Below are positions 1-64,000 of a DNA stretch of 64,000 nucleotides, piece after piece (the first letter of the stretch is position 1; every line of letters begins with the position of its first letter). Position numbers and translations under genes: made by a program. The notes under the pieces were generated by a model. The model saw nothing but the letters and a program-made list of their open reading frames with translations. It had not been told where the DNA came from and searched no databases. Origin of the DNA: Glycomyces artemisiae (GTDB lineage: Bacteria > Actinomycetota > Actinomycetes > Mycobacteriales > Micromonosporaceae); the NCBI RefSeq assembly GCF_003002955.1, contig NZ_PVTJ01000007.1:1-64000 (forward strand). The letters run 5' to 3'.

Positions 1-741
1 TACGAGGCGATGGCCGGGGTCCGCTACGACCACGAGCCGGCCCAGCGCGGGGCGCTCCCGGCCGAGGAGGACTGGGACACCCGCTCCTACCTCCGCCACG
101 TGCCCACCGTCTTCGAAGCCGTCCGGAACGAGTTCGGGCCGGAACTCCCACTGCTGCACGACGCCCACCACCGCCTCACCCCCATCCAGGCCGCGCAGCT
201 CGGCAAGTCCCTGGAGCCGTTCGACCTGTTCTGGCTTGAAGACGTCACCCCCGCCGAGAACCAGGAGGCCCTGCGCCTGGTCCGCCAGCACACGACCACG
301 CCCCTGGCGATCGGGGAGATCTTCAATACGGTGTGGGACTACCAGCAGATCATCCGCGAGCAGCTCATCGACTACGTCCGAAGCGCGGTCACCCACACCG
401 GGGGCATCTCGCATTTGAAGAAGGTCCTCGACTACGCCGCGCAGTACCAGATCAAGTCGGGGATGCACGGGCCCACCGACATCTCGCCGGTGGGCATGGC
501 CGCGGCCATGCACCTGGGCCTGGCGATCCACAACTTCGGCATCCAGGAGTACATGCAACACGGCGCCAAGACCGACCAGGTCTTCCAGCAGTCGTTCACG
601 TGGACCGACGGCCACCTCCACCCCGGCCACCAACCCGGGCTCGGCGTCGACCTCGACACCGACGAAGCCGGGAAGTACCCCTACGTCCAGGCGTACCTCC
701 CCTTCAACCGCCTCCACGACGGCACCATCCACGACTGGTGA
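1..741 (+). CDS. manD: D-mannonate dehydratase (ManD/RspA-type enolase superfamily), 5' truncated
   Basis: The reading frame is open from base 1, so the N-terminus lies outside the window. The remaining 246 residues match the barrel and C-terminus of the mannonate dehydratase branch of the mandelate racemase/enolase superfamily. Visible motifs are HDAHHRLTP (catalytic His on the barrel), FWLEDVTPAEN (metal-binding Glu), IGEIF (metal-binding Glu) and HGPTDISPVG with the conserved catalytic His. The family dehydrates D-mannonate to 2-keto-3-deoxygluconate in the cytoplasm, a step of glucuronate catabolism. It overlaps gluconokinase by 4 bp (GTGA) and heads the sugar operon seen here. Some members of this family have low activity and may act on D-gluconate, so the substrate is inferred. 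The beta-glucuronidase at 13355 supports the glucuronate route. Confidence 0.88.
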   Translation, partial: YEAMAGVRYDHEPAQRGALPAEEDWDTRSYLRHVPTVFEAVRNEFGPELPLLHDAHHRLTPIQAAQLGKSLEPFDLFWLEDVTPAENQEALRLVRQHTTTPLAIGEIFNTVWDYQQIIREQLIDYVRSAVTHTGGISHLKKVLDYAAQYQIKSGMHGPTDISPVGMAAAMHLGLAIHNFGIQEYMQHGAKTDQVFQQSFTWTDGHLHPGHQPGLGVDLDTDEAGKYPYVQAYLPFNRLHDGTIHDW

Positions 742-1274
742 ACACTCAAGCGCCCCAAGCGATCGTGGTCATGGGAGTCGCGGGCTCCGGCAAGACCACC
801 ATCGCCGCTCTGCTCGCCGCCCGCATCGGCGGCGACGTCGTCGACGCCGACGACCTCCACCCCGCCACGAACGTCGCCAAGATGGCCGCGGGCACCCCGC
901 TCACCGACGACGACCGGTGGCCCTGGCTCGCGGAGGTGGGCGCGGCGATCCGCAAGCGCCTCGCCGCCGGACGGCCCGTCGTGGTCGCGTGCTCCGCACT
1001 GCGCCGCGTCTACCGCGAATCGATCACCGCCGGCGCCGGGACGCCGGTGCAGTTCGCGCACCTCGACGGCGCGCATGAGCTCATCGCCGCGCGGATGGCC
1101 GCGCGGGCCGGGCACTTCATGCCCACCGGACTCCTCGACTCGCAGTTCGCGACCCTCGAACCGCTGGAGCCGGACGAACCGGGCTTCGCCGTCGCCATCG
1201 ACGGCAGCCCCGACGCAACCGCGGAGGCGATCGCCTTCCGCCTGGACGACGCAAGGAAAGCGAGCCCCGCATGA
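738..1274 (+). CDS. gntK: Gluconokinase
   Basis: This is a 178-aa P-loop kinase of the usual GntK length. It has a Walker A motif GVAGSGKT at residues 13-20, followed by the family motifs DADDLHP, NVAKMAAGTPLTDDDRWPWL and ACSALRRVYR. It phosphorylates D-gluconate to 6-phosphogluconate with ATP in the cytoplasm, feeding the pentose phosphate pathway. The GTG start at 738 overlaps the mannonate dehydratase stop by 4 bp, and the gene's own stop overlaps the next ATG (ATGA), so the three genes are translationally coupled. An ATP-grasp or KDG kinase is excluded by the motifs. In this context it may serve gluconate released by, or made from, the same sugar pathway. Confidence 0.9.
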   Translation: MNTQAPQAIVVMGVAGSGKTTIAALLAARIGGDVVDADDLHPATNVAKMAAGTPLTDDDRWPWLAEVGAAIRKRLAAGRPVVVACSALRRVYRESITAGAGTPVQFAHLDGAHELIAARMAARAGHFMPTGLLDSQFATLEPLEPDEPGFAVAIDGSPDATAEAIAFRLDDARKASPA

Positions 1275-2281
1275 ACGATCCAGCGCCGCTCACCGCGCAG
1301 AGCACCATCGACGCCTGGCTGCGGCATCCGAAGGGCGAGCCGCTCATCAAGGGCCTCCTCGCGCAGTCCGGTGTCGCCGAGGACATGCTGGCGCCCGTAC
1401 GGAACCTGCCGCTCCAGCAGCTCGTGGCCGTCAGCCAGGGGCAGATGCCGCAGTCGGTCGTGGACGACCTGGTGCTGCGGGCGAACGACGGCGTCGCCCC
1501 GACCGAGACCGCGGACTCGGGCCGATGGCACGAGACCGTCGTGCCCGGGCGATTCGGCGGCAGGACCGTGATCGTCACCGGAGCCGCCTCCGGGATCGGC
1601 CGGGCCACCGCGTCGCGCATCGCACGGGAGGGCGGCCGTGTGGTCGCCGTCGACGTGACGGCCGACCGCCTGCATGAACTCGCCGAGGAGCTGCCGTCGG
1701 TCACCGCCGTCAGAGCGGACATCACCGATCAGGCCGACATCGACCGGATCGCGGCGGTCGCGGGCGAGCGCATCGACGGCCTGGCGAACGTCGCGGGCGT
1801 CACCGACGACTACTCACCGGTCCACGAGACCACCGATGCCATGTGGGACAGGGTGCTCGGCATCAACCTCACCGGGAGCTTCAAGCTGACGCGCGCCGTC
1901 GCACCGGTCATGCTCGCCGCAGGGAGGGGCTCGATCGTCAACGTGGCCTCGGAGGCGGCGCTGCGCGGGAACTCCGCGGGCACCGCCTACACCGTCTCCA
2001 AGCACGGCGTAGTGGGCCTGACCAGGTCGGCGGCGTTCATGTACGGACCGCAAGGGGTGCGCGTCAACGCGATCGCACCCGGTGCGGTCGCCTCCGGCAT
2101 CGCGATGCCCGCGAACATCTCAGCGGCCGGACACGCCCGCATCGCGCCGTTCCAGCAGGCCATCCCCTCACTGGCCGTGCCCGAACAGCTGGCGGCGTCG
2201 ATCACGTTCCTGCTCAGCGACGACGGCGTCAACATCAACGGCGCCGTCCTCCCTTCCGACGGCGGCTGGTCCGTCCAGTAG
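1271..2281 (+). CDS. SDR-family sugar dehydrogenase with an N-terminal helical extension
   Basis: Residues about 95-336 are a complete classical short-chain dehydrogenase. They include TGAASGIG (103-110) for the NAD(P) phosphates, NVAG in the usual place, a catalytic Ser after NVAS, Y240-x3-K244 (YTVSK) and the C-terminal DGGWSVQ. Residues 1-90 are extra. This segment looks like the short helical tail that ends many actinobacterial family-3 or GH2 glycosidases (an aspartate/proline/glycine turn, then LPLQQLVAVSQGQMP). The gene sits between gluconokinase (ATGA overlap) and a sugar transporter, so a uronate or aldonate oxidoreductase, for example fructuronate to mannonate, is a reasonable inference. 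The exact substrate cannot be read from sequence. Confidence 0.8.
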   Translation: MNDPAPLTAQSTIDAWLRHPKGEPLIKGLLAQSGVAEDMLAPVRNLPLQQLVAVSQGQMPQSVVDDLVLRANDGVAPTETADSGRWHETVVPGRFGGRTVIVTGAASGIGRATASRIAREGGRVVAVDVTADRLHELAEELPSVTAVRADITDQADIDRIAAVAGERIDGLANVAGVTDDYSPVHETTDAMWDRVLGINLTGSFKLTRAVAPVMLAAGRGSIVNVASEAALRGNSAGTAYTVSKHGVVGLTRSAAFMYGPQGVRVNAIAPGAVASGIAMPANISAAGHARIAPFQQAIPSLAVPEQLAASITFLLSDDGVNINGAVLPSDGGWSVQ

Positions 2282-2385
2282 CACCGGTCGGCCCCCTCGC
2301 CCTCCAACTTCACAACGCCCTCACCGCGAGCGGGGCGCCACCGGCACCCGGCGCACCGCTCGCAAACCACGACAAAGGAGTCGAC

Positions 2386-3696
2386 ATGCCCGAAGACACT
2401 CGGGAACCGGCGGCGCAGTCCCTTCCGGACGCCGCACCCGGGGCGATCGCCGCCCCGCCCCTCCAGCGCGTCAGCACTGCCTACCTCGTCTGGCTCGCCG
2501 TCGCGGCCTTCGGCGGCTCGCTCGCCATGATGGTGCCGCTCTCCTACTCCCTCGCCCTGCGGATCGACGAGATCGCGCCCGGCCGCGAGGAGCTCCTCGG
2601 CTTCGTCACCGGGTCGGCACAGTTCACCTACCTCGCGCTCAGCCCTCTGATCGGCCTGTGGAGCGACCGGCTGCGGTCGCGGTTCGGCCGCCGCACCCCG
2701 TTCATGGCCGCCGGGGCCCTGCTCGGCCTGGTCGCCATGGGCGGCATCGCACTCGCCGGGAACGTGCTCCTCGTGGGCCTGTTCTGGGTGATCGGCATGG
2801 CGGGCTGGTCTGTTGCGGGCCAGGCGATCCAGAACCTCCAAGCCGACCGGGTGCCCGAGGAGCAGCGCGGGCGCGTCTCGGCGCTCACCGGCGTCGCCGT
2901 CCAGGTCGCGCCGGTGCTCGGCATCGGGATCGCCTACGCGTTCGCCTCCAATGAACTGCTCGTGTTCATGGTCCCCGCGGCCGTGGGCGTCGCCCTCATG
3001 CTGCTGCTCCCGGTGTTCAAGCCCGAGGGCGACTCGCGCGCGCTCGTGGGCGCAGGCGCCCACGTCACGGTCAAGGGCCTGATCACCAGCTACGGCTTCA
3101 ACCCGCGGAAGTACCCGGACTTCGGCTGGAACTGGCTCGGCCGGTTCATCTTCTTCATGGGCCTGTACTTCAACACGACGTTCAGCACGTTCTTCTACGC
3201 GCAGCGCCTCGACCTGCCCGTCAAGGAAGTCGCCGGAGTCCTCGCGGTCATCGGGATCATCGGCGTGGCCGCGGCCGCGGGCGGCGCCGTCGCGGGCGGG
3301 TTCCTCTCCGACAAGCTCCAGCGCCGCAAGCTCTTCGCCCTGATCGGCGCGGGGATCTTCGTCGCGGGCGCGGTGACCGAGGCGTTCGCGTACTCGCTGC
3401 CGCAGCTCATCGCGGGCATGGTGCTCATGCAGCTCGCCATCGCGGTGTTCGCCACGGTCGACCAGGCCATCGCCTTCGCCGTGCTCCCCGACCGCGCCCA
3501 GGCCGGCCGCTACCTCGCGGTGGTGGCCTTCGCGCAGAAGATCCCCAGCGCGATAGCGCCGCTCATCGCGCCGTTCATCATCACCGTCGGCGCGGGCGGC
3601 GGCGACAAGAACTACACGCTGCTGTACCTGTGCGGCGCGGTCTTCGCGCTCGCGGGCGGCCTCGTCATCGCCACCAAGATCAAGTCCGTCCGATAG
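2386..3696 (+). CDS. MFS sugar transporter (GPH/SLC45-like)
   Basis: This is a 436-aa integral membrane protein with about 12 hydrophobic segments, starting after a 30-residue hydrophilic N-terminus. The loop 2-3 signature GLWSDRLRSRFGRRTPF is the MFS motif A variant typical of sugar:cation symporters and plant-sucrose-transporter-like proteins, and an analogous FLSDKLQRRKLF loop starts the second half. The ATG at 2386 is fixed by an AAAGGAG ribosome site at 2374-2380. It lies between the SDR and the alpha-L-rhamnosidase in the same direction, so uptake of a monosaccharide or disaccharide such as rhamnose, glucuronate or gluconate is the likely job. Substrate and coupling ion are inferred. 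Confidence 0.82.
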   Translation: MPEDTREPAAQSLPDAAPGAIAAPPLQRVSTAYLVWLAVAAFGGSLAMMVPLSYSLALRIDEIAPGREELLGFVTGSAQFTYLALSPLIGLWSDRLRSRFGRRTPFMAAGALLGLVAMGGIALAGNVLLVGLFWVIGMAGWSVAGQAIQNLQADRVPEEQRGRVSALTGVAVQVAPVLGIGIAYAFASNELLVFMVPAAVGVALMLLLPVFKPEGDSRALVGAGAHVTVKGLITSYGFNPRKYPDFGWNWLGRFIFFMGLYFNTTFSTFFYAQRLDLPVKEVAGVLAVIGIIGVAAAAGGAVAGGFLSDKLQRRKLFALIGAGIFVAGAVTEAFAYSLPQLIAGMVLMQLAIAVFATVDQAIAFAVLPDRAQAGRYLAVVAFAQKIPSAIAPLIAPFIITVGAGGGDKNYTLLYLCGAVFALAGGLVIATKIKSVR

Positions 3697-3709
3697 CGAA
3701 AGGCACGCA

Positions 3710-6331
3710 ATGACTCAGCAACCCCAGGGCCTGCGGATCGACTCCGGCGGTGACCAGTTCCCCGTGTCAGGGCCCGCGCCGCGGCTCTCCTGGCTGCCGG
3801 TGGCCGGCGCCGGCCGGTACCGGCTCGAAGCGGAGGTCGACGGCGAGGCGCAGACGCAAGTCGAGGTGGACGGGCACCGGTTCGTGCCGTGGCCGTGGGC
3901 GCCGCTGGGCAGCGCCCGGCGGGTGCGCTGGCGGGTGCGGACCGGCGACGCGGTCTCAGACTGGCACGCGTTCGAGAGCGGACTGTTCGAGGCCGACTGG
4001 ACCGCGGAGTGGATCTCCCCGGTCGAGACCGGCAACGAGCCGTTCGGGCAGCGACCGGCGTACACGTTGAGCACGGACTTCGAAGCGCGGGAAGGCGTGC
4101 GATCGGCGCGGCTGTACTCGACGGCGCTGGGGGTGTACGAGGCGTTCGTCAACGGCGTGCGGGTCGGGACCGCGGAGCTGTCGCCGGGGTCGACCTCCTA
4201 CGACCGAACCTTGTACGCGCAGGCGGCCGCGGCCGCGGTGCTGCCGGGCGCGAACCGGATCGAAGTGCTGCTGTCGGACGGCTGGGTGCGCGGCGAAGTC
4301 GGCGCCTTCCGCGAACCCGCCGGTTGGGACGGCCCCACGGGCGTGCGGCTCGAACTCCACGTCGCGTACGAGGACGGCACCCGGCAAGTGGTTCGCAGCG
4401 ACGGGTCGTGGACGAGCCACCGCTCCCAGGTGGTCCGCGCGGGACTGATGGACGGCCAGACCGTGGATCTGCAAGCGCCGCAGGAGGACCCGGTGCCGGT
4501 CCTGACCGGCCGGGCCGAGGCGCCGCCTGTGGACTGGTCCCCCGCTCCGCCCGTCCGGGTGGTGGAGACGCGGCCCGCGGTGTCGCTCAAGCAGATCGAT
4601 GACGGCACCTGGATCGCCGACTTCGGCCAGAACGCCTCCGGGTGGATCGCCCTGAGCGACCTCGGCCCGTCTGGGACCCGCACCGTCATCGAGTACGGCG
4701 AGCACCTCGGCCCGGACGGCGACCTGACGACCGCGCACCTCGACGCGACCTCGCCTGAAGGCAAGGAGGTGGTGTTCCGCCAGCGCGACGAGGTCGTCTC
4801 CTCCGGCGCGCCCGGGGTGTTCGAGCCGCGGCACACCGTGCACGGCTTCCAGTACGCCCGGATCACCCGGGACGCGCCGCTCAACGCGGACGCGGTGGCG
4901 ATGCGGGTCGTCCACAGCGATCTGGCGCCGGCGGGCGACTTCGCTTGCAGCGACGACGACCTCAACCGGCTGCACGAGGTCGCGAAATGGAGCTTCCGCG
5001 GGAACGCCGTGGACATTCCCACGGACTGCCCGACCCGCGAGCGCATCGGCTGGACCGGCGACTACCAGGTGTTCGCACCGACCGCCACGCGCCTGTACGA
5101 CGTCCTGGGGTTCAGCCGCAAATGGCTGCGCAGCGTGCGCGACGACCAGTGGGACGACGGGCGCATCGCGAGCTTCTCCCCCGACGGGCGGCGCACCAAG
5201 CTCAACCCGCAGCTGCGGCTCGCGATGATGACCGGCTCGGCAGGGTGGGCCGACGCGATCGTGCTGGTGCCGTGGGAGCTGTACACCGCATACGGCGACT
5301 CCGAAGTGCTCGCGGAGAACTGGGAGGCGATGGTCCGGTGGGTCGAGTGGGCCCTCGGCAATGCCGCCTCGGCGCGGCACGCCTCGCGCATCGAGCGCTC
5401 GGCCGAGCCGCTGCCGCACGAACGGTACCTCTGGGACGGATCGTTCCACTGGGGAGAGTGGTGCGAGCCGAAGCCGAAAGGCCCGGACGGGAAGTCGTAC
5501 GACCCGATCCAGGTGAACCCGACCGCATGGTTCACCTCGGACAAAGGCGAGATCGGCACGGCGTACCTCTACCGGTCCACGAGCGTCCTGGCGCGGATCG
5601 CGGGCCTGCTCGGGCGGGCCGAAGAGGCCGCGCGGTACGGGGCGACCGCGGCGCGGGTGCTGGACGCGTGGCGCACCGAGTTCCTCGACGAGCACGGCCA
5701 CACCGCGGTCGACAACCAGCCGAGTTATGTGCGGGCGTTGCATTTCGGCCTGATCCCCGACGAGTTGCGGGAGCGCGCGGTGGACCGGCTCGCGGCGCTG
5801 ATCCGCGAGGCGGACACGCACTTGACGACCGGGTTCCTGGCGACCGCGGACCTCCTGCCGGTCCTGGCCGACCACGGCCGCGCCGACCTCGCGTACGAGC
5901 TGCTGTTCCAGCGCACCGAGCCGTCGTGGCTGGGGATGCTCGACCGCGGCGCGACGACGATCTGGGAGAACTGGGACGGCGTGGACGAGGACGGCGAGGC
6001 GCACGAATCGCTGAACCACTACAGCAAGGGCGCGGTGATCCGCTTCCTGCACACGCACACCCTCGGGCTGCGGCAGGACGAGGACTCGGCGGCATGGGAG
6101 TCGTTCACCGTGGCGCCCTTCCCGCACGCGTCGCTGACGTGGGCGCGCGGACACCTCGACACTCCCCAGGGGACGATCAGGGTCGACTGGGCGGTCGAGG
6201 GCGGCGAACTCGCCCTCACCGTCGAGGTCCCGCCCGGGACCTCCGCGACGATGGCCCTCCCCGACGGCACGACCCGCACCGCCGCGCCCGGCGTCCACCG
6301 CGCGGCCTGCCGCCTGGACGAAGGGCACTGA
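3710..6331 (+). CDS. Alpha-L-rhamnosidase, GH78
   Basis: An 873-aa protein with the GH78 layout: an N-terminal beta-sandwich, the Bac_rhamnosid_N domain (about 100-270), a concanavalin-like domain, the (alpha/alpha)6 catalytic barrel from about 420 to 760, and a C-terminal sandwich. The catalytic signature DCPTRERIGWTGD starts at D439, placing the proposed general acid at E444. TTIWENWDG supplies the proposed general base E753. Hydrolysis of terminal alpha-L-rhamnose is the family's activity. There is no signal peptide, so it should act in the cytoplasm on imported glycans. It is spaced 13 bp from the transporter and 1 bp from the GH43 gene, consistent with one operon. Confidence 0.92.
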   Translation: MTQQPQGLRIDSGGDQFPVSGPAPRLSWLPVAGAGRYRLEAEVDGEAQTQVEVDGHRFVPWPWAPLGSARRVRWRVRTGDAVSDWHAFESGLFEADWTAEWISPVETGNEPFGQRPAYTLSTDFEAREGVRSARLYSTALGVYEAFVNGVRVGTAELSPGSTSYDRTLYAQAAAAAVLPGANRIEVLLSDGWVRGEVGAFREPAGWDGPTGVRLELHVAYEDGTRQVVRSDGSWTSHRSQVVRAGLMDGQTVDLQAPQEDPVPVLTGRAEAPPVDWSPAPPVRVVETRPAVSLKQIDDGTWIADFGQNASGWIALSDLGPSGTRTVIEYGEHLGPDGDLTTAHLDATSPEGKEVVFRQRDEVVSSGAPGVFEPRHTVHGFQYARITRDAPLNADAVAMRVVHSDLAPAGDFACSDDDLNRLHEVAKWSFRGNAVDIPTDCPTRERIGWTGDYQVFAPTATRLYDVLGFSRKWLRSVRDDQWDDGRIASFSPDGRRTKLNPQLRLAMMTGSAGWADAIVLVPWELYTAYGDSEVLAENWEAMVRWVEWALGNAASARHASRIERSAEPLPHERYLWDGSFHWGEWCEPKPKGPDGKSYDPIQVNPTAWFTSDKGEIGTAYLYRSTSVLARIAGLLGRAEEAARYGATAARVLDAWRTEFLDEHGHTAVDNQPSYVRALHFGLIPDELRERAVDRLAALIREADTHLTTGFLATADLLPVLADHGRADLAYELLFQRTEPSWLGMLDRGATTIWENWDGVDEDGEAHESLNHYSKGAVIRFLHTHTLGLRQDEDSAAWESFTVAPFPHASLTWARGHLDTPQGTIRVDWAVEGGELALTVEVPPGTSATMALPDGTTRTAAPGVHRAACRLDEGH

Positions 6332-6332
6332 C

Positions 6333-8138
6333 ATGGACGACCTCGGCCACTACTGCAACCCCCTGGACCTGGCGTACCGGTACCAGGACCTCCGGTTCAA
6401 GGGGGTCGTGCAGGGCGTCGTCTTCGGCGAGCCGCGGCGCAGCGTCCACCGTGAGGGCGCGGACCCCTCGGTGGTGCGCTTCCGGAACCGGTTCTACCTG
6501 TTCGCGTCGATGTCGCGCGGGTTCTGGCACTCCGCCGACCTCGTGGACTGGGAGTACCGCGCGAGCGAGGCGCTGCCCGCCTACGACTACGCGCCCGACG
6601 CCCGCGTGATCGACGGAGCGCTGATCGTATGCGCTTCCAAGAAGGACGCTCCGTGCCCGTTCTTCCGGAGCGAGGACCCGCTCACCGGCGACTTCACCGA
6701 GGTCGCGCCCGGGACGTTCCCGTTCTGGGACCCGAACCTGTTCCAGGACGAGGACGGCAAAGTGTTCCTCTACTGGGGATGCAGCAGCACCGTACCCGTT
6801 CGGGGCGTGCAGGTCGATCCCGAGAGCTTCACGCCGCTGGGCGAGCCGGTGGACCTCGTCGCCGCCGACACGACCGCGCGCGGCTGGGAGCGGACCGGCG
6901 AGGACCACGTCAAGGCGGTCCCGCGCACCGAGCTGGAGCGGAAGATCGCGCAGTTCCAATCCGGCGAGCCGTACATCGAGGGCGCCTGGATGACCAGGCG
7001 CGGCGACACGTACTACCTCCAGTACGCGGCGCCGGGGACGCAGTGGAACACCTACGCGGACGGGTACTTCACGAGTCCGTCGCCGCTCGGGCCGTTCGCG
7101 TACTCACCCCACAGCCCGTTCTCCTCCAAACCCGGTGGCTTCGCAACCGGCGCCGGGCACGGCAGCACCTTCCAAGACGCGCATGGCAACTGGTGGCACG
7201 CCGCCACCATGCGGATCTCGGTGAACGACCCGTTCGAGCGGCGGGTCGGGATCTTCCCGGCCGGGTTCGACGCGGACGGCGTGCTCTTCTGCAACCAGCA
7301 CTTCGGCGACTACCCGCGGCCCGTCCCGGCCGGGTCCGCCGACCCGTGGGCCGATCCGCCGTGGATGCTCCTGTCCTACCGCGCCGAGGCGACCGCCTCG
7401 TCATCGCTGGCCGGGCACGGCCCGGCGCTGGCGGCGGACGAGGACATCCGCACGTGGTGGGCGGCCGGATCGCGGGAGCCCGGCGAGTGGGTGTCGCTCG
7501 ACCTCGGTGCGACCCAGCGGGTCCACGCGATCCAGGTGAACCTGGCCGCCCACGGGGTGGACGCGCCGGAGTGCCCTGACGGCGTGGACGTCGGGCATTC
7601 GTGGCGGGGCGTTTTTGCCGAGCACCAGGCCGCGGAGTTCCTCGTGGAGGTGTCGGCGGACGGCGCCGCCTGGGAAGCCGTGCGGGACACGCGCGGCACC
7701 GGCGAAGACGGGCCCCACGCGCTCGTCGTCCTCGAAGGCGGGCGACAGGTCCGGCACGTGCGCGTCACGGCCGGGCGACAGCCCTTCGACGCCGTGTTCG
7801 CGGTGAGCGGGCTGCGGGTGTTCGGGATCGGCGGCGGCCCCGCACCGGAACCGGTTGCCGTGACGGCGGTCCGAACCGACGACCTGACCGCGCGGCTCGA
7901 CTGGCCCGAATCGCCCGGCGCGGACGGCTACAACGTCAGGTACGGCGCCCATCCCGAGAAGCTCTACCAGAGCCGCCTGGTGCATGGGCGCAACGAGCTG
8001 GAACTGCGGACCCTCAACGCGGACACGGACTACTGGGTCGCCGTGGACGCGTTCAACGGCGGCGGGATCGCTCCCGGGACCACGGTCCGGGTCGTAACGA
8101 ACGGGCCACAGCCTGAGAATGTCGTGGCAATCGATTGA
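6333..8138 (+). CDS. GH43-like glycosidase with discoidin (F5/8C) and fibronectin III domains
   Basis: Residues about 40-340 form a five-bladed propeller glycosidase resembling GH43. The expected acidic triad is visible as GADPS (D44, base), FWDPN (D133, pKa modulator) and YIEGAW (E216, acid). Residues about 347-495 look like an F5/8 type C (discoidin) carbohydrate-binding domain, and about 505-595 like a fibronectin III domain. There is no signal peptide, which is odd for a protein with binding domains normally found outside the cell. GH43 members act on arabinosides, xylosides and, in some subfamilies, beta-1,3-galactans. The subfamily cannot be settled by eye. The start lies 1 bp after the rhamnosidase stop. 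Confidence 0.85.
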   Translation: MDDLGHYCNPLDLAYRYQDLRFKGVVQGVVFGEPRRSVHREGADPSVVRFRNRFYLFASMSRGFWHSADLVDWEYRASEALPAYDYAPDARVIDGALIVCASKKDAPCPFFRSEDPLTGDFTEVAPGTFPFWDPNLFQDEDGKVFLYWGCSSTVPVRGVQVDPESFTPLGEPVDLVAADTTARGWERTGEDHVKAVPRTELERKIAQFQSGEPYIEGAWMTRRGDTYYLQYAAPGTQWNTYADGYFTSPSPLGPFAYSPHSPFSSKPGGFATGAGHGSTFQDAHGNWWHAATMRISVNDPFERRVGIFPAGFDADGVLFCNQHFGDYPRPVPAGSADPWADPPWMLLSYRAEATASSSLAGHGPALAADEDIRTWWAAGSREPGEWVSLDLGATQRVHAIQVNLAAHGVDAPECPDGVDVGHSWRGVFAEHQAAEFLVEVSADGAAWEAVRDTRGTGEDGPHALVVLEGGRQVRHVRVTAGRQPFDAVFAVSGLRVFGIGGGPAPEPVAVTAVRTDDLTARLDWPESPGADGYNVRYGAHPEKLYQSRLVHGRNELELRTLNADTDYWVAVDAFNGGGIAPGTTVRVVTNGPQPENVVAID

Positions 8139-8205
8139 CAACTTCAATCAACAGCTGATGTACTACCTGACAACCCGGCTGTTCCCTCAAACCGTCAATC
8201 GGTTG
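8128..8205 (+). promoter_or_regulatory. Candidate promoter flanked by two LacI-type operators
   Basis: Two similar palindromes with a central CG lie 68 bp apart: CAATCGATTG (8128-8137, perfect) and CAATCGGTTG (8196-8205, one mismatch). Extending each by three bases keeps most positions paired for the first site. A TTGACA hexamer (8135-8140) with a weak ATGTAC hexamer 17 bp downstream lies between them. The arrangement suits a LacI-family sugar repressor controlling the ABC importer and GH2 genes. No LacI gene is present in the window, so the regulator is unknown. Confidence 0.4.
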
Positions 8206-8240
8206 CCGGATTGCCTTTTCACACGAAGGAGTCTGAAAAG

Positions 8241-9776
8241 ATGCCAACGACCTCTCACCGCCGCGGGGCGGCCGCGATCGCCTCCGCGGCGGTCCTCTCC
8301 TCGCTCCTGGCCGCCTGCGGCGGACAGGACTCCTCTGACGGGTCCGGGGCGACCGAACTCGCCCTGGCCGCCTTCTCCGGCCCCAACTCCCTCGATCCGG
8401 CCCAGCTCGTGGACGGCCAGCAGATGTTCGTGTGGTCCTCGATCCTGGACACGCTCCTCGCCCGCGACTACGAGACCGGCGAGCTGATCCCCAACGCCGC
8501 CGAGTCCTGGGAGTACAACGAGGACGGCACCGAGCTCACCCTCCACTTGAGGGACGACATGACGTTCAGCGACGGCGACCCGGTGGACGCCGTGGCCGTC
8601 GCCGCCACCATGGAACGCAACCGGACCACCGCCGGGATCGTGCAGGTCAAGTACGGCGCGGTGCAGAGCATCACCGCCGTCGACGAGCACACGGTGACGG
8701 TGGCGTTCACGCACAACGACCCCCAGTTCCTGCCGAACCTGGCCCTGAGCACCGGCGCGATCGGCGACCCCGACACCCTCGATGACGAGCGCACCGCAAC
8801 CGACCCGATCGGCTCGGGCCCGTACACGCTCGACACCGCGAACACCGTGCCCGGCACGACGTACGTGCTCAAGAAGCGCGAGGACTACTGGAACGCCGAC
8901 GCGTACGACTTCGAGAAGGTCACCGTGCGAGTCCTCCAGGACCCCACCGCGTCGCTCAACGCGCTCCAGGCGGGCGAGATCAACGCCGCGACCGTCCAGG
9001 CCCAGGTCTCCGGGCAGCTCGACCAGAACAGGTTCGCGCTCCAGCAGATCGACGCCCAGGCGACGGCGTACCTCGACATCCTCGACCGCGGCGGGGAGCA
9101 GTGGCCCGCGCTCGGCGACGTGCGCGTGCGCCAGGCCATCAACTACGCGATCGACCGCGAGGGCATCCTCGACTCGATCATGGCCGGCGTCGGCATGGCC
9201 ACCACCCAGATCTACAGCCCCTACGGCGAGGTCTACGACGAGTCGCTCAACGACGCGTACCCGTACGACCCCGACAAGGGCCGGGCGCTCGTGGAGGAGG
9301 CCGGGTACGAGGGGACCGTGTTCACGATCCCGAGCACGTTCCTGTCGACCTCGTACGAGTCGGTCCTCTCGCAGGCGTTCGAGGACATCGGCCTCGGCCT
9401 CGAATGGGAGGCCGTGCCGCCGCAGCAGGCGCAGTCCGCGCACCTCTCCGGCGACTACCCGCTCTCGTTCCAGGTCACCGGCTTCAACTCCCCCGAGGCC
9501 GACTCGGTCTCCCACTTCGGCGCGAGCGGCTACTCGAACCCGCGCGGCTACACCGACGCCACGGTCGACGCCCTGTTCGAGCAGATCAACTCCACAGTAG
9601 ACCTGGAGGAGGCGCTGCCGTCCTACCGCGAACTCAACGCGTACGCGGTGGAGCAGGCGTTCGAGGCGCCGATCGTCTTCACCGGCGGCCTGTGGGCCAC
9701 CGCCGACGGCATCTCCCTGACCACCACGGGCGCGTCCACGATCTCCACGGTCCGCCTGTTCGACGTCGAATCCTGA
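8241..9776 (+). CDS. ABC transporter substrate-binding lipoprotein, oligopeptide/oligosaccharide type (SBP family 5)
   Basis: A 511-aa extracytoplasmic solute-binding protein of the DppA/OppA family. The N-terminus has two Arg, a hydrophobic stretch and a lipobox LLAAC, so it should be lipid-anchored at C26. The body shows the family's hallmarks: NSLDPAQ, AESWEYNEDGTELTLHLRDDMTFSDGDPV, GSGPYTL and VRQAINYAIDRE. The ATG at 8241 is chosen because AAGGAG lies at 8226-8231; an in-frame ATG 30 bases upstream would spoil the signal peptide. It begins the four-gene importer operon, and its glycosidase neighbours suggest it binds oligosaccharides rather than peptides, as several actinobacterial members do. 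Confidence 0.9.
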   Translation: MPTTSHRRGAAAIASAAVLSSLLAACGGQDSSDGSGATELALAAFSGPNSLDPAQLVDGQQMFVWSSILDTLLARDYETGELIPNAAESWEYNEDGTELTLHLRDDMTFSDGDPVDAVAVAATMERNRTTAGIVQVKYGAVQSITAVDEHTVTVAFTHNDPQFLPNLALSTGAIGDPDTLDDERTATDPIGSGPYTLDTANTVPGTTYVLKKREDYWNADAYDFEKVTVRVLQDPTASLNALQAGEINAATVQAQVSGQLDQNRFALQQIDAQATAYLDILDRGGEQWPALGDVRVRQAINYAIDREGILDSIMAGVGMATTQIYSPYGEVYDESLNDAYPYDPDKGRALVEEAGYEGTVFTIPSTFLSTSYESVLSQAFEDIGLGLEWEAVPPQQAQSAHLSGDYPLSFQVTGFNSPEADSVSHFGASGYSNPRGYTDATVDALFEQINSTVDLEEALPSYRELNAYAVEQAFEAPIVFTGGLWATADGISLTTTGASTISTVRLFDVES

Positions 9777-9825
9777 ACCCGACCCGGGAGGGGCGCCGTC
9801 CCCTCCCGGTCCGACAGGGGCAACC

Positions 9826-10767
9826 ATGATCTCCTACATCGCCAAGCGCCTGGGCACGGGCATCGTCCTCGCACTCCTGGTCGTCTTCATCACCTTCCTG
9901 CTCATCGGCACCATGGTCGAGGACGTGGCGCGCACGATCCTCGGCCAGTCCGCCACCCCCGAGACCACCGCGGCCCTCATGGCCGCCAAGGGATGGGACC
10001 GGCCGGTGCCCGTCCAGTACTGGGACTGGCTCGTCGCCGCGGTACAGGGCGACTTCGGGCAGTCCGTCTACACCTCGCTGCCCGTGGGCCCGGCAGTCGC
10101 CGACCGGCTGGCGGTGACGCTGTCGATCATCGTCCCCGCGCTCCTGCTCACCGTCGTGATCTCGGTGTGCCTGGGCGTCTGGTCCGCCTCCCGCGGCGGC
10201 GCGGCCGACCGCATCGCGCAGGGCCTGTCGCTCACCGGGTACGTCGTCCCGGGCCTGCTGCTCGCCATCGGGCTCGTGGTCCTCCTTGCGGTGCAGCTCA
10301 AATGGCTGCCCGCGACCGGGTACACGCCGCTCGCCGACGACCCGGTCGGCTGGCTCCGGTCCATCACCATCCCCGTCGTGGTGCTGACGATCGGCGGCGT
10401 CGCGAACCTGACGGCGCAGGTGCGCGGCCGCATGATCGACGAGCTGCGCAAGGACTACGTGCGGACGCTGCGCACGCGCGGCGTCTCGTCCACCGCCATC
10501 ATCGTCAAGCACGCGCTCCGCAACGCCGGGAGCCCCGCGCTCACCGTGCTCTCCCTGGAGTTCATCCAGATGCTCGGCGGCGCGCTCATCATCGAGAACG
10601 TCTTCGCCCTCCCCGGCTACGGCAGCTACGCGTTCAATGCGGCGCTGCAAGGCGACATCCCCGTCATCCTCGGCATCACGGCCTTCGGCGTCGCACTGGT
10701 CACGGTCGTCAACCTCGCCACCGACCTCGCCAACGGCTGGCTCAACCCGAAAGCGAGGGTCCAGTGA
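9826..10767 (+). CDS. ABC transporter permease, DppB/OppB type
   Basis: A 313-aa permease with six predicted membrane segments. It has the N-terminal membrane anchor of DppB proteins (ISYIAKRLGTGIVLALLVVFITFLL) followed by the GD-GQS loop (QGDFGQSVYTSLPV). The cytoplasmic EAA-like coupling loop DYVRTLRTRGVSSTAIIVKHALRNA contacts the ATPases, and the C-terminal FALPGYG motif is also present. It lies 49 bp after the binding protein, and its stop overlaps the GTG of the next gene by 4 bp. It forms the channel together with the permease half of the following fusion. Confidence 0.92.
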   Translation: MISYIAKRLGTGIVLALLVVFITFLLIGTMVEDVARTILGQSATPETTAALMAAKGWDRPVPVQYWDWLVAAVQGDFGQSVYTSLPVGPAVADRLAVTLSIIVPALLLTVVISVCLGVWSASRGGAADRIAQGLSLTGYVVPGLLLAIGLVVLLAVQLKWLPATGYTPLADDPVGWLRSITIPVVVLTIGGVANLTAQVRGRMIDELRKDYVRTLRTRGVSSTAIIVKHALRNAGSPALTVLSLEFIQMLGGALIIENVFALPGYGSYAFNAALQGDIPVILGITAFGVALVTVVNLATDLANGWLNPKARVQ

Positions 10768-12511
10768 GCACATCGGACACCGCCGCCCCCGAGGCCCGCG
10801 TCCCGGCCTGGCGCCGGCTCGCGAAGGACCCGCAGGCGGTCGCCGCCTTCGCCGTCCTCTTCGTCATCTTCACTCTCGGGCTGCTCGCGCCGCTCGTGAC
10901 CGGCCACGGCCCCAACGAATCCGACCTGTCCGCGGTGAACGCGCCCGTCGGCTCGCCGGGCCACCCGCTGGGCGCCGACGAGTCGGGCCGCGACATCCTC
11001 GCGCGCCTGCTCCACTCGGCCCGCACGGCCGCGGTCTCGGCGCTCATCGGCACCGGGGTGGCGCTCGCGATCGGCGTCACCGCGGGCCTCGTCGGCGGCT
11101 ACTTCGGGCGGCGCGTGCGCTTCGCCACCGAGTGGCTGTTCAACCTCGTCATGACCTTCCCCGGGGTGCTGCTGCTCATCGTCCTGATGCCGCTGACCGG
11201 CGGCGACTACCGGGCCACGATGCTCATCTTCGGCGTGCTCCTCGCGCCCGGGTTGTACCGGATCGTGCGGAACCTCGTGCTCGGCGTCAAGCACGAGCTG
11301 TACGTGGACGCCGCCCGCGTCGCCGGGCTCGGCGACGCGCGCATCCTCCGCAGGCACGTGCTGTCGGTCGTGCGCGGGCCCGTCATCATCGCCGCGGCGT
11401 TCATGCTCGGCTCCAGCATCGCGGTCCAATCGGGGCTCGCGTTCCTCGGCGTCGGATCGCTGGAGATCCCGAGCTTCGGCGCCATGATCTCCTCGGGGTT
11501 CCGCAACCTCTACATCGCGCCCGCGCAGTTCCTGTGGCCGAGCCTCGCGCTCGGATTGACCACGGCCTCGTTCGTACTGCTGGGCAACGCACTGCGCGAC
11601 GCCCTCGAAGGAACCGGCCCGAAGCCGCTCAAGATCGGCTCCGGCCAGCGGGTCGCGGTCGCTCCGGAGGACGGCGACGGCGAGGGCGCGCTCCTGGAGG
11701 TCCGCGGCCTCGCCATCGCCTACCCGGCCCCGAACGGGAGCCTGAAGACCGTCGTCGAGGACGTCTCGCTCACCGTCGAGAAGGGACAGGTGCTCGGCCT
11801 TGTGGGCGAGTCCGGCTCCGGCAAGACCCAGACGGCGTTCGCGACACTGGGGGTCCTGCCCGCCGAGGCCGTGGTCACGGGCGGCTCGATCCGCTTCGAG
11901 GGCCGCGAACTCGTCGGCCTGGACGACCACGCGCTGAGCCGCCTGCGCGGCAAGGAGATCGCATACATCCCGCAGGAGCCCATGTCGAACCTCGACCCGT
12001 CGTACCGCGTCGGCGCGCAGCTCGTGGAGGGCGTGCGAGCCGCGCTCCCCGTCTCGGCCCGTGAAGCGCGCCAACGGGTCCTGGCCCTCCTTGAACGCGT
12101 CGGCATCGCCGACCCGAAGCGCTGCTTCGACTCCTATCCGCACCAGATCTCCGGCGGCATGGCGCAGCGCGTCCTCATCGCCGGCGCCGTCGCGAGCCGC
12201 CCGAAGCTGCTCATCGCCGACGAGCCGACCACGGCGCTCGACGTGACCGTGCAGGCCGAGATCCTCGACCTGCTCCGCGACCTCCAGTCGGAGCTGGGCA
12301 TGGCGGTGCTGCTGGTGACCCACAACTTCGGGGTCGTGGCCGACCTGTGCGACCGGATCGCGGTCATGCGCGAGGGCGCGATCGTCGAATCCGGCGACGT
12401 GCGGGACGTCTTCCGCGAACCGCGGCACCCGTACACGCGGATGCTGCTCGACTCGATCCTCGACGGGTCCGCAGTCCGCGAGGACCGGCCCGCCGCCGAA
12501 CGGAGCCTGAC

Positions 12512-12515
<4 letters not shown>
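10764..12515 (+). CDS. Fused ABC permease (DppC type) and ATPase (DppD type)
   Basis: A single 583-aa frame holds both proteins normally encoded by dppC and dppD. Residues 1 to about 295 are a DppC permease with [22 protein letters not shown], five or six membrane segments and the coupling loop [22 protein letters not shown] short linker (about 295-310) leads to a complete ABC ATPase with Walker [10 protein letters not shown]-loop PQEP, signature ISGGMAQR, Walker [13 protein letters not shown] and switch HNFG, ending in the oligopeptide-type HPYTRMLL tail. The GTG at 10764 overlaps the upstream stop. The fusion would tether one ATPase to one permease. Confidence 0.9.
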
Positions 12516-13354
<839 letters not shown>

Positions 13355-15118
13355 ATGCTACGACCGCAGAACTCACCCACGCGCGAGCTGGTGAACCTGG
13401 ACGGGCTCTGGCGCTTCGCCCTGGACGACGACGCCGGACCTGAGCCGTGGACCGGCGTCCTTCGGACCGACCTCGAAGCGCCCGTTCCCGCGAGCTACAA
13501 CGACGTGTTCGCGGACGACGCGATCCGCGACCACGTGGGCTGGGTCTGGTACCAGCGGACCGTGCGGGTGCCGCGCGGGTGGGCCGGTGAACGGGTGCGG
13601 GTCCGCATCGATGCGGCAACCCACGAGGGTCGTGTCTATGTGGACGGCTCATTGGTGGCCGAGCACGTGGGCGGGTACACGCCGTTCGAAGCGGACGTCA
13701 CGGACCTGGTCGAGCCGGGTGGTGAGTTCAGGCTCACGATCGGGGTGAACAACGAGCTGACGCCGACGACGATCCCGCCGGGGTTCACGACCACGACCGA
13801 CGACGGCCGCCGCAAGCAGCTGTACCGGCACGACTTCTACAACTACGCGGGCCTCGCGAGGTCGGTGTGGCTCTACAGTGTCCCGGCCGTGTCGGTCGAG
13901 GACGTCACGGTGGTCTCCGGTCTCGACGGGACGACGGGCGTCGTCGAGTACGAGGTCGCGGCCGGTGCGGCGGTGCGGGTGCGGCTGCTCGACGCCGAGG
14001 GCGCGACCGTGGCCGAGCGGGAGGGCGCCTCGGGCGAGCTCCGGGTCCCGGACGCGAGGCTGTGGCGTCCGGGGGCGGCGTACCTGTACGAGCTGGTCGC
14101 GGAAGTCGTCGAGGACGGGGCCGTCGTGGACTCGTACTCGCAGCCGGTCGGCATCCGCACGGTCGAAGTGCGCGGCACCGAACTGCTGATCAACGGGGAG
14201 CCGTTCTACTTCAAGGGCTTCGGGAAGCACGAGGACACCGCGGTGCGCGGCAAGGGCCACGACCCGGCGTACATGGTGCACGACTTCCGGCTCATGGACT
14301 GGTGCGGCGCAAACTCGTTCCGCACCTCGCACTACCCGTACGCCGAAGAGGTGCTCGACTACGCGGACCGGCACGGGATCGTGGTCATCGACGAGACCGC
14401 CGCGGTGGGTCTCAACCTCGCGATCGGCGGCGGGATGCGCACCGGTGCGGTGGAGCGGACCTTCGGCGAGGACGGCTTCGGCAAGGCGACCCGCGAGGCC
14501 CACGCGCAGGCGATCCGGGAGCTGATCCAGCGCGACAAGAACCACCCGTCGGTCGTCATGTGGTGCATCACTAACGAGCCCGCCTCGTTCGAGGACGGCG
14601 CCCGCGACTACTTCGCGCCGCTGGTGGACCTGACCCGCGAACTCGACGCGACGCGGCCGGTCACGTACGCCAATCTCGTCTTCGCGACCTTCGAGACCGA
14701 CACGATCGCCGACCTGTTCGACGTGATCTGCCTGAACCGCTACTACGGCTGGTACAACGACACCGGCGACCTCGCCAGCGCCGAAGCGCATCTGGAGGCG
14801 GAGCTGCGCGGCTGGGAGGCGCGGTTCGGGAAGCCGCTCGTCATGACCGAGTACGGCGCGGACACCCTCGCCGGGCTCCACTCGGTCAACGCGCAGCTGT
14901 GGACCGAGGATTTCCAGACCGCGCTGCTGGAGACGTACCACCGGGTCTTCGACCGCGTCCCTGCCGTCATCGGCGAGCAGGTGTGGAACTTCGCCGACTT
15001 CCAGACCATGGCCGGGGTCTTCCGCGTCGACGGCAACAAGAAGGGCGTCTTCACGCGGGACCGCCGCCCGAAAGCGGCCGCTCGCGTGCTCCGGAAGCGC
15101 TGGCGGGGACAGGACTGA
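13355..15118 (+). CDS. uidA: Beta-glucuronidase-like GH2 enzyme
   Basis: A 587-aa GH2 enzyme close in length and order to bacterial UidA: jelly-roll sugar-binding domain (1-180), Ig-like domain (about 180-275) and TIM barrel (275-587). The N-terminal [18 protein letters not shown] is typical of beta-glucuronidases. In the barrel the acid/base is E408 (NEPAS) and the nucleophile E499 (TEYGAD). The GKHED and [13 protein letters not shown] segments are those that recognise the glucuronate carboxylate in characterised members. There is no signal peptide, so it is cytoplasmic. It starts immediately after the ATPase stop, so it is the last gene of the importer operon and its substrate should arrive through that transporter. 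Confidence 0.9.
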
Positions 15119-15141
15119 GATCGGTTGCAGGCGGCGACCCT

Positions 15142-15182
15142 CGGCATCCGAGCCCGCCCGATCCGGGCGGGCTCGGATGCCG
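15142..15182. terminator. Strong bidirectional terminator-like hairpin
   Basis: An 18-bp perfect stem (15142-15159 with 15165-15182) encloses a 5-base loop between two convergent genes, the GH2 gene and the FAD monooxygenase. It is G+C-rich with no long T run, as is common in actinomycetes. Confidence 0.75.
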
Positions 15183-15192
15183 AGGCCGGTCC

Positions 15193-16410
15193 TCAGACGG
15201 CGGCGATGTCGATTGCCTTGTGCTCCATGCCCGGAGGCTGGGCGCGGCTGCCGAGGACTCTGCTGAGGACCGGTGAGCCCATGAGCCGTGTCATCACGGC
15301 TCGCGCGAGGTACTCCTTGCGGTCGTGGGGCGTGAACAGGCTCCGCGTGGTGAACGCCGACTCCTGCTCCACTGCGATGAACGGGCGCAGGCGGGCTTCC
15401 CATTCGCGGAGCGCGGCGGGGACGTCGCCGACGTGGCGTTCGAGCATGGTGCCGAGCAGTTCGCCGCCCGCGATGCCGCTGGAGGCGCCCATGCCCGCGT
15501 ACAGGGTCACGCACCAGGCGGCGTCGCCGACCAGGACGACCCGGCCGTCGTGCCAGCGCGGCATCCGCACCTGGTTGACCGAGTCGAAGAGGAATTCGTC
15601 GGCAGATTCGAAGCGGGAGAACAGCTCCTCTAGGATTGGGCCGGGCGGTTGCGGTCCGAACGCGGCCCTGATGGACTCGATCGGGGCGCGGCTGAACTCG
15701 GCGTCGACGTTCTGCGTGCGGTAGGAGAACAGCAGGCTCGGCGGGTGGTCCTTGAACGGGAACATCCAGGCCGAGCGGCCGGGTTCAGCCAGGATCATGC
15801 CCTCGCCCGTGCCGTAGCCGGTGACTGGCCGGTCGAGAAGGGTCACGCCGATCATGTAGTCGAGCGGGTGCAGGAAGTCCTCGGGGCCGAAGGTGAGCCG
15901 ACGGACCGTGGAGCGCATGCCGTCGGCGCCGACGACCAGGTCGAACCGCTCGGTGGTGGTCGTGTCGGCGGCGGTGTCGTGGAGGTCGACCTCGGCGGCG
16001 GTGGCGTCCTGTGCGATGCGGGTCGGGACGGTCGAATAGCGGATCTCGACGTCGTCGGGAAGGGCGTCGAAGAGGGCCCGTTCGGCGTCGCCGCGCAGCA
16101 GGGTCCGAGGCGGGTTGGGGCCGAGGGTGGCCGGGTTCAAGCCCGTTCTGCGGCGCCCGGCGCGGTTGACCGAGTCGAGGCGCACGTCAGGGCCGCTGCG
16201 GTCGCCGATGGCGTCGAGGACGCCCAGTCGCTGCGCGGAGGCGATCCCGGCGCCGAACAGCATGATGAAATATCCGCCGGAGCGGCGCGCGGGGGCGCGT
16301 TCGATCACGACCGGCTCCCAGCCGATCTGCCGCAGCCGCAACGCGGTCGCGATCCCGGCGATCCCGAGGCCCACCACCAGCGCACGGGGGCGTCCATTGA
16401 GGTTTCCCAT
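15193..16410 (-). CDS. FAD-dependent monooxygenase (PheA/TetX-like aromatic hydroxylase fold)
   Basis: A 405-aa single-component flavoprotein. The Rossmann motif VVGLGIAGIATALRLRQIGW lies at the N-terminus, DLVVGADGMRS (the DG motif binding FAD and NADPH) lies mid-protein, and GDAAWCVTLYAGMGASSG binds the FAD ribityl chain. The ATG at 16410 is preceded by AAAGGAG with a 7-base spacer, which excludes a longer in-frame start. Family members hydroxylate aromatic or polycyclic compounds, and the TetX branch inactivates tetracyclines. It is 19 bp downstream of a lipocalin-like gene and both are probably repressed by the divergent TetR protein. Detoxification or tailoring of a small aromatic is an inference. 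Confidence 0.82.
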   Translation of the reverse strand: MGNLNGRPRALVVGLGIAGIATALRLRQIGWEPVVIERAPARRSGGYFIMLFGAGIASAQRLGVLDAIGDRSGPDVRLDSVNRAGRRRTGLNPATLGPNPPRTLLRGDAERALFDALPDDVEIRYSTVPTRIAQDATAAEVDLHDTAADTTTTERFDLVVGADGMRSTVRRLTFGPEDFLHPLDYMIGVTLLDRPVTGYGTGEGMILAEPGRSAWMFPFKDHPPSLLFSYRTQNVDAEFSRAPIESIRAAFGPQPPGPILEELFSRFESADEFLFDSVNQVRMPRWHDGRVVLVGDAAWCVTLYAGMGASSGIAGGELLGTMLERHVGDVPAALREWEARLRPFIAVEQESAFTTRSLFTPHDRKEYLARAVMTRLMGSPVLSRVLGSRAQPPGMEHKAIDIAAV

Positions 16411-16429
16411 TGCATTGCTCCTTTCGGAT

Positions 16430-17323
16430 TCAGGCGTGGTGCCTGGCCGTCTCGGGACCGCTGGCACCGACGATGTCGTGGTAGCCATGTCCGGTCACCT
16501 CGCGTCCGGCGAAGGTTCCGGCGACCGTGCACACGTTGGTGGAGTCGCCTTCGGTGGCGTCGAGGCGGCGGTAGGTGATCTCCAGCGACGCTTCCAGATC
16601 GGGAATCGCAAGCAGGTAGCCGCCTTCGTGCGCAGTCCGCTGTGCGCCGGTGATGACATGCGTGCCGTCGGGCTTGAGGGCGGTGAGCCATGAAACGCCG
16701 TCCCCGGTGGTGTCCCAGACGCTGAGGTAGCGTCCGTCGCCGAGGTCGAGGCCGAACCACAGGAAGCGCGGCGGGTCGGCGGGTCCGGCGATCCATTGGC
16801 GGTCGAACCAGGTGCGTCCCTTGACGTTCCGCTCGACGCCGTCGATGGTGATCGTCCCCGTGGCGGCGAGTCCGGGCAGGGAGAGCTGCCCGGTCCGGCC
16901 GCCGAGGAAGGGAAAGACGCCGCTGCCGCCGTTGTAGAGCGCGGGTTCGGTGCGGCGCAGGGTGAGCCGGAACGCGGCGTCGTCGGTGGCGCCCGAGGTC
17001 GTGAACTTGTCGGGGCCGCCGCTCATGTCCAGCAGGGAGGTCTGGACGTCAAGGCGGTCGGCGGCGGCCTTGACTTCGGCGGCGGGCTCGGCGGTGTGGC
17101 GCTCGTCGGCGCGCCTGTCGCTGTCGCGGAGCACCGAGACGGTGCTGACGTACGACTCGCCCATCTGGATGACGTGGGTCTTCGTCCAGTAGATGTCGCC
17201 GTCGTCGTCGCGCAGTCTGGAGGCGAACCACCAGGAGTCGCCCGCGTCCGAGGCGGTGGGAGCGAGGTCTGCGGAGAGGTCGAAGAGCACGGGGTGTGCG
17301 GTGGTCGTTTTGTGGGAGTTCAT
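16430..17323 (-). CDS. Lipocalin-like (CrtC/AttH-type) protein
   Basis: A 297-aa soluble protein without a signal peptide. Its pattern resembles the two-barrel AttH/CrtC lipocalin-like family: SWWFASRLRDDDGDIYW near the start, GRTWFDRQWI in the middle and LWFGLDLGDGRYLSVW in the second barrel. These proteins bind or hydrate isoprenoid and other hydrophobic molecules; many actinobacterial members have no assigned substrate. It forms a two-gene unit with the FAD monooxygenase downstream. Function beyond a hydrophobic-ligand fold is not claimed. Confidence 0.6.
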   Translation of the reverse strand: MNSHKTTTAHPVLFDLSADLAPTASDAGDSWWFASRLRDDDGDIYWTKTHVIQMGESYVSTVSVLRDSDRRADERHTAEPAAEVKAAADRLDVQTSLLDMSGGPDKFTTSGATDDAAFRLTLRRTEPALYNGGSGVFPFLGGRTGQLSLPGLAATGTITIDGVERNVKGRTWFDRQWIAGPADPPRFLWFGLDLGDGRYLSVWDTTGDGVSWLTALKPDGTHVITGAQRTAHEGGYLLAIPDLEASLEITYRRLDATEGDSTNVCTVAGTFAGREVTGHGYHDIVGASGPETARHHA

Positions 17324-17352
17324 GGCCAGACCCTACCCCACTTGAGTACCAG

Positions 17353-17377
17353 TTGACCAGATTTGAAATTTGGTCAA
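17353..17377. promoter_or_regulatory. Inverted-repeat operator between the lipocalin-like gene and tetR
   Basis: TTGACCAGAT (17353-17362) and ATTTGGTCAA (17368-17377) are inverted 10-base arms with one mismatch around a 5-base centre. The site lies in the 83-bp divergent gap, as expected for a TetR protein repressing itself and the monooxygenase unit. Confidence 0.65.
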
Positions 17378-17406
17378 TCAGAATTGTGGCGTGAGATACT
17401 GGGCCC

Positions 17407-18141
17407 ATGACGCACGACCGCCCGGCCACAGCACCGCAGCCCGAACACGAACGCGCCGAACGCATCCTCGACGCGGCGCGCGAACTGCTCATGGCATGGG
17501 GCTACAAGCGCGTCACCGTCGACGAGATCGCCCGGCGCGCGCGCATCGGGAAGGGGACGGTCTACCTCCACTGGAAGACCAAAGAGCAGCTGTTCACCGC
17601 GCTGCTGCGCCGCGAGCTGCGCCAGCACGTGCACACCGTCGCCACGGGCATCGAGCGCGACCCGGACGCCGCCCGGCCGAGCAGGGTCGCCCGGGAGGTG
17701 TTCGCCGAGCAGGCCCGCGCGCCGATCCACCGGGCGATGCTCGCCGGAGACGACGAACTCCTCGGCGCACTCGCCGTCTCCGGGACCGGCCTGCCGGTGA
17801 TCCGGGAGCTCGGGTTCGGCGAACTACTTGCACGCCTAGTCGAAATCTGGCGCGCCCACGGACTCCTGACGGAGGCGCTTCCTGCGGCCGACCAGGTGTT
17901 CATCATCGACATGGCCCTGCACGGGGCCGTCACCGGCGGCGTCGTCACCGGCCTCGACAACTCCGACTATCCGACCGAGCACCGAGCCGACCTCCTCGCC
18001 CACACCATCCGGACGGCCCTCGAACCCGCCGGTCCCCCGAACCCGGCCCGCCTCCGAGCCGCTGCGCAAGCGGTCCTCACCGCACTGGAGGACGCCCGGC
18101 ACACGCTCGACGCCCCCGGGTTGCACGCCGCGAACCGCTGA
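17407..18141 (+). CDS. TetR-family transcriptional regulator
   Basis: A 244-aa regulator. Residues about 15-65 carry the TetR DNA-binding domain with ERILDAARELL, KRVTVDEIARRARIGKGTVYLHWKTKEQL, followed by a divergent helical ligand domain. It is transcribed divergently from the lipocalin-like and FAD monooxygenase genes, and the 25-bp inverted repeat at 17353-17377 lies between them. Local repression relieved by the substrate of the monooxygenase is the natural inference. Confidence 0.88.
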   Translation: MTHDRPATAPQPEHERAERILDAARELLMAWGYKRVTVDEIARRARIGKGTVYLHWKTKEQLFTALLRRELRQHVHTVATGIERDPDAARPSRVAREVFAEQARAPIHRAMLAGDDELLGALAVSGTGLPVIRELGFGELLARLVEIWRAHGLLTEALPAADQVFIIDMALHGAVTGGVVTGLDNSDYPTEHRADLLAHTIRTALEPAGPPNPARLRAAAQAVLTALEDARHTLDAPGLHAANR

Positions 18142-18204
18142 GTCGTGGGACAGCACCGCCGGTGGCGCGGGCCCGTATCCCCGGCGGTAGTCGGCGACCC
18201 GCGA

Positions 18205-18574
18205 CGGACCTCGGGCTCAGCCGAGCCGGTGAAGCCGGGCACGATCGGCACGATCGCGAAACAATCGGGACCGCGCTGGCGCTGCGCGGCATCATATGAG
18301 GACTTCGACGAGCTCCTGACCGAGCTCCTCGGCTACTTCACCGGCTAGCAGGATGCCCACCCGGGCGTGCACGCCCGGCCCGGCGAAGGGCTGCGCCCCG
18401 ACCCCTTCGTCCTCGCGGTCGGCTCGGGCGGGGAGTACGCCGCCGCGCCTGGCCGACCTGGTCGGGGCCACCGGCGGGGACGAACTCCTCATCGGCACCT
18501 CGTCCCACGACCGCAAGGCCCTCTTCGACTCCCACCGTCGCCTCGCCGAACTCACCGGCCTCCCACACCCCTAG
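18205..18574 (+). pseudogene. Decayed luciferase-like (LLM) flavin oxidoreductase
   Basis: Pieces of a luciferase-like monooxygenase appear in order but in different frames. They are DLGLSRA and ETIGTALALRG in one frame, then FDELLTELLGYF ending in a stop, then HPGVHARPGEGLRPDPFVLAVG, then the usual C-terminus RLADLVGATGGDELLIGTSSHD. A complete member has about 330 residues; only about 120 remain. Multiple frameshifts and a large internal loss make it non-functional. Assignment rests on motif order read by eye. Confidence 0.5.
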
Positions 18575-18930
18575 AGGCATCCTGGAACAGCCGACACGAC
18601 CCCCGAGGCTCATACCGACTTCGTGATCCTTTGTGCCGCAACATCTCCCCCGCCGGGCAGCTCGACATCACCGCGACGCGCGCTGGCAGCTTGACTTAAT
18701 AACACTCTTTGCGTTACTTTGTTGGCTACACCGTGACCGACCCCCCATCGGCCCGCGGATCGCCACCCCCCACAGGAGTTTCAATGAGGAAACTGCCATG
18801 TTGGCATGCGCTGCAACCGGATCGGTCGGTGCTATCGCCTCGACTGTCGACATCGGAGCGTTGCAGCCCCCTACTGCCGTCGAGATACCCGCCGGTGACA
18901 ACCCGACTGAGGACTGCGCGCTCCTCACTG

Positions 18931-21900
18931 ATGAGCCGCGCGGTCGTCATTGCCGCGGCCCTCGCGATGGCGGTGACGTGGCCGGCAGCGCCAGCCGCAG
19001 CCGCCGCCCCCGCTGTCCAAGTGGACCGGTACCCGACCGGGGTCGGCGCCGACCTGTCGGCGCTCCCGCGGACCCACGGAATCGCCGTCGCCACCGCACC
19101 GACGGCGGACGCGCAGGCGACCGGTGAGCAGGCGGGGCGCGAGTACTGGCGCACCGACGCCGCCGCAGGGGCCGAGCGGCTCGCGCTCGACGTGGCCGAC
19201 GAGTATGTGGACCGGCTCGACGCGACCCCCGGATACCTCGTCGTCGACCACCTCGCGGGAGAGGTCGTCGTGGCGACGAGCGGCGCCGAGACCCTCGACG
19301 CCGGGAACGCGGAGGAGGACGGCGACGGGGACGGCTGGACCACCACCGTCGTCGCCCTCCCCGCGGGTGCGCTCGGCGCCGCCGCTGACCCGGAGGTCGC
19401 GCTCGCGGCCGCGGACGGGGACCTGACGGTCGCGTCGGTCCGCGTGGTGGCCCAAGGGACCAGTGTGGACCTCGGCCCGACCGTGGCCGAGCACGGCATC
19501 GCCGTGCGCGCGGGCGACGACACCGCCGGGCTCGTCACCGGGACCGACGGCGACCGCGGCTACTGGCAGACCGGCCGCGCCCAGGGCACGAACTTCGTCT
19601 ACGCGAACGTGTCGAACACGTACGCGCTCGACACCAGCGACCGGGTGCTGGTCGACGCGACGGTGCAGGAGGGCGGCGGATCGCTGTTCCTGCAGTACGA
19701 CTCGCCGGGCGACACCATCCCCGACATGTTCAAGCCCTCCGAGCGGCGCGAACTGGGCGACGACGGGTCGTGGGGCTCGCAGTCGTGGCTGCTGGAGGAC
19801 GCGATCCTCACCAACCGCTCCAACGGGTCCGACTTCCGCGTCTCGGTCGAGGGCTCCACTGAGGACGTGCGGCTCGACGGCCTCGCCGTAACCGTGGTGC
19901 CGCGCGAGATCGACCCGACCGTGGGACTCCGCGAACTGGTGGAGCAGGCCGACATCGCGCACTACGCCGCCCGCGAGGGCAGGCGCGACGGCCAGTATCC
20001 GGCGGGCTCGAAAGCCGTGCTGCACGACGCGATCGAAGCGGCGCAGGCCGTCCTCGACGATCCTGAAGCGACGGAGGCCGAGATCGACGCCGCCATCGAC
20101 GCACTGCAGGGCGCACTGGAGGCGTTCCTCGCCGCCGAGATCACGACCGACCTCGCCCGCGGCGCGGCCGCGACCGCGAGTTCCACCAGCGCGGGCGAGC
20201 CCGGCGCGGTCACCGACGGGACCGGGTCCGCGTGGGTGTCCGGGCGCGACGAGGACAGCGCCTGGGTCCAGGTGGACCTGGGCGGGCCGACCGTGTTCGA
20301 TGAGGTCATCGCGGAATGGACCGCCGACTACGCGCACGTGTACCGGATCCAGGTGTCCGGCGACGGCGAGGAGTTCACCACCGTGGCGACTTCCGGGGCG
20401 CTCGGCGGCGGGCCGATCCGCACGCGCTTCGCGGAGACCGAGGCCCGGTATGTGCGTCTCGCGCTCGATGAGCGCGCGACGCAGCGCGGCGCCTACGGGC
20501 TCACGGCGTTCGAGGTCCGCGACGTCGCGGACGCGGCGCTGGAGCCGCGCATCGCGGACACGGTCTTCCCCAGCGGCGATGTCGTGGTCGCGGACCTCGA
20601 CGTCACCGAGTTCGGGGCCGACCCGACCGGTACCGAGGACTCGACCGCCGCGATCCGGGAGGCCCTGGCCGTCTGCCGCGACGCGGGCGGCGGCACCGTG
20701 TGGGCCCCGGCCGGGACCTACGTCGTGAGCGACACCCTGGAGGTGTCCGCGTACTGCACGCTGCGCGGCGACCACCGCGACCTCGACGAGCAGCCGCTCG
20801 GCGACCCCGACGCGCCCGAAGGGCTGGGCACGGTGCTCGAAGCGCGCCTGCCGTCCGGAGAGGACGGTCCGGCGCTGCTGCGCGTCGGCGGCTCGGCCGG
20901 GGTCGTGGGCCTGACGACGTACTACCCGGAGCAGGACGCCGCGGACCCGGTGCCGTACGGGTGGACCGTGGAGATCCCCGGGCTCGCGTGGATCGGCAAT
21001 GAGAACTACATGCTCGGCACGGTCGAGGACGTCACGTTCCTCAACTCCTACCGCGGCATCGGGATCTCCACGACGCGCAACGACCGCGGCGAGGGCCCCG
21101 GCGCGCAGGGCCACGAGCTCGCGAACGTGCGCAACGTGTCCGGCACCGTCCTGTTCGAGGGCGCTGCCGGGTACAACGGCGCCGACGTCGGCGTGTGGGA
21201 GGACGTGCGCTTCGACAACATGTACTGGGCCGGGGCGGGCGCCGAGTACCACGCGCCCGACCGGGCGGTCCTGGACGCGTGGACCCGCGCGCACGGCACC
21301 GGCTTCGTCCTGGCCGATCTGGAATGGGACCAGTTCACCGGGCTGCACGCTGCGGACTACGCGGTGGGCATCAAGGCGGTCAAGGGCCCGCGGGCCTCGT
21401 TCACGGGGGTCTTCGTGGACGCCGAGATCACGGACACCGATGTCGCGGTCCTCGTGGAGGACGCCGACGCGCGCTGGGGCGCCTCGTTCGCGTCGAGCGT
21501 CCTCGAAGGCTCGGAGGCCGCGGTGCGCAACGGCTCCGACGGGTACGTGAACCTCACGGACACCGAAGTGGACGGCGCGCTCGAAGGCGAGGTGCGGGTG
21601 CTCGCGGGTCCGGACGAGGTCCCCGCGCTCCCCGCGGCGCGCGACGCGCCCCGGCCCGCCGAACGCCTCTTCGACGTCACTGCGGAGCCGTACAACGTGC
21701 CGCGCACACCGAAGCAGTTCGCGGACTTCAATGCGACGCAGGCGATCCAGAATGCATTGGACGACGCGGGCGCTGCTGGCGGCGGCGTCGTGTACCTGCC
21801 CGCAGGCTGGTACACCGTGCGCGGGCACCTGACCGTGCCCGCGGGCGTCGAGCTGCGCGGAGCTTCGGCGGTGCCGAACCGCACTTCGCTCGTGGAGTCC

Positions 21901-23151
21901 TCGGGCACGGTCCTCATGGCCTACGAGGGCCGCCAGGACGGCGCCGACGAGGCGTCGGTGGAGGCCGCGCTCGAAGCGCCCGCAGTCGTGACCCTCGCAG
22001 GTGCGGACGCCGGGGTGCGGGGCCTGCGGGTCCTGTTCCCGGAGAACAACCCGGCCTCCGACGACGGCGCCGTGGCCTACCCGTTCGCGGTGCGAGGGGA
22101 CGCCCCGGGCGTGTACGCGGTCAACATCGGCCTCGACAACGCGTGGAACGCGATCGACCTGACCGCCGACGCGGACGGGTTCCTCGTGCGGCGCGCGCTC
22201 GGCATCTTCCTGTCCGAGGGCGTGCGCGTCGACGGGGCCTCCGACGGGGTCGTGGACGGCGTGCTGTCCAACGGCAACGTCATGACCCGCAACGCGTACG
22301 GGATTCCGGGCTGGGTCGAGGAGGCGAACCTCTTCGCGCAGGTCATCGACGGCGTCAGCCGCGAGCGCGAGGTACTCGTGCGCGCGGTCGGGGCCGAGGG
22401 CCTGGAGGTGCGCAACACGTTCGCGTACGGCTCGCACGACGGGATCGCGGCGAGCGACGGCGCGACGGTGACGGCCTTCAACCTGGGCACCGACAACCTC
22501 GGGCCGGGCGGATACACAGTGGACGCCGATGCGGCGAGCGCGGTCACGGTCGTCAACCTGATGCGCTACAACGGCACGACGAGCCGGGGGCCGGTGACGA
22601 TCGTGAACCCGATGGCGATCAACATGGCGACCTCGGCGCTGACCGCGGCGGCCGGTGACGGCGGGACCGCCGCGATCGAGGGCAACGAGGTCGCACCGGG
22701 CCGGTACGAGACCGGAAGCACCGTGACGGTGGCGGCCGAGGCGGCGGCGGGTTCGCGGTTCGCCGAGTGGCGCAACGGTTCCGGTGAGGTCGTCTCGACC
22801 GACGCCCGGTACACGTTCGCGCTGCAAGGGGACACCGAGCTCACCGCGGTGTTCGCGCCCGCGCCGGAGACATGGCTTGAGGCGGAGGCGGTGAGCCTGT
22901 GCGCGGGTCGGCAGGTCCGGATCGCGGTGTACCTGCGCAATACGGCGGCCGAGGCGCTCGCCGTCTCATTGTCGTCGCCGTTCGGTGAGCGTCGGATCGG
23001 CGAGTTCGGCCCTGGCGCATACGCGTTCCGGCAGTTCCCGACCCGCTCCGCCGCGGTCGGTGCCGGTGCGGTCGAGGTGGAGGTGACGAACGCCGACGGC
23101 GCGACCGGTGCCCTCGTCCTGCCGTTCGAAGCGGCCGAGTGCCGCGACTGA
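18931..23151 (+). CDS. Exported tandem beta-helix (pectate-lyase superfamily) protein with FIVAR, discoidin and repeat domains
   Basis: A 1,406-aa secreted protein. The Sec signal MSRAVVIAAALAMAVTWPAAP fixes the start at 18931. Approximate domains are: 35-320 unassigned beta-rich region; 330-400 helical FIVAR-type module; 408-530 discoidin/F5-8C; 553-890 first right-handed beta-helix opening with the pectate-lyase-3 motif FGADPTGTEDSTAAI; 929-1230 second beta-helix (FADFNATQAIQNALDDAG); 1243-1310 InlB B-repeat-like module (TVTVAAEAAAGSRFAEW); then an Ig-like C-terminus. Such proteins cut or bind polysaccharides outside the cell. Catalytic type is not readable. An upstream in-frame ATG at 18784 has a better ribosome site (AGGAG) but would put 49 residues before the signal peptide. 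Confidence 0.8.
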   Translation: MSRAVVIAAALAMAVTWPAAPAAAAAPAVQVDRYPTGVGADLSALPRTHGIAVATAPTADAQATGEQAGREYWRTDAAAGAERLALDVADEYVDRLDATPGYLVVDHLAGEVVVATSGAETLDAGNAEEDGDGDGWTTTVVALPAGALGAAADPEVALAAADGDLTVASVRVVAQGTSVDLGPTVAEHGIAVRAGDDTAGLVTGTDGDRGYWQTGRAQGTNFVYANVSNTYALDTSDRVLVDATVQEGGGSLFLQYDSPGDTIPDMFKPSERRELGDDGSWGSQSWLLEDAILTNRSNGSDFRVSVEGSTEDVRLDGLAVTVVPREIDPTVGLRELVEQADIAHYAAREGRRDGQYPAGSKAVLHDAIEAAQAVLDDPEATEAEIDAAIDALQGALEAFLAAEITTDLARGAAATASSTSAGEPGAVTDGTGSAWVSGRDEDSAWVQVDLGGPTVFDEVIAEWTADYAHVYRIQVSGDGEEFTTVATSGALGGGPIRTRFAETEARYVRLALDERATQRGAYGLTAFEVRDVADAALEPRIADTVFPSGDVVVADLDVTEFGADPTGTEDSTAAIREALAVCRDAGGGTVWAPAGTYVVSDTLEVSAYCTLRGDHRDLDEQPLGDPDAPEGLGTVLEARLPSGEDGPALLRVGGSAGVVGLTTYYPEQDAADPVPYGWTVEIPGLAWIGNENYMLGTVEDVTFLNSYRGIGISTTRNDRGEGPGAQGHELANVRNVSGTVLFEGAAGYNGADVGVWEDVRFDNMYWAGAGAEYHAPDRAVLDAWTRAHGTGFVLADLEWDQFTGLHAADYAVGIKAVKGPRASFTGVFVDAEITDTDVAVLVEDADARWGASFASSVLEGSEAAVRNGSDGYVNLTDTEVDGALEGEVRVLAGPDEVPALPAARDAPRPAERLFDVTAEPYNVPRTPKQFADFNATQAIQNALDDAGAAGGGVVYLPAGWYTVRGHLTVPAGVELRGASAVPNRTSLVESSGTVLMAYEGRQDGADEASVEAALEAPAVVTLAGADAGVRGLRVLFPENNPASDDGAVAYPFAVRGDAPGVYAVNIGLDNAWNAIDLTADADGFLVRRALGIFLSEGVRVDGASDGVVDGVLSNGNVMTRNAYGIPGWVEEANLFAQVIDGVSREREVLVRAVGAEGLEVRNTFAYGSHDGIAASDGATVTAFNLGTDNLGPGGYTVDADAASAVTVVNLMRYNGTTSRGPVTIVNPMAINMATSALTAAAGDGGTAAIEGNEVAPGRYETGSTVTVAAEAAAGSRFAEWRNGSGEVVSTDARYTFALQGDTELTAVFAPAPETWLEAEAVSLCAGRQVRIAVYLRNTAAEALAVSLSSPFGERRIGEFGPGAYAFRQFPTRSAAVGAGAVEVEVTNADGATGALVLPFEAAECRD

Positions 23152-23181
23152 GCAACCGCACTCGATGAAAGGAGCGCTGCA

Positions 23182-24438
23182 ATGAGCATTTCCCGACGGA
23201 CCTTCCTCGGTGTCACCGCGGCCGCCGCCGCGACGGCCGCCACCGTGTCCGGAGCCTACGCCGCCCTGGGCGAGCCGACAGTTGGCGCAGCTGCGAGCGC
23301 GCCAGGCGACGTCGTCGGCAAGGTCACGGCCGGCTACCAGGGCTGGTTCGCGTGCCGCGGCGACGGCGCGCCGATCGACGCCTGGTGGCACTGGGCCCGC
23401 CAGGCCGACCAGCCGCCCTCGCTCTCCAACACGGCGATCAAGTCCTGGCCCGACCACCGCGAGTACGCGAAGACCTATGGGACGGGCTTCCCCCCGCTGG
23501 GCGACGGGCGCCTGGCGCACCTGTTCTCCTCGTACGACCAGCAGTCCGTCGATGTCCACTTCCGCTGGATGGCGGAGAACGGAATCCACACGGCGGCGCT
23601 GCAGCGGTTCAACCCGTTCGGGTCCGAGGGGCCGACGCGCGACGCTGTCGCCGACCGGGTGCGCTCCGCCGCGGAGCGCAGCGGCAGGAAGTACTACATC
23701 ATGTACGACGTGAGCGACTGGCTCTCGATGCGCACGCAGATCACGCAGGACTGGGCGGCGAAGATGTCGGCCCACACCGGCTCGTCCGCCTACGCCCGGC
23801 AGAACGGCAGGCCGGTGGTCGGGATCTGGGGCTTCGGGTTCAACGACGCGCAGCGTCCGTTCACTCCGCAGGAGTGCCAGGAGGTCGTCGACTGGTTCAA
23901 GGGCCAGGGCGTGTACCTCATGGGCGGCGTCCCCACCTGGTGGCGCACCCTGGGCGACGACTCGCGGCCCGGCTTCGCGGACGTGTACCGCTCGTTCGAC
24001 ATGATCTCGCCGTGGCTCGTCGGCCGGATCGGCAGTGTCGGCGACGCCGACAACTTCTACAACGTCGCGACCGTTCCGGATCTCGCCGAATGCGGCCGCC
24101 TGGGGATCGACTACCAGCCGTGCACGCTGCCGGGCGACCTCCAGGAGCGGCAGCGGGTGCACGGCGACTTCATGTGGCGCCAGTTCTACAACCACGCGCG
24201 CGCGGGCGTGACCAGCACCTACATCTCGATGTTCGACGAGTACAACGAGGGGAACCAGATCGCCAAGACCGCTGAGAACGCCGGCCAGGTCCCTTCGGGG
24301 TCGGGCATCTGGGCGCTCGACGAGGACGGCACCGCCTGCTCCTCGGACTACTACCTGCGCTTGACGAACGACGGCGGCCGGATGCTGCGGGGCGAGATCC
24401 CGGTGACCTCGGCGCGTCCGACGCCTCCGCGGCTGTGA
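23182..24438 (+). CDS. Tat-exported GH71/GH99-like glycosidase
   Basis: A 418-aa protein beginning with a twin-arginine signal (SRRTFLGV, then an Ala-rich hydrophobic stretch to about residue 37). The mature part starts VVGKVTAGYQGWFACRGDGAPIDAWWHW, the conserved opening of the GH71/99-like family, and continues with KYYIMYDVSDW, VVGIWGFGFND and TSTYISMFDEYNEGNQI. The acidic residues in these barrel-strand motifs are candidate catalytic groups. A GAAAGGAG ribosome site precedes the ATG 30 bp after the beta-helix gene, so the two exported proteins are probably co-transcribed. GH99 enzymes are endo-mannosidases and GH71 are alpha-1,3-glucanases; the substrate here is unknown. Confidence 0.8.
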   Translation: MSISRRTFLGVTAAAAATAATVSGAYAALGEPTVGAAASAPGDVVGKVTAGYQGWFACRGDGAPIDAWWHWARQADQPPSLSNTAIKSWPDHREYAKTYGTGFPPLGDGRLAHLFSSYDQQSVDVHFRWMAENGIHTAALQRFNPFGSEGPTRDAVADRVRSAAERSGRKYYIMYDVSDWLSMRTQITQDWAAKMSAHTGSSAYARQNGRPVVGIWGFGFNDAQRPFTPQECQEVVDWFKGQGVYLMGGVPTWWRTLGDDSRPGFADVYRSFDMISPWLVGRIGSVGDADNFYNVATVPDLAECGRLGIDYQPCTLPGDLQERQRVHGDFMWRQFYNHARAGVTSTYISMFDEYNEGNQIAKTAENAGQVPSGSGIWALDEDGTACSSDYYLRLTNDGGRMLRGEIPVTSARPTPPRL

Positions 24439-24497
24439 CGACTCCGGCCGAGACGGCTCCAGGGGTTCCGCCCCTTGGAGCCGCCTGGCCGGAGTCG
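24439..24497. terminator. Two-tier terminator hairpin
   Basis: An outer 11-bp stem (24439-24449 with 24487-24497) encloses an inner stem (24455-24465 with 24471-24482, one bulged base) and a TTCCG loop. It ends the exported-glycosidase operon. Confidence 0.7.
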
Positions 24498-24513
24498 GCG
24501 ACGTCGCCGCCGT

Positions 24514-24665
24514 TCAGGAGCGGACGAGCGACTGGATCGCGACGGCCGCGGCGCCGCGGGCCCAGTCCTGGAGCGTGTGGGGGCGGATGGCGATGGGGCA
24601 GCGGGCGGCCGCGCCCAAGGCGTGCGCGGCCGACGGCGTCGGGTGCGGCGTTGGCCTCGGCGGTG
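24514..24665 (-). pseudogene. Possible C-terminal fragment of a ROK-family regulator
   Basis: On the minus strand a stretch of about 45 codons ends HALGAAARCPIAIRPH, then LQDWARGAAAVAIQSL. This is reminiscent of the last helix of ROK repressors or kinases, but no upstream ROK sequence remains because the SDR gene starts its 3' end here. The call is tentative. Confidence 0.2.
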
Positions 24666-24667
24666 CG

Positions 24668-25369
24668 CTACCGCTGCAGCTGGGCGTAGAGGGCGTCGAG
24701 GTCGCCGGAGATCTGGGACTTGATCCAGCGAGTGAGGTCGTCGGCGAGCACTTCGCTCGCGTCGGTCTCGATGCCGTCGAGCGCGGCCGCGGCGACGTCG
24801 CGAGGGTCGGCCTTGGCCGCCTCGACACCCGCGGCCATGTCGGTGTCCACATAGCCGACGTGGAGCCCGGTCACGCCGATCCCGCGCGGCGCGAGAGCCA
24901 GGCGCAGAGAGTTCGACTGGGACCACAGGGCGGACTTGGAGGCGCTGTAGGAAGTGCCGTCGGCGAGCCAGGACAGTGCGGAGTGGACGTTGAGGATGCG
25001 GCCGCCGCCGTTGCGCTCGATGACCGGGACGAACGCCCGGGTGACCAGAAGCGGCCCGTAGAAGTTGACCTCCAGGTCACGGCGGATGTCGTCGACCGAG
25101 GCGTCGAGGTACGAGGCGCCGCTCATGGCGCCCGCGTTGTTGATGACGATGGTGACGTCCTGCGCGTGCGCGGCGGCGGTCGCCACCGATGCGGGGTCGG
25201 TGACTTCGAGGGCCAGCGCGACCGCGCCCGGGTGCGTGATCGTGCGCGGATCGCGGGCGGTGGCGTAGACCTTGGCGGCCCCGCGTGCGAGGAGCTCCTC
25301 GACCAGTGCCCTGCCGATGCCCCGGCTGCCGCCGGTGACGAGGACGTTGGCGCCCTTGATGGATGTCAT
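24668..25369 (-). CDS. SDR-family oxidoreductase
   Basis: A 233-aa classical short-chain dehydrogenase with VTGGSRGIG at the N-terminus, NNAG after strand 4, the catalytic Ser in NVHSALS and YSASK as the active-site Tyr/Lys pair. An AGGAGG ribosome site sits 5 bases before the ATG at 25369. The promoter region carries two copies of AAACCGATCGGTTT, the operator also found around the alpha/beta hydrolase and the TetR gene, so all three genes probably form one regulon. The substrate is unknown. Confidence 0.85.
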   Translation of the reverse strand: MTSIKGANVLVTGGSRGIGRALVEELLARGAAKVYATARDPRTITHPGAVALALEVTDPASVATAAAHAQDVTIVINNAGAMSGASYLDASVDDIRRDLEVNFYGPLLVTRAFVPVIERNGGGRILNVHSALSWLADGTSYSASKSALWSQSNSLRLALAPRGIGVTGLHVGYVDTDMAAGVEAAKADPRDVAAAALDGIETDASEVLADDLTRWIKSQISGDLDALYAQLQR

Positions 25370-25401
25370 GACTACCTCCTGAAGGTGGCTTCCGATCCGT
25401 G

Positions 25402-25440
25402 GAAACCGATCGGTTTCAGCAACAGTAAACCGATCGGTTT
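25402..25440. promoter_or_regulatory. Two operator copies (AAACCGATCGGTTT) before the SDR gene
   Basis: Perfect palindromes lie at 25403-25416 (extended to 16 bp as GAAACCGATCGGTTTC) and 25427-25440. Their centres are 24 bp apart, in the gap between the SDR start and the alpha/beta hydrolase stop. Identical sites precede the hydrolase and TetR genes. Confidence 0.8.
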
Positions 25441-25484
25441 TTACTGCAAAGCATTTGTGTCGCAGGCAACTCGTGCCGGCTCGG

Positions 25485-26369
25485 TTAGGCGGCTGCTTCA
25501 CGCGCATCCAGGAGGTCGGCGAGTACGTCGGGGCGCTCAAGGGCGATGAAGTGGCCGGCCCCGGGGACCTGCGTGAACTCGGCGTCAGGGAGCAGTTCCC
25601 GGTTGGCCTTCCGGTCCGAGGGTCGGGACCAGTCCTGCTCCCCGTAGACGAGGTGGATCGGAGCTTTGACCTCCGTATAGCGGGCCCGGGCGGCGATGAG
25701 GCTCGGCAGATTCCGGTACACGCCGCGGGCCACGACCGGGTAGCCCGGGCGGGCGCCGACGTGCAGCAGCTCGTCGACGTAGTCCTCACGGAGGGCGGTC
25801 TTGTCGCCCAGCCCGCCCAGCAGGATGGCGCGGAGGACCGGTTTGGGCTCGACTCCGGCGATCACCGGACCGATCCCGGGCGTGAGGACGCCGCCGATCA
25901 CCACGCGGGCGAGCGGGCCCGACCGGGAGATCCCGCCGCGGAAGTCATAGGCGTTCACCGCGATCACTCGGCGGACGCGCTCGGGCAGGTCGGCAGCGGC
26001 GGTCAGGGCGAGCGTCGCGCCCATCGACTCGCCGAGCAGGGTCACGTCATGGAGGTCGAGCTCGGTCAGGAGCCGCTCGACCCCGGCCCGCATCGCGGGC
26101 TCCTCGTAGGAGGCGCCGGGGACGATCTCGGAGAAGCCCATACCGGGCAGGTCGAGCGAGTACACGGCGTACCGGTCCGCGACCAGCGGGATGAGATGGC
26201 GGAAGTGCTCGGCCTGCGTCCGAACGGTGTGCAGCAGGACCAAGGGCGCGCCGCGCCCGGCCTTGAGATAGCGCAACGCCCCCTCCCGGGTGCGGCCTTC
26301 CCGGGCGGGGACGGTGTGGCTGGCGGCACCCGGGATCTGGATCGTGGAATACGGTGCTTCGGTGGACAT
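25485..26369 (-). CDS. Alpha/beta-fold hydrolase
   Basis: A 294-aa alpha/beta hydrolase. The oxyanion-side segment LVLLHTVRTQAEHF follows strand 3, the nucleophile elbow is LLGESMGAT (Ser in GESMG), the acid is near YGEQDW and the catalytic His is in GAGHFI. The ATG at 26369 follows TAGGAG. A longer frame to 26450 would read through the operators and is rejected. It lies between two blocks of the shared operator, head-to-head with the TetR gene. Esterase or C-C hydrolase activity is possible; no signal peptide is seen. Confidence 0.83.
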   Translation of the reverse strand: MSTEAPYSTIQIPGAASHTVPAREGRTREGALRYLKAGRGAPLVLLHTVRTQAEHFRHLIPLVADRYAVYSLDLPGMGFSEIVPGASYEEPAMRAGVERLLTELDLHDVTLLGESMGATLALTAAADLPERVRRVIAVNAYDFRGGISRSGPLARVVIGGVLTPGIGPVIAGVEPKPVLRAILLGGLGDKTALREDYVDELLHVGARPGYPVVARGVYRNLPSLIAARARYTEVKAPIHLVYGEQDWSRPSDRKANRELLPDAEFTQVPGAGHFIALERPDVLADLLDAREAAA

Positions 26370-26402
26370 CGCTGCTGCTCCTAGCCGGTTTTGATAGTGA
26401 GA

Positions 26403-26471
26403 AAACCGATCGGTTTCCACCATGGTAAACCGATCTGTTTCCAAGTGCAAGGATCTGAAACCGATCGGTTT
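26403..26471. promoter_or_regulatory. Three operator copies between the hydrolase and tetR genes
   Basis: AAACCGATCGGTTT occurs at 26403-26416 and 26458-26471, and a one-mismatch copy (CTG for CGG) at 26427-26440. Centre spacings are 24 and 31 bp. Located in the divergent promoter region, they should let the TetR protein repress itself and the hydrolase. Confidence 0.8.
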
Positions 26472-26503
26472 ACGATGCTTCTGAATCGCGCTAACCTGGC
26501 ACG

Positions 26504-27073
26504 ATGACCACGGACCTCAAGCCCAATTCCCGCGAACGCCTGCTCGACGCCGCGGCCGCGCTCACCTACCGCGAGGGCGTCAACATCGGCATCGACGCGC
26601 TGTGCAAGGCCGCGGGTGTGTCGAAGCGCTCCATGTACCAGCTCTTCCCAAGCAAGGACGAGCTGCTGGCCGCGAGCCTCGAACGGCGCGCCTCCGCCTA
26701 CGTGGCAGGGCTCCTGCCCGCAGCCGATAGCGACCTCGGCCCCCGCGAGCGGATCATGCACGTCTTCGACCAGGTGGCATCGCAATCGGCCAGTCCTGAA
26801 TTTCGGGGCTGCCCCTACCTGTCGGCCGAGATCGAACTCAAGAACCCCGACCACCCCGCGAGCCGCGTGGCGCGAGAGGTCAAAGGAAACTTGACCGCCT
26901 ACTTCCGCACCGAAGCCGAACAGGGCGGCGCAAGCGACCCCGACTTCCTCGCCCGGCAGCTCACCCTGATCTTCGACGGCGCCAGCGCCCGCGCCGGGAT
27001 CGGCGCCGAACACCTCGACGGCCTCCTCGCCCCCACCGTGGCCGCACTGCTCGACGCAGCGGGCCTGCACTGA
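26504..27073 (+). CDS. TetR-family regulator
   Basis: A 189-aa TetR regulator. The HTH occupies about residues 8-55 (RERLLDAAAALTYREG, then IDALCKAAGVSKRSMYQLFPSKDEL) and the C-terminal half contains the FRGCPYLSAEIEL segment seen in a common actinobacterial subfamily. Five copies of a 14-bp palindrome around this gene, the divergent hydrolase and the SDR strongly suggest it is their repressor. Centre spacing of 24 bp in both doublets fits cooperative dimer binding on one DNA face. Confidence 0.88.
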   Translation: MTTDLKPNSRERLLDAAAALTYREGVNIGIDALCKAAGVSKRSMYQLFPSKDELLAASLERRASAYVAGLLPAADSDLGPRERIMHVFDQVASQSASPEFRGCPYLSAEIELKNPDHPASRVAREVKGNLTAYFRTEAEQGGASDPDFLARQLTLIFDGASARAGIGAEHLDGLLAPTVAALLDAAGLH

Positions 27074-27127
27074 GCCCTCGCCGCCTCCAGAAGGATTCAT
27101 CCGGCGTTGGCTTGTGGACCGAGGGGG

Positions 27128-27316
27128 TCAGTCGGCTCCGGGCCGGTCGCCTCGGGCGAGGACGGCGGCTTGGCCTCGGGTGGCGACGCCGAGTTTGGCC
27201 AGGATGTTGCAGACGTGGAATTTGACGGCGAGCTCGCTCAGGCGCAGCCGCTGGGCGATCTCGCGGTTGCGCATGGCTTCGGCTAGGCCGGTGAGGACCT
27301 CCGGCTCGCGGGCGTG
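27128..27316 (-). pseudogene. C-terminal fragment of a LuxR-type response regulator
   Basis: Sixty-two codons correspond to the LuxR/GerE HTH of NarL-type regulators (REPEVLTGLAEAMRNREIAQ, then LAVKFHVCNILAKLG). No receiver domain or start codon lies upstream; the open frame simply continues into unrelated sequence. It is best read as a truncated remnant, and its DNA-binding helix is altered (KFHVCN). Confidence 0.6.
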
Positions 27317-27352
27317 AAGGCCGCTGATCGGTCCAGGCCGGTCGATCCACCG

Positions 27353-27499
27353 GTGATCACCGCTACCCCGGAGGGTCGATGGATGTGGACCTGCGCAAAC
27401 TGCGGCACCAAACTTGCCAAAGCCGAGTGCCTCGGCATCGACCTCCTCGACCTCGACCAGTTCGCCGAGATCCTCGGCGACTTGCTCTACGGCAGCTAG
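27353..27499 (+). CDS. Small hypothetical protein with a CxxC pair
   Basis: A 48-aa frame (GTG start; an in-frame GTG also exists at 27314) with actinomycete-like G/C-rich third positions. It contains WTCANCGTKL followed by a third Cys and an acidic hydrophobic tail (LLDLDQFAEILGDLLYG). The CxxC resembles half of a zinc ribbon. No homologue is recognised and there is no clear ribosome site, so it may be a gene fragment. Confidence 0.3.
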   Translation: MITATPEGRWMWTCANCGTKLAKAECLGIDLLDLDQFAEILGDLLYGS

Positions 27500-27825
27500 C
27501 CGAACGATCGGCGGCGGGGCGGGGACACTGCGCCGTGGCGGCGGAGCCCTCCCAGAGAGGCTGATACGGGACGCCTCACCGAAATTCGGCGTTATCTTTT
27601 CGAGATAATGCACGTGCATTTGCGCGCGCATCCTCCCGTGCAACTACGCAACGTGGTCCTGTATAAATTCCTCAAACGGAGTTGCCAGTCGATTTCCAAC
27701 ACAGGTCGACACGAAAGTGACTTCACGATGCTAGGGATAGAAATGCCCGAATTAAACAACATCATCCGGTCTGTTGCTTTTTGCTGGCAAAAGCGGCGGG
27801 CCCCGCACGAAAGGATCGCAAGGCC
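27500..27825. other. AT-richer intergenic region
   Basis: This stretch has visibly lower G+C than its surroundings and no convincing gene. It contains a small hairpin (TTATCT, loop, AGATAA; 27592-27608), a 10-bp palindrome TGCACGTGCA (27609-27618) and a TATAAA-like motif near 27660. It ends with the leader of the small membrane protein gene. Confidence 0.4.
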
Positions 27826-28008
27826 GTGCTGGGATACACAACAGTGGGAGTTGTTACCGTCCTCGCCTCCTTCGCCACCCTTCTCCTTCTCGCGCACATG
27901 GCACTCAGGGGCAGCCGCCCCAGCGAGCGGCCAGCGATTCTGACGGCGCTGGCCGACCTGTGGCGCAGAAGCCCCAACAAGAAAGACGAGATAGAGACCG
28001 AGGAGTGA
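27826..28008 (+). CDS. Small single-span membrane protein
   Basis: A 60-aa protein with one membrane segment (about residues 4-25, VGVVTVLASFATLLLLAHMAL) and a charged cytoplasmic tail ending KKDEIETEE. The GTG at 27826 is preceded by an AAAGGA-type site. A strong hairpin terminator follows 2 bp after the stop, which supports a real transcription unit. No family is recognised. Confidence 0.5.
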   Translation: MLGYTTVGVVTVLASFATLLLLAHMALRGSRPSERPAILTALADLWRRSPNKKDEIETEE

Positions 28009-28010
28009 AC

Positions 28011-28055
28011 GGAATCCCTTCGACACGCCGGTCCGCCGGCGGTCGAAGGGGTTCC
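28011..28055 (+). terminator. Terminator hairpin after the small membrane protein gene
   Basis: A 14-bp stem (28011-28024 with 28042-28055, one G-T pair) with a 17-base GC-rich loop that can itself pair. It lies directly downstream of the stop codon. Confidence 0.65.
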
Positions 28056-28339
28056 GCTTCACTTTGACGCGGCGTCCCGGGGATTCGCGACCTGGAGCCC
28101 GTCCCACCGAGAGCGACAACATCAGTCCTCTTGCCTGCGTAGTCGCAGATGTCGTCTTCGGGAGCGGGGGTCCCCACAAGAAGCGTTGCGCGCCAACCAC
28201 AACCACGCACGAGGTCGTTCGGCGGCGCCGCAACCCTGAAACGGACGAGCCGTTGCCGGTGGCTCGTGGAGTGTTGTGGTAGCAGGGCTTTGGGGATAAG
28301 GTCGGATCACGAGCATGCTCCTGCAGGAAAGGTCCGATA

Positions 28340-28693
28340 ATGGCTTCACATGAGGATTTCCTGTACGAGGACTCTGCCGAGTCCGACTCGGGGCTGTCGC
28401 CGAGTAAGGAATCCGGTGTCGACGAGCGACCAACGGATCAAAATCTCACTGTCGAATGTGGACAAGATTTGTTGCGGGCGGTCAAGTCCCACCCAGTCGT
28501 CGTTGCGGCTGTCACCGCCGGTGTGGCCGCCGCTGTCGTCGGCGTCAAGATCGCCTACGACCGCCGCAAGGCCGCGAGGAGCCGCAATCGAGTGCTCCAT
28601 CACCTGGAGGACGCGAGGGAGACGCTGCTGGCTGTGGCGGCAGAGCTGCCGGAACGCGGCCGGGCGGTCCTGCACCGGGCGACGCGTCGGTAA
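28340..28693 (+). CDS. Hypothetical single-span membrane protein
   Basis: A 117-aa protein. The first 45 residues are acidic and hydrophilic (HEDFLYEDSAESDSGLSPSK), then VVVAAVTAGVAAAVVGVKIAY (about 52-72) is a likely membrane helix, followed by a very basic tail (RRKAARSRNR, ending HRATRR). An AGGAAAGG site precedes the ATG. No family is recognised; the 284 bp upstream contain no other supported gene. Confidence 0.5.
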   Translation: MASHEDFLYEDSAESDSGLSPSKESGVDERPTDQNLTVECGQDLLRAVKSHPVVVAAVTAGVAAAVVGVKIAYDRRKAARSRNRVLHHLEDARETLLAVAAELPERGRAVLHRATRR

Positions 28694-28798
28694 GCGCGCC
28701 TTCGGATCGGCGTCCGGCCTCCCCACGACGACATCGCAGTCGATTCAGGGGAGGTCACGAGCCTCATTCCGTCCGGATCCGGTGCGGGTGGCACTCCC

Positions 28799-29239
28799 GT
28801 GTTTGCGGTGGTGTACACTGAGTATTCCGCGGTCATTATTCGATTTTCTCCGACCGCAATCGAACTTGATCGTCAGATGCGACCAAGACCAGCTGACGAT
28901 TCTCATCCGCTCGACATGCTTCGGGCATTCCCAACGTCATCCGCTGCTCGGCAGCACGACGTTTCAACATTTTCAACGAATCAGGTAGTCATCTCTTCAA
29001 TTTCACCACACGCCGTCTCTCAGGGCCAGATCCTCTGGAAACGAGCCGCGGACGACCTCTACGCCGCCACCATGGACGGAGAGTTCGCCGGATTCGCATC
29101 GGTCGACGACGGCCGATACGTGCTGCACGGTCCGTGCGCGCAGGCCCTCGGCGTCCACCCATCGCTTGAGGACGCGTCCCTCGCACTGGAATTCGAGCTG
29201 ATCGCGTCCGGCGAACGCCTCGCCGGCCCCCGTACCTGA
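28799..29239 (+). CDS. Hypothetical protein, start uncertain
   Basis: The 3' part, from about ILWKRAADDLYAAT to the end, looks coding: high third-position G/C and a beta-rich DGEFAGFASVDDGRYVLHGP pattern common in small actinobacterial proteins of unknown function. The 5' part is AT-richer and less protein-like, and no ATG or GTG with a ribosome site is found near the start of the good region (candidates 28799, 28877, 28916, 29072). A perfect 8-bp hairpin lies 13 bp after the stop. Confidence 0.35.
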   Translation: MFAVVYTEYSAVIIRFSPTAIELDRQMRPRPADDSHPLDMLRAFPTSSAARQHDVSTFSTNQVVISSISPHAVSQGQILWKRAADDLYAATMDGEFAGFASVDDGRYVLHGPCAQALGVHPSLEDASLALEFELIASGERLAGPRT

Positions 29240-29252
29240 TCACCATGACCTG

Positions 29253-29271
29253 GCGTCGGCTCCGCCGACGC
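29253..29271. terminator. Short perfect hairpin upstream of cspA
   Basis: GCGTCGGC (29253-29260), loop TCC, GCCGACGC (29264-29271). It may terminate the preceding gene or form part of the cspA leader, which starts shortly after. Confidence 0.45.
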
Positions 29272-29316
29272 TCGTAGGGATCGCACCGCGGTCCAACACA
29301 ATGAAGGAGACACGAC

Positions 29317-29520
29317 ATGGCCACTGGCGTCGTGAAATGGTTCAACGCCGACAAGGGCTTCGGCTTCATCGCGCCCGACGACGGTTCCGGAGACGTGTTC
29401 GCGCACTTCTCGGCGATCAACGGCAGCGGGCACCGAAGCCTCGAAGAAGACCAGCACGTCGAGTTCGACATCGAGCGGGGCCAGAAAGGCATGCAGGCCG
29501 CGAACATCAGCGCGCTCTGA
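29317..29520 (+). CDS. cspA: Cold-shock protein
   Basis: A 67-aa OB-fold cold-shock protein of normal length. Both RNA-binding motifs are present: KGFGFI (RNP1) and VFAHF (RNP2), after the standard opening [13 protein letters not shown]. These proteins bind single-stranded RNA and act as RNA chaperones in the cytoplasm. An AAGGAG site lies upstream of the ATG, and a 14-bp hairpin terminator follows 12 bp after the stop, making it monocistronic. Confidence 0.95.
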
Positions 29521-29532
29521 CCCGAACGTGAC

Positions 29533-29565
29533 GGTCGAAGCGGCGGGCGATCCGCCGCTTCGACC
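29533..29565 (+). terminator. cspA terminator
   Basis: A perfect 14-bp stem (29533-29546 with 29552-29565) around a GCGAT loop, immediately after cspA. Confidence 0.75.
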
Positions 29566-29631
29566 CGGCTCTCCTGGACGGGCGCCGCGCCCGGCACGCC
29601 GACGAGACCGCAACCGAACAGAAGGACCGCC

Positions 29632-30744
29632 ATCACTGCCATCGCCCCCGCGTCGACACCGGCTCCCTCAGCCGCCGCTCCGCCCGCTCGCCCTCCGAGC
29701 GCGTCGCCCACTCCCTCGATCCGGGCCTACACCGAAGTCGCCCAAGCCGTGCGCGACGCCGGACTGCTGCGACGCACCCCCTGGTTCTACGCCCTGGTCG
29801 CCGCGGCCATCGCCATCGGCTACGCCGCGTGCGGAATCGCCTTGGTCCTGCTGGGCGACAGCTGGCTCCAGCTGCTGGTGGCCGGAGTGCTCGGCATCCT
29901 GCTCACCCAGACCGCGTTCCTCGCTCACGAGGCCGCCCACCGGCAGATCCTCGGCCGCGGCCCCGCCAACGACCGCCTCGCCCAGGTCCTCGGCGCCATC
30001 GCCGGGATGAGCTACTCCTGGTGGGACAGCAAGCATTCGCGCCACCATGCGAACCCGAACCGGGTCGGCCGCGACCCCGACATCGACGTGGACACGATCT
30101 CGTTCCTCGAAGAGGACGCCGCCGCATCGACCGGACTGCGGCGGCTCGTCACCGGCCGCCAAGGCTGGCTGTTCTTCCCGCTGCTGACGCTCGAAGGCGT
30201 CAACCTGCACTTCCTGGGCCTGCGGCACCTGCTGTCGCGGGAACCGGTCAAGGACCGCTGGATCGAACTGGCCTCGCTGGCGACGCGTTTCGCGATCTTC
30301 CCGACCGCGGTGTTCCTGATCCTGCCCCTCGGACTCGCCCTCGCGTTCACCGGCGTGCAGCTTGCGGTGTTCGGGCTCTACATGGGCGCCTCGTTCGCGC
30401 CCAACCACAAGGGCATGCCCGTGGTCCGCAGAGACTCCAAGCTCGACTTCTTCAGCAAGCAGGTGCTGACCTCGCGCAACGTCTCCGGCGGCTGGTGGGC
30501 GACCGTCCTCATGGGCGGTCTCAACTACCAGGTCGAACACCACCTGTTCCCCAGCATGCCCCGACCCGGACTCGCCAAGGCGCGCAAGATCGTCATGGCG
30601 CACTGCCGCGCGACCGGCGTCCCCTACACCGAGGCGACCCTCCTGCGCTCCTACGGCATCGTCATCGCCTACCTCAACGAGGTCGGCCTCGCCGCCCGCG
30701 ACCCCTTCGAATGCCCCTTCCTCAACGAGTACCGACGGCTCTGA
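29632..30744 (+). CDS. Membrane fatty-acid desaturase, apparent ATC start
   Basis: A desaturase with all three histidine boxes: HEAAH, HSRHH and VEHHLFP, plus four predicted membrane helices. It uses di-iron chemistry and O2 to introduce double bonds into acyl chains at the membrane. The first normal start is GTG at 29749, but that would discard a well-biased upstream segment containing IRAYTEVAQAVRDAGLLR, which is standard desaturase N-terminal sequence. Continuing up, the frame reaches ATC ACT GCC ATC at 29632, 6 bases after GAAGG. ATC in place of ATG (an MTAIAP start) is my reading; with the GTG start the protein has 331 aa. Confidence 0.85.
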   Translation: MTAIAPASTPAPSAAAPPARPPSASPTPSIRAYTEVAQAVRDAGLLRRTPWFYALVAAAIAIGYAACGIALVLLGDSWLQLLVAGVLGILLTQTAFLAHEAAHRQILGRGPANDRLAQVLGAIAGMSYSWWDSKHSRHHANPNRVGRDPDIDVDTISFLEEDAAASTGLRRLVTGRQGWLFFPLLTLEGVNLHFLGLRHLLSREPVKDRWIELASLATRFAIFPTAVFLILPLGLALAFTGVQLAVFGLYMGASFAPNHKGMPVVRRDSKLDFFSKQVLTSRNVSGGWWATVLMGGLNYQVEHHLFPSMPRPGLAKARKIVMAHCRATGVPYTEATLLRSYGIVIAYLNEVGLAARDPFECPFLNEYRRL

Positions 30745-31270
30745 CCGCGACCGCGTCACAGCTGACTCCGTTGCCACGGAGGCGGCAGTCGCGCAAGACT
30801 TTCCAGACCTTCATCGATGCGAAAGCGTGCTCGACGCGGGCGACCAGTCGGGCGTCAGCATCGATGGCGACCTGATAGTTGGTCGAGTATTGGTAGTTCT
30901 TCGACTTCGCCGCCACCGCGTGATCCCTGGTCGGTACCAGGGTGCCGTCGACGATGAGCACCGTCCCGGGCGCGAAGCGCTTGCGAGGCCGGAGCGCGAG
31001 CTTCGGCCCCAGGTCGTCGATGATCCGGTCGGCGGCGGACTTCGAGGTCCCGAACAGAGCAGCGAGCTGGCGCATGGTGAGGTTGGTGCGCCAATAGGCG
31101 GCGACCAGCAGCACCCGGTCCTCGAAGTCGAGACTCCAGGGCCGGCCCCGCGACCAGGGGTCGGCCCCTTCGCGTCGGAGCTGGCGTACCAGCTTGGCGA
31201 ACACCCGCGGCCGCAGCCCGCTGAACAGCTCCACCAAGGTTGCATCCGCTGCGCTGACTACGTTCGCCAC
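30722..31270 (-). pseudogene. IS5-like DDE transposase with internal deletion and lost C-terminus
   Basis: Residues 1-130 match the N-terminal half of an IS5-group DDE transposase: an HTH segment (MRQLAALFGTSKSAADRIIDDL) and the first catalytic Asp in LIVDGTLVP. The frame then jumps from IDADARLV straight to ARVEHAFASMKVWKVLRDCR, the C-terminal Glu region. The roughly 100 residues between, including the second Asp (DGGYRG in relatives), are missing. Homology stops at about 30764, after RLRGNGV, and the frame runs into the antisense of the desaturase 3' end. It cannot be catalytically active. No terminal inverted repeats were found by eye. Confidence 0.75.
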
Positions 31271-31312
31271 GCAGGCATGACGCCATGCGCTCTAACGAAT
31301 CTACGATGGTCC

Positions 31313-31363
31313 TTACTGATAATCGTTGAACCGCAGGGCGTTGCCGAACGGATCGCTCAGCCC
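31313..31363 (-). pseudogene. C-terminal remnant of a VOC/glyoxalase-family gene
   Basis: Sixteen codons on the minus strand read LSDPFGNALRFNDYQ and a stop, which is the canonical end of small VOC-superfamily (glyoxalase/bleomycin-resistance) proteins. The rest of the gene has been replaced by the membrane protein gene that ends at 31357. Confidence 0.45.
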
Positions 31364-31929
31364 GGCGAGCCCTGGCGGGCGTGCTGCTCCGCGGCATCAG
31401 CGTTGCGCAGGTGCCGGCGGATGAGCAGGATGCCGATGGTCGGCAGGCCGATGACGGTGGCGAGGAGCGCGATTTCCATCGAGGTGCCGAACTGGGTCGG
31501 CGACATGTCTCTGAGCCACATGTAGACGGTGTAGAACTCGAGGTTGGTCCGCGCGGCGCGGAGCGCGAAGAGGACGAGCAGGGCGAGTGCGCCCGCACCG
31601 CAGGCGACTCCGCTGGCCACGACCGACCACCTCGGCCCGGATTTCGCGGCGAGCGCCAGCGCCCCGAAGGCGCCTGCGAGGACGAGGCACGCGATCCCCG
31701 GATAGAGCAGCAGCCACCGCACGGCCGCGTCGATGACCGGCGGGTAGGTGTGGGCGATTTCGGGGTCGATGCCCCGCAGGTACGCCGGGGTCGCGGCGTT
31801 CGCCGAGACGGCGAGGCCCAGCAGCAGGAACGCGCAGACGAGGAGCACCGCCCCCAGGGTTATCGCCAGGCTGATGGCGGCGTCCGAGCGGCTCGGTTCC
31901 GGCCACGGCTCGAAGAGTGGTCGACGCAT
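31357..31929 (-). CDS. Hypothetical four-helix membrane protein
   Basis: A 190-aa protein with hydrophobic segments near residues 18-42, 70-95, 102-122 and 150-170, and short polar loops. No catalytic motif is visible and no family is recognised. The C-terminus (NADAAEQHARQGSPG) overlaps the VOC remnant, so the 3' end may itself have been altered by the rearrangements seen here. Confidence 0.5.
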   Translation of the reverse strand: MRRPLFEPWPEPSRSDAAISLAITLGAVLLVCAFLLLGLAVSANAATPAYLRGIDPEIAHTYPPVIDAAVRWLLLYPGIACLVLAGAFGALALAAKSGPRWSVVASGVACGAGALALLVLFALRAARTNLEFYTVYMWLRDMSPTQFGTSMEIALLATVIGLPTIGILLIRRHLRNADAAEQHARQGSPG

Positions 31930-31962
31930 GGGGGCTCCGATCGACTTGGCTTCGCTGGGCCT

Positions 31963-32151
31963 TCAACATACGGTCTCGTGGCAACTGCGGTCCACTGTCG
32001 CCGCTCCGGCGAAGCCGTAGACGTCCAGGATCGAGTCGAGCATGGCCTCCTGGACTGGGGCGCTGTAGGTCGCGGGGTCGAAGCAGGCGAGCTGGGCGGC
32101 GCCTTCGGTGGCGCCGACGAGGGCGAAGACGGCGATGCGGATGCGCACCAC
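31963..32151 (-). pseudogene. Fragment, possibly a TetR C-terminal domain
   Basis: A 62-codon minus-strand frame with RIRIAVFALVGATEGAAQLA, then CFDPATYSAPVQEAMLDSIL. The helix pattern recalls the ligand-binding end of TetR proteins, but no DNA-binding domain is present: the frame abuts a plus-strand TauE/SafE fragment. Identity is tentative. Confidence 0.3.
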
Positions 32152-32460
32152 CGTGCTCCGGGCGAGCTGCTGATCCCAACCATCGTGCTGCTGTTCGCCA
32201 TCGACATCAAGACCGCCGGAAACCTCTCCCCGGTCGTGTCGCTGCCGACCATGCTGGTGGCCTTCAGCCGCTACAGCAGGGGCGGCGGCTTCAAAGTCCT
32301 GACCGCCAACCGCCGATTCGTGGCAGTCATCGCCGCCGGGTCCATCGCCGGAGTCGTGCTCGGCGGGCTGCTGCTCGGCATCGTCCCCGACATGGCCCTG
32401 ATTCCGATCCTGGCACTCATCCTGCTGATCTCAGCGACCAAACTCGCCCGCCACCACTAA
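32150..32460 (+). pseudogene. C-terminal half of a TauE/SafE-family exporter
   Basis: About 103 codons encode GGELLIPTIVLLF-like sequence (here GELLIPTIVLLFAIDIKTAG), NLSPVVSLPTMLVAF, a membrane helix (VAVIAAGSIAGVVLGGLLLG) and a final helix ending ISATKLARHH. This is the second half of TauE/SafE sulfite or organosulfonate exporters, which normally have about 250 residues. No start or first half remains; the fragment is joined to a minus-strand remnant. Confidence 0.6.
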
Positions 32461-32732
32461 CCCACCACAACTTCCGGGACAACCTTTAGTCACAAGCTGC
32501 GGAACGGGCCCGCGGTCGACCTAAGTCCTTGAGATCAAACGAAACGCGATCGCCAAGATCCGTCTCCGCTCCACTCCGGGCTAGTACTTCATCCGTGATC
32601 GTGAGGTTCATGGTTCTGGCGTCGGAAGCAGGTTCTGGCTCGGAGACGGTGTCGTCCTGGAGAGCGATGTTCGCGCCAGCGCTCGCCGCTTGGCCATGCC
32701 TGGTCGGATCGAGCGAGCGGGTGAGGTCGGAG

Positions 32733-33686
32733 TCAATGGAGGGTGAGGGGGACTTCGGTGTCGACACGGGTCAGCTTGTGCGGGTTGCGGACGAAGTAGA
32801 GACCGGCGATGCGGGTGTCCTCGACCCGCACGGCGATGACGCCCTCGAGCTGCCCTTCGACGTGCACCGCCAATGCGGGGCTGCCGTTGATCGCGGCCGG
32901 TTCGAGGGTGAGGGTGACGTCGTGCCTGGTGAGGCCTCCGACCATGAACCGCGCGACCTTGTCCGCGCCGACCACAGGCCATGGGGTGGCCTGCTTGACG
33001 CCGCCGCCGTCGCTGATCGCCACCACGTCGGAGGCGAAGACGTCGAGCAGGCCCTGCAAGTCCCGGGTCTCGAGTGCGCGCCGGAACGCCTCGACGGCCG
33101 CTTGCGCTTCGCGCGCGCTGACGGCTCGGCGTGGGCGGCGGGCTTCGACGTGGCGGCGGGCGCGGTGGGCGATCTGGTACACGGCGGTGGGGGTCTTCTC
33201 CACTGCGGCCGCGATCTCGTCGAAGCCCAGCCCGAACGCTTCGCGGAGCACGAACACCGCTCGTTCGGTCGGTGTCAGGGTTTCGAGCACGACCATCAGG
33301 CCCATCGAGACGCTTTCGGCGAGTTCCACATCGGCGGCCACATCCGCGGTGGTGAGGAGCGGTTCCGGCAGCCAGGAGCCCACGTACGACTCCCGTCGGC
33401 GCTTGGTCGTACACAGCTGGTTGAGCGCCTGCCGTGTGGTGATGCGAACCAGGTAGGCGCGATGGTTGCCGACGAGCGAAGCGTCGACGCCGACCCAGCG
33501 CAGCCAGGTCTCCTGCAGGACGTCGTCGGCGTCTGCCGCGGATCCGAGGATCTCGTAGGCGATGGTGAAGAGCAGGTTCCGGTGCGCGACGAACGTCTCC
33601 GTTGCCGCGATGGCGGCGTTGCCGCCGTCGCCGGGGCCCGTGCCCTCGGCCGCCGGTCCCTCACCGGACGCATTCGCGGTGTGCAT
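32733..33686 (-). CDS. sigJ: ECF41-type RNA polymerase sigma factor with SnoaL-like C-terminal domain
   Basis: A 317-aa ECF sigma factor with sigma-2 (about 30-100) and sigma-4 (about 130-190) regions and a C-terminal SnoaL-like domain (195-317). The ECF41 hallmarks are all present: WLPEPL in the linker, DGGGVK in the C-terminal domain and NPHKL near the end. In this group the fused C-terminal domain replaces a separate anti-sigma factor and tunes activity. ECF41 genes are typically next to an oxidoreductase, epimerase or carboxymuconolactone decarboxylase; here an FAD oxidoreductase lies 97 bp upstream on the same strand. Confidence 0.9.
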   Translation of the reverse strand: MHTANASGEGPAAEGTGPGDGGNAAIAATETFVAHRNLLFTIAYEILGSAADADDVLQETWLRWVGVDASLVGNHRAYLVRITTRQALNQLCTTKRRRESYVGSWLPEPLLTTADVAADVELAESVSMGLMVVLETLTPTERAVFVLREAFGLGFDEIAAAVEKTPTAVYQIAHRARRHVEARRPRRAVSAREAQAAVEAFRRALETRDLQGLLDVFASDVVAISDGGGVKQATPWPVVGADKVARFMVGGLTRHDVTLTLEPAAINGSPALAVHVEGQLEGVIAVRVEDTRIAGLYFVRNPHKLTRVDTEVPLTLH

Positions 33687-33783
33687 GAGGCCTCTCTCTT
33701 GTAGATCGTCTTGGGAGCGCGGCGTTTCCGGCCCCGTTCACCGTTGCAAACCGTGCCGCTGGTCATGGCGGCGAAGCCGGCGG

Positions 33784-34974
33784 CTACGCGTTCGGTACCG
33801 ACGCGCTCGTGCTTCGGGCCTGGAGCAGAGCCGGTCGGTGGACGCCGTCCTTCGGCCAGTGGTGCGAGCCGGGCTTGTCCGCCTCGGTCACCAGGTGCTT
33901 GACGCTGGCGGCGCACGAGAACTCCTTGAGCTTGCGGCCCATGAACCCCGGGAAGTACCACCGTTTCGCCGAGTCGTCCTTGTCGAGGAGCTGGAAGATC
34001 CCGGCATCGCGGCCGAAACTGAAGCACATGGCCTGGAACGACAGGTCGATCGGCGCAGGCCGCTCATCGGCGATCCGAGCCAGCACCGTGTCGGCGGCGT
34101 GGGCGCCCAGGCACCCGGCGATGTAGGCGCTCATCCGGAACGGCAGGTCCGACGGCGCCGAAGCGTCGCCCGCTGCGACGATGCGATCGCTGTCGACACC
34201 GGTCAGCGTCTCGTCAGTGAGCAGGCGCCCGGCGGCGTCGGTGCGCAACCCGCTGCGGCGGGCCAGTTCGGGCACGCCGAAACCCGCCGCCCAGACGGTG
34301 ACCGCGCTGGACAGGGTGCGGCCGTCGCCGAGTTCCACGGCCTCCGGCCTCACCTCGGTGACCGATGCTCCGGGGCCTTCGATCACCTCGACGCCCAGTC
34401 GGGTGAGGTACTTGCGGGCGGTGCGCCGGGCGCTGGGGTGCAGTGACGGGCCGACGACGGCGCCGCAGACCAGCCTGACACTGCGACCCTGCTCAGCGAG
34501 TTCGGCGGCCGTTTCAATGCCCACCGGACCGCCCCCGACGACGGTCACCACTGCCGCCGTGGGCTGGTCGAGGAGCATCGACCGCAGCCTCTGTGCGGCC
34601 TCCAGCGTCGCTACCGGATGGGCGAACTCGGCCGCGCCCGGCACCTGCGGTCCGCCGCTGTGGCTGCCGACCGCGTAGATCAGGTAGTCGTAGCCGATGC
34701 CGCCGCCCTCGGCGAGGGTCACGGTGTGCCCGGCCGCGTCGATGTGCGTCGCGTTGTCGACCACCAGGTCGACGTCTTCGGCGAGGACCTCCCCGTAGTC
34801 GACGACCGCATCGTGTGTTCCGGCCACCAGCTGGTGCAGTCGCAGCCGCGGCACGAAGACCTGCCGCGGATTGATCACGGTCACCTTCAGGTCGTCATGG
34901 CCCCGTACCCGGTTGGCCGCCATCACTCCGGCGTATCCGCCGCCGATCACGACGACTTCGAGGTTCTTGCCCAT
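33784..34974 (-). CDS. FAD/NAD(P)-dependent oxidoreductase (NDH-2-like)
   Basis: A 396-aa pyridine-nucleotide disulfide-type flavoprotein. It has two dinucleotide folds: VVVIGGGYAGVMAANRV for FAD at the N-terminus and VTVVGGGPVGIETAAELAEQG for NAD(P)H at about 150. DRIVAAGDAS closes the FAD site. No redox CxxC is present, placing it with type II NADH dehydrogenase-like enzymes; the C-terminus has no clear amphipathic anchor. The ATG at 34974 has a GGAG site. It is probably the ECF41 sigma factor's target, since a matching promoter lies 35 bp upstream. Confidence 0.85.
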   Translation of the reverse strand: MGKNLEVVVIGGGYAGVMAANRVRGHDDLKVTVINPRQVFVPRLRLHQLVAGTHDAVVDYGEVLAEDVDLVVDNATHIDAAGHTVTLAEGGGIGYDYLIYAVGSHSGGPQVPGAAEFAHPVATLEAAQRLRSMLLDQPTAAVVTVVGGGPVGIETAAELAEQGRSVRLVCGAVVGPSLHPSARRTARKYLTRLGVEVIEGPGASVTEVRPEAVELGDGRTLSSAVTVWAAGFGVPELARRSGLRTDAAGRLLTDETLTGVDSDRIVAAGDASAPSDLPFRMSAYIAGCLGAHAADTVLARIADERPAPIDLSFQAMCFSFGRDAGIFQLLDKDDSAKRWYFPGFMGRKLKEFSCAASVKHLVTEADKPGSHHWPKDGVHRPALLQARSTSASVPNA

Positions 34975-35009
34975 TGGTGTCTCCTTCGATCCGAGAGGGT
35001 CGAGCACTA

Positions 35010-35036
35010 GACACCGCCCCGGCCGAAATCCTGACA
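35010..35036 (-). promoter_or_regulatory. Candidate ECF41-dependent promoter
   Basis: Read on the minus strand, TGTCAGG (35036-35030) is followed after 16 bases by TGTC (35013-35010) and then TAG. This resembles the TGTCACA-N16/17-CGTC promoter reported for ECF41 sigma factors. Predicted transcription would start about 30 bases before the oxidoreductase ATG. Confidence 0.5.
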
Positions 35037-35234
35037 TCCAGTGGAGCAGATCACACCATACTCCGGTCGGTGCGTCGAGTGCCCGGCCCGGCCCGCCGAC
35101 GGCCTCGATACGGGACCGTCAGCCCGATGGGGCCGCATATGTGACCCACATCATCGATCGGGGCCGTCAGGAAACTGCGACCGGCGGTGTCTCATGCCCG
35201 ACCGGTTGCACCCGCACCCCGCAAGGAGAAGCTC

Positions 35235-35612
35235 ATGAACCTCGCCCTCTGGATCGTCGCCGGGCTCCTCGCCGCGCTCGCCCTGTTCAGCGGCGCCACC
35301 AAGGTGCTCCTGCCGAAGTCCAAGCTGGATGAATCCACTGATTGGACCGCGGACTCAAGCACCGGTTTCGTCAGATCCCTGGGAGTCCTGGAGATCCTGG
35401 CCGCAGCGGGCCTGACCCTGCCCGCAGCGCTCGACATCGCACCGGCGATGGTGCCGATCACCGCCGCCTGCTGGATGCTGCTGATGATCGGCGGGATGGT
35501 GACCCACGCCCGCTACGGGCACTACAAGAACGTGGCGCTCTGCCTCGTCCTCCTCGCTGTGGCCGCGTTCGTGGCCTGGGGCCGGTTCAGCCCCGAGTCG
35601 TTCACCATCTGA
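35235..35612 (+). CDS. DoxX-like small membrane protein
   Basis: A 125-aa protein with four membrane helices, starting NLALWIVAGLLAALALFSGATK and containing LGVLEILAAAGLTLP, as in the DoxX-like family. AAGGAG precedes the ATG at 35235. It is divergent from the NDH-2-like oxidoreductase/ECF41 unit. DoxX-type proteins are linked to quinone or thiol redox processes, but this subgroup has no assigned function. A TGTGACC-N18-CGTC arrangement (35140-35168) upstream might be a weaker ECF41 promoter. Confidence 0.75.
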   Translation: MNLALWIVAGLLAALALFSGATKVLLPKSKLDESTDWTADSSTGFVRSLGVLEILAAAGLTLPAALDIAPAMVPITAACWMLLMIGGMVTHARYGHYKNVALCLVLLAVAAFVAWGRFSPESFTI

Positions 35613-35629
35613 CAAGCAGCGGTATGGGC

Positions 35630-35659
35630 GGGAAAACTCGGCCCTGTTCGCGTTTTCCC
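35630..35659. terminator. Hairpin after the DoxX-like gene
   Basis: GGGAAAAC (35630-35637) pairs with GTTTTCCC (35652-35659) around a 14-base loop, 17 bp after the stop. Confidence 0.45.
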
Positions 35660-35694
35660 AGCTCAGTCCCCTGATCTGAAGAAAGTGACGAAAT

Positions 35695-35752
35695 CATCAG
35701 CTCTGATTTTTGCGAAGGGAATCGAGTGGGCATAATCTGATGACATCATCAG
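35695..35752 (+). promoter_or_regulatory. Operator pair and -10 element before the dioxygenase operon
   Basis: CATCAGctCTGATT (35695-35708) matches the CATCAGaaCTGATG palindrome in front of the TetR gene at 42706. A second palindrome, CTGATGA-CA-TCATCAG (35737-35752), overlaps the region just after a CATAAT hexamer (35731-35736). Both are placed to repress the operon starting at 35773. Confidence 0.6.
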
Positions 35753-35772
35753 AAATGTTGAGGTGATCAGAA

Positions 35773-36897
35773 ATGTCCACTCCTAAGACCGCCCACGAAG
35801 ACCTCCACAGCGAGCAGGGCGCGATCCGCGGCGACCGGGCCGACCGGGCGAAGAACCCGGTCATCAAGGTCGAAGACCTGGCCTGGCTTGAGTTCGAGAA
35901 GCCCGACCTCGATGCGGCCGAGCGCTTCGCCCACGACTTCGGGCTCGTCACCGCCTACCGCGACGACGAGGCGATCCACCTGCGCGGCAGCCTGGCCGGG
36001 TCGCAGTGCGTGGTCATCCGCCGAGGCAGGTCCTCCCGGTTCCTCGGACCGGCGTTCCGTGCCGCCTCCCGGGCCGACCTGCAACGGCTCGCCCGCGCCA
36101 CCGGCGCGAACGTCGAGGAGCGCCGCGGCCCCGGCGGCGGCGCGATGCTCCGCCTGGCCGACCCCTCGGGGATGGCCCTGAAAGTCGTCGCCGAGATCGA
36201 CCAGCTGCCCGAACTGCCGCACCGCGCCCCGCTCGACCTCAACTTCGGTCGCGTCACACGGGTCAACGCGACGCAGCGGCCCGTCCGCGAGCCGGCCTGG
36301 GTCGAGCGGCTCGGGCACGTCGTACTGGAGACGCCGACGTTCAATCGGACGCTGGACTGGTACCAGGAGCACCTGGGCCTCATCGTCTCCGACTTCCTGT
36401 ACTTCCCCGGCCAGCGGGACCGCGGCGCGACCATGGCGTTCATCCGCTGCGATCGCGGTTCGACCCCGGCCGACCACCACACGCTCGCGATGCACCTGGG
36501 CCCGAGCCGCCGCTACGTCCACTCCGCGTACCAGGTCGCCGACCTGGACGCGGTGGCGACCGGCGGCGAGTTCCTGAAGGACCGCGGGTACAAGCGCGCG
36601 TGGGGGATCGGTCGCCACATCCAGGGTTCGCAGATCTTCGACTACTGGCGGGACCCCGACTCGGTCATGGTCGAGCACTTCGCCGACGGCGACATGTTCG
36701 ACGACTCCGTCGAGGTCGGCTGGACCCAGATGTCGGCCAGCGGCCTCGCCCAGTGGGGGCCGTCGGTCACCGCCAACTTCTTGGGCGCCAAGCCCTCCGC
36801 GCACATGATCCGCGACCTCGTCGCGGCGCTGCGCGACGACGACAACGAATTCGACGTCCGACGCCTGGTCGGCCTCTTGAAAGTGGCGACGCGATGA
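35773..36897 (+). CDS. VOC-family extradiol (catechol-type) dioxygenase
   Basis: A 374-aa two-domain VOC protein. The C-terminal domain carries the likely Fe(II) ligands: His in RLGHVVLE, His in YVHSAYQV and Glu in VMVEHFADG, in the order of type I extradiol dioxygenases. Such enzymes cleave catechols next to the hydroxyls with O2. The first 30 residues are a hydrophilic extension before the N-terminal domain. The stop overlaps the ATG of the FAH-family gene (ATGA), and an aromatic hydroxylase follows, so the three genes form a hydroxylation, ring-cleavage and hydrolysis set. The actual aromatic substrate is not evident. Confidence 0.85.
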   Translation: MSTPKTAHEDLHSEQGAIRGDRADRAKNPVIKVEDLAWLEFEKPDLDAAERFAHDFGLVTAYRDDEAIHLRGSLAGSQCVVIRRGRSSRFLGPAFRAASRADLQRLARATGANVEERRGPGGGAMLRLADPSGMALKVVAEIDQLPELPHRAPLDLNFGRVTRVNATQRPVREPAWVERLGHVVLETPTFNRTLDWYQEHLGLIVSDFLYFPGQRDRGATMAFIRCDRGSTPADHHTLAMHLGPSRRYVHSAYQVADLDAVATGGEFLKDRGYKRAWGIGRHIQGSQIFDYWRDPDSVMVEHFADGDMFDDSVEVGWTQMSASGLAQWGPSVTANFLGAKPSAHMIRDLVAALRDDDNEFDVRRLVGLLKVATR

Positions 36898-37841
36898 GCA
36901 TCAACCTGGTCCGTTTCGACGGCGAGCACGGCCCGCGCTGGGGCGTCCTCGACGGCGCGGATGTACTCCCCCTGCCCGAGGAGTACGAGACGACCGCCGA
37001 CGTCCTCGCCGACGGGGCCGCGGCCGCGCGGGCGCTGCTCGTCGGCTCCGGCGCGCACCGGATGCGACTGGCCGGGCTGCGGCTGCTGCACCCGGTTCCG
37101 GACGCCCGCATCCTGTGCCAGGGAGCGAACTACCGCTCGCACATGATCGAGTCCGGCATGGACCCCGACCGTGCGTTCAACATACTGTTCACCAAGTCGA
37201 CCGCGTCGCTTGCGGGACCGGACGACGACATCGTCCGGCCCGGCCACGTGCGGCTGCTCGACTACGAAGTGGAGCTCGGGATCGTCCTGGGCAAGGCGAT
37301 CACCGGCCCGGTCACCGTGACCGAGGAGACCTTGTCCGACTACGTCGGCGCCTTCGTCGTCGCCAATGACGTCAGCGCCCGGGATGTGCAACTGCCGCAG
37401 GGGCAGTGGTACAAGGGCAAGAGCTACCGCGGGTTCTGCCCCGTCGGGCCGTACCTGGTCGTGCCCGACCGCGACGAGGTCGCCCGCTGGAGGGACCTGC
37501 GGCTCACCCTCTCCGTCAACGGCGAGGCCCGCCAGGACAGCCTGGCCGGCGACATGGCGTTCGGACCGGCCGCGACGCTGACCGAATGGTCCGGTCTCGA
37601 ACTGCTCAGGGTCGGCGACCTGCTGCTCACCGGAACGCCCGGGGGCGTCGCGCTCCAGCCGCCCGGCGCGCTCGTGCAGCGCATCAGCGCGCTCCTGCCG
37701 GAGGACAAGAAGTGGGAGCTGTTCGTCAAGGGCCAGGCCAAGAGCGGCGCCTACCTCAAGCCCGGCGACCGCGTCGAGGCCGCGATCCGCACCGACGACG
37801 GCGAGCTGGACCTCGGCGTCCAGCGGAACACGGTCCGGTGA
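36894..37841 (+). CDS. Fumarylacetoacetate hydrolase-family protein
   Basis: A 315-aa FAH-fold enzyme. Metal ligands are visible in DYEVELGIVLGK (two Glu) with the following Asp in NDVSARDVQ, and TGTPGGV closes the site as in 2-hydroxyhepta-2,4-diene-1,7-dioate isomerases, oxaloacetate decarboxylases and acylpyruvases. LCQGANYRSHMIESG marks the catalytic core's start. It overlaps both neighbours by 4 bp, so it probably hydrolyses or decarboxylates the ring-cleavage product of the upstream dioxygenase. Confidence 0.88.
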   Translation: MSINLVRFDGEHGPRWGVLDGADVLPLPEEYETTADVLADGAAAARALLVGSGAHRMRLAGLRLLHPVPDARILCQGANYRSHMIESGMDPDRAFNILFTKSTASLAGPDDDIVRPGHVRLLDYEVELGIVLGKAITGPVTVTEETLSDYVGAFVVANDVSARDVQLPQGQWYKGKSYRGFCPVGPYLVVPDRDEVARWRDLRLTLSVNGEARQDSLAGDMAFGPAATLTEWSGLELLRVGDLLLTGTPGGVALQPPGALVQRISALLPEDKKWELFVKGQAKSGAYLKPGDRVEAAIRTDDGELDLGVQRNTVR

Positions 37842-39568
37842 GCGCCGTGAATGCGATCCGACGCGTCCCCGTGGTGGTCGTCGGCGCCGGTCCGACCGGT
37901 GTGAGCGCTGCGATCGGCCTGGCCCAACGCGGGATCGAGTGCCTGGTCCTGGACCGCTGGCCCGAGGTGTACCCGCAGCCGCGGGCCGTCCACTTCGACG
38001 ACGAGGTGTTCCGGACATTGGCCGACCTCGGCGTCGCCGACCGCGTCCGCGCGATCTCGCGGCCCGCGCCGGGCATGCAGCTGGTCGACACCCGCCTGCG
38101 AATCCTGGCCGAGTTCACACGCGACCGTCGGAGCATGGGCCACCCGCAGGCGAACATGTTCGACCAGCCCGACCTCGAACGCGTCCTTCGAGAACGCCTG
38201 GCGGAACTGGATGCCGCGGTGTTCCTCGGCGGTGTCGAGGTCGTTGAGGTCGACCAGCCCGCAGACGGCCCCGCTCCTGCCCGGGTCCGGTTCCGCGACA
38301 TCGCATCGGGCATCGAGTCCGAGGTGTGGACTGACGCGGTCCTCGGTTGCGACGGGGCGAACAGCCTCACCCGCGCCGGACTCGGCGTCGAGATGGAGGA
38401 TCTCGGGTTCGAGCAGCGCTGGCTCGTGGTCGACGTGCGGAGCCCGGAACCGCTGGACGCCTATGACGGTGTGCAGCAGGTCTGCGACCACGCCCGTGCC
38501 GCGACGTTCATGATGGTCACGCCCGGCCGCTACCGGTGGGAGTTCCGGCTGCGCCCCGGCGAACATCCCGACGAGATCACCGATGAGCAGGTGGTGGAGC
38601 GGATCCGGCCCTGGCTCGGTGACGTCGACGCCGCCGGGCTCACCGTCGTGCGCCGCACCTGGTACACCTTCCGCGGCGCCGTGGCCGAACGTTGGCGCGA
38701 GGGCCGGGTGTTCCTGCTCGGCGACGCCGCGCACCTGACGCCGCCGTTCATCGGTCAGGGCATGGGAGCCGGCATCCGCGACGCCGCGAACCTCTCATGG
38801 AAGCTCGCTTTGGTGCTGACCGGCCGCGCCGACGACCGGCTTCTGGACACCTATGAGGCCGAGCGCAGGCCATACACGAGGCGCCTGGTCCGGATCGCGA
38901 TCCTCATCGGATCGATGATGACCGGCGGCAACGCCTTCACGATCGGCCTGCGCCGTGCCGCCATGCGCGCCGCTTCGATCCTCCCGGGCGCCGAGCAGCG
39001 CGCCGTGGATCTCGTCTGGCCCGCGCTCGGGACCGGCCCGCTGAGCGCCCGCGCGAGCTGGGCCGTCGGACGGCCCTGCCCGCAGCCGCTCATGGCGACC
39101 GCCGACGGCCCCGTGCCACTGGACCGGCTGCTCGGCAACGGATTCGCCGTCGTCACCCGTGACCGGGGCGGCGTGCTCGACGCGTACGAACCGGGGCTCC
39201 GCCAGCACTTCGCGGCCCTGGGCACCACCGTGGTCCATCTCGGCACCCCCGGCACCGTCGATCTCGACGGCTCCCTCACTCACCTGCTCGACCGGGCGGG
39301 CGCCGACGCGCTCCTCATCCGCCCCGACCGCGTCGTCGCCGCGAGCGCCGACCGCACCGACTTCCGCGCCTGGCGTCGCCTGCTCGCATCCGCGGGCATC
39401 CGGCCCGGCACGGCGGGACCGCATCACCAGCGATGCGGTTATCAAGAATCCAGTCCGGACTGGTCAGCGGCAATGCATGATCAGACCGGCCGGCTCGCTG
39501 CGAGCCGTTCCACCGGTGCCGGTCGCGAGGCCGACACCGCCAATCAAGGGGGAAACCACCATGAGTGA
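37838..39568 (+). CDS. FAD-dependent aromatic hydroxylase (MhpA-like)
   Basis: A 576-aa flavoprotein hydroxylase. It shows VVVGAGPTGVSAAIGLAQRG (FAD), VLGCDGANSLTRAGLG (DG motif) and FLLGDAAHLTPPFIGQGMG (GD motif), with the MhpA-type C-terminal thioredoxin-like region from about residue 400. MhpA hydroxylates 3-(3-hydroxyphenyl)propionate to a catechol, the right substrate type for the dioxygenase two genes upstream. The GTG start overlaps the FAH stop. The family ends near RRLLASAGI; about 45 extra hydrophilic residues follow and overlap the next gene by 8 bp, suggesting loss of an earlier stop. Confidence 0.88.
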   Translation: MSAVNAIRRVPVVVVGAGPTGVSAAIGLAQRGIECLVLDRWPEVYPQPRAVHFDDEVFRTLADLGVADRVRAISRPAPGMQLVDTRLRILAEFTRDRRSMGHPQANMFDQPDLERVLRERLAELDAAVFLGGVEVVEVDQPADGPAPARVRFRDIASGIESEVWTDAVLGCDGANSLTRAGLGVEMEDLGFEQRWLVVDVRSPEPLDAYDGVQQVCDHARAATFMMVTPGRYRWEFRLRPGEHPDEITDEQVVERIRPWLGDVDAAGLTVVRRTWYTFRGAVAERWREGRVFLLGDAAHLTPPFIGQGMGAGIRDAANLSWKLALVLTGRADDRLLDTYEAERRPYTRRLVRIAILIGSMMTGGNAFTIGLRRAAMRAASILPGAEQRAVDLVWPALGTGPLSARASWAVGRPCPQPLMATADGPVPLDRLLGNGFAVVTRDRGGVLDAYEPGLRQHFAALGTTVVHLGTPGTVDLDGSLTHLLDRAGADALLIRPDRVVAASADRTDFRAWRRLLASAGIRPGTAGPHHQRCGYQESSPDWSAAMHDQTGRLAASRSTGAGREADTANQGGNHHE

Positions 39569-40169
39569 GCAGAGTGCGCTCGAAAAGTTCCAGACCCTGC
39601 CGGCCGCCGTCCGGGAGAAGGTCGAGACGGCCATCTCGGACGCGAAGATCGAGCTCAAGCTCCGCGTCGGCTTGATGCTCGCCGACCAGAAGGAGACGGC
39701 CGAGCACAAGGTCACGACCGCCGGCCGGGTCGGGGCCAAGAGCGGCGAGGTGTCGGAGCTGACGGTGATCATGCCGCTCAAGAGCGACGGCGCGGCGCGG
39801 CTGCGCAAGTTCTTCAAGGTCATCGACGGCAACCTCGCCGGTGCCGGGCAGGTCGGCACGCTCCACAACATGCGCTTCGTGTTCCTTGAGAACGACACGA
39901 AGCTGCTGTTCGCCACCGCCTACGACGGCGAGTGGGACCCGTACATCGACGACTTCGCCACGAAGATCCCGGAGTTCATGGACTACCTGTTCCGCAACGT
40001 CGAAGGCTGGCCGGGCATCGCCTCGCCCGACGTCAAGGACTTCATCGTCAAGTACCAGATCCCCGCCGAGGCCTGGTTCGTGTCGCACCCGAACCTCACC
40101 GTCGCCGAGGCCAACCGGCTCAAGCGCCAGGACGAGACCGTGCAGTCGTTCCTCGCCGACCTCAACTAG
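39561..40169 (+). CDS. Conserved hypothetical protein of the DyP/catalase cassette
   Basis: A 202-aa cytoplasmic protein with no signal peptide or membrane segment. It opens SEQSALEKFQTLPAAVREKV and contains TLHNMRFVFLE and KLLFATAYDGEWDPYIDDF. The last pattern (LLF-xx-DG-W--Y--D) recalls ferredoxin-like domains found in or beside dye-decolourising peroxidases, so a haem-related or partner role is possible but unproven. An AAGGGGG site precedes the ATG. It lies 21 bp before the DyP gene, which is followed by a catalase-like gene, all in one direction. Confidence 0.7.
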   Translation: MSEQSALEKFQTLPAAVREKVETAISDAKIELKLRVGLMLADQKETAEHKVTTAGRVGAKSGEVSELTVIMPLKSDGAARLRKFFKVIDGNLAGAGQVGTLHNMRFVFLENDTKLLFATAYDGEWDPYIDDFATKIPEFMDYLFRNVEGWPGIASPDVKDFIVKYQIPAEAWFVSHPNLTVAEANRLKRQDETVQSFLADLN

Positions 40170-40190
40170 GCGCAGAGAAGGGAGCCGACG

Positions 40191-41525
40191 ATGGACCTGT
40201 TCCGGCGCATCCGCCGCAAGCCGACCCTGGAGCTGGAGGACATCCAGGCCACGGTGCTGCGCGCGCGTCCCGAACCGTACTTCGGGACCCACGCGATCCT
40301 GGAGATCACCGACCCCGCCGCGGGCAAGGAGCTCCTGCGGCGGCTCGCGCCGCGGGTGACCTCGGCGGCCCGGTGGGACGAGCCGCAGCCTTCCTGGATG
40401 GCCCTGGCCGTCACCTACCAGGGCCTGGTCGCCCTCGGCGTCCCCGAATCCTCGCTGAGTTCGTTCCCGGCGAACTTCCGCGCCGGCATGGCCGCTCGCG
40501 CCGAGCGCCTGCGCGACACCGGACCGAACGCGCCCGAGCACTGGGAGTTCCCCTTCGGGACGGCGCGGGTGCACGTCGCCGTGACCGTCTTCGCCGAGAA
40601 CGAGGCCGACTGGCAGTCCGAGGTCGCCGCGTACGAGCGGGAACTGCGCGAGGTTCCGGGGGTGAACCTGCTGTCGCACCAGGACTTCGGCGCGGACGGG
40701 TTCAACGTGTTCGGGTACCGGGACGGGTTCAGCCAGCCTGTCGTCGAAGGCAGCGGCGCCGAGCCGCTGCCCGGCGACGGGCGGCCGATCAAGGCCGGGG
40801 AGTTCGTGCTCGGCTATCCGAGCGAGACCGGCAGCCCGCTGGCGACGCCCGCGCCCGACGTCCTCGGCCGCAACGGCACCTATGTCGTCTTCCGCAAGTA
40901 CCACTCGCACGTGGACGCGTTCAACCGGTACCTGCACGACAACGGCCGCACCAAGGCCGAGCGCGAGCTGCTGGCGGCGAAACTGGTCGGGCGCTGGCGC
41001 AGCGGCGCACCGCTGGCGCTGGCACCCGACCGGGACGATGCGGCGCTGGGGGCCGACCCGAAGCGGATCAACGACTTCGACTACGCCGACGACCCGCGCG
41101 GGCTGCACACGCCGCTGGGCTCGCACATCCGCCGGATGAACCCGCGCGACACGAAGCTCGAAGTCCTCACCGACGTCAACATCCGCCGGATCATCCGGCG
41201 CAGCACCTCCTACGGCGAGCCGCTGCCCGCGGACGCCCTCACCGACGACGGTCGCCCGCGCGGCCTCGACTTCATCGCCTTGGGCGCGCGAGCGATCGAC
41301 AACGTCGAGTTCCTCCAGAGCGAATGGGTCAACTCCGGCAACTTCGTCGGTCTCGGCAAGGAGAAGGACCCGATGATCTCCCTGCAGGACAAGAAGGGCG
41401 CCTACTTCACCGTGCCCGGCTCGCCGCCGCGCCGGATCCAGAACATTCAGAGCTTCAACACGCTGCTGGGCGGGGAGTACTTCTTCATGCCCGGCCTGTC
41501 CGCCATCGACTGGCTCAGCCGGTGA
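40191..41525 (+). CDS. DyP-type haem peroxidase
   Basis: A 444-aa dye-decolourising peroxidase. The diagnostic GxxDG is at residues 175-179 (GYRDGFSQP; D178 is the distal acid), the proximal haem ligand is H312 in SHIRRMNPRD, and a conserved distal Arg lies in the IRRIIRRSTSYG segment. No Tat or Sec signal is seen, so unlike exported DyPs it should be cytoplasmic or encapsulated; no encapsulin gene is in the window. It oxidises aromatics with H2O2. GGGAGCC upstream of the ATG serves as ribosome site. Confidence 0.92.
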   Translation: MDLFRRIRRKPTLELEDIQATVLRARPEPYFGTHAILEITDPAAGKELLRRLAPRVTSAARWDEPQPSWMALAVTYQGLVALGVPESSLSSFPANFRAGMAARAERLRDTGPNAPEHWEFPFGTARVHVAVTVFAENEADWQSEVAAYERELREVPGVNLLSHQDFGADGFNVFGYRDGFSQPVVEGSGAEPLPGDGRPIKAGEFVLGYPSETGSPLATPAPDVLGRNGTYVVFRKYHSHVDAFNRYLHDNGRTKAERELLAAKLVGRWRSGAPLALAPDRDDAALGADPKRINDFDYADDPRGLHTPLGSHIRRMNPRDTKLEVLTDVNIRRIIRRSTSYGEPLPADALTDDGRPRGLDFIALGARAIDNVEFLQSEWVNSGNFVGLGKEKDPMISLQDKKGAYFTVPGSPPRRIQNIQSFNTLLGGEYFFMPGLSAIDWLSR

Positions 41526-41548
41526 CGGAGTCCATGAAGGAGGCAACC

Positions 41549-42640
41549 ATGCCGACGAGCTACGTCCGGTACCGGCCGGACCTCGAAGTGCCCTTCCCGG
41601 ACGAGGAAGAGCTCACCCGCCAGGTCGTCCAGGCGATGCTGCACGCGAACCAGCAGGTCGCCGCCAAGCACCGGCACGGCCTGCGCGACGCGCACGCCAA
41701 GAGCCACGGCGTGCTCGCCGGGGAGCTGCGCGTCCTGCCGGACCTGCCCGAGCACCTCGCTCAGGGCCTGTTCGCCCGGCCGCGCACCTACCCGGTGGTC
41801 CTGCGGCTCTCCACCGCGCCGGGCGACCTGCGCTCGGACCAGGTGCCGGTGCAGCGCGGCTTCGCCCTCAAGGTGATCGGCGCGGAGGGCCCGCGGGCGG
41901 TGGAGGACGGCTTCACCACGCAGGACTTCCTGCTCGTCAACCACCCGACGCTGCCGTTCGGGAACATCGCCGAGTACGCCAAGCTCCAGGGCCTCCTGGA
42001 GAAGCAGCCGCAGCAGAGCGACCAGCAGCTCCAGCGCGCCGGGCTGGCCGCCCGCGCGGCCGCGAAGGCGCTGACCGCCGCGCACCGCCCGCTGCCGCCG
42101 GCGGTCGAGACGCTCGCCGCGGCGAACCACAACATCCTCGGTGAGACCTTCCACTCGATGGCCGCCGTGCGGTACGGGGACTACGTCGCCAAGATCTCGG
42201 CCGCGCCGCGGTCGGCGAACGTCAGGAGCCTCACCGGCAAGCCCGTCGCCAAACGCGACGGTGAATCGGCACTGCGCGACATCGTGACCGAGTTCTTCCG
42301 CCGCGAAGGCGCCGAGTACGAGCTGCGGGCGCAGCTGTGCACCGATGTGGAGCGGATGCCGGTCGAGGACGCCTCGGTGCTGTGGCCCGAGGAGCTGTCG
42401 CCGCACCAGAGCATCGCCGTCCTGAGCTTCCCCGCGCAGGAGGCGTACAGCGACGAGCGGCGGCGATGGGCCGACGACGTGCTCTCGTTCAATCCCTGGC
42501 ATGCGCTTGAGGCGCACCGGCCGCTCGGATCGATCATGCGCTCGCGCCGCCGCGCCTACCCGCGCTCCAGCGAATTCCGCCATACCTACAACGGCATCGC
42601 CGAACACGAGCCGTCCAGCATCGACGAGCTCCCGCAGTGA
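41549..42640 (+). CDS. Catalase-like haem protein
   Basis: A 363-aa protein of the short catalase-related family. The distal His lies in the HAKSHGVLAGEL segment (H53), YPVVLRLS and GFALKVIG correspond to the catalase barrel, TQDFLLVNHP follows as in catalases, and the C-terminal RRRAYPRSSEFRH supplies a Tyr in the proximal-ligand position. It lacks the long N-terminal arm and the C-terminal flavodoxin domain of true catalases. Relatives are often linked to lipid hydroperoxide or uncertain peroxide chemistry. AAGGAGG at 41536-41542 sets the start. It is the last gene of the run from the dioxygenase. Confidence 0.8.
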   Translation: MPTSYVRYRPDLEVPFPDEEELTRQVVQAMLHANQQVAAKHRHGLRDAHAKSHGVLAGELRVLPDLPEHLAQGLFARPRTYPVVLRLSTAPGDLRSDQVPVQRGFALKVIGAEGPRAVEDGFTTQDFLLVNHPTLPFGNIAEYAKLQGLLEKQPQQSDQQLQRAGLAARAAAKALTAAHRPLPPAVETLAAANHNILGETFHSMAAVRYGDYVAKISAAPRSANVRSLTGKPVAKRDGESALRDIVTEFFRREGAEYELRAQLCTDVERMPVEDASVLWPEELSPHQSIAVLSFPAQEAYSDERRRWADDVLSFNPWHALEAHRPLGSIMRSRRRAYPRSSEFRHTYNGIAEHEPSSIDELPQ

Positions 42641-42674
42641 CGACACGCCGCAACCGGGGAGATCGTGGAATCCC

Positions 42675-42688
42675 CATCAGAACTGATG
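42675..42688. promoter_or_regulatory. TetR autoregulatory operator
   Basis: CATCAG-AA-CTGATG is a perfect palindrome with a two-base centre, 17 bp before the chosen ATG of the TetR gene. The same site with one changed base lies at 35695-35708 before the dioxygenase operon. Confidence 0.65.
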
Positions 42689-42705
42689 TCGACTACGATC
42701 TCCCC

Positions 42706-43341
42706 ATGGCCCAGTCAGGAACCGCGAACCGCCTCGACCGCCGCAAGGCCCGCACCCGCGCCGCCCTCATCGCGGCGGGCCGGACACTCCTCACCACCCG
42801 CGACCCCGCGGAGGTGAGCATCCAGGAGATCACCGACGCCGCCGACGTCGGCTTCGGTTCCTTCTACAACCACTTCGCCTCCAAACAGGAGCTCTTCGAA
42901 ACCGCCGTCGCCGAGGTCGTCGAGGAACACGGCGCGATGCTCGACGAGGTCACCGCCGCCCTGGGGGACCCCGCCGAAGTCTTCGCCGCCTCGGTGCGCC
43001 TGACCGCGCGCTTCCCCAAGACCCAGCCGGAAATGGCCAAGATCATCGAGCGCGTCGGCCCGGGCTACCTCACCGCACCGACCGGGCTCGCCCCCCGGGC
43101 GCTGCGCGACCTCCAGCACGCCAAGGACGTCGGCCGCTTCGCCTTCGGCGATCCGCAGGTGACCATCGCGTGCGCCGGCGGAGCCGTGCTCGGCGTCATC
43201 CACCTGGGCCTGCTCCAGCCCGAACCCGCGGCCATCGACCACGCCGCCGACGAACTCGCGGCGAACCTGTTGCGCATGCTCGGCCTGCCCGGTGACGAAG
43301 CCAGCGAGATCGCCGCACGACCGCTCCCGGCGGCCGGCTAG
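42706..43341 (+). CDS. TetR-family regulator of the aromatic/peroxidase operon
   Basis: A 211-aa TetR regulator with the HTH at about residues 10-58 (RRKARTRAALIAAGRTLL, then IQEITDAADVGFGSFYNHFASKQEL). An in-frame ATG at 42637 exists, but the palindrome CATCAGaaCTGATG (42675-42688) would then lie inside the gene, so 42706 is preferred. It follows the catalase-like gene in the same direction. The shared operator upstream of the dioxygenase suggests it controls the seven-kilobase operon and itself. Confidence 0.87.
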   Translation: MAQSGTANRLDRRKARTRAALIAAGRTLLTTRDPAEVSIQEITDAADVGFGSFYNHFASKQELFETAVAEVVEEHGAMLDEVTAALGDPAEVFAASVRLTARFPKTQPEMAKIIERVGPGYLTAPTGLAPRALRDLQHAKDVGRFAFGDPQVTIACAGGAVLGVIHLGLLQPEPAAIDHAADELAANLLRMLGLPGDEASEIAARPLPAAG

Positions 43342-43380
43342 CCGACTCCTACTCGACGCAAGGCCGCGAACGACTCGGCC

Positions 43381-43433
43381 TTGACAAGGTCGTTCCCGTA
43401 AAGTGATAATTACATCAGTTACGATGATGTAAT
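43381..43433 (+). promoter_or_regulatory. Promoter and operator of the acyl-CoA synthetase gene
   Basis: TTGACA (43381-43386) is followed after 18 bases by GATAAT (43405-43410), near-consensus sigma-70 elements. A perfect 9-bp inverted repeat, ATTACATCA (43409-43417) and TGATGTAAT (43425-43433) with a 7-base centre, covers the predicted start site and should be a repressor site. A weak hairpin (43360-43382) just upstream may end the TetR transcript. Confidence 0.7.
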
Positions 43434-43452
43434 CATTCTTAGGGATGCCGCG

Positions 43453-45252
43453 ATGCCGGCTCCCGGGAAGGCGACCGCAATGTCCACGCTTTCGACCGCC
43501 GCCGAGGCGGCCTCAGTCGGTTCCCGGTTCCTGCGGAGCTGTGCCCGGTTCGGCGACGCGGTGGCCTTCCGCCATCCGTCGGCCGAGGGCTGGGTGGGGC
43601 TGACTTGGAACGAAATGGCCGACCGAGCCACCGCGCTCGCCGCAGGCTTGATCGAACTCGGGATCGCTCCGGGCGAGCGGGTCGCCATCGCCGCCTCGAC
43701 CAGGATCGAATGGGTGCTCGCCGACCTCGCGGTCGCGCTCGCAGGTGCGGTCACCACCACGGTGTATCCGAACACGAACGCCGAGGACGTCGCCTACATC
43801 CTTGAGGACTGCGGTGCTGTCGCCGTCTTCGCGGAGGACACCGATCAAGTGGCCAAGCTTCGCGCGGACGGTCGATGGGTCGGCCAGGTCCGCACCGTAG
43901 TGACCTTCGGAAGACGAGGCGACGAGGACACCCTGGGCTGGGACGACCTCGCCGCACTCGGCCGCACACGCCTGCGCACCGACCCGGCCTGCGTCCGCGA
44001 CACCGTGGCGTCGGTCGGCCCGGAGGATCTGGCCACCATCATCTACACCTCCGGGACCACCGGCCGTCCCAAGGGCGTCGAGCTGACGCACGCCAACTGG
44101 CGGTACCTGGTCGAGGCGGTCGCCTCCCAGGACGTGCTGCGGCGCGATCACGTCCAGCTCCTGTGGCTGCCGCTGTCCCACGTGTTCGGCAAGATGCTGC
44201 TCGCCGTCCAGTACGAGGTCGGCTTCAGCACCGCGATCGACGGGCGCATCGACCGGATCGTCGACAACCTCGCCGCCGTTCAGCCCACCATGATGGCGGC
44301 CGCCCCTCGCATCTTCGAGAAGATCCACGGCCGCGTCCAGAGTTCGGCCACCGCCCGCGGCGGCATCCGCGCCGTGATCTTCAAGTGGGCCTTCCGCATC
44401 GGTGTCGATGCCGTGCGCCGACGCCAAGGCGGGCAGGCGGTCGGCTTCTGGGGTCGGGCTCGGCTCGCGGTCGCCGACCGGCTTGTGTTCCACGCGATCC
44501 GCGAACGGCTCGGCGGCCGCCTAGAGATCCTCGTCTGCGGCAGTGCGGCCCTGGCGACGCCGATCGCCGAATGGTTCGCCGCCGCCGGGCTGCCGCTGCT
44601 GGAGGGCTACGGGCTGACCGAGGCCACCTGCGTCTCCTTCGTCAACCGGCCCGGTCGCCATCGCATCGGCACCGTCGGCCCGGCCCTGCCGGGCACCGAG
44701 GTCCGCATCGCCGCGGACGGCGAGATCCTGCTGCGCGGCGGAGGCATCATGCGCGGCTACCACCGCCTGCCCGAGGCCACCGTCGAGGTCATCGACGCCG
44801 ACGGCTGGTTCGCGACCGGCGACATCGGCGAACTCGACGCTGACGGCTACCTGCGAATCACCGACCGCAAGAAGGACCTCGCCAAGACCAGCGGCGGCAA
44901 GTACGTCGCGCCGACCGCGATCGAGTCCGCCCTCAAGGCGGCATGTCCACTCATCGGCAATGCGATCGTCATCGCCGAAGGCCGCAAGTTCGCGAGCCTG
45001 CTCGTCACACTCGACCCGGACGCGATCGACGGGCGGAGTCGAGAGGAGATCGAATCCGCCCTCGGCCAAGCGGTCGCCGACGTCAACGCCGGACTCAACC
45101 GTTGGGAGACGGTCAAGCGGTTCCGCATCCTGCCGCGCGAACTCAGCGTCGAAGCCGGCGAGATCACGCCGAGCCTCAAGATCAAGCGCGCGGTGGTCGC
45201 GCACCACTTCGCCGAAGCAATCGAATCCATGTACCAGGAGGACCCATCGTGA
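43453..45252 (+). CDS. Long-chain acyl-CoA synthetase (AMP-forming)
   Basis: A 599-aa adenylate-forming enzyme of the FadD15 type. Motifs are IIYTSGTTGRPKG (P-loop), PLSHVFGKM, EGYGLTEATCVSF, GWFATGDIGELD and ITDRKKDLAKTSGGKYVAP (C-terminal hinge and Lys). It activates fatty acids to CoA thioesters. A second in-frame ATG at 43480 has a slightly better upstream purine run (GGGAAGG) and may be the true start. Its own strong promoter and operator separate it from the TetR gene. The stop overlaps the GTG of a DoxX-like gene. Confidence 0.9.
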   Translation: MPAPGKATAMSTLSTAAEAASVGSRFLRSCARFGDAVAFRHPSAEGWVGLTWNEMADRATALAAGLIELGIAPGERVAIAASTRIEWVLADLAVALAGAVTTTVYPNTNAEDVAYILEDCGAVAVFAEDTDQVAKLRADGRWVGQVRTVVTFGRRGDEDTLGWDDLAALGRTRLRTDPACVRDTVASVGPEDLATIIYTSGTTGRPKGVELTHANWRYLVEAVASQDVLRRDHVQLLWLPLSHVFGKMLLAVQYEVGFSTAIDGRIDRIVDNLAAVQPTMMAAAPRIFEKIHGRVQSSATARGGIRAVIFKWAFRIGVDAVRRRQGGQAVGFWGRARLAVADRLVFHAIRERLGGRLEILVCGSAALATPIAEWFAAAGLPLLEGYGLTEATCVSFVNRPGRHRIGTVGPALPGTEVRIAADGEILLRGGGIMRGYHRLPEATVEVIDADGWFATGDIGELDADGYLRITDRKKDLAKTSGGKYVAPTAIESALKAACPLIGNAIVIAEGRKFASLLVTLDPDAIDGRSREEIESALGQAVADVNAGLNRWETVKRFRILPRELSVEAGEITPSLKIKRAVVAHHFAEAIESMYQEDPS

Positions 45253-45584
45253 CCATCGTCCTCGCCGTCGTCTTGATCGCCGTCTTCGGCGTCCTCGGCA
45301 CGGCGAAGCTCCTCGCCGTCCCGGCAATGCGGGACGCGGCCGCCCACCTGGGCTTCACCGCCGGTCAGTACCGGCTGCTCGGCGCACTCGAACTCGCCGC
45401 CGTGGCCGGGGTGGCGCTCGGCCTCGCCGTGCCCTGGACCGGCATCGCCGCCGCGGTCGGCCTCGTCCTGCTCATGCTCGGCGCCACCGGTGCCCATGCC
45501 GTGCACCGGGACGGCCTGCGCCGCATCGCGATTCCACTGATCGTCGCGGCCGTGGCGGCCGCCTACGCGTGGTTCCTGGTCTGA
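45249..45584 (+). CDS. DoxX-like small membrane protein
   Basis: A 111-aa protein with four membrane helices (starting TIVLAVVLIAVFGVLGTAKL) and the LGALELAAVAGVALGL segment typical of DoxX-like proteins. The GTG start overlaps the acyl-CoA synthetase stop by 4 bp, so the two are translated together. It resembles in layout, but not closely in sequence, the DoxX-like gene at 35235. Role unknown. Confidence 0.75.
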   Translation: MTIVLAVVLIAVFGVLGTAKLLAVPAMRDAAAHLGFTAGQYRLLGALELAAVAGVALGLAVPWTGIAAAVGLVLLMLGATGAHAVHRDGLRRIAIPLIVAAVAAAYAWFLV

Positions 45585-45830
45585 GCGATCGGATAACGGC
45601 TCGCCGCATCCAGCAGTGGCGAGGAAATCGCCGCAAGTGACACTCGGAGTATCATTCATAGAAATCGATATCTGTCAAGGCCTTGATTCCGGACTCGACC
45701 GGCCGCTGCCGCGGCTGCGCCGAGGGATCCCGTGAGGGCACATCGTCGCACTGCAACCACGGGCCGGCCCGCATCACCAAGCGCGCACCCCTCCACGTCA
45801 GGAATCCAGAAGAATGAGGATAACGATTTC

Positions 45831-45859
45831 TTGACTTCGATCAGCGGTCTCGTTACCGT
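45831..45859 (+). promoter_or_regulatory. Candidate promoter of the GH31 gene
   Basis: TTGACT (45831-45836) and TACCGT (45854-45859) are separated by 17 bases. It lies near the end of the 332-bp gap 45585-45916, in which no gene is seen; the sequence around 45650-45690 is slightly AT-richer but shows no clear operator. Confidence 0.4.
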
Positions 45860-45916
45860 GAAGGTTCTCGAAAGCGGCGGTGTCGATCGCCGGTCTTGAA
45901 CGGAAGGAAGCGGATC

Positions 45917-48226
45917 TTGCCTGCAATCACGTGGGAGCGCCGCGATGACGGGGTGGTCCTGGAGGCCGATGGCCTGGTCATGCGCTTGGCCTGGGAGGCT
46001 CCGGGGATCGCGCGGGTCGCCGCGCTCCCTGCGGGGCTCGGCGGGCCGGAGTTCGACGAGGGGCCGATGCTGGACCCCTCCCGGACCCGCGAGACGGTCG
46101 AGTTCCAGGCGTGGGAGTCAGAAAACGTTCTCTCCACGTCCGGCGGCTCGCTCACGGTGCACATCGACCTGTCGACCGGCCGCTTCACCTGGCTCGATCA
46201 CGAAGGCCGGACGCTGTTCGAAGAGGATGGCAAGGGGCTCGATCCCCGCCCCGACAAGGCATTCCGGGCGCGGCTTGGACTGCGCTTCTCCGACGGTGAG
46301 GCGATCTACGGACTCGGCCAGCACGAGGACGGGCTCCTCGACTACCGGGGCCGCAGCCAGGAGATCTACCAGCACAACCTGAAGATCGGGCTGCCGTTCC
46401 TAGTGTCCTCGCGCGGCTGGGGCCTGCTGTGGAACGGCTACTCGGCCATGGACTTCCACGACGACGACGCGGGCTCGTTCCTGGCGGCGGACGCGGTCCG
46501 GCAGTTGGAGTACTTCGTGATCGCCGGCGGCGGCCCCGCAGGCGCGGTGCGCGGCTACCGCCGCCTCACCGGCGCGGCACCGATCCCGCCGCGGTGGGCG
46601 TTCGGCTACATCCAGTCGAAGGAACGCTATGCGGGCCAAGAGGAACTGCTCGAAGCGGCCCGCCGCTACGCCCGGCTCGGCCTCCCGCTCGAATGCATCG
46701 TCCTGGACTGGCAGTACTGGAACGAAGGCCTGTGGGGCCAGAAGTCCTTCGACGCCGAACGCTTCCCCGACCCCAAGGCCATGTGCGACGAGCTCCACGA
46801 GATGGGCACGCGCCTGATGATCTCGGTCTGGCCGCACCTGTCCGGCGACGGCGACGACCGGCGGGAGTTCGCCGCCGCCGGGAAACTGCTGGCCAACGGC
46901 ACCACCTACGACGCCTTCGACCCCGAAGCCCGGGCCATGTTCTGGAAGCAGGCCGGGCGGTTGTGGGAGACGGGCATGGACGCCTGGTGGGCCGACAGCT
47001 CCGAACCGTTCGACGCCGACTGGCACGGCGAGGTCGAGCCGTCCCGGACCGAACGCCGACGAGTCAACGTCGAAGCCGCCGAACGGCAGATCGGACCGCT
47101 GCGCGCCAACGGATACCCGCTCGCCCACGCCCAGGGCTTCTGGGACCACCAGAGGGCAAGCGGGAGCGGCAAGCGGGTGTTCAACCTGACCCGCTCGGCC
47201 TGGGCCGGGCAGCAGCGGTACGGCACCGTTCCCTGGTCCGGCGACATCAGCGCCACCTGGGAGACGCTGCGCCGCCAGATTCCCGAAGGCCTCAACTTCG
47301 CCGCCGCCGGGCAGCCGTACTGGAACTGCGACATCGGCGCGTTCTTCGTGAAGCGCGGCGAGCAGTGGTTCTGGGCCGGCGACTTCGACGGCGGCGCAGC
47401 CGACCTGGGCTACCGCGAGCTGTTCCTGCGCTGGTTCCAGTACGCGGCGTTCCTGCCGATGATGCGGGCCCACGGCACCGACACCCCGCGCGAGATCTGG
47501 CAGTTCGGCGAGCCGGGCGAAGCGGTGTACGACGCCCTCGTGGCGTTCATCCGCCTCCGCAAAGCGCTCGTGCCCTACCTGTACTCGACCGCCGGCCAGG
47601 TGTACTTCGACAGCGAGAGCATGATCCGCCCGCTCGCGTTCGACTTCACCGACGACCCTGCGGCACTGGGCATCGCCGACCAGTTCCTCCTCGGTCCCTC
47701 CCTCATGGTCTGCCCGGTCACCGAGCCGCAGCGGTTCGGCCCGGACTCGACCCAACTGGAAGGCCGACCGGAGACGCGGCCGGTCTACCTCCCCGCGGGC
47801 GAGTGGGTCGACTGCTGGAGCGGTGACCGCCTTGCAGGCGGACAGTGGATCGACGCCCCGGCCCCGCTGGCGACCATCCCGGTCTTCGCCCGTTCGGGCG
47901 CGATCGTGCCGATGGCCGCGGCGGACGGCGATCCCGGTGACCTCGACGTCGTGGTCGTCCCCGGTGCGGACGGCGAGTTCGCGCTCTACGAGGACGAAGC
48001 GGACGGCTGGGGTTACGAAAACGGTGCCCGCGCCTGGATCCGCATGCGCTGGAACGACTCCCAGCGCACACTCACGATCGCCGAACCCGACGGGGACTAC
48101 CCCGGCATGCCCGAGCGGCGCCGCATCCGGGCCCGCCTCGCCGCGCCGGGCGCAGGCTGGCGCGATACGGCGGTCGCATCCGTGAGCGGGGAGTACAACC
48201 GTGCCGAACTGCGCCTGGTCCTCTGA
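45917..48226 (+). CDS. GH31 glycosidase (alpha-xylosidase/alpha-glucosidase type)
   Basis: A 769-aa GH31 enzyme. An N-terminal beta-sandwich (about 1-230) precedes the barrel, where WWADSSEPF gives the nucleophile D360 and WSGDISATW the acid/base D443; a C-terminal sandwich pair follows. The start is taken as TTG at 45917, six bases after GGAAGGAAG; another in-frame TTG lies at 45896. No signal peptide is present, so it acts inside the cell. Sequence around QSKERYAGQEELLEAA resembles alpha-xylosidases and related alpha-glycosidases, but the substrate is unresolved. It is a single-gene unit with its own promoter and terminator. Confidence 0.88.
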   Translation: MPAITWERRDDGVVLEADGLVMRLAWEAPGIARVAALPAGLGGPEFDEGPMLDPSRTRETVEFQAWESENVLSTSGGSLTVHIDLSTGRFTWLDHEGRTLFEEDGKGLDPRPDKAFRARLGLRFSDGEAIYGLGQHEDGLLDYRGRSQEIYQHNLKIGLPFLVSSRGWGLLWNGYSAMDFHDDDAGSFLAADAVRQLEYFVIAGGGPAGAVRGYRRLTGAAPIPPRWAFGYIQSKERYAGQEELLEAARRYARLGLPLECIVLDWQYWNEGLWGQKSFDAERFPDPKAMCDELHEMGTRLMISVWPHLSGDGDDRREFAAAGKLLANGTTYDAFDPEARAMFWKQAGRLWETGMDAWWADSSEPFDADWHGEVEPSRTERRRVNVEAAERQIGPLRANGYPLAHAQGFWDHQRASGSGKRVFNLTRSAWAGQQRYGTVPWSGDISATWETLRRQIPEGLNFAAAGQPYWNCDIGAFFVKRGEQWFWAGDFDGGAADLGYRELFLRWFQYAAFLPMMRAHGTDTPREIWQFGEPGEAVYDALVAFIRLRKALVPYLYSTAGQVYFDSESMIRPLAFDFTDDPAALGIADQFLLGPSLMVCPVTEPQRFGPDSTQLEGRPETRPVYLPAGEWVDCWSGDRLAGGQWIDAPAPLATIPVFARSGAIVPMAAADGDPGDLDVVVVPGADGEFALYEDEADGWGYENGARAWIRMRWNDSQRTLTIAEPDGDYPGMPERRRIRARLAAPGAGWRDTAVASVSGEYNRAELRLVL

Positions 48227-48245
48227 CGGTCCGAGACTGCTGGAT

Positions 48246-48279
48246 CGTGCAGGGGCCGACGAAAGCCGGCCCCTGCACG
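48246..48279. terminator. GH31 terminator
   Basis: A perfect 13-bp stem (48246-48258 with 48267-48279) and an 8-base loop containing GAAA, 20 bp after the GH31 stop. Confidence 0.75.
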
Positions 48280-48299
48280 CCCCACCTCATCGAGCCGCA

Positions 48300-48398
48300 T
48301 CAGGCGATGCGGAAGGTCGCGTCGGCGCGGCCGGTCGCATCGCTGATCGGGTCGAGCTTCAGCAGGTAGTCGTAGTGGCGGAGGTACCGGTCGGGGTA
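48300..48398 (-). pseudogene. C-terminal remnant of an AbfB (CBM42-like) domain
   Basis: On the minus strand 32 codons read YPDRYLRHYDYLLKLDP, then ADATFRIA and a stop. This is the characteristic end of AbfB-type arabinose-binding domains that close many actinobacterial glycosidases. Upstream the frame is interrupted by plus-strand coding sequence of a different gene, so only the tail survives. Confidence 0.55.
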
Positions 48399-49342
48399 GC
48401 CGCGGTCGACGGGCAGTACTCCCTGACCTGGGACTTCGGCGAGGGCCGCGGCATCGCGCTCGACCGCAAGGACTTCCTCGCCCGCCAAGACGACCAGGGC
48501 ATGTGGCGCATGGTCGACCAGGTGATCGAAGGCTCGAACGACCTCCAGAACTGGACGACGCTGACCGACCCGACCGACCTGACCCAGTACACGCGCGGCT
48601 CGCGGATCCTCTGCCCGCGCGAAGTGGCCGCGGTCCGCGAGGCCCGAGAGGAGGCCGGCGCCGACGAGGCCGCGCTCGCCCGACGGCTCATCCGCGCCTG
48701 GGACCTCCTGGACCCGCTGGTGACCGAGAAGCCCGCGACCCTCGACCCGGCCTGGGTCGCCGCGAGCACCGCGACCGCCGACGGAGCGACCAGCGCTGCT
48801 GCCAACGGCTGGCGCATGTTCGACGGGAACACCGGCACCTGGACTGACACGACCACGAAGTCGTGCACGAACACCGTGCTGCCGACCGACGGAACCGCGT
48901 TCACCATCGTCGGCATCAGGTACTTCCCGCGGGACAACGCGATCTCGCGCTTGACCGGCCTGGCCATCGACGGCTCGAACGACAGCGGCGCGACCTGGAC
49001 GAAGTTCGCGAGCACGGGGACCCCGGTGCGCGGCTGGAACACCGTCAGCCTGACTGAGCCCGTCTCGTTCGACGCGCTGCGCATCAGCGGCGGCAACGGC
49101 TACTGCAACGTCGCCGAGCTCCAATTCATCGTCCAAGCCATCGACAAATCCGGCTCGCTGTCCACTTGGTCGACACTCCCGCGCTCTCTGAGACCGGCTG
49201 GACCGCCGACACCTGGGCCGCGCTGCTCTCCGCCCGCGACGCAGCGACCGCAGTCAACGACGACAACGGCGCCACCCAGGAGGAGGTGGACGCCGCCGCT
49301 GACGATCTCGGCGAAGCGATCACCGGTCTGACGACCGCGTAA
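48399..49342 (+). pseudogene. Broken secreted glycosidase remnant with discoidin and FIVAR modules
   Basis: From about 48410 the plus strand encodes YSLTWDFGEGRGIALDRKDF, a helical region, then a discoidin-like domain (NGWRMFDGNTGTWTDTTT to NGYCNVAELQFIVQ). Near 49145 the frame shifts by one, and a typical FIVAR module continues (ETGWTADTWAALLSARDAAT, ending GLTTA and TAA at 49340). There is no start codon, signal peptide or catalytic domain. It is joined tail-first to the inverted AbfB remnant, so at least one inversion or deletion has occurred. Confidence 0.65.
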
Positions 49343-49351
49343 CCTCTCGAA

Positions 49352-49387
49352 ACCAAGAGCCCCAAGCTTGTGTTTGGGGCCCTTGGT
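49352..49387. terminator. Hairpin after the broken glycosidase
   Basis: ACCAAG-A-GCCCCAA (49352-49365) pairs with TTGGGGC-C-CTTGGT (49374-49387), one mismatch, 8-base loop. It probably terminated the original gene. The 283 bp from 49388 to 49670 contain no supported gene. Confidence 0.6.
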
Positions 49388-49670
49388 CCTGAAGGACTCG
49401 GGCAGCATCGGCTCTCGAGACATCGATGACGCGGCCACGGTCCACCCGGCCCATTTACATGCGCGAGAGGAGAACTCGCTGAGAATGTCGTCGCTGTTCT
49501 CTGCGCCCTCGCACACCACAAAAGGCCTCACTCGAACCTAGGACAAACCCAACAACACCCATGACATTCGCGAATCCGACTTGCCGGTAGTCACCAGGAA
49601 CTACTCGATCGTGCCCGGCCGCCCGAAATTATCGCCCGGTAGCTCCACTACATCACGGACGCATACGAAA

Positions 49671-49701
49671 ACACCGGGAACATCAATGATGTTCCCGGTG
49701 T
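49671..49701 (-). terminator. tRNA-Pro terminator
   Basis: A perfect 15-bp inverted repeat (49671-49685 with 49687-49701) lies just beyond the 3' end of the minus-strand tRNA. Read in that direction it is followed by TTTT, a classical intrinsic terminator. Confidence 0.8.
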
Positions 49702-49708
49702 CCGTCTG

Positions 49709-49782
<74 letters not shown>

Positions 49783-49864
49783 TTTTGCCGCGTTGCCGCG
49801 GCGGTGACAACTTTAGCTTATGGGGTCGGGGGCCTCTGAGGCGAGGTCCCCCGTGTGAGGCGGG

Positions 49865-51268
49865 CTATTTGCGCTTGTCTTTTTTGCGGGATTCGCGTGG
49901 TTTGACCACGAGTTCGATGGGCGTGCCCGGGAAGCCGAAGTCCTCTCGGAGCTTGCGGGTGATGAACTTGAGGTACTGCTTCTCGAACGGCGCGTTCGTG
50001 AAGAGGATGAAGCGCGGCGGCTCCGCGGCGGCCTGGGTCGCGTAGATGACCTTCGGGGCCTTGCCCGAGCGGGTCGGGTGCGGGGTGGCCGCCTGGAGGG
50101 TGCTGATCCACTGGTTCAGCTCGCCGGTGGTGATGCGCTGGCCCCAGCCTTCGAGGGCGACGCGGAGTGATCGGGCGATCTTCTCCACGGCGCGGCCCGT
50201 CAGCGCCGAGACGTTCACCCGCGGGGCCCAGCTCACCTGGCCCAGCTCCCGGTCGATCTCCTTTTCGAGGTAGTAGCGGCGGTCCTCGTCCACCAGGTCC
50301 CATTTGTTGAACGCCAGGACCAGGGCTCGGCCGCTCTCCACTACCTGCGTGAGGACCCTCTGGTCCTGCTCGCTGATCGGTTCAGACGCGTCCAGGAGCA
50401 CCAGGGCCACCTCGGCGGCCTCTACAGCCGCTTCGGTGCGCAGGGCCGCGTAGTACTCCGTCCCCGACGCGAACTTCACGCGCTTGCGCAGGCCCGCGGT
50501 GTCGACCAGGATCCAGTCCTCGCCGTCGATCTCGACGACGGAGTCGACCGGGTCGACCGTGGTGCCGGCGACGTTGTCGACGACGGCGCGGTCCTCGCCG
50601 GCGATGCGGTTCAGGAGGCTGGACTTGCCGACGTTGGGGCGGCCGACCAGGGCGATGCGGCGGGGGCCGCGCTCCTTGAGCTTGCCGGTGGGCTCCTCGG
50701 GGAACGCCCAGATGATCTTGTCGAGCAGGTCGCCGGAGTTGCGGCCGTGGAGGGCCGAGATCGGGAACGGCTCGCCGAGGCCGAGGCTCCAGAGGTCGTG
50801 GACCTCCGCTTCCTGGCGCTCGGAGTCGGCCTTGTTCGCGACGAGGATGACCGGCTTGCGGGTCGAGCGGAGGATGCGGACCGCGGCCTCGTCGGCGTCG
50901 GTGGGGCCGACGCGGGAGTCGACCACGAAGACGATGACGTCGGCGGTGCGCATCGCGAGCTCGGCCTGGAAGGCGATGGCCTTCGCCATGCCGTCCGCGT
51001 CGGGGTCCCAGCCGCCCGTGTCGACCAGGCTGAACTGCTTCCCGGACCACTCGGCGTCGTACGCGATGCGGTCGCGGGTCACGCCCGGCTCGTCCTGGAC
51101 GACCGCGGCGCGGCGGCCCAGGATGCGGTTGACCAGGGTCGACTTGCCCACGTTGGGGCGGCCGACCACGGCCACCGTCGGGACCGGGCCGCGGTCCTGC
51201 GAGGTTTCGGCGAGGTCGTCCTCGTCGAACTCGAAGTCGTCGTCGGCCCAGGTCGGTTCGTCACTCAT
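49865..51268 (-). CDS. der: Ribosome-assembly GTPase Der (EngA)
   Basis: A 467-aa protein with two tandem GTPase domains and a C-terminal KH-like domain, the Der signature. G1 motifs are GRPNVGKST and GRPNVGKSS; G3 motifs DTGGW and DTAGL; G4 motifs NKAD and NKWD. The first 30 residues are an acidic extension typical of actinobacteria, and the C-terminus is highly basic (KPRESRKKDKRK). It acts in 50S subunit maturation. The start overlaps the cmk stop by 8 bp, so the pair is coupled. Confidence 0.97.
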   Translation of the reverse strand: MSDEPTWADDDFEFDEDDLAETSQDRGPVPTVAVVGRPNVGKSTLVNRILGRRAAVVQDEPGVTRDRIAYDAEWSGKQFSLVDTGGWDPDADGMAKAIAFQAELAMRTADVIVFVVDSRVGPTDADEAAVRILRSTRKPVILVANKADSERQEAEVHDLWSLGLGEPFPISALHGRNSGDLLDKIIWAFPEEPTGKLKERGPRRIALVGRPNVGKSSLLNRIAGEDRAVVDNVAGTTVDPVDSVVEIDGEDWILVDTAGLRKRVKFASGTEYYAALRTEAAVEAAEVALVLLDASEPISEQDQRVLTQVVESGRALVLAFNKWDLVDEDRRYYLEKEIDRELGQVSWAPRVNVSALTGRAVEKIARSLRVALEGWGQRITTGELNQWISTLQAATPHPTRSGKAPKVIYATQAAAEPPRFILFTNAPFEKQYLKFITRKLREDFGFPGTPIELVVKPRESRKKDKRK

Positions 51269-51938
51269 CGATGTCCCTGTTGTTCAGCAAGGCCAGGATC
51301 TTGGCCACTACCTCCACGATCGGCAGCGCCGTGGAGTCGATCACCACGGCCCCCGCGGGGGCCTCCAGGGGCTTGGTGGTCTTCGAGTCGGCGGTGTCGC
51401 GCCGCTGGAGGTCCTTCGCGGTCGCGGTCGCGTCGGCGCCGTTCTCGGCGGCGCGGCGCTTGGCGCGCTCGACGGGGTCCGCGGTGAGGTAGACCTTGAC
51501 GTCGGCGTCGGGGGCGACCACCTCGACGATGTCGCGGCCCTCGACCACGATGCCGCGCTTGGCGTTCGCGATGATGCGGCGCTGCTCGTCGATGAGGAAC
51601 TTCCGCACCGTCTTGTTGCCCGCGACCGCCGAGACGGCCTTGGTGACCTCGTCGGAGCGGATCGCCTGGTCGGCGTCCTCCCCGTCCACGCGCGTGAACG
51701 GGTCCTCGGGCGCGGTGCCGAACTCCAGCTTGGCGTTCTTCACCGTCTTGGTGACCTGCGCGGTCTGGGAGGGGTCGACGCCGGCCTTGAGGACGGCGAG
51801 GGTCGCCGCCCGGTACATCGAACCGGTGTCGAGGTACGCCGCTTCGATCGCGGTCGCGAGGGTCTTGGACACCGTCGACTTCCCGGCCCCGGACGGGCCG
51901 TCGATAGCGACGACCGGTCCGCTCTTCTGCTCAGGCAC
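51261..51938 (-). CDS. cmk: Cytidylate kinase
   Basis: A 225-aa kinase of normal length with Walker A GPSGAGKST, YLDTGSMYRAAT (substrate site), VVEGRDI and the RRAAENG lid region. It phosphorylates CMP and dCMP using ATP. It lies directly upstream of der, an arrangement conserved across actinobacteria. About 100 bp separate it from the YccF gene upstream. Confidence 0.97.
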   Translation of the reverse strand: MPEQKSGPVVAIDGPSGAGKSTVSKTLATAIEAAYLDTGSMYRAATLAVLKAGVDPSQTAQVTKTVKNAKLEFGTAPEDPFTRVDGEDADQAIRSDEVTKAVSAVAGNKTVRKFLIDEQRRIIANAKRGIVVEGRDIVEVVAPDADVKVYLTADPVERAKRRAAENGADATATAKDLQRRDTADSKTTKPLEAPAGAVVIDSTALPIVEVVAKILALLNNRDIDE

Positions 51939-52043
51939 TGTCGGCTCCGTTCTTCATGTGCAAACCCCGCAAACCTACATCATGCCGGGTCAGGCGAGCT
52001 GGGGTGGCGAACGGGGCCGGTCCACAGTCTATGCGCGGACGGC

Positions 52044-52415
52044 CTAGCGTTCGACGACGCGCGCCCCCAGCGGCCACAGCGCGAGCGGGATCATCTTCCA
52101 GTTGGCCACGGCCAGCGGGATGCCGATGATCGTGATCGCCTGGAGGAACCCGGTCACCAGGTGGGCGAGCGCGAGCTCCCACCCGAACAGGATGAGCCAC
52201 AGGATGTTCGCCACCAGCGTGAGGCACCCGGCCTGCGGGTCGTAGACCACGGTGCGCCCGAACGGCCACAGCACGTACCCGGCGAGCCGCATGTTCGCGA
52301 TCCCGAACGGGATGGTCACGATGAAGATGCAGAACACCAGGCCCGCAACGAAGTAGCCGATCGCGAGCCACAGCCCGGCGAGCACGAACCAGATGATGTT
52401 CAGTATCGTCTTCAT
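52044..52415 (-). CDS. yccF: YccF-domain membrane protein
   Basis: A 123-aa inner-membrane protein with two repeated YccF modules. Each pairs a hydrophobic helix with a conserved IPFGIANMRLAGYVLWPFG or IPLAVANWKMIPLALWPLG segment, and the start MKTILNIIWFVLAGLWLA is typical. Function in bacteria is unknown. It is inserted between rluB and cmk, which are usually adjacent; gaps of 55 and 105 bp on either side suggest it is co-transcribed or an independent insertion. Confidence 0.85.
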   Translation of the reverse strand: MKTILNIIWFVLAGLWLAIGYFVAGLVFCIFIVTIPFGIANMRLAGYVLWPFGRTVVYDPQAGCLTLVANILWLILFGWELALAHLVTGFLQAITIIGIPLAVANWKMIPLALWPLGARVVER

Positions 52416-52470
52416 GATGAGACCCTAACCGGGCCTTGCCCATCCCGTCGCTACAGCAGGCTGTACAAGG

Positions 52471-53208
52471 CTAGAGCCCGACCTCGCGGAACAGCTCCCC
52501 CACCTCGTTGGGGGTGAGCCGCCGCAGCGTCCCCGGCTTCAGGTTCCGCAACTGGATCGGGCCGATCTCCGTGCGCACGAGACGCGAGACGTGGTGCCCG
52601 ACCTCGTCCATGAGGCGCCTCACAATGTGCTTGCGGCCCTCGTGCATGGTGATCTCGATCAACGACTGCCCGGCGTGCTCGTCGATGATCTTCAGCTTCT
52701 CGGCCTTCGCGAGCCCGTCCTCCAGCTCGACGCCCTTGAGCAGCCGGTTCCAGGTGGGCCGGTCCATGATCCCGTTGACCTGCGCCCGGTAGACCTTCGG
52801 CAGGCCGTGCGAGGGGTGCATGATCCGGTTCGCGAGCTCCCCGTCGTTGGTGAGCAGCATCAGGCCCTCGGAGTCGGTGTCCAGGCGCCCCACGTGGAAC
52901 ACCCGGTGGTCCAGGCCCTGCGCGAAGTTCGCGAGCGAGGGGCGGCCCTCGTCGTCCTCCATGGTCGAGACGATCCCGCGCGGCTTGTTGATCGCGTAGT
53001 AGACCTTGTCGACGTCGGTCACGACGCGCTTGCCGGAGACGTGGATGACGTCCTTGGCGGGGTCCACGCGCTGGCCGAGTCGGGCGGGCTCGCCGTTGAC
53101 CTTCACCTTGCCGCGGGAGATCAGCTCCTCGGCGGCGCGGCGGGAGGCGATCCCGGCCTGCGACAGGACCTTTTGCAGGCGTACGCCCTCTGCGTCAGCG
53201 TTGTTCAT
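52471..53208 (-). CDS. rluB: Pseudouridine synthase RluB/RsuA family
   Basis: A 245-aa enzyme with an N-terminal S4 RNA-binding domain (about 8-55, LQKVLSQAGIASRRAAEELI) and an RsuA/RluB catalytic domain. The catalytic Asp lies in GRLDTDSEGLMLLTNDG. It isomerises uridine to pseudouridine in 23S rRNA in its relatives. Its start overlaps the scpB stop by 14 bp, the usual actinobacterial scpA-scpB-rluB order. Confidence 0.95.
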   Translation of the reverse strand: MNNADAEGVRLQKVLSQAGIASRRAAEELISRGKVKVNGEPARLGQRVDPAKDVIHVSGKRVVTDVDKVYYAINKPRGIVSTMEDDEGRPSLANFAQGLDHRVFHVGRLDTDSEGLMLLTNDGELANRIMHPSHGLPKVYRAQVNGIMDRPTWNRLLKGVELEDGLAKAEKLKIIDEHAGQSLIEITMHEGRKHIVRRLMDEVGHHVSRLVRTEIGPIQLRNLKPGTLRRLTPNEVGELFREVGL

Positions 53209-53962
53209 CTTCCTCGATATCCGTCACGTCGTCGGGCAGGAACGGGGCCAGCTCGGGGAGCTGGTCGACCGAGTCCAGCCCGATCTTCTCCAAGAACAGG
53301 GTGGTGGTGCGGTAGAGCGTCGCCGTCGAGTCCGGGTCGGTCCCGCACTCCTCGACCAGGCCGCGCGCCAGCAGCGTGCGGATGACCCCGTCGCAGTTGA
53401 CCCCCCGGATGGCCGAGATGCGGCCGCGGGTGACCGGCTGCCGGTAGGCGACCACGGCGAGCGTCTCCAGCGCCGCCTTGGTGAGGCGGGCGGAGGCGCC
53501 GTCGGTCACGAACCGCTCCACGTAGCGGGCGTAGTCGGCCCGGGTGTAGAAGCGCCAGCCGCCGGCTTGGCGACGCAGATCGAATCCGCGTCCGTCACCA
53601 GTGTATTCGGCGCTGAGCCGTCCGAGCGTCTCGCGCACCTGTGAGCGCGGTCGCTCCAGGACCGAGGAGAGGAACTCCTCGGAGAGCGGCTCCTCGGCGA
53701 TCATGAGGATCGCCTCCAGGACCGCGCCCAGGTCGACGTCCTCGGGGACGGGGCTGGGGGCCGCGGCCTCGGGTTCGGGCTCGTCGTCGGCTTCGGGCTC
53801 GGGCTGGGCCGGGACGGCGGCCAGCGCGGCCGCGTACTCGTCGACGTCGCCGACCGGCTCGTCGGCGGGCGTGTCGGCGCGCAGCGGCGCCGCCTCCTGG
53901 CGCGCGCTGGGCATGCGCCAGGAGGCCAGGCCCTCTTCCAGGTCTTCGGTTCGCTCGCTCAT
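53195..53962 (-). CDS. scpB: Segregation and condensation protein B
   Basis: A 255-aa ScpB with the two winged-helix domains at about residues 85-240 (LGAVLEAILMIAEEPLSEEF, then TKAALETLAVVAYRQPVTRG, ISAIRGVNCDGVIRTL). Residues 1-80 are an extra acidic, Ala/Pro/Glu-rich disordered tail. Its partner ScpA lies just upstream with a 4-bp overlap. ScpA and ScpB bridge the SMC condensin heads. Confidence 0.95.
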   Translation of the reverse strand: MSERTEDLEEGLASWRMPSARQEAAPLRADTPADEPVGDVDEYAAALAAVPAQPEPEADDEPEPEAAAPSPVPEDVDLGAVLEAILMIAEEPLSEEFLSSVLERPRSQVRETLGRLSAEYTGDGRGFDLRRQAGGWRFYTRADYARYVERFVTDGASARLTKAALETLAVVAYRQPVTRGRISAIRGVNCDGVIRTLLARGLVEECGTDPDSTATLYRTTTLFLEKIGLDSVDQLPELAPFLPDDVTDIEEDEQR

Positions 53963-54852
53963 TCGCGCGTGTCCTCCCCCGTGGGTGCGTCCGCGGACGC
54001 GGTTTCGGCCTCTGCGGGCGTGCCCGCGTACTCGTCGACCTCGATCTCGGTGTTGCCGGTGCCGCCGAGCCAGCGGACGGTCAGCTCGCCGAGGGCCTGC
54101 ATCTGCTCGAAGCCGACCAGGGCCTCGCGGTAGAGCTCCAGGAGCGCGAGGAACCGGGCGACGACTTCGAGGTGGGTCTCGCAGTCGGAGGTGAGGGCCC
54201 GGAAGGTCGCGGTCTGGACGCGCTGGAGGCGGCGGGAGAGGATGACGGCGTGCTCGCGCACGGAGACGCGCTGGACGTGGATGTGGCCGGTGCCGACGGT
54301 GGGGGGCGGCTTGGGCTTCATGGCCTTCCCGGCGAGGGCGGCGAGGGCGTCGGGGGTGAGGTCGAGGACGAGTTCGGGCAGGAGGCCCTTGAAGCGGTCT
54401 TCGAGGCCGACGTTGCGGGGGACGCGGGTGGCGGCGCCCTCGGCGAGCTCGGAGAGGGCCCCGGCGGCCTCTTTGTAGGCCTTGTACTGGAGGAGGCGGG
54501 CGAAGAGGAGGTCGCGGGCTTCGAGGAGGGCGAGGTCCTCTTCGTCGTCGACGACGGTGCCGGGCAGGAGTCGCGCGGTCTTGAGGTCGAGGAGGGTGGC
54601 GGCGACGAGGAGGAACTCGGAGGTCTCTTCGAGGTTCCAGGCCTCGTCGAGTCCGGTGACGTAGGCGATGAACTCGGAGGCGACCTCGTGGAGGGCGATC
54701 TCGGTGACGTCGAGCTTGTGCTTGCCGATGAGCTGGAGCAGCAGGTCGAAGGGGCCCTCGAAGTTGACGAGGCGGACGCGGAAGCCGGTCTCGGCCTCGT
54801 CCGGTTCGCCCTCCCGCTGGGTCGGGAGCTGGGGCAGCTGCTGGTCGCTCAC
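53959..54852 (-). CDS. scpA: Segregation and condensation protein A
   Basis: A ScpA kleisin of about 297 aa. The N-terminal FRVRLVNFEGPFDLLLQLI and KLDVTEIALHEV are the family signature, with the C-terminal winged helix near REHAVILSRRL. GTG at 54852 is taken as start because it puts the kleisin signature at the usual distance; an in-frame ATG at 54885 would add 11 residues and neither has a clear ribosome site. It overlaps scpB by 4 bp. Confidence 0.93.
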   Translation of the reverse strand: MSDQQLPQLPTQREGEPDEAETGFRVRLVNFEGPFDLLLQLIGKHKLDVTEIALHEVASEFIAYVTGLDEAWNLEETSEFLLVAATLLDLKTARLLPGTVVDDEEDLALLEARDLLFARLLQYKAYKEAAGALSELAEGAATRVPRNVGLEDRFKGLLPELVLDLTPDALAALAGKAMKPKPPPTVGTGHIHVQRVSVREHAVILSRRLQRVQTATFRALTSDCETHLEVVARFLALLELYREALVGFEQMQALGELTVRWLGGTGNTEIEVDEYAGTPAEAETASADAPTGEDTRE

Positions 54853-54945
54853 GCACGCAAGCTTAGACGGGCCCCGCGCGCGCATCGGGGTGAACTCTGG
54901 GTTTCTTGTGGTGGAACGCGTTCGGGTGTCTATTTGGCAGTGCTG

Positions 54946-55872
54946 TTATTTGTCCGTAGCGGCGATGAGTTCGCGGGCCAGCTGGCGGTAGGCGCGGGCG
55001 CCGGAGGAGGCCGGGGCCCACGTGGTGATCGGCTCGCCCGCGACGGTGGTCTCGGGGAAGCGCACGGTGCGGGTGATGACCGTGGAGAACACCTTGTCGC
55101 CGAAGGCTTCCACGACGCGCTGGAGCACCTGGCGGGAGTGCGTGGTGCGCGAGTCGTACATGGTGGCGAGGATGCCGTCGAGTTCGAGGTCGTAGTTGAG
55201 GCGCTCGCGGACCTTGTCGACGGTGTCGAGGAGGAGGGCCACGCCGCGGAGGGAGAAGAATTCGCACTCCAGGGGGACGAGGACCGAGTGGGCGGCGGTG
55301 AGCGCGTTGATCGTCAAGAGCCCCAGGGACGGCTGGCAGTCGATGAGGACGTAGTCGAAGTCGGGGATGATCGGGCGCAGGACGCGGGCGAGGGTCTGCT
55401 CGCGGGCGACCTCGTTGACGAGCTGGATCTCGGCGGCGGAGAGGTCGATGTTGGCGGGGAGGAGGCGCAGCCCGGCGACGTTGGTCTTGACCATGACGTC
55501 GTCGATGTCGACGTCCTCCTGCATGAGGAGGTTGTAGACCGTCAGGTCGAGGGTGTGGGGGTTGGTGCCGAAGCCGACCGAGAGCGCGCCCTGCGGGTCG
55601 AAGTCGACGAGGAGGACCTTGCGGCCGTACTCGGCAAGGGCCGCACCGAGGTTGATGGTCGTGGTGGTCTTGCCGACCCCGCCCTTCTGGTTGGCCATGG
55701 CGATGACGCGGGCCGGTCCGTGGCGCTCCAGCGGCTGCGGCTGCGGGATGTCGCGCTTGCCGGTGTACGTCTCGGGGTCGGGCGAGGACAGGTCCCCGTC
55801 GCCGTCAGTGGGAGGCACCTGCGCGGCCCCGCGCAGGGCGGCCCACTTGTCGTTGCTGTCCACACTGCTCAT
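54946..55872 (-). CDS. parA: ParA-family ATPase
   Basis: A 308-aa ParA/Soj-type deviant Walker ATPase with KGGVGKTTTTINL (signature Lys), FDPQGALSVG and VLIDCQPSLG. An N-terminal arm of about 55 residues precedes the ATPase. The start MSSVDS at 55872 follows GGAGG by 5 bases; an upstream ATG at 55920 is less likely. It sits immediately upstream of scpA-scpB, the conserved second parA of actinobacteria. No parB lies beside it, so its partner may be encoded elsewhere. Confidence 0.92.
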   Translation of the reverse strand: MSSVDSNDKWAALRGAAQVPPTDGDGDLSSPDPETYTGKRDIPQPQPLERHGPARVIAMANQKGGVGKTTTTINLGAALAEYGRKVLLVDFDPQGALSVGFGTNPHTLDLTVYNLLMQEDVDIDDVMVKTNVAGLRLLPANIDLSAAEIQLVNEVAREQTLARVLRPIIPDFDYVLIDCQPSLGLLTINALTAAHSVLVPLECEFFSLRGVALLLDTVDKVRERLNYDLELDGILATMYDSRTTHSRQVLQRVVEAFGDKVFSTVITRTVRFPETTVAGEPITTWAPASSGARAYRQLARELIAATDK

Positions 55873-56037
55873 TTCCGCCTCCGGGTGCGAGTCGGCACCG
55901 GGTGCCGGGCGTCTCACCATTGCCTGTCATAGCGACTGTACGTCAGTGTATCGAGGCTGTCGACGGCTTGCGAGACTCCGAGGCACCCGGTGTGGGATCG
56001 CTTGCTCCCGGCTGGGACGCGAGGGTCCTGTGTGTCC

Positions 56038-57159
56038 TCAGTTCTCGGCGAGGACCTGCGCGATCGGCATGAGCGGCAGGTGGTGCGTGGTCGCGACGGG
56101 CTCGTTGACGACCTGCCCGGCGTAGGTGTTGAGGCCGCCGGCGAGGGCCGCGTCGGTGCGGAGGGCCTCGGCCCAGCCGTGGTTGGCGAGCTTCATGACG
56201 TACGGGAGCGTCGCGTTCGTGAGCGCGTACGTGGAGGTGTTCGGAACGGCGCCGGGCATGTTGGCGACGCAGTAGAACAGCTTGCCGCCGTAGGTGAACG
56301 TGGGGTCGTCGTGGGTGGTGGCCTTCGAGTGGGCGAAGCAGCCGCCCTGGTCGATGGCGATGTCGACGAGGACCGCGCCGTCCTTCATCTCGGCGAGCAC
56401 GTCGTCGTCGACGACGGTGGGGGCCTTGGCGCCCGGGACGAGGACGGCGCCGATGACGAGGTCGGCCTCGCGGCAGGCGCGCTTGATCTCGAAGCGGTTG
56501 GACACGATGGTGCGCAGGCGGCCCTGGTAGAGGTCGTCGGCGGCGTGGAGCTTGTCGATGTTGAGGTCGAGGAGCTCGACATCGGCCCGCATGCCGACGG
56601 CGACGGCGGCGGCGTTCATGCCGGAGACGCCCGCGCCGATGATGACCACGCGCGCGGGCGGGGTCCCGGGGACGCCGCCCATGAGGGTGCCGCGGCCGCC
56701 CTCGGGGCGCTGGAGGTGGTAGGCCCCGGCCTGGACGGCGAGGCGGCCCGCGACCTCGCTCATGGGCGCGAGGAGCGGCAGGCGGCCGTCGCGGGTCTGC
56801 ACGGTCTCGTAGGCGATGCCGGTGACGTGCCGCTCCAGGAGCGCGTCGGTGCACTCGGCGGAGGCGGCGAGGTGGAGGTAGGTGAAGAGGGTCTGGCCGG
56901 GGGCCATGCGGTGGAACTCGTCGTGGATCGGTTCCTTGACCTTGAGCACGAGATCGCCTGCGCCCCAGGTGGAGTCGGCGTCCGGGCAGATGACGGCCCC
57001 GGCGGCGCGGTAGTCGTCGTCGGTGATGGCCGAGCCGAGACCGGCGCCGGTCTCGACGCTGACGTGGTGTCCGGCGGCGACGAGCTCGTGGACCCCGGCG
57101 GGGGTCAGCGCGACGCGGTACTCGTTGTTCTTGATCTCGCGGGGGACGGCGACTTTCAC
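56038..57159 (-). CDS. ald: Alanine dehydrogenase
   Basis: A 373-aa enzyme of the exact family length. It starts MKVAVPREIKNNEYRVALTP, has catalytic Lys in KVKEP and His in YLHLA, the NAD motif GAGVSGMNAA, and ends with the conserved LPLMPIAQVL region. It interconverts L-alanine and pyruvate plus ammonia with NADH. It stands alone between the NUDIX gene and parA. Ald is often oxygen- and alanine-regulated in mycobacteria, but no divergent regulator is present here. Confidence 0.96.
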   Translation of the reverse strand: MKVAVPREIKNNEYRVALTPAGVHELVAAGHHVSVETGAGLGSAITDDDYRAAGAVICPDADSTWGAGDLVLKVKEPIHDEFHRMAPGQTLFTYLHLAASAECTDALLERHVTGIAYETVQTRDGRLPLLAPMSEVAGRLAVQAGAYHLQRPEGGRGTLMGGVPGTPPARVVIIGAGVSGMNAAAVAVGMRADVELLDLNIDKLHAADDLYQGRLRTIVSNRFEIKRACREADLVIGAVLVPGAKAPTVVDDDVLAEMKDGAVLVDIAIDQGGCFAHSKATTHDDPTFTYGGKLFYCVANMPGAVPNTSTYALTNATLPYVMKLANHGWAEALRTDAALAGGLNTYAGQVVNEPVATTHHLPLMPIAQVLAEN

Positions 57160-57300
57160 TCTGCGGGTTCCTTCCGAAGCGTTGTGCCAGTTCGGGGCCG
57201 GTCGGCGTCCCGCACGGGCAGTCTAAGACGCGCAGTGCCCGGAGACCGGCATTCCTTCTGGGTCAGCGGTTCGGACGGCGTCGTCGCGGTGATCGTAAGT

Positions 57301-57330
57301 CGGCCCGTCGCACGATCGCGCGACGGGCCG
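57301..57330. terminator. Hairpin between the NUDIX gene and ald
   Basis: CGGCCCGTCGC (57301-57311) pairs with GCGACGGGCCG (57320-57330), 8-base loop, 30 bp beyond the NUDIX stop. It should end the NUDIX transcript before ald. Confidence 0.65.
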
Positions 57331-57360
57331 GTGGTTTTCGATAACACAGCAGCGTGCGCT

Positions 57361-57924
57361 TCAGCGTCGTTCGAGGTGGAGGCGGGCGAGGTTGAGCGCG
57401 AGCGCGCACACGCCGTTGCGGATCTCGCCGTTCACGACCGCGTCGAGGGCCTTGTCGAGGTCCCACCAGACGAGCTCGATCGCGGCCTCCTCGTCGGTGC
57501 GCTCGTGCCGGTCGGCCTCGGGCACGGGGGTGAGGCCGGTGGCGAGGAAGTAGTGGATGAGCTCGTTCGAGATGCCCGGGGTGGTGTAGAACTCGCCGAG
57601 CTTGACGAGGTCGGCGGCGGCGAGGTCGACCTCTTCGGCGAGCTCGCGGCGGGCGGTCACGGCCGGGTCCTCGCCCTCGACGTCGCGCAGGCCCGCGGGG
57701 AACTCCCACAGGCGCTCCTTGGGCGGGACCCGGTACTGGCGGATGAGGCCGACCCGGCCGGACTCGTCGAGCGGCACGGTGACGACCGCGCCGCAGTGGT
57801 CGAGGAACTCGCGGCGCGCGCTGGTGCCGCCCGGCATCGCGACGGTCTCGGCGGTCAGGTCGTAGCACCAGCCGCGGTGGACGATGTCGCTGTCGAGGAC
57901 TCGGTATTCATGCACGGGAGCCAC
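57361..57924 (-). CDS. NUDIX hydrolase, ADP-ribose pyrophosphatase type
   Basis: A 187-aa NUDIX protein. The Nudix box is GLRDVEGEDP, then TARRELAEEVDL with the metal-binding REL-EE. The PAG upstream and GISNELIHYF after the box fit ADP-ribose pyrophosphatases. It hydrolyses ADP-ribose or related nucleoside diphosphates. It lies between the TetR regulator and ald and is conserved near pyrG in many actinobacteria. Confidence 0.92.
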   Translation of the reverse strand: MAPVHEYRVLDSDIVHRGWCYDLTAETVAMPGGTSARREFLDHCGAVVTVPLDESGRVGLIRQYRVPPKERLWEFPAGLRDVEGEDPAVTARRELAEEVDLAAADLVKLGEFYTTPGISNELIHYFLATGLTPVPEADRHERTDEEAAIELVWWDLDKALDAVVNGEIRNGVCALALNLARLHLERR

Positions 57925-57939
57925 CCTAGCCCGGCTCTG

Positions 57940-58479
57940 TTACGCCCCGCCGCTCTCAAGCGTGAGGCGGGCGAGGATCTGCTCGACGACCTCGCGCTTG
58001 GGCAGCGGGGCGCCCGCGAGCGCGGAGAGGAACAGGCCGTCGCCGACCAGGCGCACGATCTCGGCGGTGACGGGGTCGGCGACCTGCTCGTGGATGAGGT
58101 CGCGCCAGCCGTTGAAGATGAACAGGACGTCGGCGCGGGCCTCCTCCGAGAGCTCGCCGGTGCCGCGCAGGGCCGTGAGCAGGGCCCAGAGCCCGGCCGC
58201 GGACTCCTCGGACTCGACCCAGGAGACCTCCAGGAAGCTCGCGACCACGCCGGTCTCGCGGGCGCGGGCGATGTTCGCCTCCTCCTGGAGGCGGTGGCGG
58301 CGGGCCAGGCCGTCGTACAGGTCGGACTTGGACTTGAAGTGGTAGAGCAGGCCGCCCTTGGAGACGCCGGCCTCGGCGGCGACCTTCTCCAGGGTCACGC
58401 CGGAGGCGCCTTCCTCGACGAGGATGCGCTGGAGCGCGTTGAGAATCCGGTCACGCGTGCTCGGTTCGTCCTTGGTCAT
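57940..58479 (-). CDS. TetR-family repressor of the adjacent efflux gene
   Basis: A 179-aa TetR regulator. The HTH lies at about residues 8-55 (TRDRILNALQRILVEEG, then LEKVAAEAGVSKGGLLYHFKSKSDL), and the C-terminal domain contains the WRDLIHEQVADP segment of the TetR_C subfamily that often controls DHA2 exporters. The divergent MFS gene starts 163 bp away and a perfect palindrome lies between, so repression of the exporter and itself is likely. Confidence 0.9.
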   Translation of the reverse strand: MTKDEPSTRDRILNALQRILVEEGASGVTLEKVAAEAGVSKGGLLYHFKSKSDLYDGLARRHRLQEEANIARARETGVVASFLEVSWVESEESAAGLWALLTALRGTGELSEEARADVLFIFNGWRDLIHEQVADPVTAEIVRLVGDGLFLSALAGAPLPKREVVEQILARLTLESGGA

Positions 58480-58500
58480 GGGCCCTCCCGCTTGCTACTA

Positions 58501-58516
58501 TACCGTCTGGACGGTA
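58501..58516. promoter_or_regulatory. Operator between tetR and the DHA2 exporter
   Basis: TACCGTC-TG-GACGGTA is a perfect 7-bp inverted repeat with a two-base centre, 22 bp before the TetR start and 126 bp before the MFS start. It is typical of repressors of this TetR subgroup. Confidence 0.75.
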
Positions 58517-58641
58517 CAGCGATATTCCCTGAACCGTCGATTCGATCACAAGCTTCGCCGAAGCGCCCCAGGTGTCCACCTGCGGGCCGCCCGTTCCGCG
58601 GCGGCCCTCGGCCCGCGAACTGACCCTGAGGAGGAGACACC

Positions 58642-60147
58642 ATGACGACGACCCTGCCGCAGCACGCGGGCCCCCGCCCGCGCTTCACCGCGAAGCAGGG
58701 GTGGGCGCTGGCCGTGCTGGTGCTCCCCGTGCTGCTCATCTCCATCGACATGACCGTGCTCGGCTTCGCCGTGCCGTTCCTGTCCGAGGACCTCGAACCG
58801 TCCTCCTCGCAGCTGCTGTGGATCGTGGACGTCTACGGGTTCACGCTCGCCGGCCTCCTGGTCACCATGGGGACGCTCGGCGACCGCGTCGGCCGCCGCA
58901 GGCTGCTCGTCATCGGCTCGGCCGCGTTCGCCGCCGCGAGCGTCATCGCCGCGTACGCGACCTCCGCGGAGATGCTCATCGCCGCCCGCGCGTTCCTGGG
59001 CCTGGCGGGCGCGACGCTCATGCCGACCACGCTCGCGCTCATGCGGAACCTCTTCGAGGACGGCCGCCAGCGCAAGTTCGCCATCGCGATCTGGGCCTCC
59101 GGGTTCTCCGCGGGCTCGGCCGCCGGGCCGATCATCGGCGGCTGGCTGCTGGAGCACTTCTGGTGGGGCTCGGTGTTCCTCATGGCCGCGCCGGTGTCGA
59201 TCGCCGTGGTCGTGGCCGCGCCGTTCCTGCTGCCGGAGTCGAAGGACCCGAACCCGGGCCGCATCGACCTCCTCAGCGTCGCGATGTCGTTCCTGGCGAT
59301 GTTCCCGTTCGTGTACGGGGTCAAGACGATCGCCGAGCACGGCGTGGAGTGGACGGCGGCCCTCGCGATCGCCTTCGGCATCGCCATGGCGGTGCTGTTC
59401 GTGCGGCGCCAGCGCCGCCTGGAGCACCCGCTGCTGGACCTGAACCTGTTCGGCATCAGGCGCTTCAGCGCCTCGCTCGCCACGAACTTCACGATCGTGT
59501 TCGCGATGATCTCGTCGCTGTTCCTGCTCACGCAGTACCTGCAGCTGGTGCTCGGCTACTCCCCCATGGAGGCGGGGCTGCTGCTCCTGCCGGGCATGGG
59601 CGTCTCGGTGGTCGCCGGGCTCGTCGCGGTGCGGCTGTCGGAGCGGATCGGCATGGTCCGCACGATCGTCGGCGGCCTGGTGCTGGTGGTCGCGGGCTTC
59701 GCCGCGATGTCGCTCATCGGCGTGGATCAGGGCGCAGGCGTCGTCGCGGTCGCGTTCGCGCTCATCGGCGCCGGATCGGGCCTGGCGCAGACGGTCACGA
59801 ACGACGCGGTCCTGGCGGCCGCCCCGGCCGACCGGGCCGGCTCGGCCTCCGCGATCTCGGAGACCGCGTACGAGCTGGGCGGCGCGATGGGCGTCGCACT
59901 GCTGGGATCCCTCGCCACCGGGATATACCGGAGCGAACTCGGGAACGCGCCCGCCGCGGCCGCCGAGACGCTCGGCGAGGCCGTCCACGCGGCCGCCGCG
60001 CTTCCGGCGGAGGCCGGGGACGCCCTGCTCGCCGCGGCCCGCACCGCGTTCACGCACGGCCTCCAGACGGTCGCGCTCATCGCCGCGGGCCTGGTCGTGG
60101 TCGCCACGGTCATGGTCGGCCGGACCTTGCGCACGAAGCAGCCGTAA
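58642..60147 (+). CDS. DHA2-family MFS drug exporter (14 membrane segments)
   Basis: A 501-aa MFS protein with 14 hydrophobic segments. The motif LWIVDVYGFTLAGLLVTMGTLGDRVGRRRLL (in two parts: segment 2 and motif A, GTLGDRVGRRR) and the motif C region GFSAGSAAGPIIGGWLLE identify the EmrB/QacA (DHA2) drug:H+ antiporters. The acidic residues of helix 1 (IDMTVLGFAVPFL) are conserved. GAGGAGA precedes the ATG. It is controlled by the divergent TetR gene and ends in a strong terminator. The exported compound is unknown. Confidence 0.93.
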   Translation: MTTTLPQHAGPRPRFTAKQGWALAVLVLPVLLISIDMTVLGFAVPFLSEDLEPSSSQLLWIVDVYGFTLAGLLVTMGTLGDRVGRRRLLVIGSAAFAAASVIAAYATSAEMLIAARAFLGLAGATLMPTTLALMRNLFEDGRQRKFAIAIWASGFSAGSAAGPIIGGWLLEHFWWGSVFLMAAPVSIAVVVAAPFLLPESKDPNPGRIDLLSVAMSFLAMFPFVYGVKTIAEHGVEWTAALAIAFGIAMAVLFVRRQRRLEHPLLDLNLFGIRRFSASLATNFTIVFAMISSLFLLTQYLQLVLGYSPMEAGLLLLPGMGVSVVAGLVAVRLSERIGMVRTIVGGLVLVVAGFAAMSLIGVDQGAGVVAVAFALIGAGSGLAQTVTNDAVLAAAPADRAGSASAISETAYELGGAMGVALLGSLATGIYRSELGNAPAAAAETLGEAVHAAAALPAEAGDALLAAARTAFTHGLQTVALIAAGLVVVATVMVGRTLRTKQP

Positions 60148-60155
60148 GGCGCACG

Positions 60156-60186
60156 GAAAGGGCGGGCTCCGGGAGCCCGCCCTTTC
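60156..60186 (+). terminator. MFS gene terminator
   Basis: A perfect 15-bp stem (60156-60170 with 60172-60186) closed by an effective CTCCGGGAG loop, followed by CGCCG; 8 bp after the MFS stop. Confidence 0.8.
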
Positions 60187-60336
60187 GCCGTCCCCTCCTC
60201 AAGGGAGCCGACGCGGGGGATTCCCCTCGCGCTCAACTGGGGGAACGTGGTACGTTTCCGATCGGCCCTCGCCCAGGGCCTCCCCCTCAATCCCCTTGAC
60301 GGTCCACAGCGGATCGCCCCCTCGAAAGGACCCAGC

Positions 60337-60690
60337 GTGAACTGGTACCTTGCCGTGCTCAAGAACTACGTCGGTTTCTCCGGCCGCGCCGGCCGCCGCG
60401 AGTTCTGGATGTTCTACCTGATCAACGCGATCATCCTGATCGCCCTGTCCCTGCTGTTCTCCCTCACCCGGGAGCCCCTGCTCTACATCCCGTTCTTCCT
60501 CTACCTCGTCGCCGTGCTCCTGCCCACGCTCGCCGCGATCGTGCGCCGACTGCACGACACCGGCCGGTCCGGCTGGTGGTACTTCATCAACTTCGTGCCC
60601 GGCGTCGGCAGCATCATCCTGCTCGTGCTGCTCGCGCTGGAGGGCCAGCACGGCTCCAACCAGTACGGCGACGACCCGCGCGACGCGTAA
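60337..60690 (+). CDS. DUF805-family membrane protein
   Basis: A 117-aa DUF805 protein with three or four membrane segments. It opens NWYLAVLKNYVGFSGRAGRREFW and contains RRLHDTGRSGWW, the two family signatures. The GTG at 60337 follows AAAGGA; an ATG-type start further upstream would add unrelated residues. Function of the family is unknown. It is convergent with pyrG, separated by a bidirectional terminator. Confidence 0.9.
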   Translation: MNWYLAVLKNYVGFSGRAGRREFWMFYLINAIILIALSLLFSLTREPLLYIPFFLYLVAVLLPTLAAIVRRLHDTGRSGWWYFINFVPGVGSIILLVLLALEGQHGSNQYGDDPRDA

Positions 60691-60701
60691 CCGACAAGTG
60701 A

Positions 60702-60736
60702 GAAGGGCGGGGCTCCACTCGGAGCCCCGCCCTTTC
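60702..60736. terminator. Bidirectional terminator between DUF805 and pyrG
   Basis: A 14-bp stem (60703-60716 with 60721-60734) with loop ACTC, flanked by AGAA and TTTCT, so it works on both strands. Confidence 0.8.
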
Positions 60737-60748
60737 TGCTTGTGGTGC

Positions 60749-62476
<1,728 letters not shown>

Positions 62477-62501
62477 TTAAGAAAGCAGCCGGTGGATCGC
62501 T

Positions 62502-64000
62502 TCATCCACGGGATTCCACACTAACACTTTCGCCGCTGTTTTCCTCATCGACCCACGAGGGTGCGTCGACGATCATGTCGGAGTACTCGCCGTCCTTGAC
62601 GTGCGCGCGGGCGAGCACGCGGTGGCTCATGATGACCGCCAAGGGGACCATGACCGCGAGGGCCGAGCCGAGGCTCATGACGCCCTTGCCGAGGAGGAGC
62701 CCGGCGATGCCCGATCCGACCACGGCCGCGGAGAACGCGGCGCGCAGCGGCGGGTACAGGCCCCAGGCGCGGCGCAGCCCGCCGCCGGGCCGCAGGAGCA
62801 CCAGCCAGCAGTAGCCGCCGGCCATGACGGCGAGGAGGCTCATCGGGGAGGTGAAGACCGACACGACGTTCGAGCCGACCCCGGAGGCGATGACGCCGTT
62901 GGTGTCGCCGAGGACGTCGCCGAGGAACGCGCCGAGCTCGCCGCGTTCGGCCGCGGGCCGCTGGTAGTCGATCCACGAGAGGCCGAACAGGACCGCGACG
63001 CCCGCCAGGCCCGACCACACGAACCGCTGGAACGTGACCCAGCCGCCGGTGGCGAGCGCGGCCGCAAGGCAGGTGCCCACGATGATCGCGACCGCGGCGG
63101 GCACGGAGTCGCCGAGGAACCCGGCGGAGACGACGAGGACGCCGAGGCTGCCGATGGCGGCCATGACGGGCGCCTGGTAGCGGCGCGGGAGCCGCCAGGC
63201 CGCGGCGGCGGCCAGGAGCCACAGGGAGGCGATGAACATGCCGGTGGCGACCGGGCCGAGCTCGTTCGACGCGGAGTCGGCGACGGTGTAGTCGCCCAGG
63301 AGCGTCCCGAGCGGGTCCTCGGTGTGGATGACCATCGCCATGACGGTGACGACGATCCCGAACGCGGACACGGTGACCATGAGGCTCGCGGGCCCGCGGC
63401 GGCCGGGGATGAGGATCGCGGCGAACGCGCACACGACGGCGATGCCGAGGGCCGTGAGCGGGCCGACGACACCGGGCCGGTCGGCCGACCACCACTCGAA
63501 GAAGTCGGCGAGGATCGCGGCCGCGGTGAACACCGCGCACACGAGCGCCGAGACGATGTTCAGGCGCATGAGCCACAGCGGCGGCGGCTTGACGCCGGGC
63601 TGCCCGGCACGGCGCAGCAGGTGCAGCAGCGGCCACGCCACGAACGTCAACGCGAGGAACAGGAACACCTGGAGCCACTGGGTGGCGGGCGCGGCGACCG
63701 CGGCCGCGATGAGCCGCACGTCGGTGTCGTCGAAGACCGCCTGGCGGTCGGCGTACGAGAGCGTGTCCTCGGCGGCCCCCGCGGCGGTCCCGGAGACCGA
63801 GTCCGGGAGCGGCGCGTCCAGGAGCGTCAGGATCGTCGCGGTGAGGTCGGTCAGGCGCAGGTAGCCGGGGCGCTCCGCCGGCAGGTCGAGGAGCGAGTGG
63901 CCGTCGGCGGACCCGAAGTTCGCGACGGTGGCGAGGAGCCGGTTGGGCTCCTCGGTCTGGCTGATGCCGGTGACGATGAGCGCGCTGTCGCCCGAGCGGG
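62502..64000 (-). CDS. Large membrane protein, possibly alkaline-phosphatase-superfamily, 5' truncated
   Basis: The frame is open to the right edge, so the N-terminus is missing. The visible 499 codons start with a soluble segment (LIVTGISQTEEPNRLLATV, then GYLRLTDLTATILTLLDAPL), a pattern seen in the C-terminal part of alkaline-phosphatase-like domains. From about 63720 leftwards at least eight membrane helices follow, ending in a short acidic cytoplasmic tail. A GTG at 63719 is an internal codon, not the start. A gene of this kind beside pyrG occurs in several actinomycetes. Function is not assigned. Confidence 0.65.
   Translation of the reverse strand, partial: RSGDSALIVTGISQTEEPNRLLATVANFGSADGHSLLDLPAERPGYLRLTDLTATILTLLDAPLPDSVSGTAAGAAEDTLSYADRQAVFDDTDVRLIAAAVAAPATQWLQVFLFLALTFVAWPLLHLLRRAGQPGVKPPPLWLMRLNIVSALVCAVFTAAAILADFFEWWSADRPGVVGPLTALGIAVVCAFAAILIPGRRGPASLMVTVSAFGIVVTVMAMVIHTEDPLGTLLGDYTVADSASNELGPVATGMFIASLWLLAAAAAWRLPRRYQAPVMAAIGSLGVLVVSAGFLGDSVPAAVAIIVGTCLAAALATGGWVTFQRFVWSGLAGVAVLFGLSWIDYQRPAAERGELGAFLGDVLGDTNGVIASGVGSNVVSVFTSPMSLLAVMAGGYCWLVLLRPGGGLRRAWGLYPPLRAAFSAAVVGSGIAGLLLGKGVMSLGSALAVMVPLAVIMSHRVLARAHVKDGEYSDMIVDAPSWVDEENSGESVSVESRG

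What the first reader, a model, noticed from the sequence alone, without database searches (positions are those of the whole stretch)
1..24438. PUL-like locus for a rhamnose- and glucuronate-capped polysaccharide
One locus carries a GH78 rhamnosidase, a GH43 enzyme, a GH2 beta-glucuronidase, an oligopeptide-type importer, mannonate dehydratase, gluconokinase and two exported polysaccharide-active proteins. GH78, GH43 and GH2 lack signal peptides, implying import of intact oligosaccharides before trimming. Terminal Rha on GlcA is a hallmark of arabinogalactan proteins and gum arabic, so such a glycan fits all the parts. The tandem beta-helix and GH71/99-like proteins do not match a known degradation scheme and could supply a new backbone-cutting activity.
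Basis: partly seen in the sequence, partly recalled or inferred. Interest (0 to 1): 0.8.

Follow-up and report, generated by a model that had tools for sequence, protein, structure and literature searches.

The report
Operon for Rha/GlcA plant glycosides
A soil actinobacterium (probably Glycomyces) carries an operon that appears to import small plant glycosides bearing rhamnose and glucuronic acid, perhaps saponins, and strip their sugars inside the cell; the two secreted proteins next door look like a separate system.

Summary
Module A (1-15118) is a tight 11-gene run: ManD (cut by the contig start), gluconokinase, SDR, MFS, GH78, GH43, Opp-type ABC importer, GH2 beta-glucuronidase. Its glycosidases show no signal peptide. 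It probably continues on contig C3, which ends inside a ManD gene after LacI, UxaC, UxuB-like, GH1, SDR and a second beta-glucuronidase; that would complete a glucuronate route.
Module B (18931-24438) is an exported tandem beta-helix protein plus a GH99-like protein. Both occur together in 4 of 80 examined loci; GH78, GH43 and GH2 in none, so B probably does not supply a backbone cutter for A.
The nearest GH43 relatives sit with different subsets of GH78, GH1, GH2, MFS and LacI. The closest (63%, beside a 63% identical GH1) lies next to KshA-, KstD- and Hsa-like steroid-degradation genes. The nearest described kind is the glycoalkaloid trisaccharide utilisation locus (GH78, GH3, GH2). Best reading: a glucuronide variant for small plant glycosides, most likely glucuronide saponins, rather than an arabinogalactan PUL. 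The substrate and the contig join are inferred.

The parts
1..741 (+). ManD mannonate dehydratase, C-terminal part (gene cut by the contig start)
   Evidence: NF043051 profile positions 165-403, 389.8 bits, below the 550 cut-off; contig start
744..1274 (+). GntK-type gluconokinase
   Evidence: TIGR01313 174.7 bits, cut-off 113.75; gap to ManD 2 nt
1271..2281 (+). SDR oxidoreductase with an extra N-terminal domain of about 72 aa resembling the C-terminal tail of GH3 enzymes
   Evidence: adh_short 169.5 bits; tail matches; full-length orthologues of 59-73% in 11 genomes
2386..3696 (+). MFS transporter
   Evidence: PF07690; 48% to an MFS in the G045 steroid/GH island, 34% to the MFS of the Clavibacter cluster
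3710..6331 (+). GH78 alpha-L-rhamnosidase, no leader seen
   Evidence: PF17389 328.7 bits; best solved relative 3w5m, E 8.6e-104
6333..8138 (+). GH43 glycosidase with F5/8 and fn3-like domains, no leader seen
   Evidence: PF04616 87.6 bits; triad D44/D133/E216 invariant in 10 of 10 sequences; relatives
8241..9776 (+). SBP family 5 lipoprotein of an Opp/Dpp-type importer
   Evidence: PF00496 229.2 bits
9826..10767 (+). Opp/Nik-type permease 1
   Evidence: NF045470 212 bits, below the 350 cut-off
10764..12515 (+). fused permease 2 and ATPase 1
   Evidence: ORF; sequence read; not scanned against a family library
12512..13354 (+). ATPase 2 of the importer
   Evidence: ORF; sequence read; not scanned against a family library
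13355..15118 (+). GH2 beta-glucuronidase (GUS type), no leader seen
   Evidence: NF007538 863.3 bits, cut-off 544; best solved relative 5c70 884.1 bits, next group 3k4a/3k46 740-738 bits; NEP at 407, TEYG at 498, GNKKG at 560
15193..16377 (-). FAD_binding_3 monooxygenase; not part of the operon
   Evidence: PF01494
16430..17323 (-). CrtC N-terminal lipocalin-type protein; not part of the operon
   Evidence: PF07143
17407..18141 (+). TetR regulator; not part of the operon
   Evidence: PF00440
18931..23151 (+). module B: exported F5/8 / tandem PF12708 beta-helix / InlB-like protein
   Evidence: relatives in L033-L036; tandem-helix fold, weak model
23182..24438 (+). module B: Tat-type leader, GH99/GH71-like protein
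   Evidence: no Pfam or NCBIfam hit at E 0.001; Foldseek ranks 1-14 all GH99; E353 and E356 invariant in 21 of 21

Best explanation
The finding covers two unrelated modules. Module A (1-15118, very likely continuing upstream into the end of contig C3) is a catabolic operon for a small rhamnosylated glucuronide glycoside of plant origin, most likely a glucuronide saponin such as the soyasaponin type (Rha - Gal/Ara/Xyl - GlcA - aglycone; structure recalled). Proposed steps: the Opp-type ABC importer and the MFS carrier bring the intact glycoside into the cytoplasm. GH78 removes the outer rhamnose. GH43 removes the middle pentose or galactose, with GH1 for glucosylated forms. The two GH2 enzymes release the glucuronic acid from the aglycone. 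UxaC, the UxuB-like dehydrogenase and ManD turn glucuronate into 2-keto-3-deoxygluconate. Shown: gene content, spacing, intact catalytic motifs; absence of leaders was judged by eye. Inferred: order of cleavage, substrate, contig adjacency. Module B (18931-24438) is a separate exported pair of a tandem beta-helix protein and a GH99-like putative endo-alpha-mannosidase/mannanase.
For: Run of 11 co-directional genes, gaps -4 to 104 nt. C3 end: UxaC (511.8 bits, cut-off 387), UxuB-like, GH1, SDR, GUS-2 (873.6, cut-off 544) and the ManD N-terminus, gaps -4 to 16 nt. The C3-end GH1 is 63% identical to the GH1 adjacent to the 63% identical GH43 in G045, and 58% to the GH1 near the 54% identical GH43 in Clavibacter. 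GH78, GH43 and GH2 recur together in Clavibacter, Enterococcus and Subdoligranulum. The G045 GH1-GH43-GH2 genes lie beside a Rieske protein with KshA_C (297.3 bits, cut-off 23.3), two KstD-like flavoproteins, HsaA/HsaC/HsaD-like enzymes and a hydratase, aldolase and acetaldehyde dehydrogenase. The closest solved GUS is 5c70/5c71, which I recall, from no call, as an Aspergillus oryzae enzyme studied on glycyrrhizin. Described kind: GH78, GH3 and GH2 deglycosylate potato glycoalkaloids (PMC9597252, passages). L-rhamnose isomerase is encoded elsewhere in the genome (612.3 bits, cut-off 531.35). Module split.
Against: No biochemical evidence. GH43 activity is unknown; in Hymenobacter and Sphingobium its relatives sit near xylose isomerase and a sugar kinase, and in three Bacteroidota plasmids with SusD and BglX, so the family is not saponin-specific. 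G045 shows no GH78 at E 1e-8 in the 60 kb examined and its GH2 is GalA/GalB-like, not GUS. Enterococcus shows no GH1 or LacI match. The KstD, HsaA, HsaC and HsaD matches are below their cut-offs; the best family of both KstD-like proteins is an unnamed FAD-binding family, and the HsaC-like protein scores higher against biphenyl-diol dioxygenase. The window genome has no HsaC above cut-off (39.3 against 450). Sphingobium RC1, a described saponin degrader, uses GH3/39/78/106 and does not degrade soyasaponin Bb or glycyrrhizin (PMC10653915). The C3-C7 junction is ambiguous, because two ManD genes break at four contig ends. The UxuB-like enzyme is below every NCBIfam cut-off listed.
Confidence: 0.5

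Rival explanations
1. Module A takes up Rha-GlcA-Gal(Ara) oligosaccharides cut from arabinogalactan proteins or gum arabic by enzymes encoded elsewhere, and trims them in the cytoplasm.
For: GH78, GUS, GH43 and an oligomer-type importer would fit a Rha-GlcA-Gal side chain (established glycan structure, recalled); glucuronate pathway genes.
Against: No galactanase-type family among the linked proteins scanned; the rest of the genome was not searched for AGP enzymes. The relatives' clusters are small-glycoside-like and one sits in a steroid-degradation island. GH43 subfamily not determined.
Confidence: 0.2
2. Module A is for flavonoid or other phenolic glucuronide/rhamnoside glycosides rather than saponins.
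For: Same sugars; MFS plus cytoplasmic glycosidases suit any small glycoside; genes that look like aromatic catabolism lie at 35.2-43.3 kb of the window (by eye only).
Against: The closest GH1-GH43 pair is linked to steroid-type rather than flavonoid catabolism, in one genome.
Confidence: 0.2
3. All genes 1-24438 form one PUL in which the beta-helix and GH99-like proteins cut the backbone outside the cell.
For: Physical proximity; both look exported.
Against: An opposite-strand block and a TetR gene lie between. The pair occurs without module A (GH78, GH43, GH2 in 0 of 80 loci) and module A relatives lack the pair (0 of 11 loci). In Promicromonospora and Cellulosimicrobium the two genes sit, not quite adjacent, with sugar-type ABC permeases (by eye), an epimerase and DUF4432, plus ThuA and Gfo/Idh in the second.
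Confidence: 0.05

Closest known systems
Glycoalkaloid trisaccharide utilisation locus (RhaA GH78, GluA GH3, GalA GH2) of Glutamicibacter halophytocola S2, reported also for Arthrobacter and Serratia (PMC9597252, passages seen)
   Same: Gene cluster combining GH78 with other exo-glycosidases that remove a short sugar chain from a plant aglycone.
   Different: Here GH2 is a beta-glucuronidase, no GH3 was found, GH43 and GH1 are added, and glucuronate catabolism and an Opp-type importer are encoded.
Clavibacter michiganensis plasmid pVQ28-1 cluster GH78-MFS-GH43-DUF5597-GH1-GH3-GH2-LacI (L151)
   Same: GH43 54%, GH1 58%, GH78 33%, MFS 34% identical.
   Different: Its GH2 is only 26% identical to the window's GUS (not scanned against a family library), and no UxaC or UxuB match was seen at E 1e-6 in the 25.7 kb; substrate unknown.
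E. coli uid/uxa-type glucuronide utilisation (GusA, UxaC, UxuB; recalled)
   Same: GUS-type GH2 above the curated cut-off; UxaC above cut-off.
   Different: Enolase-superfamily ManD instead of UxuA (recalled distinction); GH78, GH43 and GH1 co-encoded; ABC plus MFS uptake.
GH99 endo-alpha-mannanase/mannosidase (for 23182-24438)
   Same: Top 14 structural matches; an invariant ExxE segment that a weak profile alignment places on the corresponding MANEA segment.
   Different: 14-18% identity, no Pfam hit at E 0.001, and the ExxE region is modelled with pLDDT under 50; activity unknown.
GH55 tandem beta-helix glucanases (for 18931-23151)
   Same: Two successive PF12708-type helix starts; beta-1,3-glucanases of this kind are ranks 1 and 2 of the fold search.
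   Different: Model poor (pLDDT 46.9), TM about 0.2, 11% identity: not a family assignment.

Membership tests
Glycoalkaloid trisaccharide utilisation locus | GH78 alpha-rhamnosidase | tested here: met
   PF17389 328.7 bits
Glycoalkaloid trisaccharide utilisation locus | GH3 beta-glucosidase in the cluster | tested here: not met
   Of the 16 genes called in 1-24438, all but the two ATPase genes at 10764-13354 were scanned with Pfam or NCBIfam, and of the C3 end LacI to GUS-2: no GH3. GH1 present instead
Glycoalkaloid trisaccharide utilisation locus | GH2 beta-galactosidase GalA | tested here: not met
   Both GH2 enzymes score as beta-glucuronidase, 863.3 and 873.6 bits, cut-off 544
Glycoalkaloid trisaccharide utilisation locus | Deglycosylates a saponin-type trisaccharide | not testable with these tools
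   needs assay
GH2 beta-glucuronidase | Full-length match above curated cut-off | tested here: met
   NF007538, both copies
GH2 beta-glucuronidase | Catalytic glutamates and N-x-K glucuronate motif (motif recalled) | tested here: met
   NEP, TEYG and GNKKG segments aligned to 5c70; positions 407, 498, 560
GH43 | Asp/Asp/Glu triad | tested here: met
   D44, D133, E216 invariant in 10 of 10 sequences including the window's
GH43 | CAZy subfamily and activity | not testable with these tools
   no dbCAN library; no NCBIfam hit at E 0.001
AGP / gum arabic PUL | Linked secreted AGP-active galactanase | tested here: not met
   Only GH78, GH43, GH2, GH1 and the two module B proteins among linked proteins scanned; enzymes elsewhere in the genome not tested
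Steroid 9,10-seco catabolism in the window genome | HsaC above cut-off | tested here: not met
   39.3 bits against 450
GH99 | Family profile match | tested here: not met
   no Pfam family at E 0.001
GH99 | GH99-type fold | tested here: met
   Foldseek ranks 1-14 GH99, best E 6.1e-9, TM to target 0.58-0.67; model only moderate, pLDDT 65.8, pTM 0.70
GH99 | ExxE catalytic dyad in the right place (motif recalled) | tested here: inconclusive
   E353/E356 invariant in 21 of 21, but modelled at pLDDT under 50 and aligned to MANEA only by a non-significant match (E 0.58)
GH55 | Tandem beta-helix fold | tested here: inconclusive
   model pLDDT 46.9; beta-1,3-glucanases top but TM about 0.2

The most novel reading that the evidence does not exclude
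The C3-end plus C7-start operon is a bacterial catabolic operon for glucuronide (soyasaponin-type) triterpenoid saponins: import intact, strip Rha, then pentose/Gal, then GlcA in the cytosol, and burn the GlcA by UxaC, UxuB and ManD. The GH1+GH43 pair is a wider genomic signature of saponin and sterol-glycoside use in Actinobacteria and perhaps Firmicutes.
Probability: 0.33. Interest if true: 0.65.

Novelty: new variant of a known kind. Interest (0 to 1): 0.42.

Why it matters
Glucuronide saponins such as soyasaponins and glycyrrhizin are major plant products. Bacteria that degrade glycyrrhizin in pure culture are reported, but the paper says the complete pathway has not been reported and, in the passages seen, names no specific genes for it (PMC10201799, passages). 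A 2026 review mentions fermentative loss of soyasaponins (Bacillus, Lactobacillus, Aspergillus) with unknown steps in its pathway figure (PMC13039779, passages). Four library searches (listings only: 0, 15 of 44, 8 of 217 and 12 of 29 papers shown) showed no title or abstract start describing a bacterial gene cluster for glucuronide saponins; this proves little. The operon gives a compact candidate testable with purified enzymes, and it replaces a 'novel PUL' claim with a testable small-glycoside hypothesis. The two exported proteins deserve study as a different, uncharacterised pair.

Tried and rejected
Recalled link of GH43 to Sphingobium tomatine degradation: rejected; the paper names GH3, GH39, GH78 and GH106, 'GH43' occurs 0 times in its main text, and the Sphingobium GH43 relative is a 37% plasmid gene near a beta-xylosidase gene and xylA.

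SDR N-terminal extension as a relic of a lost GH3 gene in this operon: rejected; full-length SDR orthologues with the same extension (59-73%) occur in 11 other genomes of the order sample, and apart from other SDRs none of the module A proteins tested was recognised beside them in their 1.5 kb flanks.

Resolving the contig junction by sequence: not possible; the N-halves of ManD are 97.8% and the C-halves 98.0% identical between the two candidates. C3-C7 is favoured by the GH1-GH43 linkage in relatives, by C5-type ManD being the last gene of its run in 2 of 2 relatives seen, and by LacI-UxaC-UxuB-ManD in G306, though there ManD is also last. Among the 11 stretches examined none shows UxaC/UxuB and ManD-GntK together; one (G303) has ManD-GntK alone.

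Fold search for the beta-helix protein: uninformative beyond 'beta-helix'. Plasmid search with the beta-helix protein: 16 records, none covering 80%; the 16 listed rows match around the discoidin domain. Its helix part was found in 1 of 298 genomes, the own one. Profile search of the GH99-like family against the PDB: best GH99 match E 0.58.

Full report
Setting. The window is the first 64 kb of contig C7 (370 kb) of a 5.79 Mb, 22-contig genome. No tool names the genus. Among named genomes, the exported pair is directly adjacent in Glycomyces dulcitolivorans and G. sambucus (81-84% identical); the GH99-like protein alone is as close in two Promicromonospora (85-86%). One genome of the window's own order proved to be Amycolatopsis saalfeldensis (L010 lies within L097). 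From recalled genome-based taxonomy this fits Glycomyces and not Promicromonospora. Glycomyces is therefore likely, but inferred.

Module A, 1-15118. Eleven co-directional genes with gaps of -4 to 104 nt: ManD (C-terminal part only), GntK, SDR, MFS, GH78, GH43, SBP5, permease, permease-ATPase, ATPase, GH2. The family calls are strong for GH78, GUS-type GH2, gluconokinase and SBP5. No glycosidase shows a leader (by eye). GH43 keeps its triad in 10 of 10 sequences, the window's and 9 relatives, and GH2 keeps its catalytic segments and GNKKG.

What lies upstream. ManD is cut by the contig start. The genome holds two nearly identical ManD genes whose halves end four contigs: N-halves at the ends of C3 and C5, C-halves at the start of C7 and the end of C11. 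The C3 end reads: an ABC sugar importer and LacI on the minus strand, then UxaC, UxuB-like, GH1, SDR, a second GUS (66% to the first) and ManD, gaps -4 to 16 nt. The C5 end is an FAD-oxidase/heme-binding run ending in ManD, and on C11 ManD is convergent with an unrelated gene (names by eye). Of 11 same-genus stretches examined, the C5-type run ends with ManD in 2 of 2 cases, LacI-UxaC-UxuB-ManD occurs in G306 (ManD last there too), and ManD-GntK without UxaC/UxuB occurs in G303. No stretch shows the proposed join directly. With the GH1-GH43 linkage below, C3-C7 is my preferred join (own estimate about 0.85); it is not proven.

Relatives of module A. The GH43 is rare in the samples: 2 of 298 genomes of the order including the own one, and 1 of 396 (own) in a phylum sample at a stricter threshold. 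A beta-glucuronidase of this type was found in 2 of 22 genomes of the genus, the own one included. The best plasmid matches of the GH43 are Clavibacter (54%), Subdoligranulum (48%) and Enterococcus casseliflavus (44%), out of 30 matching records. All three have GH78 (28-35%) and GH2 nearby. Clavibacter and Subdoligranulum also have GH1 (58% and 41% to the C3-end GH1) and a LacI match; Enterococcus has neither. The annotated Clavibacter and Enterococcus clusters have an MFS gene. The five more distant relatives examined in Bacteroidota and Sphingobium have other neighbours, so the family as a whole is not tied to one substrate.

Steroid island. In G045 the closest GH43 (63%) is next to the closest GH1 (63%) and a GalA/GalB-type GH2. 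A GH3 (Pfam; two more by eye) and an MFS of 48% identity lie in the following 20 kb. On the other side, within about 15 kb, are a Rieske protein with the KshA C-terminal domain (297.3 bits, cut-off 23.3), two flavoproteins whose best families are unnamed FAD-binding ones and whose next are KstD families (626 and 476 bits, cut-offs 788 and 789), HsaC-, HsaD- and HsaA-like enzymes (335.9, 291.8 and 393.1 bits, below their 450, 400 and 450 cut-offs; the HsaC-like one scores 358.8 against biphenyl-diol dioxygenase), a hydratase, and an aldolase and acetaldehyde dehydrogenase above cut-off. This is one genome, but it is the nearest relative and it points to a sterol or terpenoid glycoside. No GH78 was seen in its 60 kb.

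Reading. The nearest described kind is the glycoalkaloid trisaccharide utilisation locus: GH78, GH3 and GH2 (PMC9597252; passages). The present operon shares the idea of several exo-glycosidases, GH78 among them, for a short sugar chain, but has beta-glucuronidases and a glucuronate pathway. A glucuronide saponin (for example Rha-Gal-GlcA-soyasapogenol, structure recalled) would need a rhamnosidase, a middle-sugar glycosidase and a glucuronidase. The GH2's closest solved relatives are 5c70/5c71 (884 and 881 bits), ahead of 3k4a/3k46 (740-738; E. coli GUS, recalled); 5c70/5c71 I recall as the A. oryzae glucuronidase studied on glycyrrhizin, which no call states. Sphingobium RC1, a described saponin degrader, does not attack soyasaponin Bb or glycyrrhizin (PMC10653915; abstract and passages). 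Licorice rhizobacteria degrade glycyrrhizin in pure culture, with the genes not identified in the passages seen (PMC10201799). A 2026 review marks unknown steps in its soyasaponin pathways and cites losses during Bacillus, Lactobacillus and Aspergillus fermentation (PMC13039779; passages). The window genome lacks HsaC above cut-off, so it may use only the sugars; L-rhamnose isomerase is present, and a KDPG-aldolase-like gene scores 138.9, below its 156.05 cut-off.

Module B, 18931-24438. The GH99-like protein has 468 relatives in genome contigs, of which the best 80 were kept and examined; in the order sample it is in 23 of 298 genomes, in 0 of the 7 other same-genus genomes drawn. In the 80 loci (56 of them 20 kb or longer) GH78, GH43 and GH2 of module A occur 0 times and the beta-helix protein 4 times: Glycomyces x2 (adjacent), Promicromonospora (one gene between), Cellulosimicrobium (three between). 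In the last two the neighbourhood has sugar-type ABC permeases (by eye), an epimerase and DUF4432, and in Cellulosimicrobium also ThuA and Gfo/Idh; own-genome versions of ThuA (57%) and Gfo/Idh (68%) lie about 186 kb away on C7. The GH99-like model (pLDDT 65.8, pTM 0.70) matches GH99 endo-alpha-mannanases and mannosidases in ranks 1-14. E353 and E356 are invariant but lie in a stretch modelled at pLDDT under 50. One GH38 group occurs near 7 and one GH92 group near 4 of the 80 loci (one exemplar of each checked with Pfam), and a distant Persicobacter relative (32%) sits with two GH92 genes. An alpha-mannoside substrate is plausible; no background rate was computed. The beta-helix model is poor.

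Verdict. Genes real, locus wrongly merged, substrate idea half right. A new variant of a known kind, moderately interesting because it is directly testable.

Noticed in passing
window 18931-24438; L033, L034, L035, L036: Exported tandem beta-helix protein plus GH99-like protein occur together outside module A, with an ABC/epimerase/DUF4432 (ThuA, Gfo/Idh) neighbourhood in Promicromonospora and Cellulosimicrobium.
   Followed up: partly
window 1271-1492; L174:4238-4429; L151:25241-25420: A domain of about 70 aa at the N-terminus of the SDR also forms the C-terminal tail of GH3 enzymes in the G045 and Clavibacter glycoside islands; not named by the Pfam scans of the SDR and of one such GH3.
   Followed up: partly
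ends of G000 contigs C3, C5, C7, C11: Two ManD genes about 98% identical break the assembly at four contig ends.
   Followed up: yes
L132 (G000:C7:208000-227900): Own-genome ThuA/Gfo-Idh/epimerase/ABC cluster whose ThuA and Gfo/Idh resemble those beside the module B genes in Cellulosimicrobium (57% and 68%).
   Followed up: partly
window 15193-18141: FAD_binding_3 monooxygenase and CrtC-type lipocalin gene divergent from a TetR gene; possible terpenoid modification, no evidence of a link to module A.
   Followed up: no
window 35235-43341: Run of genes that by eye looks like aromatic catabolism; 36307-36768 matches HsaC weakly (39.3 bits).
   Followed up: no
L122:9746-10722 (G045:C23): A second GH43 relative in G045 survives only as two fragments.
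   Followed up: no
L123:6575-9573 (G300): Another genome of the same genus has a GUS-type GH2 (54%) directly beside a putative GPH-type sugar transporter (by eye).
   Followed up: no
L168 (G302): In a same-genus genome ManD follows an SBP5/Opp-type importer and two further genes, one with a GH2-like N-terminus (all by eye), a different arrangement of the same themes.
   Followed up: no
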